Positions 1 to 64,000 of a stretch of 64,000 nt of DNA are shown piece after piece. Each line of letters begins with the position of its first letter. The first letter of the stretch is position 1. The position numbers and the translations under genes are program-made. This stretch comes from Siphonodentalium dalli. Taxonomy: Eukaryota > Mollusca > Scaphopoda > Gadilida > Siphonodentaliidae. The stretch spans positions 203,344,690 through 203,408,689 of the forward strand of contig CP136069.1 in assembly GCA_032622095.1 (NCBI GenBank), written 5' to 3'. The notes beneath the pieces were generated by a model. It was not told the DNA's origin and did not search any database. It saw only the letters and a program-made list of their open reading frames with translations.

Positions 1-20
1 ACGAGTAGTTACCTCATTAA

Positions 21-250
21 CCCTTTCTATACTACATACTCATTGACGAGTAGTTCCTTTGGGAAATGTTCACATAATAAGTTCAACAAACAAAAGTTCC
101 GACCAATGAATATGATTTCTTCTACTCTTGTGTTATCTCTTTTTCTGTCTGTCGTCTGCTCATGTATCCGGAGCACCCTTCTAAATTAATAATAGGTCAT
201 ACCAATATTTTTTATAACTGAATGGGAGAATCCATTTAGTATAGAAAGGG
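21..250. mobile_element. piggyBac-like MITE with TTAA flanks
   Basis: Perfect 14-bp terminal inverted repeats (CCCTTTCTATACTA at the left, its complement at the right) are flanked on both sides by TTAA (17-20 and 251-254). TTAA target duplication and a CCC-starting terminus are hallmarks of piggyBac-type elements. The 230-bp interior has no transposase frame, so it is non-autonomous. Confidence 0.75.
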
Positions 251-263
251 TTAACAGCTTTAT

Positions 264-462
264 GCTTGTTTTTGTGTACATACCTTCCTTTGTTGATTTT
301 AAGGTTGTTTTTGTGTACATACCTTCCTTTGTTGATTTTAAGTTTGTTGTGTGTACATACCTTCCTTTGTTGATTTTAAGGTTGCTGTGTGTACATACCT
401 TCCTTTGGTGATGTTAAGGTTGTTGTGTGTACATACCTTCCTTTGTTGATTTTAAGGTTGCA
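264..462. repeat. 38-39 bp minisatellite carrying a 5' splice site
   Basis: About five tandem copies. On the minus strand each contains the end of the neighbouring aminopeptidase exon plus its donor, AAGGAAG|GTATGTAC. The complementary ACATAC words lie at 278, 317, 355, 393 and 431. The unit therefore spans an exon/intron junction, and the copy at 431-441 is the one next to the exon body. Confidence 0.9.
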
Positions 463-604
463 AATGTGATGATGGCCACTCCATTGACGACTTTTTCTTT
501 GAATGATACTTCTAAATCGAGATGATAATCCTTTACTGCAATCTCCCTGAAGTTAGAACAGGTGGCCACATCAATAGCAGTATCCGAATGAAGTCCCATG
601 GCAC
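437..604 (-). CDS. RNPEP: N-terminal exon of aminopeptidase B-like M1 peptidase (partial gene)
   Basis: A single exon on the minus strand, bounded by acceptor TTGATTGCAG|G (exon starts at 604) and donor GGAAG|GTATGT (exon ends at 437). It encodes DVATCSNF followed by FREIAVKDYHLDLEVSF and ends GVAIITFATLKSTKE. This matches the first beta-strands of the N-terminal saddle domain of the M1 aminopeptidase B / leukotriene A4 hydrolase group, in particular the 'DVAS.SNFR....HLHLDL' stretch of RNPEP. The family are zinc exopeptidases that trim N-terminal basic residues. The HEXXH zinc site lies further downstream and would be left of this window. An ATG at 599-597 sits in a strong GCCATGG context and could be the start codon. 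Both splice junctions are embedded in tandem repeats. LTA4H or RNPEPL1 are the alternatives. Homology is firm; exact orthology is not. Confidence 0.75.
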
Positions 605-882
605 CTGCAATCAATAGAACAGGGCTTAAAGGCATGAAAGGAGTCCCAGGGCACCTGCAATCAATAGAACAGGGCTTAAAGGCATGAATGGAGTCCCATG
701 GCACCTGAAATAAATAGAACAGGGCTTAAAGGCACGAATGGAGTCCCATGGCACCTGCAATCAATAGAACAGGGCTTAAAGGCACGAATGGAGTCCCATC
801 GCACCTGCAATCAATAGAACAGGGCTTAAAGGCATTAATGGAGTCCCATGGCACCTGCAATCAATAGAACAGGGCTTAAAGG
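590..882. repeat. 50-bp tandem repeat carrying a 3' splice site
   Basis: Six copies with exact 50-bp spacing (GCACCTG at 601, 651, 701, 751, 801, 851). On the minus strand each unit holds a pyrimidine-rich stretch, TTGATTGCAG|GTGCC (TTTATTTCAG in the copy at 701), and most hold GCCATGG. The acceptor of the aminopeptidase exon is the innermost copy. The array abuts a MITE at 879. Confidence 0.9.
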
Positions 883-1319
883 TACTCAATCAAATTAAGA
901 GCCCCTAAATTACTATTTAGTTGGCTTCGGGGGTAAAAAATATTTGATTCGAGTCGAGGAACCCATTCATCAAAGCTCAGAGTGATCAGATATCGATTTT
1001 TTAAATCAATTATTTTTCACCACCTGGAATATTTAGTGGCCCAGTAAAAGTCGATGGGAAGACCAAATAGCATATGAAGATGGATAACTCTAAAATCAAG
1101 TGACTTTTTTGTGTCAGACATTTGACAAACTGGCAAAATTTCATTGCACAAATGTTGATAAATAACAGGTTTTGGACAATTTTATACTATAGTGGACTGT
1201 GGTTAGCATTGTTTTTGGGCAATTAATCGATTCTGATAAGTGAAGTGGCATTTCAAAAAAAAAATGTTGTTGATGGAATCTGATGATATGGGGACCATCG
1301 AATCAGATTGGGTACCTTT
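879..1319. mobile_element. AAGGTACTC-type TIR MITE, copy 1 (diverged)
   Basis: The left end AAAGGTACTCAATC and right end GGGTACCTTT are inverted. The interior shares blocks such as 'ATTTGATTCGAGTCGAGGAACCC' (positions 949-971) with copies at 43982, 45284 and 51714. It is the most diverged of the four. No coding capacity. Superfamily unassigned because no consistent target duplication is visible. Confidence 0.7.
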
Positions 1320-2877
1320 AAAGACACTTGCGGTGGGTATGCTAGTCCCACCCGTTATAACTGCCATAAACAGAAACAATATTAAAATATAGACATATTT
1401 TATTTTTAAACCAATCATAAATATCGTGTAAATACTATGTTATTGTCAAGTTTTTATGCTTTGTTATGTAAAACAAAAGCCAGGTTCTGTAAAATTTTTG
1501 GCTTTAGTTTACATAACAAAGCGTCTGAACTTCACTGAAGCTCAACTTGGAGAGGGGCTAATGTCAAATGGTACAGTTAATGGAACGATAAGGAATGCAG
1601 AAAGTTGGTATGTCTTTGTAATACTAAACACCAACTGATATAGTCATATTAAGAGTAAATTTAAGATGGCCACTGGCAGCAATGTTTTTAAATGGATTCG
1701 GATAAAATGGTAAACTCACATCTAGAGGTCAACCCGAGGGTTCATATGAAGTTTGGTGATGATCAGAAGACGGATGTGACCTGTAGGGTGCCAAAGATAC
1801 AAAGATTTAAATCCAAGATGACTGCCAGCGGCCATATTTTTAATCTAAAATCTTTCAAATTCAATAGCTCCCATCTAGAGGTGATCCCATACATGTCTGT
1901 AAATTTTCAAAACATTTCGCCAATAATTGTGGGCTGCATGATGTGCCAATGGATTTAACTGTAAAATCCATATGAAGTTTGGTGATGATTGGATGAGGAA
2001 TGTGGCCTGCATGGTGTGCCAAATGAATGGATGGATGCCAACCAACTTAGTCAAGTTGAGTTAAAAAACAACCAAGCTAACTGATACAAAGTAACAGCCG
2101 TCTAATCGCTCAAGATTCGATTCGATGCCACTGATGTGATTCAGTGTTGACATCGAATCGGAGAGCCAATTCAAATATATTCGAACATCCAATTTGTCCC
2201 CAGCATTGATATTATGTTGGACATTTTGCTCAGGTTGATGACGAAATATATAGGAGTGTGCATCTGCGATATTTGTCATAATATGCTAATTTGCTGTAAT
2301 TAGAGGTTTGTTCACTTACATGTACATGTAGGTATACCGTCAAAAACATCATATAAGGCAAGAACTGTCCAAAAGAGCCTAGAATTTTGCAAACTGCATT
2401 GTGGGTATACAAATACATGTACATATATCACTAGTTAGTTTCATGTTATCACACCATGAATATGTCTGCAGATTATGCGGTATTGATATCAAACCTGATC
2501 AAAATTAATGATTAAATGAATGATTATCTGCAAACTGTATAACCATGTTTGCACACACATAAATGCACTATGAAACAATTTACTTCAATTAATAAAACTT
2601 TAATTGAAATGTATTCATATAACTTTAATATACAACGGGAGAATTACACATGTGATGTTATTTTCTGTCAACATACTGTACTTATCAAGTTAAACTTAAA
2701 TTTATTGACACCTTATAGGAATAAAATCGAGACTGACTATGAAGACCTACATTCTGGACTCGTGTTTAGCCAATTCAATTCGAGATTTGATTCAATGTCG
2801 ACATCAGATAACATTCGATAACAGATTTCAAATCTGTGGAAAAGTGTGGATTCGCAGAGACCTACTCTGGGGACCTC
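1320..2877. other. Non-coding; includes diverged ~225-bp tandem repeat
   Basis: No convincing gene. At 1744 and 1970 the phrase CATATGAAGTTTGGTGATGA recurs about 225 bp apart with a conserved neighbourhood (CATCTAGAGGT at 1719 and 1873). The complementary sequence occurs near 22020-22110, so this belongs to a dispersed repeat family associated with GATGGC/GCCATC words. A weak open frame at 1456-1638 ends near a donor-like GGTATGTC, but it matches nothing I recognise. The remainder is featureless AT-rich DNA. Confidence 0.5.
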
Positions 2878-2889
2878 GTTCTGTAAGGT

Positions 2890-3645
2890 ATCTGGAGAAG
2901 TCGGCCCCATACGAAGACGGCCCCACACGAAGTTGGCCCAGAGAAGTCGGCCCCATTAATTAGAAGGGACTACCACTCGAACACATATAACCGATTAACC
3001 GGCATTCAAGAAAATAGAGTGGTGCGACAACGCAATCTTGTAGAGCCAGTGGTAATTTATATACGAGACTATTTATATGGTTGTCCCTCAAGCTGTGGTC
3101 CAGCATCGTGGTGCGAATTCATGATGTCGATCAGAACAAACGACGACACAGAAGGGTGGCATTGTAGACTAAACAGAAAAGCCGGAGATACCATTCTATG
3201 TGCTGGTGTCGCTTCTGCATTCTGAGGCAAAGTTAATTCCCCTCCAACAACAGCTAGTGAGTGAGAAGACACTGTGTAGAATTCAACGGAACCAAACCAC
3301 ACATGTGCAGGGGCAAATATTTAACCTACTACATGTACCGGTATGGAAGTTGTACAGAGACAGAGATTTGACGACAAGTCAGCTTAATACTATGAAGGAT
3401 CGCACTCGCAGATTTCAGCACCCATCACCGACAAGGATAGCGATGACATTTGAATTTGTTAATTGAATTTGTTATTATTATTTTGTCATTATCAGTTTCA
3501 TATTTAATATCATAAAATGAATATTAAATAATGACTTTAAACAATGGTTCTGTATATATGGGGCCGACTTCTCTGGGGCCGACATCGAGTGGTGCCGTCT
3601 TCGTATGGGGCTGACTTCGCGCGTGCCGACTTCTCCTGTATTCCT
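2890..3645. mobile_element. Inverted-repeat element with AGAAGTCGGCCCC subterminal repeats
   Basis: The left block (2894-2957) and right block (3556-3640) are inverted copies. Both are built from short units such as AGAAGTCGGCCCC and ATACGAAGACGGC. The interior of about 600 bp has only short frames without recognisable motifs. This looks like a small non-autonomous DNA transposon whose ends contain multiple binding-site-like repeats. Exact termini and target duplication were not resolved. Confidence 0.55.
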
Positions 3646-3735
3646 TCTGTAAATGTTCAACACCATATTCTCAGGTGTGACAAGAACACTGGAGCAAATA
3701 TTAACATAAATGTAGTTTTACGGACATATTCTCAA

Positions 3736-4169
3736 ATATTAACATAAGGCCAAAAAAAAAGATGCTATGTTTCCGTACATCGACCGACCCTAAATATAAC
3801 CCGCCGACCCTAATCTTTTTATTGATATTTTGGGAAAAAGTCAAAATTTTCTTAAAAAAAAAACAATAATAATAATTTTTTTCCCTTTTTGTTTCTATTT
3901 TTACTACTAATGCTCATAAATATTGATGATCATTATTGTGTAAAACACATGGTTTCTAACATATGCCTGTGAAAAGTTACCATGAAATGACTTGTCTCAA
4001 AAGCCCCAGGTGTGAGATGGGTTTTGGATTGATGGGCATGAATTATGCAATTTTCATGAGAGTGGATCTCATGCCTGCTTTACCTGATGTATGCCTTGTT
4101 TGGGACTTATGGAACATACTCATGGATTCCAAATAAACATGCATGCACATTTATTATTTTTTTTGGCCT
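3736..4169. mobile_element. Insertion between 28-bp direct repeats, ends GGCC(A)n/(T)nGGCC
   Basis: The phrase AAATGTAGTTTTACGGACAT...TCTCAAA occurs at about 3708-3735 and again at about 4170-4198, directly repeated. Between them lies a segment that starts GGCCAAAAAAAA (3748) and ends TTTTTTTTGGCC (about 4157-4168). Mirror-image ends inside a direct duplication suggest an inserted element. The 28-bp direct repeat is long for a transposon target duplication, so a local duplication is possible. Confidence 0.45.
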
Positions 4170-4199
4170 AAATGTAGTTTTACGGACATATTCTCAAAA

Positions 4200-4530
4200 T
4201 AAGTGTCTCCCTGGACCACGTTAGAACAGCCATGAGACTGCATTGAAAAATAACCATCAATGCGGTTCTAGTGTCAATGCAACATGGTCACAACGTTACT
4301 TCAACGAGATTGAAATGTTCCTCAACGTTATGGAAATAACCCGTCAACACAACATATTAAACGCGGGTGGAGATGACCATTAATGAAACGGAACAATTTC
4401 TTAGCTTCCACCAACGATAAGTCGTGACCTCATTGGGCCAGCCTGTTTTGGCCGATGACGGGCCTGTCAATCAATGACGGCCAGATATATTGTCATACAT
4501 GTATATTATAAATAGCGATTTTCAAACTGT
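4200..4530. other. No feature seen
   Basis: Unique-looking non-coding sequence without open frames or repeats that I can recognise. Confidence 0.5.
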
Positions 4531-5408
4531 CTTGATGGCTTCCCTTACCGAACAGAATGGCTTATTAAGCCATCCCTAAGCCCTTGCTTAGCCATCAGAG
4601 ACCAATGATGGCTAAGATAAACCATCACTATAGTTATATTAGCACTCATGAAGAATAAGAAGGGGTGTGATGGCTAAGGTAGCCATCCAATCAGGAAGAA
4701 TTTCTGGTGATGGCTAAGGTGATGGTTAGTCGATGGCTAACAACATGGAATTATATTCACTAGCCATCATTACTGGTGGTTAAGAATTTATTTGATAACC
4801 ATCAGACCGGAGAATTTTTAACATTCGAATGTTATAGCCTTCACCAAAGTCATATTAATGGTTAGGAGACCTTTTCTCCTGAGACTGCCATATACCTGAC
4901 ATATGGCTGCCATATGTTGGTCCCACCAGATAGAGGCTGCATAAATGCATCCTGGGATTATTGTACTCAACAACATTTGAATTGTAACTGCTAGTCTATA
5001 TTCACTGCTCATGTTTGTTGTTCCAGTTTTTTTACACTTATGTTCTTAGCAGTCTTATAAACTTGTGATTTCTTTAGTTGAGATTCATTGGACTAGAACT
5101 GTAATGGCTTCAAGATAGCTGAGCCTGCTAATTTTAAAAGTTGTGAAATAACTCTCAGAAATCCGCATGTTTATCAAACATTCTGCCTGAGATTCTGAGA
5201 AAATATCCTGCTGCCACTAAGATACATGTATATACAAATTAATCTGGAAATTGGTAAGTACAATCCTCAGCACTATATTTTCTAATTTATTGGGCATGAT
5301 ATGACACATTAAACATCTTGAAAAAAAACATATTCATATTTAACCATTCCGATGGGAGCTTCTTGAAAAATTTTGAAAATCCTATACCAATGCAATTCTA
5401 GCCAGTAA

Positions 5409-5472
5409 ATTCTCTTATATATGCAAGGCTTGATCCCTATAGATGGGAAACTCGCATTTATATAAGAGAATT
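5409..5472. repeat. Imperfect hairpin related to the 47.4/58.0 kb palindromes
   Basis: ATTCTCTTATATATGC (5409-5424) pairs with GCATTTATATAAGAGAAT downstream (5454-5471). The stem sequence is a degenerate version of the 26-bp stems at 47425 and 58034, so a decayed relative of that MITE may be nested here. Confidence 0.5.
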
Positions 5473-5887
5473 CAGCTGGAACCAGGTTCTTTAATGCTGC
5501 ACCAGCATATATAGTTCTCATATTGGAAGGGTTAAAGATCTATCTTGACCAGACTATTTTCTTTTGAATTTTGACAAAAATCTGCAGAAATCTTTGGCTG
5601 GCCCAGCCTAATGTGAAGATGTTGCATGATTCCAGATACCATGCAGTCCGTGTGTCCAGTGATACAATTGCAAATCGTTTCCACTTTATTTATGATGAAA
5701 ACTTGGCAAAAGATAACAAAAATAATGGACATTGTTAAATATGTTGTTAAAAATTATTTTTATGATATAACATATTATTTTAAAGATAATTCATTCTCAA
5801 ATAGATGATGCCAAAGAGTTATTCCTCCTGAAGCAAGTTATATAACATAGCCATCACTAAATGTCCAGGGCTAACAATCCGATGGCT

Positions 5888-6050
5888 TACTAGCCATCGG
5901 CCTACTAGCCATTGGCTTACTAGCCATCGGCCTACTAGCCATCGTCCTACTAGCCATCGGCCTACTAGCCATCGGCTTACTAGCCATCGGCCTACTAGCC
6001 ATCGGCTTACAAGCCATCAGTAGTGTACTAGCCATCGGCCTACTAGCCAT
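5888..6050. repeat. 15-bp minisatellite ACTAGCCATCGGCCT
   Basis: About eleven near-perfect copies of ACTAGCCATCGGCCT (variants GGCTT, GTCCT). The unit contains the AGCCATC word of the host element, so the array probably arose by slippage of its subterminal repeat. Confidence 0.9.
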
Positions 6051-6285
6051 CCATCCATCGAGGGCTAAGCGATGGCTTAGCTCATTTAAATATTTCGGCC
6101 TATAGGAGGGCTAAGCGATGGCTAATAAGCCATCATCTAGCCATCACCTAGCCTCGATGGCTAAATTTTGCATTAGCCATCCATATCCTCTGAAAACTGC
6201 TAGCCATCAGTAAGCCATCATTCCTTCTCTTCCGAGTGCTAAAGAATGGCTAACAGATGGCTAAGGATTTCGGTAAGGGTTATAA

Positions 6286-7029
6286 AATAAATTAATTTAA
6301 AAATTGGCCATTCATTCATTCCTCTCATGAAAATTTCTTTTGAGTACCAATGTCTTAATTTGTTGATGTCCTTGACTCCTCGTGTATTTGCCCAAGGACT
6401 TAGTTAAAAGGGACACTTATTTTGAGAATATAAACTGTGTTTTTTCTGGGTTTCTTATGGAAACAAGTGGAAACAAACAATTGGAAACAAACAAGTGGAA
6501 ACAAACATGAACACGTTTATGTATAGCTCTGTTAGTCTAAATTTACCCTTGAACATAATACAGTTAACACAAATGGAAGATATTCAGTGGGTCAGAGTAC
6601 AAGGTCTGAATCAACGCCCACATCACGTCTCCTTAGTTCGCGCAAAAAATGGTAAGAAAACTAATTTCTTGCAGAAATTAGACAATTTTATATTCTTTTC
6701 AAGGTATCATGCAATAATTATCGCGTGTGTTAACTGCTATTATGTCATATCCATACATGTGTCGTTTTAATTATATACTTTACCGGTGAAAAAACAACGC
6801 ACACCTTTCTGAAGTTTCGTTTCAACAAAACGAAGAATAGGAACAGGAAACGGAAACGGTTCCTGCCATCAAACTACAATCCGATAAGGTTTAGACGCAT
6901 CCGGTTTGATATCATGTTGGTCAACACACGTAGACAAACAGATGAATCTCAACTCATTTATATGTATATGTTGGCCTATGTATAACAACAGAACACTATC
7001 ATAATCCACACTCGAATACGGGGCAGAAA
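6286..7029. other. Non-coding; short GGAAACAAACAA repeats
   Basis: Four imperfect copies of GGAAACAAACAA-like units at 6459-6508. No gene or RNA seen in the rest. Confidence 0.5.
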
Positions 7030-10000
7030 TATGGGATTCATACTTGCTAGTCCGGGAGCTAATAGGGGTACCCTTGCACCCCCCCCCCCCCCCTGGGACT
7101 TAACTTCACCCCACTCATTTTGTTCCTTATTATGTCCTTCAACTTTTAAGCAATGTTAACAAGAAACAAAAAGTGTCATTTTAGACTCCAGACAAGATGG
7201 CGTCCACCATGGCCGCCGTTTTCAGACCAGACCCTTAGTCAGTTTTATGCAAATTATAGCGCGAAAATCTGGTAAAATGTACACAAATGTATATATTTTC
7301 GTGAAGCTAAGACATAATGACACTTTTTTGGGCCAAAACTGAAACTCACCACCCAAGATGGCCGCCAAAATGGCCGCCGGAAGTTGAAAATATGACATTT
7401 ATTCACAAATATCTTCTAGACGAGTCAATTCATGCTGTTTGAAACTGGTTGAGTAATGCAACTTTATTTTGTGTTTTATATATTAACTGATCATTGGAGC
7501 AATTAAATATGCAATTATTGGGGTCCTAACCCATTCCGATCCCTCAAACTTCGATTTTACAGAATGCGGTATAAAATTTCATTAAAAAAATCACAATTGG
7601 GATTCTAGTCATATTTCAACAAGAAATGAACAGAACTTTGTAATGTAAGTGATGCATATCATTACCTATGAATATTCCAAGTCACTGGAACAAAAATTCT
7701 TACTTTGGCTCAAAATGGCTGCCAATATGGCCGCCAAAATATGGAAAATGGTAAATATTGCACCAGCGTGTCCTGCAATCGCTTACAAGTTTTGGTTGAT
7801 GTATACAATTGGCTATTCTGCATTCTATACATTTAATACTAACATGTCTGATGCACCATAGTTAAGTGTTACTATTATCACCACTGACATCGTCAAAAAT
7901 ATTGGACTTTTCTATCAAAAACTTGACATAAATATTGGCAAAAATTCACTTTTCAAGTTTGGACCATTTTTTCAGGTAAAATATAACTATCTTTGGATTG
8001 AAAGGTGTTTATTGTTTTGGTATATCTTAAGTGTGTCACACTACGGTGTTTATAGAACAAATTGCTCAAGATGGCTTCCAAAATGGCAACCAAATTTGTA
8101 AAATGTTAATGTTTTACATATATCCCGAACATTCTCTGCATTATCCGAAAAGGTAGCAAATTGTGACTCACTTGGTTATTATACGTGTTAGCGAATTAAC
8201 TGACAACTACATGTTCTATTCTGGTTGTCCCAGTTCCGTATGGGGCATGACAAATTCATTTTAAAGTATGTAAATTTGCCGAGAACCTATTTTGTAATTT
8301 TGGCCATATTTATTGAAAGGAAATGGGCAGAACTTTGAGACAGAACTGAGATGGACCATAATCTTTGGCTATTTTGGTCCATTATGATAAAAAAAAATAT
8401 GTCAACATGATACAGTGTGGATGCAAAGATCGTAGCCAGGGAGTTACTCTATGGTCATAATTTTATGTGAGGTGAATAGGTATACAGGGAGTTATTGTAT
8501 ATCATGACTGATGTGAGTAGGTATACAATGAGTGACTATATGGTTATGAGTGGGTTGTCCATGGTAATATGCATCTAGGTATACAGGGAGAGGTCATGGT
8601 CAGGTGAATCGGTATGCATGGAGTGACTGTATGGTGTATGCTTGTGTATATTCAGTACGGGTGCACCCGGTGTGCCTGTATGGTCATTCGTGTGGTGTAT
8701 GGATATAGCTACTTGGTCATCTATGTGTTGATTATGTAAATATGGAGTGACTGTAAGGTCATGGGTGGGGTGTACATGTGTTGTCGGTATGATCATGGAT
8801 GGGGTGTGTGGATAAATAGGGAGTTATTTTATGGTTACGAGTAATGTGTATGTGTGTACATGGAATGACTGTACGGTCATGATTGGATATGAATACCTGG
8901 AGTAAGCTGGGTGGACATTATCGAGCGTGTGGGTATAAAGGGAGTGTCCTTGTGGTAACGGGTGGGATGTATATTTATATATCTCGTGGATGTATTATCA
9001 TTGGTGGGTGTATAGGGCTTAGCTGTATTATCATGGATGGCGTGTATGATTATACAGTGAATTGCTGAATTGTCATGTGTGAGGTGTATATGCAGGTATG
9101 GATTGTTTGAGTGGTCATGTGTGCGGGTTTTTTGTATATCTGGAAGGGCTGAATGGCCATTAGTGAGGTTTACATGTATACCTGGGGTGAATCTATGGTC
9201 TAGGGTGGGCTGCATATGTATATCGAGTGGTTATATGACTATGTGTGTCGAATAGGTATACATGTAGTGACTGTATTGTTAATGATGAGATGAGTACATG
9301 TATGTATAACAAGTTGTGACTCTACGATCATAAATGTAATGGACATCTATACAGGGGCTGACTAAATGGTCATATGTCAAGCGTATGAGTGTACCTGGTG
9401 TTCCTGTTTGGTGACTCGTGGCGGTATGGTCATGTGTAGGTTATACCAGTATACACACGTGTTGCTTTATTGTAATGGGCGAGGGATATGTGTATATAGC
9501 GAGTGGCTATATGGCCATGGGTGAGGTGCATATGCATACATGGAGTGACTATTCTGATATGGCTTGGGTGTATTAGTATATCTTGAGTGGCTATTCGGCT
9601 GTAGTGTGACAAATAGGGATACAGGGAGTGACATGGCCAATGTTGAGGTGAATATGTATACAAGGATTGACCATGATCATGTATGAATGTTTTGAATAGG
9701 TACCCACGGGGTGACTATATGGCCATAGGTCACGTGAAGGAGTATACCAGGTGACATGGGTGAGGGTATGTGTATGAAGCGGATGTCTATATGGCCACTG
9801 GTGAGGTGCATATGTATACCGGAGTGACTTTGTGGTCTTTGTTGTGGTGTTGATGTATATATTGATTGTCTATTGGACCATGCGTTTGGAGAATAGGTAT
9901 ACAGGGGATGACCTAATGGCCAATGGTGAGATGAATGGGTATACAATGGGTGACTATATGGTTATGGGTCATGTTTAGGAGTATACCCGGTGTGCCTGCA

Positions 10001-10108
10001 TTGTGACGCGTGGCTGTATGGTCATCCGCGGTAATGGGTCAGGTGTACATGTATACAGTGGGTCACTATATTGTTATGTATGTCTTTGGCGTTTATGTAT
10101 ATATATAA
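7030..10108 (+). mobile_element. Foldback element copy 1, left arm
   Basis: This is the left arm of a long inverted repeat; the right arm is 12823-14262. The outer end has a C-run (from 7079) and CTTAACTTCACCCC, matching inverted sequence at about 37290 and near 43680. Inward come blocks with CAAGATGGCCGCC (7201, 7355, 7710, 8070) and then a minisatellite. The region 7594-8400 is the inverted counterpart of about 13440-14262. Other copies occur at 21935, 34978-37310 and 57320-59984. No transposase is encoded. Long inverted arms full of internal tandem repeats recall Foldback-type elements, but the family itself is not one I recognise. Confidence 0.7.
8410..10108 (+). repeat. ~42-bp minisatellite of the foldback arm
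   Basis: Degenerate units of the type GGTATACAGGGAGTGACTAT followed by ATGGTCATGGGTGAGGTGAATA. Variant units recur in a fixed order (for example 'CCCGGTGTGCCTG...GGTGACTCGTGGC' near 8665, 9386 and 9985), so a higher-order arrangement exists. Long frames rich in His/Thr/Pro on the other strand come from the repeat period and are not genes. Confidence 0.85.
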
Positions 10109-11012
10109 CTAGAAGGTGACCCGACTTCGTCCGGGCTTTGACTTGAATTGTCTAATTTGAAGGCCAAGGTCAAGTGGGGTCACGATTTGACCCGTCCAAA
10201 ACACAGTGCCCGAACAAAAGTACCCGACAAAAGTACCCGTCGAAATCCATCCGGTTTTACCCGATTTGACCTTGAATTGACCATTTTGAAGGTCAAGGTC
10301 AGGTGGGGTCAAACACCAACACCCCAAAAATGGTGGAAATCGGCCCAGCGGATACCGGGAAATCGGCCCAGCGGATACCGAGATACCCTATGCATCAAAT
10401 TTTGTCCGTAAAAATCCGCCAGTTTAACCCGATTTGATTTCCACTCAAGTATATAAACGCGCCTCATATACACACGCTCATTAATTATCAAGTTTCAACG
10501 TAAAGATAAATTACCATCGGTGCCCGAGATATCACCAAGACGTCTGGAACAGTCAAATGCATCGGCCGGTTAAGCGTTAACGTGATATAACGTTATGACC
10601 TCTAACGACGTCATAGAAGTTACGCATTGTTTTTATCCTGATGGAAGATAGTACCACTTCTTCTTGATAATTGAGGCAGATAACTAAAACGGATACATAC
10701 GCATTATATATCGTTGGAAAGAGGAAACACGAAAGATTCTCACTGTCGTTATTATGACTGGCATTTTATTATTCGCGCTGTTTCGAATCGATTTGTAAGC
10801 ACCGAACTCAAATGAAAGTCCCGTAACACAGCGTAAAAACAGATTTGACCTCGGCACGTGAAAATTTGACCTCGGATCTGAAAATCAATAGGCCTATGTC
10901 ACCCCCCGGCCGAATATACCCCCACATACCAAGTTTCATCAAAATCGGGTCGGCCGTTTTCGAGTTCATCGATTACACACAAACAAACAGATCTTCCAAA
11001 ATATATAATAGA
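10109..11012 (-). mobile_element. Helitron-like element H1 (non-autonomous)
   Basis: Read on the minus strand it starts TCTATTATATATTTTG and ends with hairpin GCCCGGACGAAGTCGGGTC, then ACCTT and CTAG. A TC start, a CTRR end and a 3' hairpin about 10 nt from the end are the Helitron signature. The H1-H3 array sits between A and T of its target (minus-strand flanks ...CAGTCA and TTATATATAC...), as Helitrons do. No Rep/helicase frame. The interior is homologous to the A elements at 25-32 kb. Confidence 0.85.
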
Positions 11013-11627
11013 CTAGAAGGTGACCCGACTTCGTCCGGGCTTTGACCTTGAATTGTCCATTTTGAAGGTCAAGGTCAAGTAGGGTCACGATTTGACCAGT
11101 CCAAAAACACTACCCGGACAAAAGTACCCGACAAACGTGCCCGTCGAAATCCATCCGGTTTTACCCGATTTGACCTTGAATTGATCATTTTGACGGTCAA
11201 GGTCTGGTCGGCGTCACGATTGGACCCGTCCAAAACAATCAGTGGACAAAAGTAACCCCACGTATCAAATTTCGTCGAAATCCCATCAAAATTGGCGATT
11301 TGACCTTGAAGTTACCCGATTTCAAGGCCAATGTCACGTCGCACGGGCAAATGAATATGCTTATGAGACTCGCCATAAGAAATTAAAGTACCCCCACATA
11401 CAAAGTTTCATCGAAATCCCGTGATATTCGGGCGTTTGACCTTGAAAAGACCCGATTTCAAGGTCAAGGCCACGTCGCACGGGCAAATTAATAGGCCTAT
11501 GCCAGTTCCCGGCCGAAAATACACCCACATACCAAGTTTGATCGAAATCGGTTCGGCCGTTTTCGAGTCCATCGCGAACACACAGACAGACAGACACACA
11601 GACAGGTCTTCCAAAATATATAATAGA
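11013..11627 (-). mobile_element. Helitron-like element H2
   Basis: Head-to-tail with H1: the CTAG end of H2 directly abuts the TC start of H1 without intervening bases. It is shorter than H1, with a repeated internal CAAGGTCAAGGTCACGTCGC-type segment. Confidence 0.85.
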
Positions 11628-12652
11628 CTAGAAGGTGACCCGACTTCGTCCGGGCTTTGACATTGAATTGACCATTTTGAAGGTCAAGGTCAGGTGGGGT
11701 CACGATTTGACCCGTCCAAAACACTCCCTGGAAACAATTACCACTATGGTCCACTAAGTATCAAATTTTGTCAAAATCCGTCTGGCAATTTTCCAACACC
11801 AACACCCCAAAAATTATGGAAATTGGGCAAGCGGATACCGGGAAATCGGCCCAGCGGATACCGAGATACCCTATGTATCAAATTTCGTCCGTAAAAATCC
11901 GCCAGTTTTACCCGATTTGATTTCCACTAAAGTATGTACACGCGCCTCATATACACACGCTCATTAATTATCAAGCTTCAACGTAAAGATAAATTAGCAT
12001 TGTGTGGTAAATTTTAACTAATTATTTTCTCGCAGTCAAAGTTGAACAATTTCGATGTTGTTGACATTGACGGCGTGGGGCCACCGGTAGATTCCATTTC
12101 GCAACAACGAAGTATCATTTCAGCTAAATGGATTCTTGGATGAGATTCCAGACCCGCGGGGTAAATGTAAACAGCTTGAGCCTATGCGTGGTGTGAATAT
12201 ACAAAAAATAAATCTATCGACAATAGACCTAAGAATATTAGCTGTAACAAAATTTATATATCAGAAATTGTAATAAATGATATATTTTGGGATAGATGCA
12301 CGATTTTTAATAGCCTGCAAATTGACAATATATATTGTAAATGTTATAATTTTGGGAAAAATACACGATGCGTAATTGCATGCCTGCAAATTGCTAACGT
12401 TCGTCGACGTATGAATATAGAGTTATCCTCCCTGCATCGCAGTGCTAAATCCGGCGTGATAGCACTGCGGATCCCGAGATATGAGTTTTGAAGGTCAAGG
12501 TCACGTCGCACGGGCAAATCAATAAGCCTATGTTAACCCCCGGCCGAAAATACCCCCACGTACTAAGTTTCATCGAAATCGGGTCGGTCGTTTTTGAGTT
12601 CATCGATTACACACACACACACACACCCTCACACACACACACACACACACAC

Positions 12653-12693
<41 letters not shown>

Positions 12694-12714
12694 TCTTTCA
12701 AAATATATAATAGA
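11628..12714 (-). mobile_element. Helitron-like element H3
   Basis: The third member of the head-to-tail array. The 3' half (11628-12000 on the plus strand) resembles H1. The 5' end contains a long (CA)n tract and then AATATATAATAGA at 12702-12714. About 480 bp in the middle (12000-12480) is unlike the other copies and may be an insertion or captured host DNA. Confidence 0.8.
12605..12691. repeat. (CA)n microsatellite in H3
   Basis: ACAC tract interrupted twice by CCT. It lies where all members of this Helitron family carry a shorter (CA/GT)n run just inside the 5' terminus. Confidence 0.95.
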
Positions 12715-12729
12715 TGACTGTGGGATAAT

Positions 12730-12822
12730 GGGTGGCTATCGCTTTCCACGATATGACTCTCGGACATGACCTCTCTATTGATTAACATATCCTTGAGTTA
12801 TTGTGGAAAGCGATAGCCACCC
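12730..12822. repeat. Central hairpin of foldback copy 1; loop holds the satellite monomer
   Basis: Perfect 20-bp stem GGGTGGCTATCGCTTTCCAC (12730-12749) and its complement (12803-12822) around a 53-nt loop. Positions 12762-12794, read on the minus strand, are a 33-bp sequence that aligns without gaps to the satellite monomer at 59985-64000, differing at a few positions. The same stem half occurs at 36083-36101 and 59957-59976. Confidence 0.9.
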
Positions 12823-14262
12823 AGGGTACACATGTACAACCCACTCCATGTGTACATAAACACCACACAAATGACAACATAATCACACACTTTATACACG
12901 TACACCTGATCATACAGCCATACTTGGTCATACCCGTACATTCCACAAATGAAGATACAGCCACGAGTCACCATGCATGAACACCAGGTATACACCTACA
13001 CCCGACACATGACCATATAGTCACTCTATGTATACATATTCACTACATTCACGATCATACAGTCACTCATTGTATAAATATTCACCTCACCATGGACCAT
13101 ACAGCCACTACATTTATACCTATTCGCCATACCCATGACCATAGAGTAAATCCAGGTATACATATGCACATCACCAATGGTGAGCCCTTCCAGATATACC
13201 AATACCCACACATACGACCACTCATAAGTTCTATACTTGCCATACTCATACACGCCATCCATGATCATACATCTACTCTCCATACACCACAAATGATAAC
13301 ACATCCACAACATATATAAATATACGTCCCACAGTTACCAACAAGGCACTCCCTATATACCCACACATCATTCATGACCATACAATAACTCCCTGTATAC
13401 ATATTATCCTCATCTATGATCATAGAGTAACTCCCTGGCTGCCATCTTGGCTTCCACCCTGTAGCCAGTTGATAAATTGTTATCACAATGGGCCAGAATA
13501 CCCACATATCATGATTCATCTCAGTTCCGTCTCAAAGTGCTGCCCATTTCCTTTCAATAATATGGCCAGAATCACAAAAGAGGTTACCCGCAAAATTCCA
13601 TACTGCAACCATACGGAACTGAGACAAACATAATAGAACGTAGTTGTCAGTTAATTAACTAACACGTACAATAACCAAGTGAGTCACAATTGGCTACCGT
13701 TTTCGGATAACGCAGAGAAAAATGTTCGGGATATGTTAACTTTTTACTTTTTACAAATTTGGTTGCCATTTTGGAAGCCATCTTGAGCAATTTAGTCTAT
13801 AAATACCGTAGTGTGACACATTTAAGATAGACCAAAACAATAAACACCTTTGATACCAAAGATAGTTGCATTTTACTTGAACAAATGGTCGAACCCTGAA
13901 AAGTGAATTTTTGCCGATATTTATGTCAAGTTTGTGAGAGAAAAATCCAATATTTCTGGTGATGTCAGTGGTGACAATAGTAAAAATTATCCATGGTGCA
14001 TCAGATATGTTAGTATGCAGTGTATAGAATACAGATTAGCCAAATGTATATATCAACCACAACTTGTAAGCGATTGCAGGACACCCTGGGGCAATATTTA
14101 CCATTTTCCATATTTTGGCGGCCATTTTCGCAGCCATTTTGAGCCAATGTAAGATTTTTTATTCCAGAGAGTTGGAATATTCACAGGTAATGATATGCCT
14201 CACTTACATTACAATGTTCTTTTCATTTCTTGTTGAAATATGACTAGAATCCCAATTGCCAG
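12823..14262 (-). mobile_element. Foldback element copy 1, right arm
   Basis: Inverted counterpart of 7594-10108. It starts with inverted minisatellite (to about 13435), then TGAGACGGAACT/CCATTTTGGAAGCCATCTTGAGC, and ends near AGAATCCCAATTG (compare 7594-7606). The outer 560 bp of the left arm have no counterpart here, so the right end is truncated at about 14262. Confidence 0.75.
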
Positions 14263-14432
14263 TGAAAGGATTTGCGTGCCCACCCGAAGGGCGGCACGAG
14301 GACGGTGATGGGCTCATCCGAAGATCGCCCTTACGCCCTGTCTTGAATATTCTTTTGTCTTGTATCTTCATCAGTCAGACCGCGGATCGGGTGGAGAAGT
14401 CTTGAGGCCGGGATTGGTCAGCGTCGTAGGTG

Positions 14433-14540
14433 TCTTGAATCTTGTCTTGAATCTTGACTTGGTCTTTGCCTTGTACTTTTGCCTTGATATATGCCTTGAT
14501 CTTTGCCTTGGTCTTTGCCTTTGCCTTGACCTTGTCTCGG
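14433..14540. repeat. Short minisatellite GCCTTGATCTTT
   Basis: Imperfect 12-bp (6-bp sub-periodic) units GCCTTGATCTTT/GCCTTGGTCTTT. The minus strand reads as a Lys/Ala/Gln-rich frame (KAKAKTKAK), which is a repeat artefact. Confidence 0.8.
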
Positions 14541-14599
14541 CATCTTGGAAAATGCGGGACGATCCAGCGATGATGCTGGAGTTTCTGTTGGTTGTCCAC

Positions 14600-14818
14600 G
14601 CCCGGGACTTTCCAATGGAGGCACTGGACTGCGGGCCGCTAAGAGAGTACGGGGCGGTCCAGTGATTCCACTGGACTGCGTGTTCTCTTCTGTTATCGCC
14701 CGGGACGGTCCAACACTCCTTATTGAACTGCGGGATACGGGATGGTCTAGCATAGTCTGCTGGACTGCGTATCCTGAACCCGGGACGGTCCAATAAGCCT
14801 ACTGGACTGCGGGTCTTT
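14600..14818. repeat. Imperfect ~45-bp repeats with GGTCCA...TGGACTGCGGG
   Basis: ACTGGACTGCG or a close variant recurs at about 14622, 14669, 14724, 14759 and 14802, paired with upstream CGGGACGGTCCA, so each unit can form a short hairpin. GC-rich compared with its surroundings. It abuts the end of the LINE reading frame and may be its 3' UTR. Confidence 0.6.
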
Positions 14819-16125
14819 TCAACCACAGAGAAGTTGTTTGCGTTGTAAACACTCCCTCATGATGTCACTACCGTCCATTCTCGCCAGTGTACTTTCCGCC
14901 AGTTCGCGTAGGCGCTCTCTGATGGGTTCCACTTTAGCGATGGTATGCAGACCTACAATACGGGTGTGATACGGTGCTTGCAGTGCCATTATCAGGCCTT
15001 TGTTTTGGACCAACTGAAGCATTTGGATCGCGTGATTTGATGCCAAGTTGGTAACCACCGATGCGTATATTCCATGATTGGTCTTACAAACGTTTTGAAG
15101 ACTCTAAGCAGCGTGGCCATGCTAGCGCCAAAGGAAGTTCCCCTCAGCCGTCTGAGAAGATTAACTCGTTGCATGGCCCTCGTGGCTGTCTGCTTAACAT
15201 GGGTTTGCATGGTGAGTTTGGTGTCCAAGGTGACGCCTAGGAAGGTCACCTCTTTTGCGGCAACCAAGTCAATGCCATTGACATTGAGTTTGACCACCGA
15301 CTTGCTTCGTCGTTTCGAAAATAGGGCGAATTGTGTTTTGTTCGCATTGAGCTTAATGCGCCATTTCGATCACCACCTGTCCAGGTCACCGAGGGCCCGC
15401 CTCAGTCTGAGCTCCACATACTTTTTACTGCATTGGTGATCCACAGACCCAAGTCATCAGCGAACTGCGACAGTAACTGTTGCACTTGGTGCCTCGGGTC
15501 TATTTCAATGTCATTGACATAGACAATGTAGAGCAGTGGGCTTAAAACTTACCCTTGTGGTGTACCAGCGTTCAGTGGAACAGAGTCCGACGATTCTCTG
15601 TCCACCCTCACCTTTATTGAGCGGTCGGTGAGGAAAGATGAGAGGAGCCTTACAAGTTTGACCGGGAAGCCATACTTGTGTAACTTGTACCGGAGGCCGT
15701 TGTGCCAGACGCTGTCGAACGCTTTTTCAACGTCAAGTAGCACTGTACCAGTTACCCAGTTTTTGTGGAAGCCACTGCGTATGTCCTCCACAAGGCGGTA
15801 GAGGTGTTCTACCCCTTCGCATCCGTTTCGATATGCCCTCTGCCATTTGTTGAAGAATGACTTCTCCTCCAGATGGTTTCGGAGTCGTGATGCAATGATT
15901 GCTTCGAATAGCTTGCCGATGCAGCTAAGAGGACTGATTGGTCTGTAGTTGCCAGGGTATTTAAGATATTTGCCATTTTTGAGTATTACAATGCCGATTG
16001 CCTCTTTCCAGGCAACTGGAAAGTAGCCAATCTTCAGGCAGGTATTGTACAGATTGGTGATATAAGAAAAGAGTTCAGCTGGGGCTTCTTTGAGTACCCT
16101 GTATGGAATTCCAAATGAAGCCATG
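14819..16125 (-). pseudogene. Jockey-like LINE reverse transcriptase, 5'-truncated and broken
   Basis: The minus strand encodes the fingers-palm of a non-LTR reverse transcriptase: NYRPISPLSCIGKLFE, then LLDVEKAFDSVWHNGLRYKL (catalytic D), then NAGTPQG. A TAA stop (about 15552) follows exactly where families read S in QGSVLSP, and the frame continues VLSPLLYIVYVNDI and QFADDLGLW (the FADD active-site box, about 15440-15475) before another stop. Two further frames (15297-14992 and 15058-14819) hold the thumb and C-terminal region, with FLGVTLD and IMRECLQRKQLL. The endonuclease and the start of the RT are missing. Motif spelling (DVEKAFD.VWH.GL.YKL) fits the Jockey group. Nonsense and frameshift changes show it is dead. 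Confidence 0.85.
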
Positions 16126-17948
16126 CGGAATTAGGTCCCCATAGTGTGAATTTGGTGATGCTAGCCCGCTGTGCTGGATAGCGCCACTAAATTCACCCTC
16201 TGGGAACCTCATTCTGCAAATGACAGGGGGGGGCCGAATTTTTTTGGAAAAAAATGTTAAAAGTAAAAACTCCTTACCTACCATATTTTTTTCAGGGGCA
16301 TGTTCCCTCAAACACTAGCTATATTATTTTTTAGGCCTCACCTATTTGCCTGTTGTTACTTGTGACCTGGAAAAGTGTTGAAAAGACTATGAAGCTGGTA
16401 TACTGTGATAGTCTTGACACCTTATGTTGATTATTAGTTCTCTTGATTGCATAACCGGATGTAAACCCGTTCCCACCAAACAATCCTAACCCCATTTGAA
16501 CCCTAGAGCTATCTGAAGTATTTTTGTATTGATCTACACCGTGAACTAGACAATTTTCAATATAAAAACTGCCAAGCAAGCTGAAACAGACACAATAAAA
16601 AAAAATTCCGCGCAAAAAAAATCAATGAAAATTTTGGGACATTAGTTCAATATACAGCTTTTTCATCGAAATTATTTTTATTTTGTTCGACCAACCCCCC
16701 ATTTCCCCATACCGAAGAATGTCAATTGCAACAGTTTCGTGATGTGGCTAAGACATATGCGCTTGCGTTTTGGAATTAAGCAATCAACAGACAATCTGAT
16801 AATTCGAGCGTGGGTACAAGTCGCACATACTATGTAATTGTCTGTGGTTCAATGCGCGAATGTTGCTTCGTTGATTTATTGGTAAGACAACCCAAGCGCA
16901 GTGTTTTAGCCATTAAGAGCCATCAAAAGAACAAAAGAGACAAGAAAACCATAGTCAGAAATGGTAACGCCACCAAGATTATGGTATTACATATAAATAG
17001 AAATTATAAAAAATACATAAAATATTTTGATAACAATTGCGTTTAAACAAGTAATCCTTCAAATTATTACTAACAAAGTAAACGACTGTGGGGTCACTCA
17101 ACAGATTATAAAGACTTGGACATAGTATACTGTAAATACTAAAATTTAAATGAAATAATTAAAAGATAAAATTTAGCAAGTAGTAAAAGTTAATTTTCTC
17201 ATTTTTGTTTTGGTTAAATAAAGCAATAATTTAAATGTAACATTTGGTTTAAAAAAAAATGATTGACCGTGGCTCTTCCAATAATTGCGCGACTGACCTG
17301 GTCAATTGTTCTTAAGAAGTTGTTTTGAGAATTAATATGGAGGGAAATAGTTGTGGCTGTGGCTTCGCAAGTAATTACCTTGGTGACGTGATGTTAACAA
17401 ATCTGAACTCCAGTTAACCAAGGACGCTTCATACCAAATATAAGGTGAATTATTAATTCTTTAGAAGTTGTTTTAAGATTTACTATGGAGGGAAAGAATT
17501 GTGGTGCTGGCTTCGCAACTATTTGACCTCATTGTAATAAATATTAGTCACTCAGGCAATAGATGTATCTATTCTGTATATTAACTTATTGGGTCTTACG
17601 TGTCTTGAGATGTCTAAATAGTTTTCGATGGACAGATCGCGCAAGGGACCCACGCCAATCTTCTCTGTTGGGATTCCAATTGTTGGCTCATTAAATAGGC
17701 ACATATGCTTAAGATACAGTCGCACGCTCCCGTAAGTCGGGTTTTGATTCCAGTTAATGAAAATATCATTGAAATAATCGGTTTCCCCCAATAAACATCC
17801 ATATATTGAATATACATGTTTTGGAGCAGAATTAGGCAGTCCATATTGGACGCCATCATGGAATTTATTTTGTTTTGTTTTAATTTTCACACATAATTAT
17901 TAGTTATATGGATGGAGTTCTCATTAAACCTCACATCCTTGTATTGGT
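16126..17948. other. No gene recognised; one diverged ~145-bp duplication
   Basis: 17313-17420 and 17459-17545 are diverged direct copies (AGAAGTTGTTTT...TATGGAGGGAAA...GTGGCTTCGCAA). A 112-aa open frame on the minus strand at 17890-17552 has no recognisable motif. The rest is AT-rich and featureless. Confidence 0.5.
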
Positions 17949-17950
17949 TA

Positions 17951-18079
17951 CAGTAATACCCAAAGTAATTGACCACTTAAACACATCAGAATTATTGGTA
18001 ATTTTTCAGGATTTGAAATCCTGAAAATTTACCAATAATTTTGCTGTGGTCAAGTGGTCAATTACTTTGGACATTACTG
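17951..18079. mobile_element. Palindromic Tc1/mariner-type MITE, unit 1
   Basis: Near-perfect palindrome flanked by TA on both sides. The ends CAGTAATACCCAAAGTAATT and their complement meet at a short loop around 18012. CAGT ends and TA target duplication are typical of Tc1/mariner. Essentially all of the element is inverted repeat, with no interior. Confidence 0.8.
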
Positions 18080-18125
18080 TATGAGGATTGAGTTATCATT
18101 AAACCTCAAATCCTTATATTGGTTA

Positions 18126-18250
18126 CAGTAATGCCCAAAGTAATTGACCACTTAACCACAGCAGAATTATGTATTTTTTCAGCATTTACAATCCTCAAAT
18201 TACCCATTATTCTGCTGTGGTTAAGTGGTCAATTGCTTTGAACATTACTG
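18126..18250. mobile_element. Palindromic MITE, unit 2
   Basis: Second copy, 175 bp downstream of the first, with the same TA flanks. The 46 bp between copies (GATTGAGTTATCATTAAACC...) are also repeated, so the array expanded by tandem duplication and not by three independent insertions. Confidence 0.8.
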
Positions 18251-18296
18251 TATGATGATTGAGTTATCATTAAACCTCAAATCCTTATATTGGTTA

Positions 18297-18425
18297 CAGT
18301 AATGCCCAAAGTAATTGACCCTTTAACCACAGCATAATTATATGTAATTTTTCAGGATTTAGAATCATGAAAAAATACACACAATTTTGCTGTGGTTAAG
18401 TGATGAATTACTTTGGACATTACTG
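18297..18425. mobile_element. Palindromic MITE, unit 3
   Basis: Third copy, 171 bp downstream of the second. Its two arms have diverged more than those of unit 1 (for example ATTCATGAAAAAATACACAC on the right). Confidence 0.8.
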
Positions 18426-18427
18426 TA

Positions 18428-19961
18428 TGTAGATGGAGTTAAACCTCACATCAGTGTGTTGGGGATTTGGACCTTGACTTTGGACCTTTGGTTTTTAACG
18501 CAACAAATGCGCGTACACCTTATACACAAATTTTTTATGTAACCAGAGTTTTTCTTGGATAAGATGAGTTTGAAGCCTGCTTACATTTAAAAATGTTGTC
18601 AGTTTTGTATTGTCTGCAGCGGATCTCGACGCGTTGAAGCAAAAATTACAAAAGATAAAATGTGTATGTGACGAGACTATAATACAAATGAAAAAATAAA
18701 TTGAGGGAGGGGTGGGCGATACAGGGAACTAAGGGTTGAACCGATATAAATTTGTAGAGCAATAACGACCAATGTTGACATATTAATGATATTATGCATA
18801 TCAACTCTACTGTTGCAACAAGGCTATAAAATAGGGGGGTGTCAGAATCTTAGTCATCTCTATATAGTGCCAGAATAGTCATTTATGAGGTTCTATAAGA
18901 TGTTGGGTTGGTTATATGGACTCGGAGAAAAAAGGGGTTTGTACCGATGAAGTTGATGAACTGACATAAATTAGTGGATCGATGTTGCCATGTAATGCAT
19001 CGTGATCGACTGTACTAAAGCAGCAATTATATAAAATTGGGGGGGGGGGATGAAATTATCTCTATAGTTGGCACCAGGATTATATAGAAAGGAATAGCAA
19101 TTGATATACATATACGGCATACTATAGTAATACCATAGACATATAAGTACAAGTATCACGAGATAAAATATTACGTAACATGACTATATACCGATGAAAG
19201 AAATAAATAAATTGGACCGGGATTAGAGGTTGGGTTGGTTATATGTGGATAATTGGATATGGAATTCATACCGATGAAACGATACAAATTAGTGGAGCGA
19301 TAAAGACACTTAGTCAGGCTACGCGGGGGAAATAGGGGTTGATACGATAGACCGAAATAAATTTGTCGAGTGATAATGACCAATGTTGACGTATAAAGTA
19401 ACGCGACTGTACTGTCACACAATTATCAGGTAGAACCGGTCAAATATGACAGGGTACAGCACGTAATTATTTCCTAGATCGAAGAAATGATTTTTTTTTT
19501 CGATGATAAAATTTAACATGGGATAATTTGCCATTAAAATCGATTTATGTCTATAAAACTGTCATTTTTCAAAATTTTGAGCTGAAACTTGGTGTGTATG
19601 TGTATAATACTACTATATTCTTAAAATGACAGAGTTCAGCGCGTAATTATGTTTTAGATGGAAGAAATTGAATTTGTTTTCGATAACAAATTTACAGCGT
19701 GTACGGCCTACGGGTCATTGAGTATGCTCAATTTTTGTAAACAAACTTTTGTCAATAGCCGTTTTGGTCAAACTAAACCTTCTTCGACCGGGACAGCAGA
19801 TCCGAATAGTAGCTAAGATGTATTTAGATAGAATTATCAAAAGAATATGACCGATCAGGGTACATTTTAACAGAATAGAGTGGAGAAATCTTGGTGATAA
19901 TTCCAGAAAATAAAGATGTAGGAGAATCACAATTAAACTTCCCACAATGCACTTCACTAAA
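18428..19961. other. Non-coding; diverged repeats
   Basis: Degenerate copies of an ACCGATAAATTTGT.GAG.GATAA.GACCAATGTTGAC-type unit at about 18740, 18945, 19270 and 19345. A second pair is CAG.(G/A)CGTAATTAT.T..TAGAT.GAAGAAAT at 19456 and 19637. No gene seen. Confidence 0.5.
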
Positions 19962-20424
19962 CCAGGGGTTCTCAATAGGTTACACATTATTTTCAGTCTA
20001 TCAGATAATTTATATTTTCAACAACAAGTGACTTTAAGTTTACAATTTCAGCCTGTCCTGACTCTATCGATACGATTTAACACATTTTCAAAAACGTATT
20101 ATACACCGGTGGCGTTAACTTTACAATTTAAGCATCTACGTGATTCTATCGGTACGATTGAGTAAGGTACAAACAAGAATACATCAGGGGCTCCCAATGG
20201 GTTATATATTATTTTCAGTCTATCAAATTATTTATATTTTCAACAACATATTATTACACCGGTGACTTTAAGTTTACAATTTCAGCCTGTCCTGACTCAA
20301 TCGATAGGGTTTATCATATTTTCATAAACATATTATACACCGGTGGCGTTAACGTTACAATTTCGGCATCTACGTGATTCTATCGGTACGATTGAGTAAG
20401 GTACACAAAATCTCCAAGAATACA
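19962..20424. repeat. Tandem duplication, two ~220-240 bp copies
   Basis: Copies 19962-20183 and 20184-20424 share GGGGTTCTCAATAGGTTA-like starts, TTATATTTTCAACAACA, TTTCAGCCTGTCCTGACTC and CTACGTGATTCTATCGGTAC. The shared TATTATACACCGGTGGCGTTAA word also repeats within each copy. Confidence 0.85.
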
Positions 20425-21934
20425 TTCGCCCTGTACACCACACAATATCAAACTCACAGAAGCTAGAAACACCACAGGTGGCGTAATAAATAAAGTGAGT
20501 AGATGGGCGCGAAGCTCCCGGGATGGTCGAAAAGATCGAGTGATCTTCTCCTTCACCCCTACAAAAGAAAGTAAGGTCTGTATCGTCTAAATACATCACG
20601 CGCAGCTAACGTCCGTACAACAAAAGCGTCATCACCTGGTTTTTATTACACGACTCCATGTGCTTGGAGCGATTAGTAATATGTGTACATTGGTGTTTAT
20701 TTCGTGTAGTGTCAATGACAGACGCTTTGCGTTGTAATAAAAACAACTTGTGAGTGGAGATCATGGAAACACCTTAAGTGACTGAGGTTTTTATTGCGAG
20801 TCAAATTTCCAAATGAACTTCTTTCATTTGAAGTTTGATCCGTATCAATTCCAACATTTTACAAAACCATGAATCGATCTTTCCAACAAGCCGCAATTAA
20901 AAAATTATAATTGCATAGTCACCAGGATATACTTATTGTCTTCCTGCGAATTTAAGATATGCACCAGATACCAATAGGTATAGATAAAACTATATAAGCA
21001 CAAACTCGCGAATAAATAAAACTACCGATCGCGTTCAGATATCGTATTGCCCATTTCCGCTATATGTTACATTGTAATACACCGCAAATTTGTTTTGTCC
21101 ATTCCAAATGATATGTTGGGTGGACCCAATGTACTTATTTCCATAGCAACCGTTTCAAATTTGATCACTGACATCATAACATTTCTGTCAACGTCAGTAG
21201 ACTTTAGAAGATTGTCGTATGTTGAAATATACATGGGTAACTAAGCTATTATTGCCGAAAAAGGCAACCACATAAATTAATTATACCTGTTGTATTATAG
21301 CATGTAATTCGATTCTGTCCTATGGCGGCAGTTACAAAACATATCTTCAATCTATGCAGAAATTTAAAACGTTGTTCTGTGATCAGGGACGTGGATATAG
21401 TGTCTCCGCTGGGGGGGGGGGGGGTGTGTCCTCCTTGGAATTTTCAACTGAACCCACCCACTTGATCCACACAAATATTTGGGTCTGGTCCAACCATTTT
21501 TGATGGAGATATGTCCCTTTTCGACTCAAATGTGACATGTGGATCATAATAATACGAAAATGGTTTGGTTCAATGAATGTTATCTGATTTATGCCCCTTT
21601 TTGACTCAGAATTTCGTTTTTAATTTTTGGTGTATGGGACGGGAACTTAATTTAGTCATACATTTTTAACCTCTCTGTTAAACTTTCCACCCAGCTACTC
21701 AAGGTCTCATGGGAGCATGATTCTCTCAGTCCATATCCATACTGCTATGTACATGTACTCCATGATAGCACGGTCTTTGTCACACCCCATATCTTTTGAT
21801 CTAGATTGTACATCCCTTCAGTCCGTGGTATTTTTTCTCAATGTTATCAAAACTTGACTGTTAATATGGCGAGAGTCCGTTGGCGGGAGTCATCGTGTGG
21901 CAAAAACCTATATAACAGCGCCTTTAGTGATGGA
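20425..21934. other. No gene seen; G14 run
   Basis: AT-rich, with a 14-nt G run at 21411-21424 and no supported feature. Two short inverted GTTTTTATTACA words (20639 and 20735) could be a tiny foldback, but I would not call it. Confidence 0.4.
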
Positions 21935-22540
21935 TTCTGACAATTTTTGAAAGATTTTCGATGAAAAATATGGCCGCCGGCAGCTATCTTGGATTTCACT
22001 CTTTGCATGACTAAATCCTTTGGCACACCACACAGACCATATCCCTCATCCGATCAACACAAAACTTTATAACTATCTTCGGGGTGACCTCTAGATGGGA
22101 GCCATTTTTTGCAAAATCCGTTAAAAAACATGACCGTCAGCAGCTATCTTGGATTTCAAATTTGAATCCATTTCCGCACACTGCAACCCGCATTTATTAT
22201 ATATCTTTTATGTTAACTGATCATTGGAGCAATGGAATATGCCATTATGTGGGTCGCTGGCCCTTCCGATCTCTCAAAGTTTTAATTTTACATAATGCGG
22301 TATAAAATTTCACCGCAGATTGACTCAAAATGACCACCAAGATGCCAGGGGAGTATAAATATTGCCCCAGCCCGCCGTGTAATCAGTTACAGGTTTTGGT
22401 TGATACTATAAGACATTATTGACTTATATGCCTTATACATTGAATACTAACGTTGCTGATACACCTTGGTTAATAGTTACTATTTTAACCACTGACATTA
22501 CCAGAACTAATGCAGTTTTCTCTCACAAAGTTAATATATG
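21935..22540 (+). mobile_element. Foldback family fragment, copy 2 (outer left arm)
   Basis: Matches the outer and middle left arm of copy 1 (7480-7900): GTTAACTGATCATTGGAGCAAT, CATAATGCGGTATAAAATTTCA, and ACTAACGTTGCTGATACACC all recur in order. Interrupted on the right by the LINE tail at 22552. A relic of the arm minisatellite (GGAAGGTATGAATGGTCGTG) appears beyond it at about 22959-23010. Confidence 0.7.
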
Positions 22541-22551
22541 ATTATGAATGA

Positions 22552-22880
22552 TGTATATATATATATACCTTTATTTCCTCCGCAAACGGAGAGTTTAAAC
22601 ATTATGCATCATACACAAGATTAGTGTTTCAACATAGTTGATAACAAATAAACATCAATATATCACATGGCTTTATACACAAAATATGCGCAATACAAAT
22701 TCAATGAGGTATAAGCATTACACCTGTAGGCCTCGTGTATTTCTGATTTCACGAAACACTTCAACTGGATAATTATACGAGTATCTGTCGAATGGAGCGA
22801 GACTGAGTTGTCTGCGATATAGCTTTATTTTCGTTATAAAGTACATGTGTATATCATGTTTAGTTAGATGCTACTAAATA
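22552..22880 (-). mobile_element. LINE 3' end (5'-truncated)
   Basis: On the minus strand the sequence ends with hairpin CTCCGTTTGCGGAG, then GAAATAAAGG and a (TA)n tail (22552-22568). A terminal stem followed by a simple repeat is a common non-LTR retrotransposon 3' end. No reverse transcriptase remains. It separates foldback copy 2 from its minisatellite relic. The 5' limit is approximate. Confidence 0.55.
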
Positions 22881-23120
22881 CAAATTAATTATGTATATAT
22901 TGTTTCTGTCTTCGAGCAGAGCGGTTCGTGAGCGGTTTACAAGTGATCCATGCAAGTCTGGAAGGTATGAATGGTCGTGTGTAGGGTATTTGTATACCTG
23001 GAAGAGCTGTATCACAGTGGATCAACGGACACAAACGAAAACCGGAAGTCGTAGAGTTCGAGGCGATGAATTTGTGTTACCAAAGTTTGCACACACTTTC
23101 TGACACCGTTTTTTGTTCTA

Positions 23121-23463
23121 ATAAACACATTTAGACACCAATTTTGAACAGTTTAAGGTAAGTGAATATTTCGTCACTAATATTCGACCCGCGCGATCAG
23201 TTAGAATCAGTTGTCAGTGCTTTATCGCGGAAAAATATGCAATTTAATCATCGCCGCACGACGATTTCTTCCACGAAATATCCAAGAAAATGTCAATTTT
23301 CACAATTATCTCAACCACTTTTCGCCACAACCATTATACCGATCGAAGCGCCTGTCCTCCTCCCACAAATACATATATTGAGTATTGTCATGGAATGTCT
23401 CAGTATTCCAAATTTCCAATTTATACACAGGTACCCGCTTCGAAATTACTGTCCGGTTAGTCC
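23121..23463 (+). repeat. Inverted repeat, left arm
   Basis: Pairs with 24356-24655 and, after removal of a 9-kb insertion, with 33641-33685. Shared words include TCGTCACTAATATTCGACCC and AATGTCAATTTTCACAATTA. A 169-aa frame through this arm (23162-23671) is interrupted in the partner arm and has no known motif. Confidence 0.85.
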
Positions 23464-24355
23464 TGCATGTACACCCCGGAATTTAGTCGCGATCGACCAG
23501 ACCCGGCGGACAGTTATTGGTGTTTACCCCAGAGTCGAACTGGGTTATTTCGTTGGCTGCCTTTCGCCAAAATTGACACATTTGCCTACATTTTATCTGT
23601 TGCAAAGAGTATGCTGTTTTAGTTTTGTTACCGAACACATTTTGCTCATTTTTTCTCTCCAAACAACATAGTCATTGTCATAATAATCATAATAAATCAA
23701 ACAGAACAAGTCTGATAGACTCTTATCCTATCATACACCATCCTCCACGACGAAGTGTGCATACAATTTTGGTGGTATTTTCCTGATTTGTTACGCGAAA
23801 GTTTATTTACAAACGTTCACTTGGATGCTATAGAATTCCATGGCCAATTGCCTCAGAAAAACCACCAGCCTATGTCTCACAACGGTCACATCTGAAAATA
23901 TGTGGGCATGTCGTCAGAAGTAAATATCACCTGGAATTACAAAATACTGTCTTTTCTTGCACTGGAAATTGGGCCAATATAAAATGGCTATACAAGTATA
24001 TACACCCCATCATATACCCGTTTTAGTCCCCTCCTGATTGTTTTTCTTTGGATAATTTTTATATAAACTTTTACTTATGCCTTAATCGTCAAATTACGTT
24101 TCAATGACACATTAATCAGTCTATTATGACAAAGAAATATCTAGACCTGACCATGGTCAGACTTCAGGATTGGATATCAGTTTCAGTGTCGCGTGTATAA
24201 GACACCGCTTAAAGACCATGTTGTAGCCGGGGAAATATAAAGATCCATAACCGTCATCGCCACGCAAAAATATAATGAAGAGCATTTATAATCTGCGAGA
24301 AACTTCAGTTGAATCACGACTAAGCGGACAGATATTTAGCGACTAATGATTGAAT
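23464..24355. other. Spacer of the inverted repeat
   Basis: No gene, RNA or repeat recognised in the 0.9-kb spacer. Confidence 0.5.
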
Positions 24356-24655
24356 TTTTTTGACTAACCGGAGAGTAATTTCGAAGCTGGTACCTGTATA
24401 TAAATTGGAAATTTAGAATACTGAGACATTCCATGACAATACTCAATATATGTGGGAGGAGTACAGGCGCTTCGATCGATATAATGGTTGTGGCGAAAAG
24501 TTGTTGAGAAGATTGTGATAATTGACATTTTCTTGGATATTTTGTGGAAGAAATCGTCGCGCGGCGATGATTATATTGCATATTTTTCCCCGATAAACCA
24601 CTGACAACTGATTATAACTGATCGTCGCGGGTCGAATATTAGTGACGAAATCTAG
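24356..24655 (-). repeat. Inverted repeat, right arm (inner part)
   Basis: Reverse complement of 23165-23463 with scattered differences. It stops at GTGACGAAAT, where the LINE/Helitron insertion begins. The missing outer portion resumes at 33641. Confidence 0.85.
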
Positions 24656-24656
24656 C

Positions 24657-24973
24657 TACGTATTTACTGAAATTTAGAACAGCCAATCACAGACTACCGA
24701 TAGAGCAATGCAGATGGAATAACAGTACATGTAAAGACACGAAATGCCCGTTATGTGGCGAAAATGTATGTGATTAATACCATTTTGTTATTTTGTGTAC
24801 TGAACTTAACGATCTGCGAGAAACCTATATACCGAAGTATTACTGGGAAAACCCTAACAGAAATAAATTCTACAGACTGCTGTCACTGCTTAACATAAGT
24901 ATTTGAAAAGAGTGAGCATTTTCTTAAAATTAGCGTTTATAAAGTTACCATGAAGCAAGTATTACATTATCTA
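24657..24973 (+). pseudogene. LINE ORF2 C-terminus (zinc-knuckle region), broken
   Basis: The plus strand reads FRTANHRLPIEQCRWN, then KCPLCGENVCD, a TAA stop, YHFVILCTELNDLRETYIPK and YRLLSLLNIS, then a stop. The CPLC...H..C pattern after an NHRLPIE motif is the typical cysteine-rich C-terminus of LINE ORF2. The element is 5'-truncated. The stop inside the knuckle is shared by all three partial copies in this region. The 3' UTR continues at 33410 after the Helitron array. Confidence 0.8.
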
Positions 24974-25825
24974 TCTATTATATATTTTGAAAGATCTGTG
25001 TGTTTGTGTGTGTGTGTGTTTGAAATCGATGGACTCGAAAACGACTAAGCCAATTTCGATGAAATTTGGTATTTTAGGGTATTTTCGGCCGGAGACGAAC
25101 ATAGGCATATTTATTTGTCCGTGCGACGTCAACTTTTCACGTGCGGAGGTCAAATCTATTTTTACGCCGTTTTTGCGCTAATATATTTCAGTTCGGTGCT
25201 CACAAATCGATTCGATATAGCGCGAATAATAAATTGCCAGTCATATAATTTGCACGGTTAGAATCTGTGTGGCTTCATCTTTCCAACGATATATAATATG
25301 TATGTATCCGTTTTAGTTATCTGCCTCAATTATTAGGTACAAGTGGTACGATGCTTTTATCAGGATAAAATCAATGCGTAATTTCTATGACGTCGTCAGA
25401 GGTCATAAAGTTAGATTACGTTAACTCTCACCCTGCCGATGCATTTGACTGTGTCGCGTTAACTCATCACCGGCCGAGGTATCCGCAAATGACATTGGGC
25501 TATATATCTCGGAAACGGGTGTAGCTATCGACTTGAAATTTGGTATGTGAATGTATCTTGCCCCGGATACGAATTTTATCGGGTCGCCGAGCACGTGCGA
25601 CGCCAGCTTCGCGCATGCGCAGACGAGATCTCGGAAACGGGTTGAGATATTGACTTTAAATTTGGTATGTGAATGTATCTTGCCCCGGATACGAATTTTA
25701 TCGGGTCGCCGAGCACGTGCGACACCAGCTTCGCGCATGCGCAGACCAGATCTAGGAAACGGGTGGAGCAATCGACTTGAATTTTTTTTTTTTAATAGCC
25801 CGGACGAAGTCGGGTCACCTTCTAG
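24974..25825 (+). mobile_element. Helitron-like element A1 (852 bp, long form)
   Basis: Starts TCTATTATATATTTTGAAAG after an A, and ends with a CCGGACGAAGTCGGG hairpin, TCACCTT, CTAG. No Rep/helicase frame. The long form has two copies of a ~116-bp unit (CGGAAACGGGT...GGTATGTGAATGTATCTTG...GCGCATGCGCAGAC). Also contains GT repeats near the 5' end and a conserved TGACGTCGTCA. Confidence 0.9.
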
Positions 25826-25847
25826 TACTATATATTTTGAGACTTCG

Positions 25848-25885
<38 letters not shown>

Positions 25886-27251
25886 CTTCATAGAATCCAA
25901 AACGCGTGTAAAGATTGAGCTCAAACTTCCTATGTAAGTGTCAAATCACACCGACACGAACGTGGTCGCGGTTCAGAGAAGCTCAGAGCACCCGTTCTCC
26001 AATCTCAAATCACCGCATAGACACGGCGGGGGTTAATCAAGTGATTATTTAATGAGCGTTTGTTTTTGACGCATCTCTATAAAGAGCGTCTTTTTCCCAT
26101 TCAACGTTATTCGCATCTGCAGAGTTATACGGGAACGCAAACGTTATCGCTCGAAATTTATTCCCTGCGAGCACGGATGGCGCGCTCTGTTTTTACAGTA
26201 TATACCTTCGGTATATACCGAAGTCATCCCAGATAATCACGAATATAGCATCAGATTTCTCCCCAGATATACCGTTATAAAGCTACTGGAATCTGCCAAT
26301 CTACGGGAAATTCCAGGGAATGCCGATTGAGCTCAAACTTGCTACCTACGGGAAGTGTCATATATATGAGTGTGTCCTTTATAGACTCTAACCGATTGAG
26401 CTCAAACTTGCTAAATAAGAAAATAGCCCCCAAGCCGTAAATATCAACAACAACGATATTGCTACCTACGGGGAGCAACGTTATTAGCATCTGCAGAATT
26501 ATGCAGAGAAAGTGCTTTCCTATTTTTAGAACGCAACACATGTTTACGTCGCGTTGGTGATTGAGGTTCACAACGGGGTTAATTGACTGTCCGCTCTTTG
26601 CGACGATGAGGTTCACGGCGGGGACTATTGTTATAAAGCTACTGGAATCTGCCAATCTACGGGAAATTCCAGGGAATGCCGATTGAGCTCAAACTTGCTA
26701 CCTACGGGAAGTGTCATATATATGAGTGTGTCCTTTATAGACTCTAACCGATTGAGCTCAAACTTGCTAAATAAGAAATTAGCCCCAAGCCGTAAATATC
26801 AACAACAACGATATTACTAAATACACGTTTTCGGCAAATGTGAGAGTTTTCCGGGAGCCGTGATGCCAACAACAACGACCCGAAGACAGATTTCCCGACG
26901 GGAAGCGTTCGTTTTAAATTCAATGCAAAGTTATCGTAGAGAGATTTCACGAAACAGAGAATGCGTTGTCTGTCGTTCCTAGGAAGGGGGGATTTCTACG
27001 GGTAAATTTTTCCGCCAGAAACAAAAAAATTAATTAAAACAATTTACAATTTAATTAAAACAATATAAAATTTTAAAAAATTAACAATAAAAAAACAATT
27101 CAGAAACAAAATATATTAAATTTAAAAAACATTAAATTCATATTCAAAAATAAAAAACAAAAATAAATAAAAACAAAATAATTACAAAAATGTCATGTTT
27201 CTGAAACAAAGCCATGGGACGAATGCCGCCAGTGGCGGGCTAACCTGCTAG
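25826..27251 (+). mobile_element. Helitron-like element B1 (1426 bp)
   Basis: Different family from A. Starts TACTATATATTTTGAGACTT then (GT)n, and ends ATGCCGCCAGTGGCGGGC (hairpin), TAACCTG, CTAG. Contains a ~185-bp direct repeat (26269-26455 and 26632-26815), a TATATACCTTCGGTATATACC palindrome (26201-26220) and an A-rich tract at 27005-27195. A 126-aa minus-strand frame inside runs through the direct repeat and looks fortuitous. Confidence 0.85.
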
Positions 27252-27993
27252 TCTATCTACTATATATATTTTGAAAGATCTGTGTATGTGTAAGTTTGTG
27301 TGTGTGTGTGTTTGAAATCGATGGACTCGAAAACGACTAAGCCAATTTCAATGAAATTTGGTATTTTAGGGTATTTTCGGCCGGAGACGAACATAGGCAT
27401 ATTTATTTGTCCGTGCGAGGTCAACTTTTCACGTGCGGAGGTCAAATCTATTTTTACGCCGTTTTGCGCTAATATATTTCAGTTCGGTGCTCACAAATCG
27501 ATTCGATATAGCGCGAATAATAAATTGCCAGTCATATAATTTGCACGGTTAGAATCTGTGTGGCTTCATCTTTCCAACGATATATAATATGTATGTATCC
27601 GTTTTAGTTATCTGCCTCAATTATTAGGGAGAAGTGGTGCGATCTTTTATCAGGATAAAATCAATGCGTAACTTCTATGACGTCGTCAGAGGTCATACAG
27701 TTAGATCACGTTAACTCTCACCCTGCCGATGCATTTGACTGTGTCGCGTTAACTCATCACCGGCCGAGGTATCCGCAAATGACATTGGGCTATATATCTC
27801 GCAAACGGGTGTAGCTATCGACTTGAAATTTGGTATGTGAATGTATCTTGCCCCGGATACGAATTTTATCGGGTCGCCGAGCACGTGCGACACCAGCTTC
27901 GCGCATGCGCAAACCAGATCTAGGAAACGGGTGGAGCAATCGACTTGAAATTTGGTTTTTGAATAGCCCGGACGAAGTCGGGTCACCTTCTAG
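27252..27993 (+). mobile_element. Helitron-like element A2 (short form)
   Basis: Short form with a single copy of the ~116-bp internal unit. Its 5' end has a slightly expanded TCTATCTACTATATATATTT start. Abuts B1 and A3 without spacer. Confidence 0.9.
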
Positions 27994-28728
27994 TCTATTA
28001 TATATTTTGAAAGATCTGTGTGTGTGTTTGTTTGTGTGTGTGTGTGTTTGAAATCGATGGACTCGAAAACGACTAAGCCAATTTCGATGAAATTTGGTAT
28101 TTTAGGGTATTTTCGGCCGGAGACGAACATAGGCATATTTATTTGTCCGTGCGAGGTCAACTTTTCACGTGCGGAGGTCAAATCTATTTTTACGCCGTTT
28201 TGCGCTAATATATTTCAGTTCGGTGCTCACAAATCGATTCGATATAGCGCGAATAATAAATTGCCAGTCATATAATTTACACGGTTAGAATCTGTGTGGC
28301 TTCATCTTTCCAACGATATATAATATGTATGTATCCGTTTTAGTTATCTGCCTCAATTATTAGGGACAAGTGGTATGATCTTTTATCAGGATAAAATCAA
28401 TGCGTAACTTCTATGACGTCGTCAGAGGTCACAAAGTTAGATTACGTTAACTCTCACCCTGCCGATGCATTTGACTGTGTCGCGTTAAATCATCACCGGC
28501 CGAGGTATCCGCAAATGACATTGGGCTATATATCTCGGAAACGGGTGTAGCTATCGACTTGAAATTTGGTATGTGAATGTATCTTGCCCCGGTACGAATT
28601 TTATCGGGTCGCCGAGCACGTGCGACACCAGCTTCGCGCATGCGCAGACCAGATCTAGGAAACGGGTGGAGCAATCGACTTGAAATTTGGTTTTTGAATA
28701 TCCCGGACGAAGTCGGGTCACCTTCTAG
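27994..28728 (+). mobile_element. Helitron-like element A3 (short form)
   Basis: Head-to-tail after A2. Its CTAG end is followed by ACACGAAATG, an interior part of the LINE, not by T or by another Helitron start. The same unusual junction recurs at 30554. Confidence 0.9.
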
Positions 28729-28965
28729 ACACGAAATGCCCGTTATGTGGCGAAAATGTATGTGATTAATACCATTTTGTTATTTTGTGTACTGAACTTA
28801 ACGATCTGCGAGAAACCTATATACCGAAGTATTACTGGGAAAACCCTAACAGAAATAAATTCTACAGACTGCTGGCACTGCTTAACATAAGTATTTGAAA
28901 AGAGTGAGCATTTTCTTAAAATTAGCGTTTATAAAGTTACCATGAAGCAAGTATTACATTATCTA
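28729..28965 (+). repeat. Duplicated LINE 3' segment
   Basis: Copy of 24737-24973 with the same internal stop. It starts abruptly at ACACGAAATG, showing that LINE flank and Helitrons were duplicated together. Confidence 0.9.
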
Positions 28966-29817
28966 TCTATTATATATTTTGAAAGATCTGTGTGTTTGTG
29001 TGTGTGTGTGTTTGAAATCGATGGACTCGAAAACGACTAAGCCAATTTCGATGAAATTTGGTATTTTAGGGTATTTTCGGCCGGAGACGAACATAGGCAT
29101 ATTTATTTGTCCGTGCGACGTCAACTTTTCACGTGCGGAGGTCAAATCTATTTTTACGCCGTTTTTGCGCTAATATATTTCAGTTCGGTGCTCACAAATC
29201 GATTCGATATAGCGCGAATAATAAATTGCCAGTCATATAATTTGCACGGTTAGAATCTGTGTGGCTTCATCTTTCCAACGATATATAATATGTATGTATC
29301 CGTTTTAGTTATCTGCCTCAATTATTAGGTACAAGTGGTACGATGCTTTTATCAGGATAAAATCAATGCGTAATTTCTATGACGTCGTCAGAGGTCATAA
29401 AGTTAGATTACGTTAACTCTCACCCTGCCGATGCATTTGACTGTGTCGCGTTAACTCATCACCGGCCGAGGTATCCGCAAATGACATTGGGCTATATATC
29501 TCGGAAACGGGTGTAGCTATCGACTTGAAATTTGGTATGTGAATGTATCTTGCCCCGGATACGAATTTTATCGGGTCGCCGAGCACGTGCGACGCCAGCT
29601 TCGCGCATGCGCAGACGAGATCTCGGAAACGGGTTGAGATATTGACTTTAAATTTGGTATGTGAATGTATCTTGCCCCGGATACGAATTTTATCGGGTCG
29701 CCGAGCACGTGCGACACCAGCTTCGCGCATGCGCAGACCAGATCTAGGAAACGGGTGGAGCAATCGACTTGAATTTTTTTTTTTGAATAGCCCGGACGAA
29801 GTCGGGTCACCTTCTAG
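28966..29817 (+). mobile_element. Helitron-like element A4 (852 bp, long form)
   Basis: Same length and internal duplication as A1, nearly identical base by base. Confidence 0.9.
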
Positions 29818-30554
29818 TCTATTATATATTTTGAAAGATCTGTGTGTGTGTTTGTTTGTGTGTGTGTGTGTGTTTGAAATCGATGGACTCGAAAACGACT
29901 AAGCCAATTTCGATGAAATTTGGTATTTTAGGGTATTTTCGGCCGGAGACGAACATAGGCATATTTATTTGTCCGTGCGAGGTCAACTTTTCACGTGCGG
30001 AGGTCAAATCTATTTTTACGCCGTTTTGCGCTAATATATTTCAGTTCGGTGCTCACAAATCGATTCGATATAGCGCGAATAATAAATTGCCAGTCATATA
30101 ATTTACACGGTTAGAATCTGTGTGGCTTCATCTTTCCAACGATATATAATATGTATGTATCCGTTTTAGTTATCTGCCTCAATTATTAGGGACAAGTGGT
30201 ATGATCTTTTATCAGGATAAAATCAATGCGTAACTTCTATGACGTCGTCAGAGGTCACAAAGTTAGATTACGTTAACTCTCACCCTGCCGATGCATTTGA
30301 CTGTGTCGCGTTAACTCATCACCGGCCGAGGTATCCGCAAATGACATTGGGCTATATATCTCTGAAACGGGTGTAGCTATCGACTTGAAATTTGGTATGT
30401 GAATGTATCTTGCCCCGGTACGAATTTTATCGGGTCGCCGAGCACGTGCGACACCAGCTTCGCGCATGCGCAGACCAGATCTAGGAAACGGGTAGAGCAA
30501 TCGACTTGAAATTTGGTTTTTGAATAGCCCGGACGAAGTCGGGTCACCTTCTAG
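29818..30554 (+). mobile_element. Helitron-like element A5 (short form)
   Basis: Close match to A3, including the single CCCCGGTACG variant and the CTAG|ACACG junction. Confidence 0.9.
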
Positions 30555-30791
30555 ACACGAAATGCCCGTTATGTGGCGAAAATGTATGTGATTAATACCA
30601 TTTTGTTATTTTGTGTACTGAACTTAACGATCTGCGAGAAACCTATATACCGAAGTATTACTGGGAAAACCCTAACAGAAATAAATTCTACAGACTGCTG
30701 TCACTGCTTAACATAAGTATTTGAAAAGAGTGAGCATTTTCTTAAAATTAGCGTTTATAAAGTTACCATGAAGCAAGTATTACATTATCTA
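30555..30791 (+). repeat. Duplicated LINE 3' segment, second extra copy
   Basis: 237 bp, as at 28729-28965. The repeat period between the two is 1826 bp (LINE segment + A long + A short). Confidence 0.9.
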
Positions 30792-31984
30792 TCTATTATA
30801 TATTTTGAAAGATCTGTGTGTTTGTGTGTGTGTGTGTTTGAAATCGATGGACTCGAAAACGACTAAGCCAATTTCGATGAAATTTGGTATTTTAGGGTAT
30901 TTTCGGCCGGAGACGAACATAGGCATATTTATTTGTCCGTGCGACGTCAACTTTTCACGTGCGGAGGTCAAATCTATTTTTACGCCGTTTTTGCGCTAAT
31001 ATATTTCAGTTCGGTGCTCACAAATCGATTCGATATAGCGCGAATAATAAATTGCCAGTCATATAATTTGCACGGTTAGAATCTGTGTGGCTTCATCTTT
31101 CCAACGATATATAATATGTATGTATCCGTTTTAGTTATCTGCCTCAATTATTAGGTACAAGTGGTACGATGCTTTTATCAGGATAAAATCAATGCGTAAT
31201 TTCTATGACGTCGTCAGAGGTCATAAAGTTAGATTACGTTAACTCTCACCCTGCCGATGCATTTGACTGTGTCGCGTTAACTCATCACCGGCCGAGGTAT
31301 CCGCAAATGACATTGGGCTATATATCTCGGAAACGGGTGTAGCTATCGACTTGAAATTTGGTATGTGAATGTATCTTGCCCCGGATACGAATTTTATCGG
31401 GTCGCCGAGCACGTGCGACGCCAGCTTCGCGCATGCGCAGACGAGATCTCGGAAACGGGTTGAGATATTGACTTTAAATTTGGTATGTGAATGTATCTTG
31501 CCCCGGATACGAATTTTATCGGGTCGCCGAGCACGTGCGACACCAGCTTCGCGCATGCGCAGACCAGATCTAGGAAACGGATGGAGCAATGCAAATTGTA
31601 AAAAATGTTAACAATGCACCATGAGGTACATGTATCACATTTAAAACAGCTACTTGAAATCATTATTGAAATTATTTAGAATTGGTGGGGTGGTGAGACT
31701 ATACAAACTATTTTTCAAATAATATAAAATGATATACTGTATGTATACACTTGTAAATATGTTATACCTATTGTGTTGACAACCCCAATTATTATGTATC
31801 AGTGTTATAACGCCAATTGGGAGAGGGGGTTATGTATAAGTGGATCGCACTTGTCCTCCAATCCCAATGCCAATCTGTATTGTTATATACTTATTGGTAA
31901 TAAATATGTTTAAACTAACGGGTGGAGCAATCGACTTGAAATTTGGTTTTTTAATAGCCCGGACGAAGTCGGGTCACCTTCTAG
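30792..31984 (+). mobile_element. Helitron-like element A6, interrupted
   Basis: A long-form element of 1193 bp. Removing the 329-bp insertion and one 12-bp target copy gives 852 bp, exactly the length of A1 and A4. Confidence 0.9.
31591..31919 (+). mobile_element. Retroposed insertion in A6 with 12-bp target duplication
   Basis: Flanked by GGATGGAGCAAT (31579-31590) and GGGTGGAGCAAT (31920-31931). Ends GGTAATAAATATGTTTAAAC, so it looks like a 5'-truncated LINE 3' UTR. No coding sequence. Absent from A1 and A4, so it is the youngest insertion here. Confidence 0.75.
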
Positions 31985-32006
31985 TACTATATATTTTGAG
32001 ACTTCG

Positions 32007-32044
<38 letters not shown>

Positions 32045-33409
32045 CTTCATAGAATCCAAAACGCGTGTAAAGATTGAGCTCAAACTTCCTATGTAAGTGT
32101 CAAATCACACCGACACGAACGTGGTCGCGGTTCAGAGAAGCTCAGAGCACCCGTTCTCCAATCTCAAATCACCGCATAGGCACGGCGGGGGTTAATCAAG
32201 TGATTATTTAATGAGCGTTTGTTTTTGACGCATCTCTATAAAGAGCGTCTTTTTCCCATTCAACGTTATTCGCATCTGCAGAGTTATACGGGAACGCAAA
32301 CGTTATCGCTCGAAATTTATTCCCTGTGAGCACGGATGGCGCGCTCTGTTTTTACAGTATATACCTTCGGTATATACCGAAGTCATCCCAGATAATCACG
32401 AATATAGCATCAGATTTCTCCCCAGATATACCGTTATAAAGCTACTGGAATCTGCCAATCTACGGGAAATTCCAGGGAATGCCGATTGAGCTCAAACTTG
32501 CTACCTACGGGAAGTGTCATATATATGAGTGTGTCCTTTATAGACTCTAACCGATTGAGCTCAAACTTGCTAAATAAGAAAATAGCCCCCAAGCCGTAAA
32601 TATCAACAACAACGATATTGCTACCTACGGGGAGCAACGTTATTAGCATCTGCAGAATTATGCAGAGAAAGTGCTTTCCTATTTTTAGAACGCAACACAT
32701 GTTTACGTCGCGTTGGTGATTGAGGTTCACAACGGGGTTAATTGACTGTCCGCTCTTTGCGACGATGAGGTTCACGGCGGGGACTATTGTTATAAAGCTA
32801 CTGGAATCTGCCAATCTACGGGAAATTCCAGGGAATGCCGATTGAGCTCAAACTTGCTACCTACGGGAAGTGTCATATATATGAGTGTGTCCTTTATAGA
32901 CTCTAACCGATTGAGCTCAAACTTGCTAAATAAGAAATTAGCCCCAAGCCGTAAATATCAACAACAACGATATTACTAAATACACGTTTTCGGCAATGTG
33001 AGAGTTTTCCGGGAGCCGTGATGCCAACAACAACGACCCGAAGACAGATTTCCCGACGGGAAGCGTTCGTTTTAAATTCAATGCAATTTTATCGTAGAGA
33101 GATTTCACGAAACAGAGAATGCGTTGTCTGTCGTTCCTAGGAAGGGGGGATTTCTACGGGTAAATTTTTCCGCCAGAAACAAAAAAATTAATTAAAACAA
33201 TTTACAATTTAATTAAAACAATATAAAATTTTAAAAAATTAACAATAAAAAAACAATTCAGAAACAAAATATATTAAATTTAAAAAACATTAAATTCATA
33301 TTCAAAAATAAAAAACAAAAATAAATAAAAACAAAATAATTACAAAAATGTCATGTTTCTGAAACAAAGCCATGGGACGAATGCCGCCAGTGGCGGGCTA
33401 ACCTGCTAG
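31985..33409 (+). mobile_element. Helitron-like element B2
   Basis: Nearly identical to B1 (1425 versus 1426 bp). Ends CTAG followed by T of the LINE 3' UTR, a canonical A^T insertion end. Confidence 0.85.
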
Positions 33410-33640
33410 TATTATATATAATGTAAATATTATATGAATTAAACCATTTCAGAAAACATATTCCCAAATGTATTAGCATTATTTGTATTTATTATCAATA
33501 TCATATAATATGATGAACTCATTTATTGATGTATATGTATGTTGTGTATTGTTTGTATAATGTTGTGTAAATACGTTGTATGGCATGTTGCAACTTAGAT
33601 GTTGACTTTGCTAATAAACAATTCAATTCAATTCAATTCA
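33410..33640 (+). mobile_element. LINE 3' UTR and (ATTCA)n tail
   Basis: Continuation of the LINE at 24657-24973. Ends TGACTTTGCTAATAAACA followed by tandem ATTCA units (about 33617-33640), a typical LINE tail. It joins inverted-repeat DNA that resumes at 33641. Confidence 0.75.
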
Positions 33641-33697
33641 AATATTCACTTACCTTAAACTGTTCAGAATTGGTGTCTAAATGTGTCTATTACAAGA
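33641..33697 (-). repeat. Inverted repeat, right arm (outer part)
   Basis: AAATATTCACTTACCTTAAA and following sequence are the reverse complement of about 23121-23165. It is the displaced outer end of the arm 24356-24655. Confidence 0.85.
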
Positions 33698-34977
33698 CCG
33701 AAAAATATTGTGGCCAAATTAAAACGAGAGGCCGATTACGATCGGCAGATGTTTAAACCATACCTTGGCCATAGTGATAAGCTATTTTCAGCTAGGAATC
33801 TAAAATCCATAACATTCAATGTAAATCTTCAAAGATTAGAACAAGTTTTTTTTTAAATACGCCCATCGGATCAAACCCATATTCGAATTATATCTGTATT
33901 TTGGGCTGAGAAACTCACATACCAAATTTGATTTCAGATATCTTTTTTTTAGTTATTGCAGCCCGATTGAATTATAAGTCGAATAAGGGCCATAACTCAA
34001 TATTTATTTTTTTAGATCAAACCCATATTTTAACTTGATTTGTATTTTGGACTGAGAAACAGATATACAAAATTTGGTTCCGATCGTATACAAAAATGTT
34101 TGACAAGTGGTCAATCCGGACATCGACAATATGTGTACAATACTATGGTATGGGTACACATAAAAATAAAAATAAATTAATCAATAAATAGGGGCAAAGA
34201 GTGTGTCCAAATAAACCAATATAAAATGAGACATACCAAATGAAAGTATCAGGAATGTTGAGAAGTGTTATTTTTTAACAACAGAAATCCATGCAAGTGA
34301 ATGAGGAGATGAAACCTGGAGATATAATAGAAGAATGATTAATTGAAAAAATATAATGAGAACATCCATACAAATGAACAATATTTCAATTAAAACTTTT
34401 AACTCCACAAAAAAAAATCAGATCAAACCCATATTCAAACTCGATCTGTATGTTGGGCTGAGAAACTCATATACGAAATTTGGCTCCAATCAGATAAAAA
34501 AATGTTTGAGTTATGGTAGAATGCGTGAATTCTAAGTCGAAAAAGGGCCATAACTATTTTTAAAAAAACTTGAATCAAACCCATATTTGAACTCGATCTG
34601 TATTTTAGCCTGAGAAACCCATATACAAAATTTGGTTCTGATCGGATAGAAAATGTTTGAGTTATCGCATTATGCGTAAAGTGTCTGTGGACAGACGGAC
34701 GGACACACGACGAGTGGTCAATCCGGACATCGACACTATGTGTACCATACTATGGTATGGGTACACATAAAAAAAACTTTGGCCAAATTAAAAAAACATT
34801 ATGTGAAGCCAGGTTGTTATTAGACGGGGGGGGGGCAGGTTTGCATGGTACGATATTTCCGAAGTACGACATACTTTCGTCGCCTAACTTCGTCGGGATT
34901 GTCGATCTTTTCAGCGCCTTTGAATTAGCTTCCCGTATCCATTTGGGGTAAAAAGAAAGTTTGGCCAAATGAATTTT
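33698..34977. other. Non-coding; four ~150-bp diverged repeats in two pairs
   Basis: GATCAAACCCATATT...CTGTATTTTGG.CTGAGAAAC...TACAAAATTTGG recurs at about 33868, 34016, 34423 and 34572. The phrase TGGTCAATCCGGACATCGAC with CTATGGTATGGGTACACATA follows both pairs (34110 and 34714), so the pair-plus-tail is itself duplicated with a spacing of about 605 bp. The function is unknown. Confidence 0.65.
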
Positions 34978-36075
34978 TTATTGGCTAATTTCGAAAATAA
35001 TACCGAGAGTGATTCTATGGACATGGGTAGGATGTATATGTATATCTTTGGTGGTTATATATGACCATCGTTGTTGAGAATATGTATACGGGGTGACTGT
35101 ATGGGTAATGTTGAGATGAATGGGTATACATTGCGTGACTGTATGATCATGAATGTGGTGAATATGTATACAGGGAGTGACTATGTGGTCATGGGTCAGA
35201 CGTAAGAGTGTACCCGGTGTGCATACATGGTGACTCATTACCGGATGGTGTGTACACAATTGTATGGTCTTATGTGAGGTGTTTGTCTATAAAGCAGGTG
35301 GCCATATGACCATTGGTGAGGTGTATTTGTATGCATGTCATGGGTGGGTGTATATGTATATCTCGAGTGGCTATATGGCAATGGGTGTGGTGAATAGGTA
35401 TACAGGGAGTGACCATATGGTCAATAGTGAGGTGAATATGTGTACAAGGAGTGACTTTATTACCCTGAATGTGGAGCATAGGTCTACAGGAAGTGACCAT
35501 ATGGTCATGGGCCATGTGTAGGGGTATACCTGGTGTACCTGCATGGTGACTCATGCCTGTATGGTCATTTGTGGGGTGTAATTGTATACCCAAGTGTGGC
35601 TGTATGGTCATTGGTGAGGTGTATGTGTATAAAGCATTTAGTTGTATGGCCATTGGTGAGGTGTATATGAATACCTGGAACGATTCAATGGTCATGGGTG
35701 GGTGTATATGTATATCTTGAGTGGTTATGACCATGGCTGTTTCGAATATTTATACACGGAGGCCAATAGTGATGTGAATATATGTATACAAGGAGGGACT
35801 ATATTATAGTCCATCACTGTATGATCATGCATGTGGTGAATAGATATACAGGGAGTGACTATATGGTCATGGATCAGGTGTATGAGTATACCCGGTGTGC
35901 ATGTATGATGACTCCCGGCTGTATGATCATGGGTGGGGCGTACGGATACATCAAATGGTGGCTGCATGGTCATGGGTGAGGTGTTTGTGTATAAAGTGAT
36001 TGGTTTTATGGTCTGGTATATTTGTCTGGTCTATATACAGTGTGACTCTATGACCATGGGTGTGCCACAAAGGTG
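34978..36075 (+). repeat. Foldback-type ~42-bp minisatellite, copy 3
   Basis: Same unit family as 8410-10108. The CCCGGTGTGC landmark recurs at about 35213, 35528 and 35890, which indicates a higher-order period of roughly 315-360 bp. Confidence 0.85.
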
Positions 36076-37310
36076 GGCTTATGGTGGCTATCGCTTTCCA
36101 CAATAACTCAAGTATATGTTAATTAATAGAGATGTTTAGTTGTCAGTTGATTAAGTAACATTTTAATAACCAACTGAGTTACAATTTGCTACATTGTCAG
36201 AGCAGCATATAATAATGTACGGGATATAATTATATGGATTTTACCAAATCCGATTGCCATTTTGCAAGCCATCTTGAGTACGTTTGTCTAAAAACACCCC
36301 ATTGTGACACATTTAAGACAGTTCAAAACGATAACACCTTTAATACCAAAGATAGTTCCATTTTACTTGAAAAAAATTGTCAAAACCTGAAAAGTTAATT
36401 TGTGCCGATATCACGTTTGTGAGAGGGAAATCCAACATTAATATGTCTGGTAATGTCAGTGGTTATAGTAGCAACTATTAACCAATGTGCATCAGCAATG
36501 TTAGTATTCAATGTATAGAAGGATTATAGTCGATTTTATTCATGAACGACAACTTGTAAGTGATTGCAATATATGCTGGGGAAATATAGCTACCATTTTC
36601 CATAATACGTCATAGGTCATAAGTCATATTTAGTCAAAGTGACAATTTTGGTTCCATTGAATTGGAATATTCATAGGTAAAGGTATGCCTCACTTATGCA
36701 CAGTTCTGCTCATTTCTTTTTGTGATATGACTAGAATCCCAATGGTGATTATTTGCGAAATTTTATAGCACGTTCTGTAAAATAAAAATGTTTCGAGATT
36801 GGAAGGGCCTGCTACTCACATAATCGCATATTTCATTGCCCCAATGATCAGTTAACATAAAAAATATATAATAAATGCGGATTGCAGCGTGCGGCGGTGG
36901 ATTCAAATTTGAAATCCAATGACCTGTTAACATGAAAAATATAAATAAAGTTGTAATTCTCAACCAGTTCCAAACAGCAGAAACTAATCTAGAAAATATT
37001 AGTGAAAAATAGTCAATTTTTTCACTTCCGGCGACCATATTGGAATGGGGAGTTCAGATTTTAACCCTAAAATGCTAGCATTGTGTCCTAGCTTCACAAT
37101 AATATAATACATTTATATACATTTGTCAAGATTTTCTCTCTATAATTTGCATCAACCTAACTTATAGTGCCTCGTCTTAAAACACGGCGACCATGTTGGA
37201 CGCCATCTTGTTTCGTATATACGCGGACACTTTCTTTCCGTGTTAACATTGCTTAAAATTTCAGGGACATAATAATGAATAAAATGAGTGAGGTGAAGTT
37301 AAGACCTATG
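36076..37310 (-). mobile_element. Foldback element copy 3, centre and right arm
   Basis: Contains one half of the central stem (GGTGGCTATCGCTTTCCAC, 36083-36101) and a loop-like AAGTATATGTTAATTAATAG (36110-36129), then a right arm matching 13640-14262 and the outer left arm of copy 1 in inverse orientation, ending near AGTGAGGTGAAGTTAAG (37288-37304). The second stem half and the inverted minisatellite are missing, so the centre is deleted relative to copy 1. Confidence 0.75.
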
Positions 37311-38487
37311 GTGTGCGGTGTAGAAGTACCCTATCAGCTTCCTGACTGTCAACGACAACGTCATATATGTTCTTGCTACCGGTGGATAGAGTATTCCAAT
37401 ACCCACAAAATTACACATCGCCTGTTAAATGCAACCACAATGGCATCCCTCGTATATGGGATACCATTGCCCCCACCACATCATAATGGTAACACATTAG
37501 GGTACATGCACCAGGGGTCATACCAGCTCACGGACTAATGCAACAAATTGGGGTAGGTTAATCATAAAGATAAACAATATGACCTAAAGTTATAAAGACA
37601 GCATTTTTTTTACAATGACCTTGACCTTTCACAATGACCTTGACCCTTGAGATGAGTACTGGCGGTCCGTTATGGAGAATAGATTTATATAAATATTATT
37701 ATATAACTATATCCAATCCTATCACCAATATACTTAATATATGATCATTTTCCAGAATTCTCAGAAATCACACACTGTTGCTATGGTAACACCAATTTTA
37801 GGAAACTAATTGATAAGAAGCTTGTTAACGTTGGTTTCTAATGTCTCCAGTATATGGGCTTTATGAAAATATATGTTGCTGAAAATTCACATAACATTTT
37901 ACGAAACCCATTTTTTAAATTACACATGACAGGCTATTACCATGGCAAAGATGGGCAGCTCAGATACAAAATTGTCATAATCAGGCCCTGATTATGACCA
38001 TTCAAATAGTTCAAACTGGAAAACGAAATACATCTATAAGGCAGTTCTTACAACAAATTGAAGGCAAGAAACTCCCGATTCTACATAAATTACATGGTTT
38101 GGGGTTATTTGCGAAATAAATGCATTTATGGGCAAGTGAATGTAGAATTACTTGTTGTAAATTAACTTATTAATAAATTACCTTGACCTTAGTGAATGAC
38201 CTTGACACACATGTATCTCCCCATTTGTATTATGAAGTGGCCAATCACTTGTGTTCTCAACTTAGATACTAATATCAAACATAGTACCAATTAGTTTCAC
38301 AGAAAGAGGTATTTCCCGTTTCCTCCCATTTCCAGATGCCGTTGCCATGGACACCAAATTCATTTCTCACCAGTATCTGGTAATCCGGGCATCCCCCGCC
38401 AAAAAGATTACCGTTTGTTCAAAGAACATATGTACAAAATTTCATGCTTTAATCCGGCCAGTCACGATTTTTTGGTTAATTGACTGG
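37311..38487. other. No gene seen
   Basis: AT-rich with two AATGACCTTGACC words at 37614 and 37636 and another near 38198. No other feature was supported. Confidence 0.4.
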
Positions 38488-39330
38488 GCTATAGGTTACA
38501 CACAACTAATTATTTTCCAAAGGCGACAGTGTTAACTAAAAGTCCCGCCGGCCATGGGTTAAGCCTATTTGAACTTCAAGTGGTCAATTTTCCCTTAGAA
38601 CGTCATCCTCTGCACCAGTATGTGACAACAAATGCGCCCTTTTCGGTATTGTTTTCAAACGATAATCTTGCATTTCCACAACTACCCCATTTACTACACA
38701 AAAATCAGCAGCATAAAAATACCCAGACCCCTTCCCTAACTTCTGGACACCACTAGACTCTTCCTGGAGATCTAGACATACATGATCGCCATATTTACGT
38801 AGGCTATGATTTTCTGTTCCAGATTAGGTATATTTCCCTCAATGATAATCAACCAATCAGCAGCCAGTTTTTTTTTTATGCTGACTCGAGTTTCCCTACA
38901 CAAATTCAAGAAGCGTAACTCTATATAATTAGTTGCTTGTAACCTATAATTGTAAAGAAAATCGACATTTGATCGTGTAAACCGCGCCAATTTTACAAAA
39001 AAAAGCTTTACTGTGATACGATAGTAATATAGGAGTAATTGAACATCCTATTATCTCCCAGTTGTACTTTAACCCACATACCCCGTTTTAAAATTAATCA
39101 TTTTTTTGGGGTAAGAAATAACACCAATAATCGATTCATGATAACTCTGGAAGCACAGTTTAGTAGAAAAGATACTAATGTCTCATGTCATGCTTGTCGT
39201 AGACATATATACTGCACAGTGTCGCATGTCCCATGTCCATCCACTCACTAATGGGAATATTATGACCACAAATCTGACCACACCCAAATTTCAGGGTTTT
39301 TCATCATAATCTAATTTGTAAAATCCGACA
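38488..39330 (+). repeat. Direct duplication, copy 1
   Basis: Same sequence as 39832-40636 from CTATAGGTTACACACAACTA to TAATCTAATTTGTAAAATC, with few substitutions. Copy 1 carries about 36 bp (TGCTGACTCGAGTTTCCCTA...) missing from copy 2. A 75-aa frame (38529-38756) is kept in both copies but has no known motif. Confidence 0.9.
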
Positions 39331-39831
39331 CGCGTGCATAACGCACACGATAGAAAGGCATATGTATAACTTTTGAAAACTAGTTACGTATCTCTACCAT
39401 ACGCTTTAAGGAATTTATCTGATTTTGAACAGTACAATGTTTAATTGGATTTGAAATAGACCCCCCCCCCCCTCAAAATTTCACAATCCGACGATGATTT
39501 GGTTCAATGATAGGCAGATGTCCCTTTAAATTTCAGTACTTTTTAGGAGTTTGAGTCGAATTCCTATTAGAGAAACTGCCATCACCTCGATTGTGTTATT
39601 TGAACATTAAAGGTCCACCCATGTGCACAAAATTGATGATTTTCATAAAATTTCGCCTCCAGAAAAAGTTGAAGTTCCGGCGACAGAGGGTTAATAAATG
39701 TCTCGCATAATCTGAAAATGATTCGGTAGGGCGTAAAAATACCATAGCTCAACAAATCGAGACAGTCTTTGTTTATCAGTGCTTCTAAATTCGCTGCCTT
39801 GAACGATATTTGAAAAATGTGAATTTTCTGC
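39331..39831. other. Spacer between duplicated blocks
   Basis: Unique-looking sequence including a C-run at about 39462-39473. No gene seen. Confidence 0.5.
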
Positions 39832-40636
39832 CTATAGGTTACACACAACTAATTATTTTCCATAGGCGACAGTGTTAACTAAAAGTCCCGCCGGCCATGG
39901 GTTAAGCCTATTTGAACTTCAAGTGGTCAATTTTCCCTTAGAACGTCATCCTCTGCACCAGTATGTGACAACAAATGCGCCCTTTTCGGTATTGTTTTCA
40001 AACGATAATCTTGCATTTCCACAACTACCCCATTTACTGCACAAAAATCAGCAGCATAAAAATACCCAGACCCCTTCCCTAACTTTTGGACACCACTAGA
40101 CTCTTCCTGGAGATCTAGACATACATGATCGCCATATTTACGTAGGCTATGATTTTCTGTTCCCGATTAGGTATATTTCCCTCAATGATAATCAACCAAT
40201 CAGCTGCCAGATTTTTTTTTTATAGCGTAACTCTATATAATTAGTTGCTTGTAACCTATAATTGTAAAGAAAATCGACATTTGATCGTGTAAACCGCGCC
40301 AATTTTACAAAAAAAAAGCTTTACTGTGATACGATAGTAATATAGGAGTAATTGAACATCCTATTATCTCCCAGTTGTACTTTAACCCACATACCCCGTT
40401 TTAAAATTAATCATTTGTTTGGGGTAAGAAATAACACCAATAATCGATTCATGATAACTCTGGAAGCACAGTTTAGTAGAAAAGATACTAATGTCTCATG
40501 TCATGCTTGCGATAGACATATATACTGCACAGTGTCGCATGTCCCATGTCCATCCACTCACTAATGGGAATATTATGACCACAAATCTGACCACACCCAA
40601 ATTTCAGGGTTTTTCATCATAATCTAATTTGTAAAA
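39832..40636 (+). repeat. Direct duplication, copy 2
   Basis: Offset of 1343 bp from copy 1. The right breakpoint is TTGTAAAATC, after which the two copies diverge completely. Confidence 0.9.
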
Positions 40637-41680
40637 TCACAGTCGTCTCGTCGAATAGCTCACAGCAGAGAAGAACAATACTCGCGGTGCTAGTTTGTGG
40701 ACATGAGCCATGATAGTGGGAATGAAATGGGCCACCCCTACACCTGGTTGGTGCATGTTTAAGATATAGAATGTCATGCGTGTCGGTGGTTTTTTTGTTT
40801 GGTTTGGTAAGATTGTATTTCCACATCTGTTTTGAAGCCGTTCTGATTCAACTTGACCAGACGTATAATTTTGTCTGGATAATACTATGCTAGCCTCCCC
40901 AGAACAGTCGGATGGACTAAAGGATAATGTCTTTATAGAATGAAGGTATGCGTTTTTGTTATCCTCTCTCAGGGTTAGTGTCAGTATGTGGGCGGTATTC
41001 AAGAAAATGTGGTGCATTTATTTCACTATGTATTTAAATAACAATTTATAGTCGCGACGGCAATGGCTGTGGACGTTGGGGAACGTGACCTTTATGATCA
41101 TATAGCTTTATATATATAACTTTAGAATATAGTAGTTACTATGTCTCTTGCAGGAAAATGGTCGGAATGGTGATGTTACCAAGAAATCACTTAGTGTACC
41201 CAACGTATGTTGAACTGAATGCAAGATCTCATCAACGTAACATTCCTCTGGATGTTCTTCGCGTTGAACAATTCACCCTTGTGTTGATGGCATTTGTACT
41301 TTCTTGAACCATACCGACCACCACCCAGCGTGAGTATGACATATCAACCAACTATCAAAGGTATCGCCTTTACGACTACGTACACCCCAGTATGTGTGGG
41401 GCTTATATAGTAGTAGTCAATGGTACACGCCTGGTTCAGTTGATTATGAACGGCTTCCAAACGGATGGGAACATACAATCTTAGCATACAAGGAAAGAAA
41501 AGCCACGCATGAGATCCTGTCTGAATCTAAAACATACCCCAAAAAAGGGGCGGTGCAGTCACGGTCCAATTTCATTTCCACTATCATGACACATGCCCAC
41601 AAACTAGCACCGTGTGTATTGTTATTATCTGCTTAGATCTGTTCGATGAGACGATTGCTGGATGCCAACACGATTATTCT
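40637..41680. repeat. Diverged inverted repeat with protein-like similarity
   Basis: Minus-strand 40930-40640 and plus-strand 41394-41680 are inverted relatives. Their translations share the pattern Y(T/-)xGxV(E/D)xERL.N....TIL and H(V/A)HKLAP(R/C)VL. Both are riddled with stops or shifts. Some unidentified coding sequence, perhaps from a transposon, may lie behind both. I cannot name it. Confidence 0.5.
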
Positions 41681-42500
41681 TAGGATCATGGTCAAGAAGT
41701 GTGGGTATATTATGCATTATGGTCTTCTACGCCTTAGCAGAAAGGCATCCGTCAAATGTCAGGCTTTCAACATTCGAAGCCATATACAGAAGTTGTCCGG
41801 GTACGTCAGTGCATTATATGAGTATTTGAATTGATGAACCATATATTGAGAAGTGGCTGTTTGGGAAGATCACTAGGTATACATGTTGTTATCCCCATTA
41901 CATGTAGGTCACCAAAACTGAAAATACGCAGATAGAGAGGTCCTTCTGAAAGCTAGTATACGTATCGACCGCATACCTTTCTAGTTTATCGCACAAGATG
42001 ACGCTCAGATCCCATATGTAGCATCTGAATTATATCACGAATGAAGCTCGCGAAGAATAAGGATAATAATTCCCAGCTTTCGAGACAAACACGTGAGCTG
42101 GACAACGGCATATGTATTGTTTGAAAAAAATCCGATTAGTGGGACCCTTCTACAAAGAAGTGTAGAAAACTGTGTTGGTGTGAGCGAGATAGATTAATCT
42201 GACGAAGAGACGGAAACTGGTCCAGATGATGTTGAATGTGGCAAATCAGAATAACATGAATAAGCTCAGGTACTATTGTTTTGATTCTTGGAGGTCATAC
42301 TATGACTATTCGGCGCACCTATATATGGTTACGGTCCGTATGGGCGCTTAGTGGAGAATGGATTTCGAATCGAAATGCCTCATCGCGATTATTAATTGTG
42401 GGTTGTCATCCTTCCAAAAGGCTAAGACTTATGTTGGAACTAATAAATGACTTATAGTATGTACCGTTTCGTCCAAACTAGTTTAAATTAGTATGTGATA
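41681..42500. other. No feature seen
   Basis: No open frame, repeat or RNA supported. Confidence 0.4.
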
Positions 42501-42519
42501 ATATCGACTTCTTTTCAAT

Positions 42520-43090
42520 TTCTGGCCGCCAGTTTGGCCGCCATCTTGACTATGAGAGTTTGCCAAACTCAAATGAATACTTCATATCAATGTTCCATAT
42601 GAACATGTAATTGTGGGCAGAATTCGCGTAACAATAACGCCCATCGTAAAAAAGTAAAGGAATGTGAGCTTGTTTTCAAATATCGGTCGCCATTTTGGCC
42701 GCCATCTTCGAATTGGAAAACAATTTCTTCCACGAAATGCAAGGTAATTACTTCACATCAGTATTCTCAACTCAACTGTCAGCATGTGTGCAGTTGAGTT
42801 GTCTCGAAAATAATGCCCAATGATGTGAAAATGAGGGAGGGAATTTCGGTGATTTTTCAAAATCTGTCCGCCATTGTGGGCGCCATTTTGGATTTGGGGG
42901 ACTTTTATTTGGATATGGTACAAGGACAGTTCTTCGCCTAAGTGTTCCCAACTATCAATAGTAAGCAGGTGTGGAGTTGTCATGACAATAATGCTCACTG
43001 ATGTTAAAATAAGCGATTTCTGTTTTTTTTTTCTATTTCTGGTGGCCATTTTGGCCGCCATCTTGAATTTGGATGAATATTTCTCAACTC
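42520..43090. repeat. Tandem ~160-190 bp repeats with GCCGCCATCTTG core
   Basis: Units each carry TTGGCCGCCATCTTG (42535, 42696, 43052 and a variant near 42876) followed by a downstream CTCAACT/GTGTG.AGTTGTC/AATAATGCCCA(C/A)TGATGT block. Related to the outer arm of the foldback family. Confidence 0.75.
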
Positions 43091-43399
43091 AGGTATAAGA
43101 GGAATCCTAGCTCGAGTATCTCCTGCACATATATATGCATCGGTGTTTATATGATAGCAATAACATTCATTGATTCGAAACATTACATCCCGTTATTAGC
43201 GTCGATTCGGCTTTGACCTGTTATACTGGCATTTGGGAAAACGTGATATCGGACACAAATATCGCACAATGAATGTATATTATGGTCCTCGTGTGTTCAT
43301 CAATGACTCTTCTATACGATAAATGTATAACATCACGCCAAGATGCCAATATTTTCCCACAGAGACAAACGAAAGGTGGTGAAATGTCAGAAAAATAGC

Positions 43400-43760
43400 A
43401 TATTTTCAAATTTCGGCGGCCATCTTGGCCGCCATATTGGATTCTGGTGTCGGATTTCTGGCTAATTTGTAAGGGTTATATATTAGCATAACTAATCGAG
43501 CGGACAACAAGACCGCATGTGATATCATCTTTACTATAACGGCGATCAAAGAGACCTGGTGCATTTAACAAAAATGGCCGCCATGATGGACGCCATCCTG
43601 TCTGGAGTCTCTGCGGCTACTTATTTTTCTTGTTAACAACCGAAAAAAAATAGAGGAGACATTAAGCAAGAAAATTAGTGGGGTGAAGTCCTGGGGGGGG
43701 GGGGGGTACAGAGGTCGACCAATATCTCCTGGACGAATAAGTTTGTGACTAAACTCATTC
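43400..43760 (-). mobile_element. Foldback family end fragment
   Basis: GGCCGCCATATTGG, GATGGACGCCATCCTGTCTGG, TTGTTAACA and GTGGGGTGAAGTCC followed by a G-run correspond, inverted, to 7080-7390 of copy 1. It confirms that the C/G-run and the CTTCACCCCACT segment belong to the family terminus. Confidence 0.65.
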
Positions 43761-43981
43761 GTTCTACCCATTTTATCACTGAGACATAATTTGTTACTGT
43801 GGAACCATACTATAGTAAATCAAATTTATTTCATTTTCGAATCAGCTGAAAAGTTGACCGTTTTGAGAATTTGGTTGGAATATTCACCACTTACAATAGA
43901 ATTACAAATTTAATCACTCAATAAGTTTAAATAACATATAAATATCTTATCAATGATCTCTAATTTACACCGACAAGCTTG

Positions 43982-44401
43982 AAAGGTACTCAATCCGATT
44001 AAGCGCCCCTAAATTACTATTTCTTTGGTTTCAGGGGTAAACAATATTTGATTCGAGTCGAGGAACCCACCCACAAAAGCTCAGAGTGATCAGATATTGA
44101 TTTTGGAAGTTTGTTATTTCTCGAGATGTGTACTAATAATTGCCACAGAAACACTTATTCAAACGGACGAAGAGGGATAACTCTAAAATCAAGTGGTAAT
44201 AATAACGCAATTTTGACCGAGACCATCCTTTTGACGGCATGTTTTGAGCCACTAACAATAGAAATAACAAAACTTCAAAAATTGATATCTGATCACTCTG
44301 AGCGTTGATGGGTAGGTTCCTCGACTCGAATCAAATATTTGTTACCCCCCGAAGCCAAAGAAATAGTAATTTATGAGGGTCTGATCGGATTGAGTACCTT
44401 T
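43982..44401. mobile_element. AAGGTACTC-type TIR MITE, copy 2
   Basis: Inverted ends of about 130 bp (AAAGGTACTCAATCCGATTA at left, its complement at right). Only about 150 bp of unique interior. No coding capacity. Confidence 0.85.
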
Positions 44402-45283
44402 AAGTATACTGTCAAACCAGTTGGATCTTTTTGCCTAAATATTTAATGTGTATGTACTGGCCTGTAATTAATTCACCGTTGTGCAGCTAATCCAGCTATA
44501 TAATTCACACCACAAAAGAAAAAAGCAAACAGTGACAAAATTATGTCACCAGGCATATTGTGTCATATGATCTAAGTCATGGACCTAATCTGAATGTGCC
44601 ATTTTCTATCACCCATTTGCTAAAAATTTACGCGAATGCCTTTATATAATTAATGCATGCCGTAAATGGGAGCTGTGCCTTTCGAAAATATTCAATATCA
44701 CACTGAAAACGCGAATAATTGTGATTTAACTCAACTACGAATTGGCGCGATTTTTATCGAAAGTGCACCACCAGTCCTGCATTGTGTAACGAGTTTTCGG
44801 AAGAGCAACGGAGCGTTTTGCTCTTGTTTTTAACTGCTTCCTAATGCTATTTACAGAAAGTAACATACACAGAAACTGATGGGGAGTGCTAATTAACAGG
44901 CGGATTTTGAATGTAGATTATTCATTTTTAACTTGAATTATATTCACTTGTACACGCTCGAGAATTTTCCAATGTAAATGCACTTAGAATGGACACTGTT
45001 CGATAATCTGGCTAAACTGGGGTTATTCCGGGACACGAATGTATCAAAACGTGTAGTGTATGATAGAAACATTACTTTAGAACCTGTCGGAAGTTCGAAA
45101 TATCTGTATCAAAGTATTCCTGTATGTGTTCTACTTTATAGCATTGAACACACACGCAGCAGGGAATATATTTTCTTGTTAGTGCTTGTTACGTAATAAT
45201 CTATTTCACAGTAGGGGTGGTATCAACTCGTGATTGCATGATTTCTTTTGCCACGTGTGTGAGTCGATATTGCAATAAACATT
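44402..45283. other. No gene recognised
   Basis: A 72-aa open frame at 44978-45196 has no motif that I can identify and no splice context strong enough to call an exon. Confidence 0.4.
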
Positions 45284-45768
45284 AAAGGTACTCGATCCGA
45301 TCAGAGGGTCCCCATCTCAACAGATTCCAACAACAACAATCCGATCAGAGGGTCCTATATTACTATTTCTTTGGCTTTTGGGGTAAAAAAAAAATTGATT
45401 CAAGTCGAGGAACCCATCAAACAAAGCTCAGAGTTATTAGATATTGATTTTTGAAATTTGTTATTTTCTCGAGATGAGTACTAATAATTGCCTTCAATTT
45501 CGTAATCTGCTCGAGATGTGTACACCAAATCACTATTCAAACAGACAAGGATGGATAACTCTAAAATCAAGTGGTAATAATAACGCAATTTTGACTGTGT
45601 TCTGGGACAGAAAGTATTCCCGATAATGACAAATAATAGATTTCTAAAATCGATATCTAAAAACTCTGAGCTTTGATGGGTGGCTTCCTCGACTCGAATC
45701 AATTATTTTTGACCCCCAAAGCCATTGAAATAGTAATTGAGAGGAGTTTTATCGGATTGAGTACCTTT
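45284..45768. mobile_element. AAGGTACTC-type TIR MITE, copy 3
   Basis: Same family. It has an extra internal duplication of GATCAGAGGGTCC near the left end and is closest to copy 4 (51714). Confidence 0.85.
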
Positions 45769-47396
45769 AAATTGATTACCCGGAAGACATTCCAAGATTG
45801 TAAGGGATGCAAATCAAACTCGGCTCAACAAAATGACCTATTTCGTGCATGCCATCTCGAACTGGGACCTACACCTACTGCGGAATAATGCGGCACATTA
45901 TTACAGAGGAAGAGGTATTAACTAAGGTATATATATTAGCTGCACTGTATTTGAGTCAATGTTATAAACTTCCCTGTAAGAATGTGAAAAAGTTCCCATG
46001 ATTTGAACTGGTGGAATATGATTTCTGCGGGCGTATACCCAGAGTAGAGATTCATGCCATGATATATATATAACTTCCCTGGTATCCATTTTTTTTTTTA
46101 AATTTGTACACATCCCTTCATTGCACGTTTATATGTTGAAATCAATTGGAAACAAAATAGACATATGGGGAGAGTTATTATCTGCTATTATCAACGAAGG
46201 CTATACGTGCATGCTATAATTATATAATTGAACCAATCGGAGTAATCGATAATCTGAACGGGCATGTGTGGAACAGGGGTACACATAATTACAGCTTACT
46301 ATCTCACCGATATTAATAGGGATAGGCATATAGACCCCGAAGCCACGACAAATAATTTTCGCGGCTGGCTCAACCAATTTCGTGGCTGGTAAGCTAGCTA
46401 AGCCGGCTCAATCGCGACGTTCGTGGCTGACGATATAATAATGGCGGCTCAGCCGGCTGAGACGTTCTCGTTCAGCGTATTTTCGTTTCCGAAATTGTCC
46501 TTATCCCCAGCTATAGACCCAAAGTCCTTCGTTAATTTTTGCCATTATGGAAAAGTCCAACACCAAAAGAATACGTGCGTGTGGTCTTGAAATCTACGGG
46601 TTCACCACAAACGCTAAAAAAAACCCTGCAAGAATATACTATGTATAGTTTCCCACCTAATCGGTATAAGTTACATTGGGAATTCTGTCGAATTCAGACT
46701 GCTATCATCATGCACTGTCATCTTGCGATATATGCATGCATATTTGAAGGATGAATCCGATAGTAAAGATATAATATTTCAAACTATTTTCTTTATTCTA
46801 TTCTACAGGTTATATGCATATATTGACAAATGCCAGAAATGTCTGATACTGAGTCGTGTCGAAATAAACAATTTATATTTTAACCCTTTCAAGTTTCAAT
46901 GCTGAATGGATGCTCCCATTCAGTTAGACGAAAGCATGCATTGGAATAGTCTATTCCACATTGAGAGGCCCAGGCGTTCTGATGCATGTATGCCGATATT
47001 AGGCAATGCGGTTTCGTTCTTTGCGATTCACAGTACAGTTGTGCTTGATATATATAGCCCATGCACACGGCCATTTTAAAATTCCGGTGGCGGAGTTTTT
47101 TTCATGTGGCTGACGTTAGGATAATATGGCTGGCGGCGGCTTGTGGCCACTATGGATGGCGGTGACGTGCGATGGCGGCTTCGTGCACTAGATAGGCACA
47201 ACTGTCATGATATACTACAATCTATTTATTCCATAAATGCCTTAATAAAGCTCAATCCACCATGAGGAAATTGCGCTATATATACTAGTAAGCACCTATA
47301 ATGCTTGTTGCCAAATCATCTTCTTCTCTTCGAGTCTATATGCATACTATATTGTCATGTTTCACACTTATGTATACATTTTGGTAAGAAATAAAT
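45769..47396. other. No gene recognised; GGCTGGC-rich patches
   Basis: Clusters of GGCTGGCT/GGCGGC words at 46360-46480 and 47090-47190 may be two ends of a decayed element, but no clean inverted repeat was found. A TTAACCCTTTCAAG word at 46877 resembles a piggyBac-type end without a partner. Confidence 0.4.
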
Positions 47397-47721
47397 ATTG
47401 TGATGGTTACAGTTATGCCCTGTGCCAATGCATTCTCTTATATATGCGAGTCGACCATAGGTCGCCTCGCATATATAAGAGAATGCATTGGCCTAAAAAA
47501 AAATCTTTTTTACCATTTTTTCTTACATTCTTTAACAATTTTATAATTTTTTATTACATTTTTTAACATTTTTTATAATATTTTTCTACATTCTTTGACA
47601 ATTTTATCATTTTTAATATGTGTTAAGCCAATGCATTCTCTTATATATGCGAGGCGACCTATGGTCGACTCGCATATATAAGAGAATGCATTGGCACAGG
47701 GCCGTTCTGTTGGGTAAAGGG
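47397..47721. mobile_element. Palindromic TTAA MITE, copy 1 (left end missing)
   Basis: Two perfect 26-bp stem hairpins (47425-47450/47466-47491 and 47628-47653/47669-47694). The two hairpins are also reverse complements of each other, including their loops. The right end GTTGGGTAAAGGG is followed by TTAA (47722). The left terminal repeat present in copy 2 (57880) is absent, replaced by unrelated sequence before about 47397. Confidence 0.8.
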
Positions 47722-47725
47722 TTAA

Positions 47726-47925
47726 ACCAATCCACCACAGTGTTAAGCTGTTTTCTATGACATGTTTGTATGTTCAGCATTTACCACTGGTTTAGAGGTC
47801 TGTCCTTTTTAACTTTTTGTTTTGTCTTTTCGTCCCGCTTCGTCTAGTATCCCCGATGAGGGTGTTTTTAATTAAGCTGATGGTGAATTAAAATAAATAA
47901 ATTTGAGTCCCCCAAGCAACTTATA
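47726..47925 (+). mobile_element. Probable LINE 3' tail
   Basis: Ends TATCCCCGATGAGGGTGTTT...GAATTAAAATAAATAAAT, a (TAAA)-type tail after a short hairpin-like CCCCGATGAGGG. No coding part. A guess based on tail structure only. Confidence 0.35.
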
Positions 47926-48194
47926 TGTATATACATGAATGCATGTGGCAGTACAATGTGGATACCACAATGTCACAAGGGACGTGGCCGCTGTCAATAT
48001 ATTCCAGTTTATTAGAGGTAGAAACCTATATTTCACAATTTGCACTTGTTGAAATTTTAAATATCAGAAGAATCTTATTTCATTTTTAAACTATTTGTTG
48101 TTTTCAAGCATGCTATCACCACCCCCATATATCACTACGTCACTGTGGGTAGTTAAAGAACTGCGGAATTGAACAGTAAATTGAACCAAGTGAA

Positions 48195-48509
48195 GTGCAT
48201 CACAGGAGCTTGGAATTTGGTCAAAACCCCTCTTTTATTGGCGGAACCACCACCCGGGACCAAAGGTCACGGAAGGAACGAAACAGAAAATTGTTGCCAC
48301 CTATTTTGAACTCAACTGTATTCCTACAAAAAATATATTTTCACTAAAAACTTTTGGTACCTCTTACACCTTAGATGCCAATCTACAACATTCCATAGGT
48401 ATATTTTTCCAGTTCTTCGAAAACCTCACTTTATTTCGGTAATGTATTGTAAATTCACCAACGAACACAAATCTGCGACACCTCCATCATCCGTTGTAGA
48501 ATCTGAATG
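48195..48509 (+). repeat. Long inverted repeat, left arm (~313 bp)
   Basis: Reverse complement of 51035-51345, with only rare differences (for example TTGGCGGAACC versus TTGGCGCAACC). It starts at GTGCATCACAGGAGCTTGG and ends at CAACGGATGATGG equivalents. Confidence 0.9.
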
Positions 48510-49780
48510 ACAAATGGCACAAAACCATTTTTCCGGAATAACAAAGTCGGAACGAAATAAAATCGAAACCTAAATTGAAAGCCCGCGAAATTCAAAAATA
48601 TTTGAAAGTGCGTGCGATTTTCTAACTTAGGCGCCAGAAAACTTAAATCTGTTTATGTTTGCGTCATACTATGCTCGTTTTTGAAGATCTAATCCTGATG
48701 TTTTGTGCATTTTCCTGAAAATTTCTGTATTTTTCTGTGTCTGCTGTTCTTCATTAGACTGAATGGTAATTTGTACATATATTTAATATTTAATTTATTT
48801 CTATTTATGGCACGACCACCTGGTATAGTTTTTTCTTCTTCTTGTTTTATGTTCGTTATGTACAGGTAGGCGTATATGTACTACTTGACTTTGTACTGCT
48901 ACTGGTTGCAATGATTGGTCATACGGGGACCAAAACTCTCTAGCTCCCTCTCTCTCTCATAGGAGCTTGTGTCGCGCTCCGTTGTATAGGCCTAAAATAT
49001 CCATCATATAATAGTAATAGTAATCAACCAACTGATTACTGGTCGAATATCACGAAGTAGAAGAAAAAGAAATATAGACTCACGGGGAGGCCTGGTATAT
49101 ATGCCTATGCATGAAGCGATTCCTTTGTGCGTTTTGGTGCAGATTCGTTGCCAGAATATCTTAATTATTTCCACATCAAATGCTGTTTTTTACTAGTTCT
49201 GACGAACAAATATATGTCTTAATTGATGAGAGAAGACATTTTTCTTGAGTTAGGTAACGATATTGGCCATGCATATATAGAACGAGTGTTTAGTTTCGCG
49301 AAATTCAAATTTGTCAATGTAGGGTACAAAAACTCGCCATTAATATGCCAAATACAGTAACAAAATGTAATAAGATTCTTTAATGTAAGAGCACAAAATT
49401 AACCTGCGTATTCTTCACAGTATACGTTTTATTTGTGCGTTTGCAAGTTGTATATAATACAAACTGGTTTACCGAATAACTAGTTTATAAATTTGAGTTA
49501 GTGATAAACTCGCTAACATAAATTTTATTTAATAAGCAACTATAAGTATTGTCAACTGTACCGGTACCAGGATCTATAAATAGTATACGTCACTCGTAAC
49601 GAATCAGCACCAAAACTCTCAAAGAATGGCTTTATGCATATGATTATATAGCCTGTGCTCATGAATTGGAAATTCAATTTTTAAATCCAAGACAGCTATA
49701 GCCACCATCGGCATTGTTTTTCTCAAAATCAAAAATACCAAAAAAATATTAAAAACATTACTTAATGTAACTTTCGCTGA
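48510..49780. other. Interior of inverted-repeat structure; no gene seen
   Basis: Contains a short (CT)n at 48941-48958. No transposase or other frame recognised. Confidence 0.4.
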
Positions 49781-49781
49781 T

Positions 49782-50240
49782 GGGGTCACTGTCACAAGGC
49801 TCCGCGATCCGATCACATTCGTAGCCAGGTTTTTTAATCGATCACAAATGTAGCCAGCTTTTCTATGGCGATCACATTTGTAGGCAGCTTTTCATATTCA
49901 GGCGAGCCTCAATGAACACGATCAGGTTAATCTAATTTTTCTGAGTTGATGGATGAAAACAACTTGAATTTAGTTTTGATATAAGTTCATTTATAACCTG
50001 ATGTTTCGGATCAATGTCGTTGGAATGCTCGAATTATATTCCAATATAAGTTGATAAACGAAGTCAGTTTTGGAGCATGACGTCCACATTTTAGTCACGA
50101 ACGTGATGACGTCATATTTCGGGCAATATAAACCACGAATTAGAAAAGCTGACTACGAATGTGATCGCCGGTGAAATAAGCTGGCTACACTGGCTACGAA
50201 TGTGACCGTCACTGACCGGAGTCTTGTGACAATGACCCCA
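49782..50240. mobile_element. TIR MITE with ATCACATTCGTAGCCAGCTT subterminal repeats
   Basis: TGGGGTCACTGTCACAAGGC (from 49781) is inverted at about 50219-50239 (CTTGTGACAATGACCCCA). Just inside each end, GATCACATTCGTAGCCAG-type words repeat two or three times in the matching orientation. It lies inside the 48.2-51.3 kb inverted structure. Confidence 0.65.
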
Positions 50241-50276
50241 TCGGCGTAACTTTCATCGTCGATGAAACGAGTGGCT

Positions 50277-50840
50277 GAAATCCGACGGCGGCCATGTTTC
50301 TATGACTAATTACACGACGATCGCACCAATGTTACAGTCTCTAGCAATGATTCGTTCTCATTTTGATACCAATGTCATGACCCATGAACAATTTAACGAT
50401 GATCGGTTCATCGACATAGGCCTAGGCTCTAGGCAGTGTTATTGATTTAATTATATATGCGGTGTTGTCGCTGAAATCCGACGGCGGCCATGTTTCTTTG
50501 AGAATTCACAGCAAAATGACTCGTTCCCATCTATATGTCAATGTCAACCTCCGTGACAAATTTAATTATGATCGGACCAACACTGCGACCTCTTGCCCAC
50601 GGTGCTAAATGATGCAATTTTGAAATCCAAGATGGCTGTTGGCGGCCATTTTTTTCATGCAAATAAGCCCAAAATGACTCGGTGTCGTCTATATATCAGT
50701 GTCATGATCGGTGAACAATTTCGTGATGGTATAGGAGCACCGACACAGGCTCTAGGCTGTGTTATTGATTAAGATTTATCTAGTATTATCACTTAAATCC
50801 ACGATGGCTGCGAGTGGCCATGTTTTTATGCAAATGAGCC
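50277..50840. repeat. Tandem ~150-190 bp GGCGGCCATG repeats
   Basis: Units begin with AAATCC(G/A)(A)CG(G)CGGCCATGTTT (50276, 50471, 50621, 50795) and continue with AATGA(C/T)TCGTTC.CATCTA and GTG(A)ACAATTT..TGATGATCGG. Same motif style as the 42.5-kb array. Confidence 0.7.
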
Positions 50841-51034
50841 CAAAATAATTCGTTCCCATCTAGACGCCAATGTTATCATCCATCAAAAAGTTCATGATGA
50901 TCAGTGCATCGGTACGGTCGTGTAATAAACATGTAATCAGCAGCTATGTTCGAAATTATAAACGGTACTTTCATGCTATCCGTCTCCGGATCATAGTTTT
51001 AAAGTTTCCGCATATTTCGGTACCATTTCCGCTA

Positions 51035-51345
51035 CTCAGATTCTACAACGGATGATGGAGGTGTCGCAGATTTGTGTTCGTTGGTGAATTTACAATACAT
51101 TACCGAAATAAAGTGAGGTTTTCGAAGAACTGGAAAAATATACCTATGGAATGTTGTAGATTGGCATCTAAGGTGTAAGAGGTACCAAAAGTTTTTAGTG
51201 AAAATATATTTTTTGTAGGAATACAGTTGAGTTCAAAATAGGTGGCAACAATTTTCTGTTTCGTTCCTTCCGTGACCTTTGGTCCCGGGTGGTGGTTGCG
51301 CCAATAAAAGAGGGGTTTTGACCAAATTCCAAGCTCCTGTGAGTG
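51035..51345 (-). repeat. Long inverted repeat, right arm
   Basis: Partner of 48195-48509. The two arms enclose about 2.5 kb. High arm identity suggests a young structure or gene conversion between arms. Confidence 0.9.
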
Positions 51346-51713
51346 CATCGACAAACATATAAAGAGTGACAAGCTGCATGGCATTGGTCATTCAGAATTG
51401 CGATTGGACCAATGCAATGCTTATATTAAGGAAAAACTAATGTGTTCCGTGAATCAATTTCAATGTCTAAACTCAAGTTGACATTGTGCAACTAAGCGGA
51501 TTATCGTTTTATTATTTAATTATTCTCAACAGAACACATTTATCCCGTGGAGACAATTTAAGACCCATCAGAAACGCATCTTATTATATGAATGTAAATT
51601 GACCTCCCAAAATCCTATACTAATTCCTATCAACAAAAGACGGTCATTTCATTATGTTCACTCCTCTTCTATTTGAAAACGGAACGGGTTAACATTACAT
51701 CGACGAGAGGTTG
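51346..51713. other. No feature seen
   Basis: AT-rich spacer with nothing supported. Confidence 0.4.
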
Positions 51714-52191
51714 AAGGTACTCAATCCGACCAGAGGGTCCCCATCTCAACAGATTCCGACAACAACAATCAGAGGGTCCTATATTACTATTTCTTTGGCT
51801 TTGGGGGTAAAAAATATTTGATTCGAGTCGAGGAACCCAACAAACAAAGCTCAGTGTTATTAGATATTGATTTTTTAAATTTGTTATTTTCTCGAGATGA
51901 GTACTAATAATTGCCTTCAATTTCGTAATCTGCTCGAGATGTGTATCCCAAAACACTATTCAAACAGACAAGGATGGATAACTCTAAAATCAAGTGGTAA
52001 TAATAACGCAATTTTGACTGTGTTCTGGGCCAGAAAGTATTCCCGATAATGAAAAATAATAGATTTCTAAAATCGATATCTAACAAATCTGAGCTTTGAT
52101 GGGTGACTTCTTCGACTCGAATCAAATATTTTTAACCCCCGAAGCCATTGAAATAGTAATTGAGAGGAGTTTTATCGGATTGAGTACCTTT
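51714..52191. mobile_element. AAGGTACTC-type TIR MITE, copy 4
   Basis: Nearly identical to copy 3 along the interior (TCTCGAGATGAGTACTAATA...), with both ends intact. Confidence 0.85.
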
Positions 52192-52215
52192 AACATAAGA
52201 TTCCACTGACCTCCC

Positions 52216-52388
52216 TTGATGTTGAAAGACTTAGAAGCTATAGTCAACCCATCTTCCACGAAGACGAGTCCAACTAATACACGCCAAACAGTTTGTCAAG
52301 TGGTTAACTGTCAGTATCAGGCTAATATGTCAAAGGCGCCTATGCCAATTTTTATTAACTGCCCAAATGTTACAATTAACTGTGGTAA
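52216..52388 (+). CDS. Candidate short exon, unidentified
   Basis: An open frame starting at ATG 52219 reads VVNCQYQANMSKAPMPIFIN then CPNVTINCG, and runs into a good donor-like TGTG|GTAAGG at about 52386. The cysteine spacing and the INCPNVTINCG phrase look protein-like. I cannot assign a family, and the length (about 57 codons) does not exclude chance. Confidence 0.25.
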
Positions 52389-52399
52389 GGTTGAATAAT

Positions 52400-52940
52400 A
52401 ATTATGTTTGATGCTGGGTGTGATTGTGTATTGTTATATTTTGTTATGTTCCATTAAAATTCATTAACCACTGATATCTTAGAAATCCGTCCTGGCAATA
52501 GCAGCCTCGAATGTGCTCTAAGATCGGGGAGGTAAACTGTATTATTTGTGTCAACCTCGAAACAATGCGATAATTGTATAGTAAGATAGCGACGTTGGGA
52601 AAGCTTGCCGGGACAAATACGTCAAAAACAAGGCGGAATCGAGATAGGCGATAAACTTATGGAATCACTGAAATAAATGGTTTCCCATAGACGACAGTGT
52701 TAACGTTTCAGCCAAATTCACCGAATTGAAGCCTGCAGGCCACTCCAGTGATGTTTATCCAGCTAGATTGGCACCAGCTGATCACGAAAAGTATACGTCT
52801 ATACGACAGTGCTATCCCGCAGCCAAATTTTACCTGGAAAAACCCAGAACTACAGCAGCAAGTTAAATAAATTTCTCGGCCACAAAAATCCATTCCCCCA
52901 TTAATTCACCCGTTTAAATTATTTATATATGATGTACAAA
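52400..52940. other. No feature seen
   Basis: No repeats or genes recognised between the candidate exon and the SINE. Confidence 0.4.
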
Positions 52941-52944
52941 TCAA

Positions 52945-53240
52945 ATGAACAAGATGTCATCCTTTAATAACGTGTCACATGTATCAGGTGAAGGTCGTTC
53001 TTCAGTTATCTCAACCTCTAGCATCCCACGGTGCACTTGCTCCCTGACTGGAACACATTTAGCTCCCTGGTTCCTTATCGTTCTCAGATCACTGATCGTG
53101 GCATCGATGGTTGATTCGTGATGTCCTTCGTACAGGGAATGCAGATGGCGACACAAAGTCCGACCGATACTACGTGTCGGATTCAAACCCTAGACCGTGT
53201 CGAAGGTGTAGCTGAGAGGTCGGCCCACTAACCGAGGTAT
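52945..53240 (-). mobile_element. tRNA-derived SINE
   Basis: On the minus strand, an A-box-like TCGGTTAGTGGGCC (53235-53222) and B-box GGTTTGAATCC (53189-53179) are spaced as in a tRNA. A body of about 230 bp without coding sense follows. The internal pol III promoter would be the two boxes. The 3' end is approximate. Confidence 0.6.
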
Positions 53241-53756
53241 CCGCTGGATCCGTTGGCATCTTGTACGTTGCCCCATTTGTATGATCGACCGAAATGGGCA
53301 GAGGTCGGAACATAAGATATATGCCCTATATATATATAACCTGCGCCGCAGTCTCCTGGGGGACAAATACTAGATATACCAATAAAATAGCTACTTTACC
53401 AGTGACGATATACAATGTAGTATGTATTGTTATATCTGACACGTTTACCCTTGAGGCTGGGGCCTGCGCTGGTCGGCGACATCTTAATTCATGGTCGGGA
53501 TTTCGAGGTGGATTGAACTTCGCGGGCCACTCTGCACCAGGTACGTGGTGACAAAGGACTGGCTTGCTGTGCTGTTTGTGTGGGTGTGTTGGCGATGGGA
53601 AGGGGGGGGGGGTCTCACACCCTATGTTTGGTAAAACAAATTCAACAATTGGAAATTGCATGCCTGACATAACATATACATTATAGTTGGGAATTTCACA
53701 CCAAAATTCGGCTGAAATTGTGCTTATATAATCGCATATATTCCAACGTTATGTCA
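53241..53756. other. No gene recognised
   Basis: Frames of 85 and 114 codons overlap on opposite strands here and neither has a recognisable motif. G-run at 53604-53613. Confidence 0.4.
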
Positions 53757-53965
53757 GAGGCCTCGGTGGCTGAGTGGGTTAGGGGTAAAATTCCAATCCG
53801 TCTCGCCAGCCAGCGCTGGCGTTGAGGTTTAAAATCCACATGTTTCCATCGTGGACTTTGTAACTCTATATAGTTATCTGCATGGTGGGGTTGCCAGTTA
53901 CTCGCCGATGGCCGGTTGTTTGCCGCACATTGTCGTCGAGTTTATCAGCCATTGAAATCACTGTT
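53757..53965 (+). mobile_element. tRNA-derived SINE
   Basis: GAGGCCTCGGTGGCTGAGTGG (53757-53777) contains a textbook A box (TGGCTGAGTGG) in a tRNA-Ser/Leu-like context. A degenerate B box GTTGAGGTTTAAAATCC follows at 53821-53837. The body includes GGTTGCCAGTTACTCGCCGATGG. The second box has mutated from GGTTCAAATCC, so transcription is probably weak. Confidence 0.7.
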
Positions 53966-54430
53966 CGCCAGTAGATAGATGCGAACAACGTATCTGGATC
54001 ATACACACACGCGACAAACCTTAGATGAGACAATGTTTAATCATATCAGAGATACACAAATACACGCGCTTTCAGAAGCGACGACCAGACAATAATTAAT
54101 CACACACATACATGTACCAATCTACAATACAACACCATGGCGCAACCACTTTTCTTTCTTCCCGCTGTCTCTATATATACTCAATGGAATAAAAGAAACC
54201 AAAATGAAGTCCGTGATACAAATCAATATCGTAATTACTATCATGTAACTTGTTGGTATGGTATCTGTCCAATACATGATCAAAAGTATATGTAGGAAAC
54301 ACATGCTGTCTAGAAGCATGTCACATCAGATATAATTAGGTCAAACTGTAACAAGCAGCGTTCTTATCACTCCGGTGCAACTCACAGCTATTGGAGATTA
54401 GCGGACTGTCATCTCAAGTCTTAAGAACTA
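53966..54430. other. Possible small hydrophobic frame; otherwise empty
   Basis: The minus-strand frame 54319-54122 encodes 65 residues with two hydrophobic stretches (LHILLIMYW and MIVITILICITDFILVSFI). There is no family match or supporting context, so I do not call it a gene. Confidence 0.3.
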
Positions 54431-55174
54431 TTATGAACCTGAACATCGTCTATCACGGTCACGGAATCTGGGGATTTCTAGAATAGCACCGTCCTTGTCA
54501 CGGAAATCCACCAGCAACAGTGTTCCAGTCCAACAATAACATATGTAGCTTTGTGATGGTGAAGGCATAGGTTCACTCTTGCTACACCATTCCTGCCCGG
54601 CATCAAAATGCAGGTCTTGGAGTTGGAGCTCAAAACAGCTGGAATGAGCATGCTTCTGATTGATATCTGAGTAATAGGTATCAATGCATACATGTGTACA
54701 TCCTCCCTCACCACATCCAGAATCTGAACAATCAGATAGTAATTGAATGGTTTCCGTTGTCCTTATGTGGGTATGTGGCAACATTCCGACCGCCAATCCT
54801 TTCTGAATCCATGTGCTGGGACATATATTCATTATTTCCGAGACATTTAGAGTGTGTTCCGATGTCACGTCTTCACCAGTGTAAGCGAGATAATGATTAT
54901 CAGTTGTGTCGGGTTCAGTCTGAGAACATGCGGAATGTACATATGGCTGTCCGTTGTCAAGCGGGTTTGGACAATCAGCATTACCTAATCCAGTATCACT
55001 CTTAGATATTAAGTTGATCCAATATGTGTGATGATCATTGTGTCCGATAGTACAGAAGATATCGGTTGATATATAATTATGTTCCCAGTTATAACTATAA
55101 CGTATTGTACAGATAAACACAGCACATCGAGATATAACTAATAGAATAGATACAATCATAATTATCAAGATCAT
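54431..55174 (-). CDS. Unidentified 247-aa Cys-rich protein with N-terminal membrane anchor
   Basis: The longest non-repetitive open frame of the window, uninterrupted from ATG (55174) to stop. The first ~25 residues (MILIIMIVSILLVISRCAVF) form a signal peptide or signal anchor, so the rest would be secreted or extracellular. About 17 cysteines are spread through the mature part, with a cluster SDCSDSGCGEGGCTHVC in the middle and YICYCW near the end. The C-terminus is basic/acidic (FRDRDRRCSGS). I recognise no family. A frame of this length is unlikely by chance in 62-65% AT DNA, and it is not part of any repeat found here. It could be an intronless gene or one exon of a larger gene. Whether it is expressed cannot be judged. 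Confidence 0.5.
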   Translation of the reverse strand: MILIIMIVSILLVISRCAVFICTIRYSYNWEHNYISTDIFCTIGHNDHHTYWINLISKSDTGLGNADCPNPLDNGQPYVHSACSQTEPDTTDNHYLAYTGEDVTSEHTLNVSEIMNICPSTWIQKGLAVGMLPHTHIRTTETIQLLSDCSDSGCGEGGCTHVCIDTYYSDINQKHAHSSCFELQLQDLHFDAGQEWCSKSEPMPSPSQSYICYCWTGTLLLVDFRDKDGAILEIPRFRDRDRRCSGS

Positions 55175-55480
55175 ATTCTAAATTGGATGTGACATGTACT
55201 ACCATCTTATATGTTGGAAGGATCAGACCACGGTCGTTCCACCATACCGATGGCATGATACACGTCACATGGTAGGTGTATCATATACATCATACCTTAT
55301 TAGGATGCATGATATGATACACCATACGTTGTAATAACTACTGGCGTCGAGAGATACGAAGAACCACTCTCTCTCCATCAGCCGATCCGACTAGACCTCT
55401 TTTATCGATGCTCCTGCTGTGTTTATCACTATGACCTATACACATATAAAGTTATCAAAAGCTACGGACAGTTATTGTTA

Positions 55481-55965
55481 TCAATGTTCCGACACGGCCA
55501 ATTCAAAATCTAAACAATTGGTTTGAATGCTACTGTCACTGGATGTGATCGGTTGGTTACTAGAAACTTGCGTGAAGCTAGACGTTTGAAATTGAAGTTG
55601 ATCATCAGGACATCCGTACACATAACCATTATCATCTCCAATGAGAACAACTGCTTTGCTGGGACGCACAGTAATGTCATTAGTCATCATGAATGACAAA
55701 CCAGCAGAAATGTCCAGATCAAGGCTATCAACAACTGCAGCTTCTAGAAAAAGTTCATTACCTTTTCGATTCACCACAACTTCTGTGAAACCAATGTCAT
55801 ATAGACCGGCCCCCAGATGATGGTAGTGTCACACGAAAGGGTAGAAATTTTGACGCTATCTCCAATTATCCTTGCCCCATGGGGGTTCCAAAACACTGAG
55901 GTATCCAGGGCGGAGCAGGTGGAAAATACATTTTTTTTTTCCTTTTCAGTGTTTTCGACCTGCAA
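55481..55965 (-). pseudogene. Unidentified coding region, split between two frames
   Basis: Minus strand. The 5' part (55965-55771) reads VFWNPHGARIIGDSVKIST then TTIIWGPVYMTL and stops. From about 55825 a second frame takes over with LGAGLYDIGFTEVVVNRKGN and continues SLDLDISAGLSFMMTNDI, PSKAVVLIGDDNGYVYGCPD to a stop at 55481. Both parts have protein-like composition and overlap at the switch. That suggests a one-base change in one coding exon, or two exons joined by splicing (an acceptor-like TTGGTTTCACAG| lies at about 55778). Family unknown. Same strand as the 247-aa frame, 307 bp upstream of it. Confidence 0.4.
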
Positions 55966-57319
55966 ATTTCAGTATGATCAGGACAACCAATAAAATAAGA
56001 CAAATGTCGAATAAAATATACTTCAATATCAGATATTTATTCTATCTGGGCTGCTTAACATTAATTATGTGCAAAATTATATTATCCAACAATTTTTGTG
56101 AAAAATTCACGAAAATGCCCCAAAAAAATGCATAAATTGCAGTGCTTTTTCAAAAATGTTTTCCAGAAGATTTCCTATAAAATTTTCATTTTTTGGTATA
56201 AAGCTCTCAGTGCATTTTCAGCATTATATACCTGATTTACTAATATCAACATCACAAGCACTGATATCAAACAAACCGAGATATTTCCAAAAACTTAACC
56301 CTGCCCCTAAAACGGATTTTCTATCTGAAAATACCTGCCAAGTCAAAATAGCCCGTTTTCGTTCCGTTTTGTTAACCAATTCAGAGTCTTATCATATATC
56401 ATGGAATTAGCATGTATCTGAGAAGGTTTATGTAATGGGAGGGTCTATTTTGTTTAAATATTAGTTTTTTTGGGGTTTAAATTAGCTAAAATGTTGATTA
56501 TTTTTAAGTGAAAAATTTATGAAAAATTCCCATGACTCATTTTTATGGATACAGCTGCACGACATGCACCCACAATAAGCAAAAAATCATCCACAATACC
56601 AGACATGAAATGCTATAATCATGTATAAGACCATAATTAAGAAATAAAGTAAAACTTAACCCTACCGTGACCCCAAGATAGTTTTCTTAATGCTTTCAAT
56701 TTTATGCTATATGCTACTGAAAGGTCATGCAGACTAGTTGATATAATGCATACCATATATTGCAATAGTACTGCCCATGGATTATCAAATCTTATCTTCA
56801 CTGTCACTGTCAATTTCATCAAATGTGATGGTATCAGTCAATAGAACTTCTGTGCAACATCTTCAGGGAAGAATGGTTCAAACAACTCAGGTTGCCTTAT
56901 CGGCCGTCCATCCATGAAGTGCTACATCGGGAGTGGTTGATTTTGGCAACGGTTGCAAGTCTCCACTGTTTTGCTATCATGTTGGCTTGTCTTGAGTGTA
57001 TAATTAAAGATTCGTCACATGGTGGAAATGCAGAAAGATCAAGTACCTTCTGCTGATTCTCGAACTTCTGCTGGAACATTACCCACCTAGCTTAATTCAC
57101 TTTTTTCGAACGTTTACCATACATGTATAAGGCACATGTTAACACCTCGATTGTATTAACCGTGTCACTGTCCAAAGTCCAATTCATTCCTAAATAAGCC
57201 ACGACTTCCATATATTTTTATTGTCTTTCCGGCAACTTCCAGAAGAGTTTTTGTCCTTTTCGGAAAAACGTTGAAAGGTAATTATTACCTGTCAGAGAAC
57301 GGAACCCAATAACTGCATT
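55966..57319. other. No gene recognised
   Basis: AT-rich. Frames of 60-87 codons are present on both strands but none carries a motif. Confidence 0.4.
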
Positions 57320-57782
57320 CTTCTGTATATTTGGTAGATATTGCCCAGCAAGCCCCGCAATAGCTTACAAGTTGTGGCTGATGTATAAAATTTGCTATGC
57401 ATTGAATACTAACATGTCATGTCTGATGCACCTTGGTTAATTGTTTTTGACATAAATATCGGCAAAAACATTTTCACCCACTAGGGGCATATGCCATACA
57501 TAATTCAACATGGAACATACAAGCAAGATCAATGCGTATTAAATTATATATGAAATTGGTAGACATATAATACATAATACAAGTAAGTTTATACACTAAG
57601 TTTTATATACTAACATGTCTGATGCACCTTGGTTAATTTTTACTATTGCCACCACTGCATTAATATTGGAATTATTGGATTTTTCTCTCAAAAACATGAC
57701 ATAAATATCGGCAAAAACATTTTCAAGTAAAATATAACGATCTTTGGTATGAAAGGTGTTTATTGTTTTTGATCTACCTTAA

Positions 57783-57875
57783 CCCTTTATAGAGCCCCAC
57801 ATAGACTGGAGCAGACGACACTCTGTAGTGCATGCTTCCATCTGTGTGAGGCTCCCTGTGGGATAAATCTCTTAA
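57783..57875. mobile_element. Short TTAA-bounded insertion
   Basis: Sequence between the TTAA at 57779 and the one at 57876. Starts CCCTTTATAGAGCCCCACA and ends TGTGGGATAAATCTC, partially inverted. Probably a decayed piggyBac-like MITE adjoining the intact one. Confidence 0.45.
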
Positions 57876-57879
57876 TTAA

Positions 57880-58271
57880 CCCTTTACCCAACAAAACGGC
57901 CAAAACCGGCCAAATAAAGCTTCAACAGCCTAAAATATCTTCGGTCTGTCTCAATAGAACCATACAAATATGGATATCATTGGAACCGGCTCTTTGACCA
58001 CATTGTGATAGTTACAGTTATGCCCTGTGCCAATGCATTCTCTTATATATGCGAGTCGAGCATAGGTCGCCTCGCATATATAAGAGAATGCATTGGCCTA
58101 ACAAAAATCTTTTTTTAACACTTTTTACCATTTTTTCTTACATTCTTTAACAATTTTATAATTTCTAATGTGTTAAGCCAATGCATTCTCTTATATATGC
58201 GAGGCGACCTATGGTCGACTCGCATATATAAGAGAATGCATTGGCACAGGGCCGTTTTGTTGGGTAAAGGG
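57880..58271. mobile_element. Palindromic TTAA MITE, copy 2 (intact)
   Basis: Perfect 22-bp terminal inverted repeats beginning CCCTTTACCCAACAAAACGG, flanked by TTAA (57876-57879, 58272-58275). The interior holds the same double hairpin as 47425-47694. Copy 1 of the foldback arm has the uninterrupted site (TTAA at 8027-8030 followed by GTGTGTCACAC), which independently confirms TTAA as the target. Confidence 0.9.
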
Positions 58272-58659
58272 TTAAACGTGTCACACTAATGTGTTTATAA
58301 ACCAAATTACTCAAAATGGCTTCCAAAATGGGAACCATTTTTTACATATATCCCAAAAAATATTCTCCGCTGTTCCGAGAATGTAGTAAATTGTGACTCA
58401 CTTGGTTATTATACATGTTAGTTAATAACTAAATAAATCAATAATCAACTAAATGTTCTATTCTGGTTGTCCCATTTCCTTATGGGGCATAACAAATTAA
58501 TTTTAAAGTTGCCTTACGGAATTTTGCAGAGAAGCTCTTTTGTGATACTGGCTATATTTGTTTTAATAAATGGGCAGAACTTTGAAACAAAACTGAACTG
58601 AATCATAATATGTTACTATTCTGGCCTATTAGGATAATATTGATCAACTTGATACATGG

Positions 58660-59950
58660 TGGATGTCAAGATGGCAACCAGTGAGTTATGTAAATAACGA
58701 GAGTAGCTACCAGGTCATATGTGTGTTTATGTATATATGGAGTGACTTATGGCCATGGGTTGGATGTACAGGTGTACCTTGTGTGGCTGTATTGTCACAG
58801 GTGAGTGTATATACATACATGTGGTGTCTGTATGGTCATGGGCGGGGTGAAATGATAAATAGATGTGCATCTATGTGTAATGCATATTGGTATACACGGG
58901 ATGACAGTACAGTCATACAGTCATGCTGTGTACATGTGTACATGGAGTATGCTGGATGGTCATTGGTGAGCGTGTGGATGGTCATGTGTGGATGTATATG
59001 TATATATCGAGTGGCTATATGACTACTGGTGTGGCAAATAGGTGGTATACAGTGACTGTATTGCTAATGGTGAGGTGAACAGGTATACAAGGAGTGACTA
59101 TGGTCATGAATGTGGTGAATAGGTATACAGGGTGTGACAACATGGTCATGGGTCAGGTGTAGGAGTATACATGTTGTGCCTGCATGGCTGTATAGTCATG
59201 CGTAGGGTGTACATGTATACACAAGTGTGGCTGTATGGTTGTGGAGAGGTATGTGAATAAAGTGAGTGGCTATATCGCCATTAGTTTTGTGTATATGTTT
59301 ACCTGGAGTGATTCTATTGTCATGGTCGGGGAGTATATGTATATCTTGCGTGGCTATTTTGCCATGGGTTTGGTGAACATGTATACAGGGAGTGACGTAT
59401 GACCAATGGTGAGGTGAATAAGTATACAAGGATTGACTGTGTGATCATGAATGTATTGAATAGGTACACATGGGATGATTATATGGTCATGGGTCAGGTG
59501 TTTGAGTATACATAATGTGCCTGCATGGTGACTCATGGCTGTATGGGGATGTGTGGGGGGTACAGGTATACACAACGTAGAGTGTGGCTATATATGGTCA
59601 TGCATGAGGGTACATGTATAAAGCGAGTGGCTATATGGCCATTGGTGAGATGCATACATGGAGTGACTTTATGGTCATGGATGGAGTGTATATGTATATC
59701 TTGAATGGCTATTTGGCCATCGATGTGGCGAATAGGTATACGGGGAGTGACAGTATGGCCAATGGTGATATGAATAAGTATACAATAATTGGCACATGGT
59801 CATGGAAGTGGTGATTAGGTATACATGGAGTGACTATAAGGTCATGTGTCAGGTGTATGTGTCTGTAGCGAGTGACTATCTTGGCATGTGTGTGGTGTTT
59901 ATGTGTATATATGGAGTGACTTTATGTTATTGTGTTAGTTGTACATGTTG
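58660..59950 (+). repeat. Foldback-type ~42-bp minisatellite, copy 4
   Basis: Same unit family as 8410 and 34978. The TGTGCCTGCATGG landmark recurs at about 59174 and 59517, a higher-order period near 345 bp. It ends at the central stem. Confidence 0.85.
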
Positions 59951-59984
59951 CACCTTGGGTGGCTATCGCTTTCCACAATAACTC

Positions 59985-62900
59985 AACGACATATTAATCG
60001 ATAGAGAGGTCATATCCAACGACATATTAATCGATAGAAAGGTCATATCCAACGACATATTAATCGATAGAGAGGTCATATCCAACGACATATTAATCGA
60101 TAGAGAGGTCATATCCAACGACATATTAATCGATAGAGAGGTCATATCCAACGACATATTAATCGATAGAGAGGTCATATCCAACGACATATTAATCGAT
60201 AGAGAGGTCATATCCAACGACATATTAATCGATAGAGAGGTCATATCCAACGACATATTAATCGATAGAGAGGTCATATCCAACGACATATTAATCGATA
60301 GAGAGGTCATATCCAACGACATATTAATCGATAGAGAGGTCATATCCAACGACATATTAATCGATAGAGAGGTCATATCCAACGACATATTAATCGATAG
60401 AGAGGTCATATCCAACGACATATTAATCGATAGAGAGGGCATATCCAACGACATATTAATCGATAGAGAGGTCATATCCAACGACATATTAATCGATAGA
60501 GAGGTCATATCCAACGACATATTAATCGATAGAGAGGTCATATCCAACGACATATTAATCGATAGAGAGGTCATATCCAACGACATATTAATCGATAGAG
60601 AGGTCATATCCAACGACATATTAATCGATAGAGAGGTCATATCCAACGACATATTAATCGATAGAGAGGTCATATCCAACGACATATTAATCGATAGAGA
60701 GGTCATATCCAACGACATATTAATCGATAGAGAGGTCATATCCAACGACATATTAATCGATAGAGAGGTCATATCCAACGACATATTAATCGATAGAGAG
60801 GTCATATCCAACGACATATTAATCGATAGAGAGGGCATATCCAACGACATATTAATCGATAGAGAGGTCATATCCAACGACATATTAATCGATAGAGAGG
60901 TCATATCCAACGACATATTAATCGATAGAGAGGTCATATCCAACGACATATTAATCGATAGAGAGGTCATATCCAACGACATATTAATCGATAGAGAGGT
61001 CATATCCAACGACATATTAATCGATAGAGAGGTCATATCCAACGACATATTAATCGATAGAGAGGTCATATCCAACGACATATTAATCGATAGAGAGGTC
61101 ATATCCAACGACATATTAATCGATAGAGAGGTCATATCCAACGACATATTAATCGATAGAGAGGTCATATCCAACGACATATTAATCGATAGAGAGGTCA
61201 TATCCAACGACATATTAATCGATAGAGAGGTCATATCCAACGACATATTAATCGATAGAGAGGTCATATCCAACGACATATTAATCGATAGAGAGGTCAT
61301 ATCCAACGACATATTAATCGATAGAGAGGGCATATCCAACGACATATTAATCGATAGAGAGGTCATATCCAACGACATATTAATCGATAGAGAGGTCATA
61401 TCCAACGACATATTAATCGATAGAGAGGTCATATCCAACGACATATTAATCGATAGAGAGGTCATATCCAACGACATATTAATCGATAGAGAGGTCATAT
61501 CCAACGACATATTAATCGATAGAGAGGTCATATCCAACGACATATTAATCGATAGAGAGGTCATATCCAACGACATATTAATCGATAGAGAGGTCATATC
61601 CAACGACATATTAATCGATAGAGAGGTCATATCCAACGACATATTAATCGATAGAGAGGTCATATCCAACGACATATTAATCGATAGAGAGGTCATATCC
61701 AACGACATATTAATCGATAGAGAGGTCATATCCAACGACATATTAATCGATAGAGAGGTCATATCCAACGACATATTAATCGATAGAGAGGTCATATCCA
61801 ACGACATATTAATCGATAGAGAGGTCATATCCAACGACATATTAATCGATAGAGAGGTCATATCCAACGACATATTAATCGATAGAGAGGTCATATCCAA
61901 CGACATATTAATCGATAGAGAGGTCATATCCAACGACATATTAATCGATAGAGAGGTCATATCCAACGACATATTAATCGATAGAGAGGTCATATCCAAC
62001 GACATATTAATCGATAGAGAGGTCATATCCAACGACATATTAATCGATAGAGAGGTCATATCCAACGACATATTAATCGATAGAGAGGTCATATCCAACG
62101 ACATATTAATCGATAGAGAGGTCATATCCAACGACATATTAATCGATAGAGAGGTCATATCCAACGACATATTAATCGATAGAGAGGTCATATCCAACGA
62201 CATATTAATCGATAGAGAGGTCATATCCAACGACATATTAATCGATAGAGAGGTCATATCCAACGACATATTAATCGATAGAGAGGTCATATCCAACGAC
62301 ATATTAATCGATAGAGAGGTCATATCCAACGACATATTAATCGATAGAGAGGTCATATCCAACGACATATTAATCGATAGAGAGGTCATATCCAACGACA
62401 TATTAATCGATAGAGAGGTCATATCCAACGACATATTAATCGATAGAGAGGTCATATCCAACGACATATTAATCGATAGAGAGGTCATATCCAACGACAT
62501 ATTAATCGATAGAGAGGTCATATCCAACGACATATTAATCGATAGAGAGGTCATATCCAACGACATATTAATCGATAGAGAGGTCATATCCAACGACATA
62601 TTAATCGATAGAGAGGTCATATCCAACGACATATTAATCGATAGAGAGGTCATATCCAACGACATATTAATCGATAGAGAGGTCATATCCAACGACATAT
62701 TAATCGATAGAGAGGTCATATCCAACGACATATTAATCGATAGAGAGGTCATATCCAACGACATATTAATCGATAGAGAGGTCATATCCAACGACATATT
62801 AATCGATAGAGAGGTCATATCCAACGACATATTAATCGATAGAGAGGTCATATCCAACGACATATTAATCGATAGAGAGGTCATATCCAACGACATATTA

Positions 62901-64000
62901 ATCGATAGAGAGGTCATATCCAACGACATATTAATCGATAGAGAGGTCATATCCAACGACATATTAATCGATAGAGAGGTCATATCCAACGACATATTAA
63001 TCGATAGAGAGGTCATATCCAACGACATATTAATCGATAGAGAGGTCATATCCAACGACATATTAATCGATAGAGAGGTCATATCCAACGACATATTAAT
63101 CGATAGAGAGGTCATATCCAACGACATATTAATCGATAGAGAGGTCATATCCAACGACATATTAATCGATAGAGAGGTCATATCCAACGACATATTAATC
63201 GATAGAGAGGTCATATCCAACGACATATTAATCGATAGAGAGGTCATATCCAACGACATATTAATCGATAGAGAGGTCATATCCAACGACATATTAATCG
63301 ATAGAGAGGTCATATCCAACGACATATTAATCGATAGAGAGGTCATATCCAACGACATATTAATCGATAGAGAGGTCATATCCAACGACATATTAATCGA
63401 TAGAGAGGTCATATCCAACGACATATTAATCGATAGAGAGGTCATATCCAACGACATATTAATCGATAGAGAGGTCATATCCAACGACATATTAATCGAT
63501 AGAGAGGTCATATCCAACGACATATTAATCGATAGAGAGGTCATATCCAACGACATATTAATCGATAGAGAGGTCATATCCAACAACATATTAATCGATA
63601 GAGAGGTCATATCCAACGACATATTAATCGATAGAGAGGTCATATCCAACGACATATTAATCGATAGAGAGGTCATATCCAACGACATATTAATCGATAG
63701 AGAGGTCATATCCAACGACATATTAATCGATAGAGAGGTCATATCCAACGACATATTAATCGATAGAGAGGTCATATCCAACGACATATTAATCGATAGA
63801 GAGGTCATATCCAACGACATATTAATCGATAGAGAGGTCATATCCAACGACATATTAATCGATAGAGAGGTCATATCCAACGACATATTAATCGATAGAG
63901 AGGTCATATCCAACGACATATTAATCGATAGAGAGGTCATATCCAACGACATATTAATCGATAGAGAGGTCATATCCAACAACATATTAATCGATAGAGA
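59985..64000. repeat. 33-bp satellite array, >121 copies, open at right edge
   Basis: The monomer starts AACGACATATTAATCGATAG and continues AGAGGTCATATCC, 33 bp in every copy with no indel over 4 kb. The only variants seen are T-to-G at 60439, 60835 and 61330, G-to-A in CAACAACAT at 63585 and 63981, and one early A (60038 region). The minus strand is open for the whole array as an 11-residue repeat (MSLDMTSLSIN), because 33 is divisible by 3. This is not evidence for a protein. The array runs beyond the window. Confidence 0.98.

Follow-up and report, generated by a model that had tools for sequence, protein, structure and literature searches.

How does a segment that stands once in related copies of a transposon come to be repeated 131 times in a row beside one of them? 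The question is raised by a 33-bp tandem array in the scaphopod mollusc Siphonodentalium dalli that adjoins the stem of a foldback element. The stretch of DNA analysed, here called the window, comprises 64,000 nucleotides (C9:203344690-203408689) of a 2.2-Gb assembly in nine contigs. An earlier note on this DNA traced the array to the loop of the element's central hairpin and proposed that copying at the hairpin apex had seeded it. The array is very probably a young single-locus minisatellite that grew in place from one 33-bp central segment of the foldback.

Extent and composition of the array

The array begins at position 59984 on the forward strand, reaches the end of the window at 64000 (TRF, period 33, 99% matches), and is carried on in the following 5 kb of contig sequence as far as window coordinate 64306, 306 bp outside the window. 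The repeat described earlier at 59985-64000 was thus correctly recognised, and its true limits are 59984-64306. A table of the units counts 131 of them, 4.3 kb in total, with no phase break along the array. The consensus is matched exactly by 124 of the 131, and each of the other seven departs from it at a single base, so that the 4323 bases contain 7 differences in all and the units diverge from the consensus by 0.16%. One variant, at unit position 27, recurs in units 14, 26 and 41, and another, at position 5, recurs in units 110, 122 and 126, the seventh change being a singleton; such recurrence is expected of block duplication or conversion. The recurring variants and the clean junction on either side argue against the length or homogeneity being an assembly artefact, an explanation that gains from a unit count taken from an assembly without reads and that we consider very improbable.

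Satellite DNA is made up of arrays at many loci, or of very long arrays; a minisatellite is a single-locus tandem array with a unit of tens of base pairs. Minisatellites are polymorphic in length between individuals, and one assembly is considered here. With 131 units of 33 bp in one 4.3-kb array in the assembled 2.2 Gb, the locus is a single-locus minisatellite and not a dispersed satellite within the scope of the pattern searches made, and the term satellite, as first applied to it, was too strong.

The pattern of the array start occurs once in the genome. A tolerant junction pattern has 124 genome matches, the number counted in the array (100 of the 124 matches were listed), and a spaced tandem pattern with a period of 22-52 has 122, again the array's own count (100 of the 122 listed). 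With a period of 67-97 the spaced pattern has no genome match; neither spaced search tolerates a mismatch, and diverged arrays would escape both. The ancestral-type junction is absent from the genome at up to three mismatches, and monomers at up to three mismatches number 362, of which 131 are those of the array. Pattern searches of the genome at periods 22-52 and 67-97 yielded no duplication of the loop segment outside the array. Nor did an intermediate of a few units turn up, which counts against growth in place; these searches for uniqueness need exact or near-exact letters, and strongly diverged or unassembled arrays would escape them. The sole array found adjoins the stem, whereas arrays lying mostly away from it were what the earlier note had named as a refutation.

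The foldback family

An exact copy of the 20-bp stem GGGTGGCTATCGCTTTCCAC occurs at 1995 genome positions, counting both strands. Nine loci were extended with additional sequence, and both ends of the element were found in three of them (5283, 4808, and 4875 bp). In these three copies the outer inverted repeats are about 1.5 kb long and 86.7, 88.4, and 94.6% identical, the ends start with TAGTC, and the target duplications are 3 bp (TAT, TAT, and TAC). Degenerate repeats of about 42 bp are present in many foldback arms. Long terminal inverted repeats that partly contain internal tandem repeats are the mark of foldback-like elements, and on these sequence features the host is classed as a foldback-like DNA transposon. 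Another locus (L090) contains a 436-aa reading frame whose sequence is related to the inner part of long copies; neither this frame nor two further coding-remnant fragments matched a Pfam family, and a PDB search with the coding remnant gave one match (E 0.38). Literature searches with the strings of the stem, its complement, the terminus, and the unit returned no match, and no published description of this element was noticed, which is weak evidence because subscription journals were mostly uncovered.

Twenty stem loci were sampled from the first 100 listed matches, 14 of them early single-stem matches (one skipped) and six picked as exact pairs. An inverted stem half lies 45-94 nt away in 15 of the 20, with loops of 89-94 nt in 11, 53 nt in one, and 45 nt in three, in a biased sample that implies no rate. 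Three loci have no inverted stem half within 320 nt, and two were unscored. That short-loop hairpins are common in this sample favours an origin of the array at a hairpin; against it, none of the 15 scored hairpin loci carries the array, nor did TRF find a 33-bp array in any of the 20.

Copies 1 to 3 within the window

Four matches to the stem at up to three mismatches lie in the window, against none in 100 shuffles: exact at 12730-12749 (+), 12803-12822 (-), and 59957-59976 (+), and with one mismatch at 36082-36101. The first two form the central hairpin of copy 1 (12730-12822, minus strand), whose 20-bp stem and 53-nt loop are borne out as first described. The loop holds one diverged unit (12762-12794), which aligns on the minus strand with the 33-bp monomer, ungapped, at 28 of 33 positions. 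Among 300 shuffled loops, compared in all rotations and on both strands, the highest score was 21, well below the observed one, in a comparison that had been set beforehand as a refuting one. Folded as DNA, the copy-1 hairpin has an energy of -28.9 kcal/mol (z -9.86).

Copies 1 and 2 had been counted as separate; their homologies mark them as two halves of one interrupted element. One half (7048-10106, minus strand, presumably the copy 2 of the earlier note) has the terminus TAGTCCGGGAGC as its first bases and matches L007e 6348-3324 at 90.7% (blastn). The other, containing copy 1 (12703-14258, minus strand), matches L007e 3334-3018 and 2879-1600, with homology extending to 14258. The insertion that splits them (10107-12702) has a probable 8-bp target duplication, ATATATAA, which lies in an AT-rich stretch, and the insertion contains an (AC)n repeat at 12609-12691. 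Copy 3 (35000-37347, plus strand) consists of an inner arm, the one-mismatch stem, one unit-like stretch, and a fusion to the outer arm. It had been read as a decayed state of the loop; the stem and the single unit-like stretch are there, but at 36135/36137 its similarity to complete elements switches abruptly from loop to outer arm, which makes it a deletion fusion and not a decayed state.

Copy 4 and the borders of the array

The stem half of copy 4 (59957-59976, plus strand) is separated from the first unit by the 7-nt spacer AATAACT (59977-59983, plus strand), which is identical in 42 fetched single-unit loci. The adjacency of stem and array claimed earlier therefore stands, with this spacer in place of the reported ACTCA. 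The rest of the left part of copy 4 (55798-59956, plus strand) was delimited by blastn to the extended copies, TRF, and comparison with a single-unit locus, L023. It comprises family-homologous pieces at about 55798-57782 and 58272-58692 and then an inner arm of degenerate repeats of about 42 bp as far as about 59950 (TRF). The right half was not found in the 15 kb past the window (blastn, E <=1e-10, at least 100 columns; no match after 60018), and copy 4 is, to judge from these alignments, the left part of an element only. Past the window, two stem-like matches at 5 edits (69961 and 74360) were tentatively taken as chance. Weak inverted pairs of 33-58 columns span the array; the nearest also match elsewhere in the window, and the pairs were taken to be another dispersed repeat.

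At its far end the array had been predicted to run into the other stem half. This is absent, a point against a hairpin origin, and after 64306 the sequence continues as CATCTTGATGTTGTTTT. Fourteen bases after the array end starts a 475-bp element (64321-64795) with perfect 24-bp inverted ends, TTTAAAGGCCCACTTAATTTTCGA; the end sequence has 11,232 genome matches at up to one mismatch, and the element is a mobile one in its own right. Past its far end, nothing matches the fetched foldback copies.

Single-unit relatives

Taken together, the spacer and unit bases 1-28 recur at 43 exact places in the genome and at 343 places with up to three mismatches, the window counted. Sequence was retrieved for each of the 42 exact matches beyond the window, along with a minority of the 300 inexact ones, and every one of the 42 has a single unit. 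Because unit starts are exact at 43 places and the copy-1 loop agrees with the unit at only 28 of 33 positions, better parents of the array than copy 1 exist. Two loci on C1, L064 and L065, carry one exact unit each in a different sequence context.

The right junction of the array, the unit end followed by CATCTTGATG, is found at eight places with up to two mismatches: the window and seven others. All seven have C where the array unit has A, a difference that counts against growth in place. The stem and one full unit are present in six of the seven (L023, L060, L066, L067, L068, and L070). The remaining locus, L069, has the right part of the unit only and no stem, and it contains the copy-4 right flank CATCTTGATGTTGTTTT letter-perfect. 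Further on in L066, L067, and L068 lies a second partial copy of the unit region, which TRF reports in L068 as a period of 86 bp. The partial unit of L069 and these second copies are likewise points against growth in place.

The closest single-unit relative found is L023, in which the exact stem is followed by AATAACT, a unit that differs at one base, and CATCTTGATGGAGTTCTCCATCTTGATGTTGTGT, with CATCTTGATG directly after the unit. Its flanks agree with copy 4 at 97.0% over 56787-57192 (406 columns), 96.7% over 59897-60018 (122 columns), and 92.3% over 55802-56658 (874 columns, 34 mismatches, 33 gap columns), the last stretch again counting against growth in place. An 18-bp stretch lying between two CATCTTGATG repeats in L023 is missing from copy 4, which has probably lost it; the additional deletion that must be assumed also weighs against growth in place.

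Both ends of the array are nevertheless in register with single-copy sequence, which makes growth in place the most likely course. The same register, and the failure of the pattern searches to find another array, tell against capture of a pre-existing tandem repeat by the transposon, or insertion of such a repeat into it. Capture has been proposed for miDNA4 (PMC12628747); at this locus such an origin is exceedingly improbable.

Origin of the array

A mechanism based on the hairpin would have the element's inverted repeats form it and replication slippage or rolling-circle copying at its apex seed the array. The unit lies only 7 nt from the stem, and the copy-1 fold is strong, as this mechanism would have it. 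Against it, none of the six stem-bearing right-junction loci has an inverted stem half within 5 edits in the downstream sequence fetched for them (700-727 bp), and in L023 none occurs over 4.3 kb. Matches at 6 edits in L066 (143 nt), L067 and L068 (632 nt each), and L070 (58 nt) were tentatively taken as chance. L023 does have a wider imperfect inverted repeat flanking the unit (149 against 146 bp, 84.9% identical, 358-nt loop), so its unit does sit in a loop, and this favours the hairpin; in 1-kb stretches, the five other stem-bearing right-junction loci have no wider inverted pair around the unit. Just two of the 42 exact unit-start loci have an inverted pair around the unit, and six have a 5-edit stem-half match downstream.

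The 88-nt stretch of L023 from the stem to the second CATCTTGATG forms no hairpin like that of copy 1 (z -2.43; 4 of 200 shuffles equally stable), a dimer of the unit has no more structure than shuffles (z -0.07), and the ends of the unit do not coincide with the stem, which speaks against the hairpin. The wider inverted repeat of L023, taken with the missing right half of copy 4, raises the hairpin mechanism slightly and lowers growth in place slightly; copy 4 could conceivably once have had an inverted sequence and lost it later. All told, the hairpin mechanism is unlikely. From the original proposal, seeding by the central segment next to the stem is kept, and the apex mechanism is poorly supported.

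Growth in place would have begun with a local replication or repair error that gave a dimer by linking the unit's end back to its beginning. The right flank has only CA in common with the beginning of the unit, so the first duplication, with these 2 bp, would have used little homology. Expansion and homogenisation to 131 units may then have come from slippage and from unequal sister exchange involving blocks of several units, and the 20-bp stem hairpin would not have been required for its birth. Because the units diverge from their consensus by 0.16%, whereas copy 4 and L023 are about 3% apart in two of the compared stretches and further apart in the remaining one, amplification or homogenisation is younger than the split between these copies.

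A broader reading treats the foldback centre as a recurrent birthplace of tandem repeats, with arms growing from amplified central segments. The 33-bp array, the 86-bp partial duplication of L067 and L068, and the old 42-bp arm repeats would then be successive products of one process, acting at the centre of long inverted repeats, where replication would stall. The 33-mer is unlike the 42-bp arm repeats (local score 16, shuffle mean 17.3, with 221 of 300 shuffles scoring at least 16), which counts against this reading and leaves it unlikely.

Relation to known systems

That tandem repeats can arise from transposons is already established in general terms, and the value of the present case lies in a clean comparison of the states before and after. 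A single assembly contains the young array, its two junctions, and single-unit loci closely related to it. A single amplified locus stands against 342 other unit-start places (up to three mismatches) and 1995 exact stem matches, and this contrast between amplified and single-unit loci within one family allows the conditions of array birth to be compared.

Satellite formation from a foldback element has been described for Tetris and its TIR-220 repeat in Drosophila virilis (PMC4079207). Tetris is likewise foldback-like, has long terminal inverted repeats with tandem repeats, and has had an internal piece amplified to homogeneous arrays, of up to 66 copies, for which unequal exchange was proposed (PMC4079207). 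The Tetris repeat of about 220 bp was already tandem in the terminal inverted repeat, whereas the segment amplified here, at one locus, is a 33-bp piece of the centre that was single-copy beforehand. Compared by published description, Tetris target duplications are 8-10 bp (PMC4079207), against the 3 bp of the three both-ended copies here, which are thus not of the Tetris type in this respect.

Arrays derived from MITEs, among them miDNA4, Xstir, and bivalve and insect cases, are treated in reviews (PMC9659126, PMC12628747). Like the present array, those of miDNA4 (a Xenopus tropicalis MITE) and Xstir (Xenopus) are related to the internal sequence of an inverted-repeat transposon, and single-monomer and array states occur within one family; for Xstir a stem-loop mechanism was proposed (PMC9659126, PMC12628747). 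In miDNA4, by the same accounts, the arrays vary in copy number and are proposed to come from an older captured repeat (PMC9659126, PMC12628747), whereas here one array was found beside 342 other unit-start places, with no sign of capture. Human minisatellites born locally inside dispersed Alu and LTR repeats, as outlined in one of these reviews (PMC9659126), offer a further parallel. They belong to another class of element; at the present locus, single-unit relatives are known with both flanks.

Sequences adjoining and resembling the 33-bp array

The 33-bp array is followed, 14 bp beyond its end, by a 475-bp element (64321-64795 in window coordinates, in L001, the stretch including sequence past the window). 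This element has perfect 24-bp inverted ends (TTTAAAGGCCC...), and its end sequence has 11,232 genome matches with at most one mismatch.

In L023 (C1:141852446-141853480), the closest single-unit relative found, the unit is enclosed by a wider inverted repeat (84.9%, 358-nt loop). L068, a single-unit locus that shares the right junction of the array, carries an 86-bp partial tandem duplication (574-730) spanning the foldback center segment that the array also covers; a similar duplication is present in L067, which has the same junction. L064 (C1:212132144) and L065 (C1:212199659), each 1 kb long and separated by about 67.5 kb, also hold one exact array unit apiece, in other sequence context. 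These two stretches resemble each other, differing at 24 of 1035 positions, and are possibly a segmental duplication.

Foldback elements and other repeats

The foldback element whose halves form window copies 1 and 2 carries an insert of about 2.6 kb (10107-12702), with (AC)n close to one end; ATATATAA is probably its 8-bp target duplication. A 436-aa reading frame on the minus strand of locus L090 (1854-3164) is related to the coding remnant inside long foldback copies and had no match in Pfam. Several matches from the search on this remnant are inverted pairs about 3 kb apart.

Clean tandem arrays of 38-bp and 50-bp units occupy window positions 273-460 and 586-882, respectively. Three further arrays (25506-25785, 29498-29777, and 31324-31586) have nearly the same 122-bp unit and are accompanied by short repeats at 27025 and 33183 that match each other, an arrangement that suggests a repeated or duplicated block.
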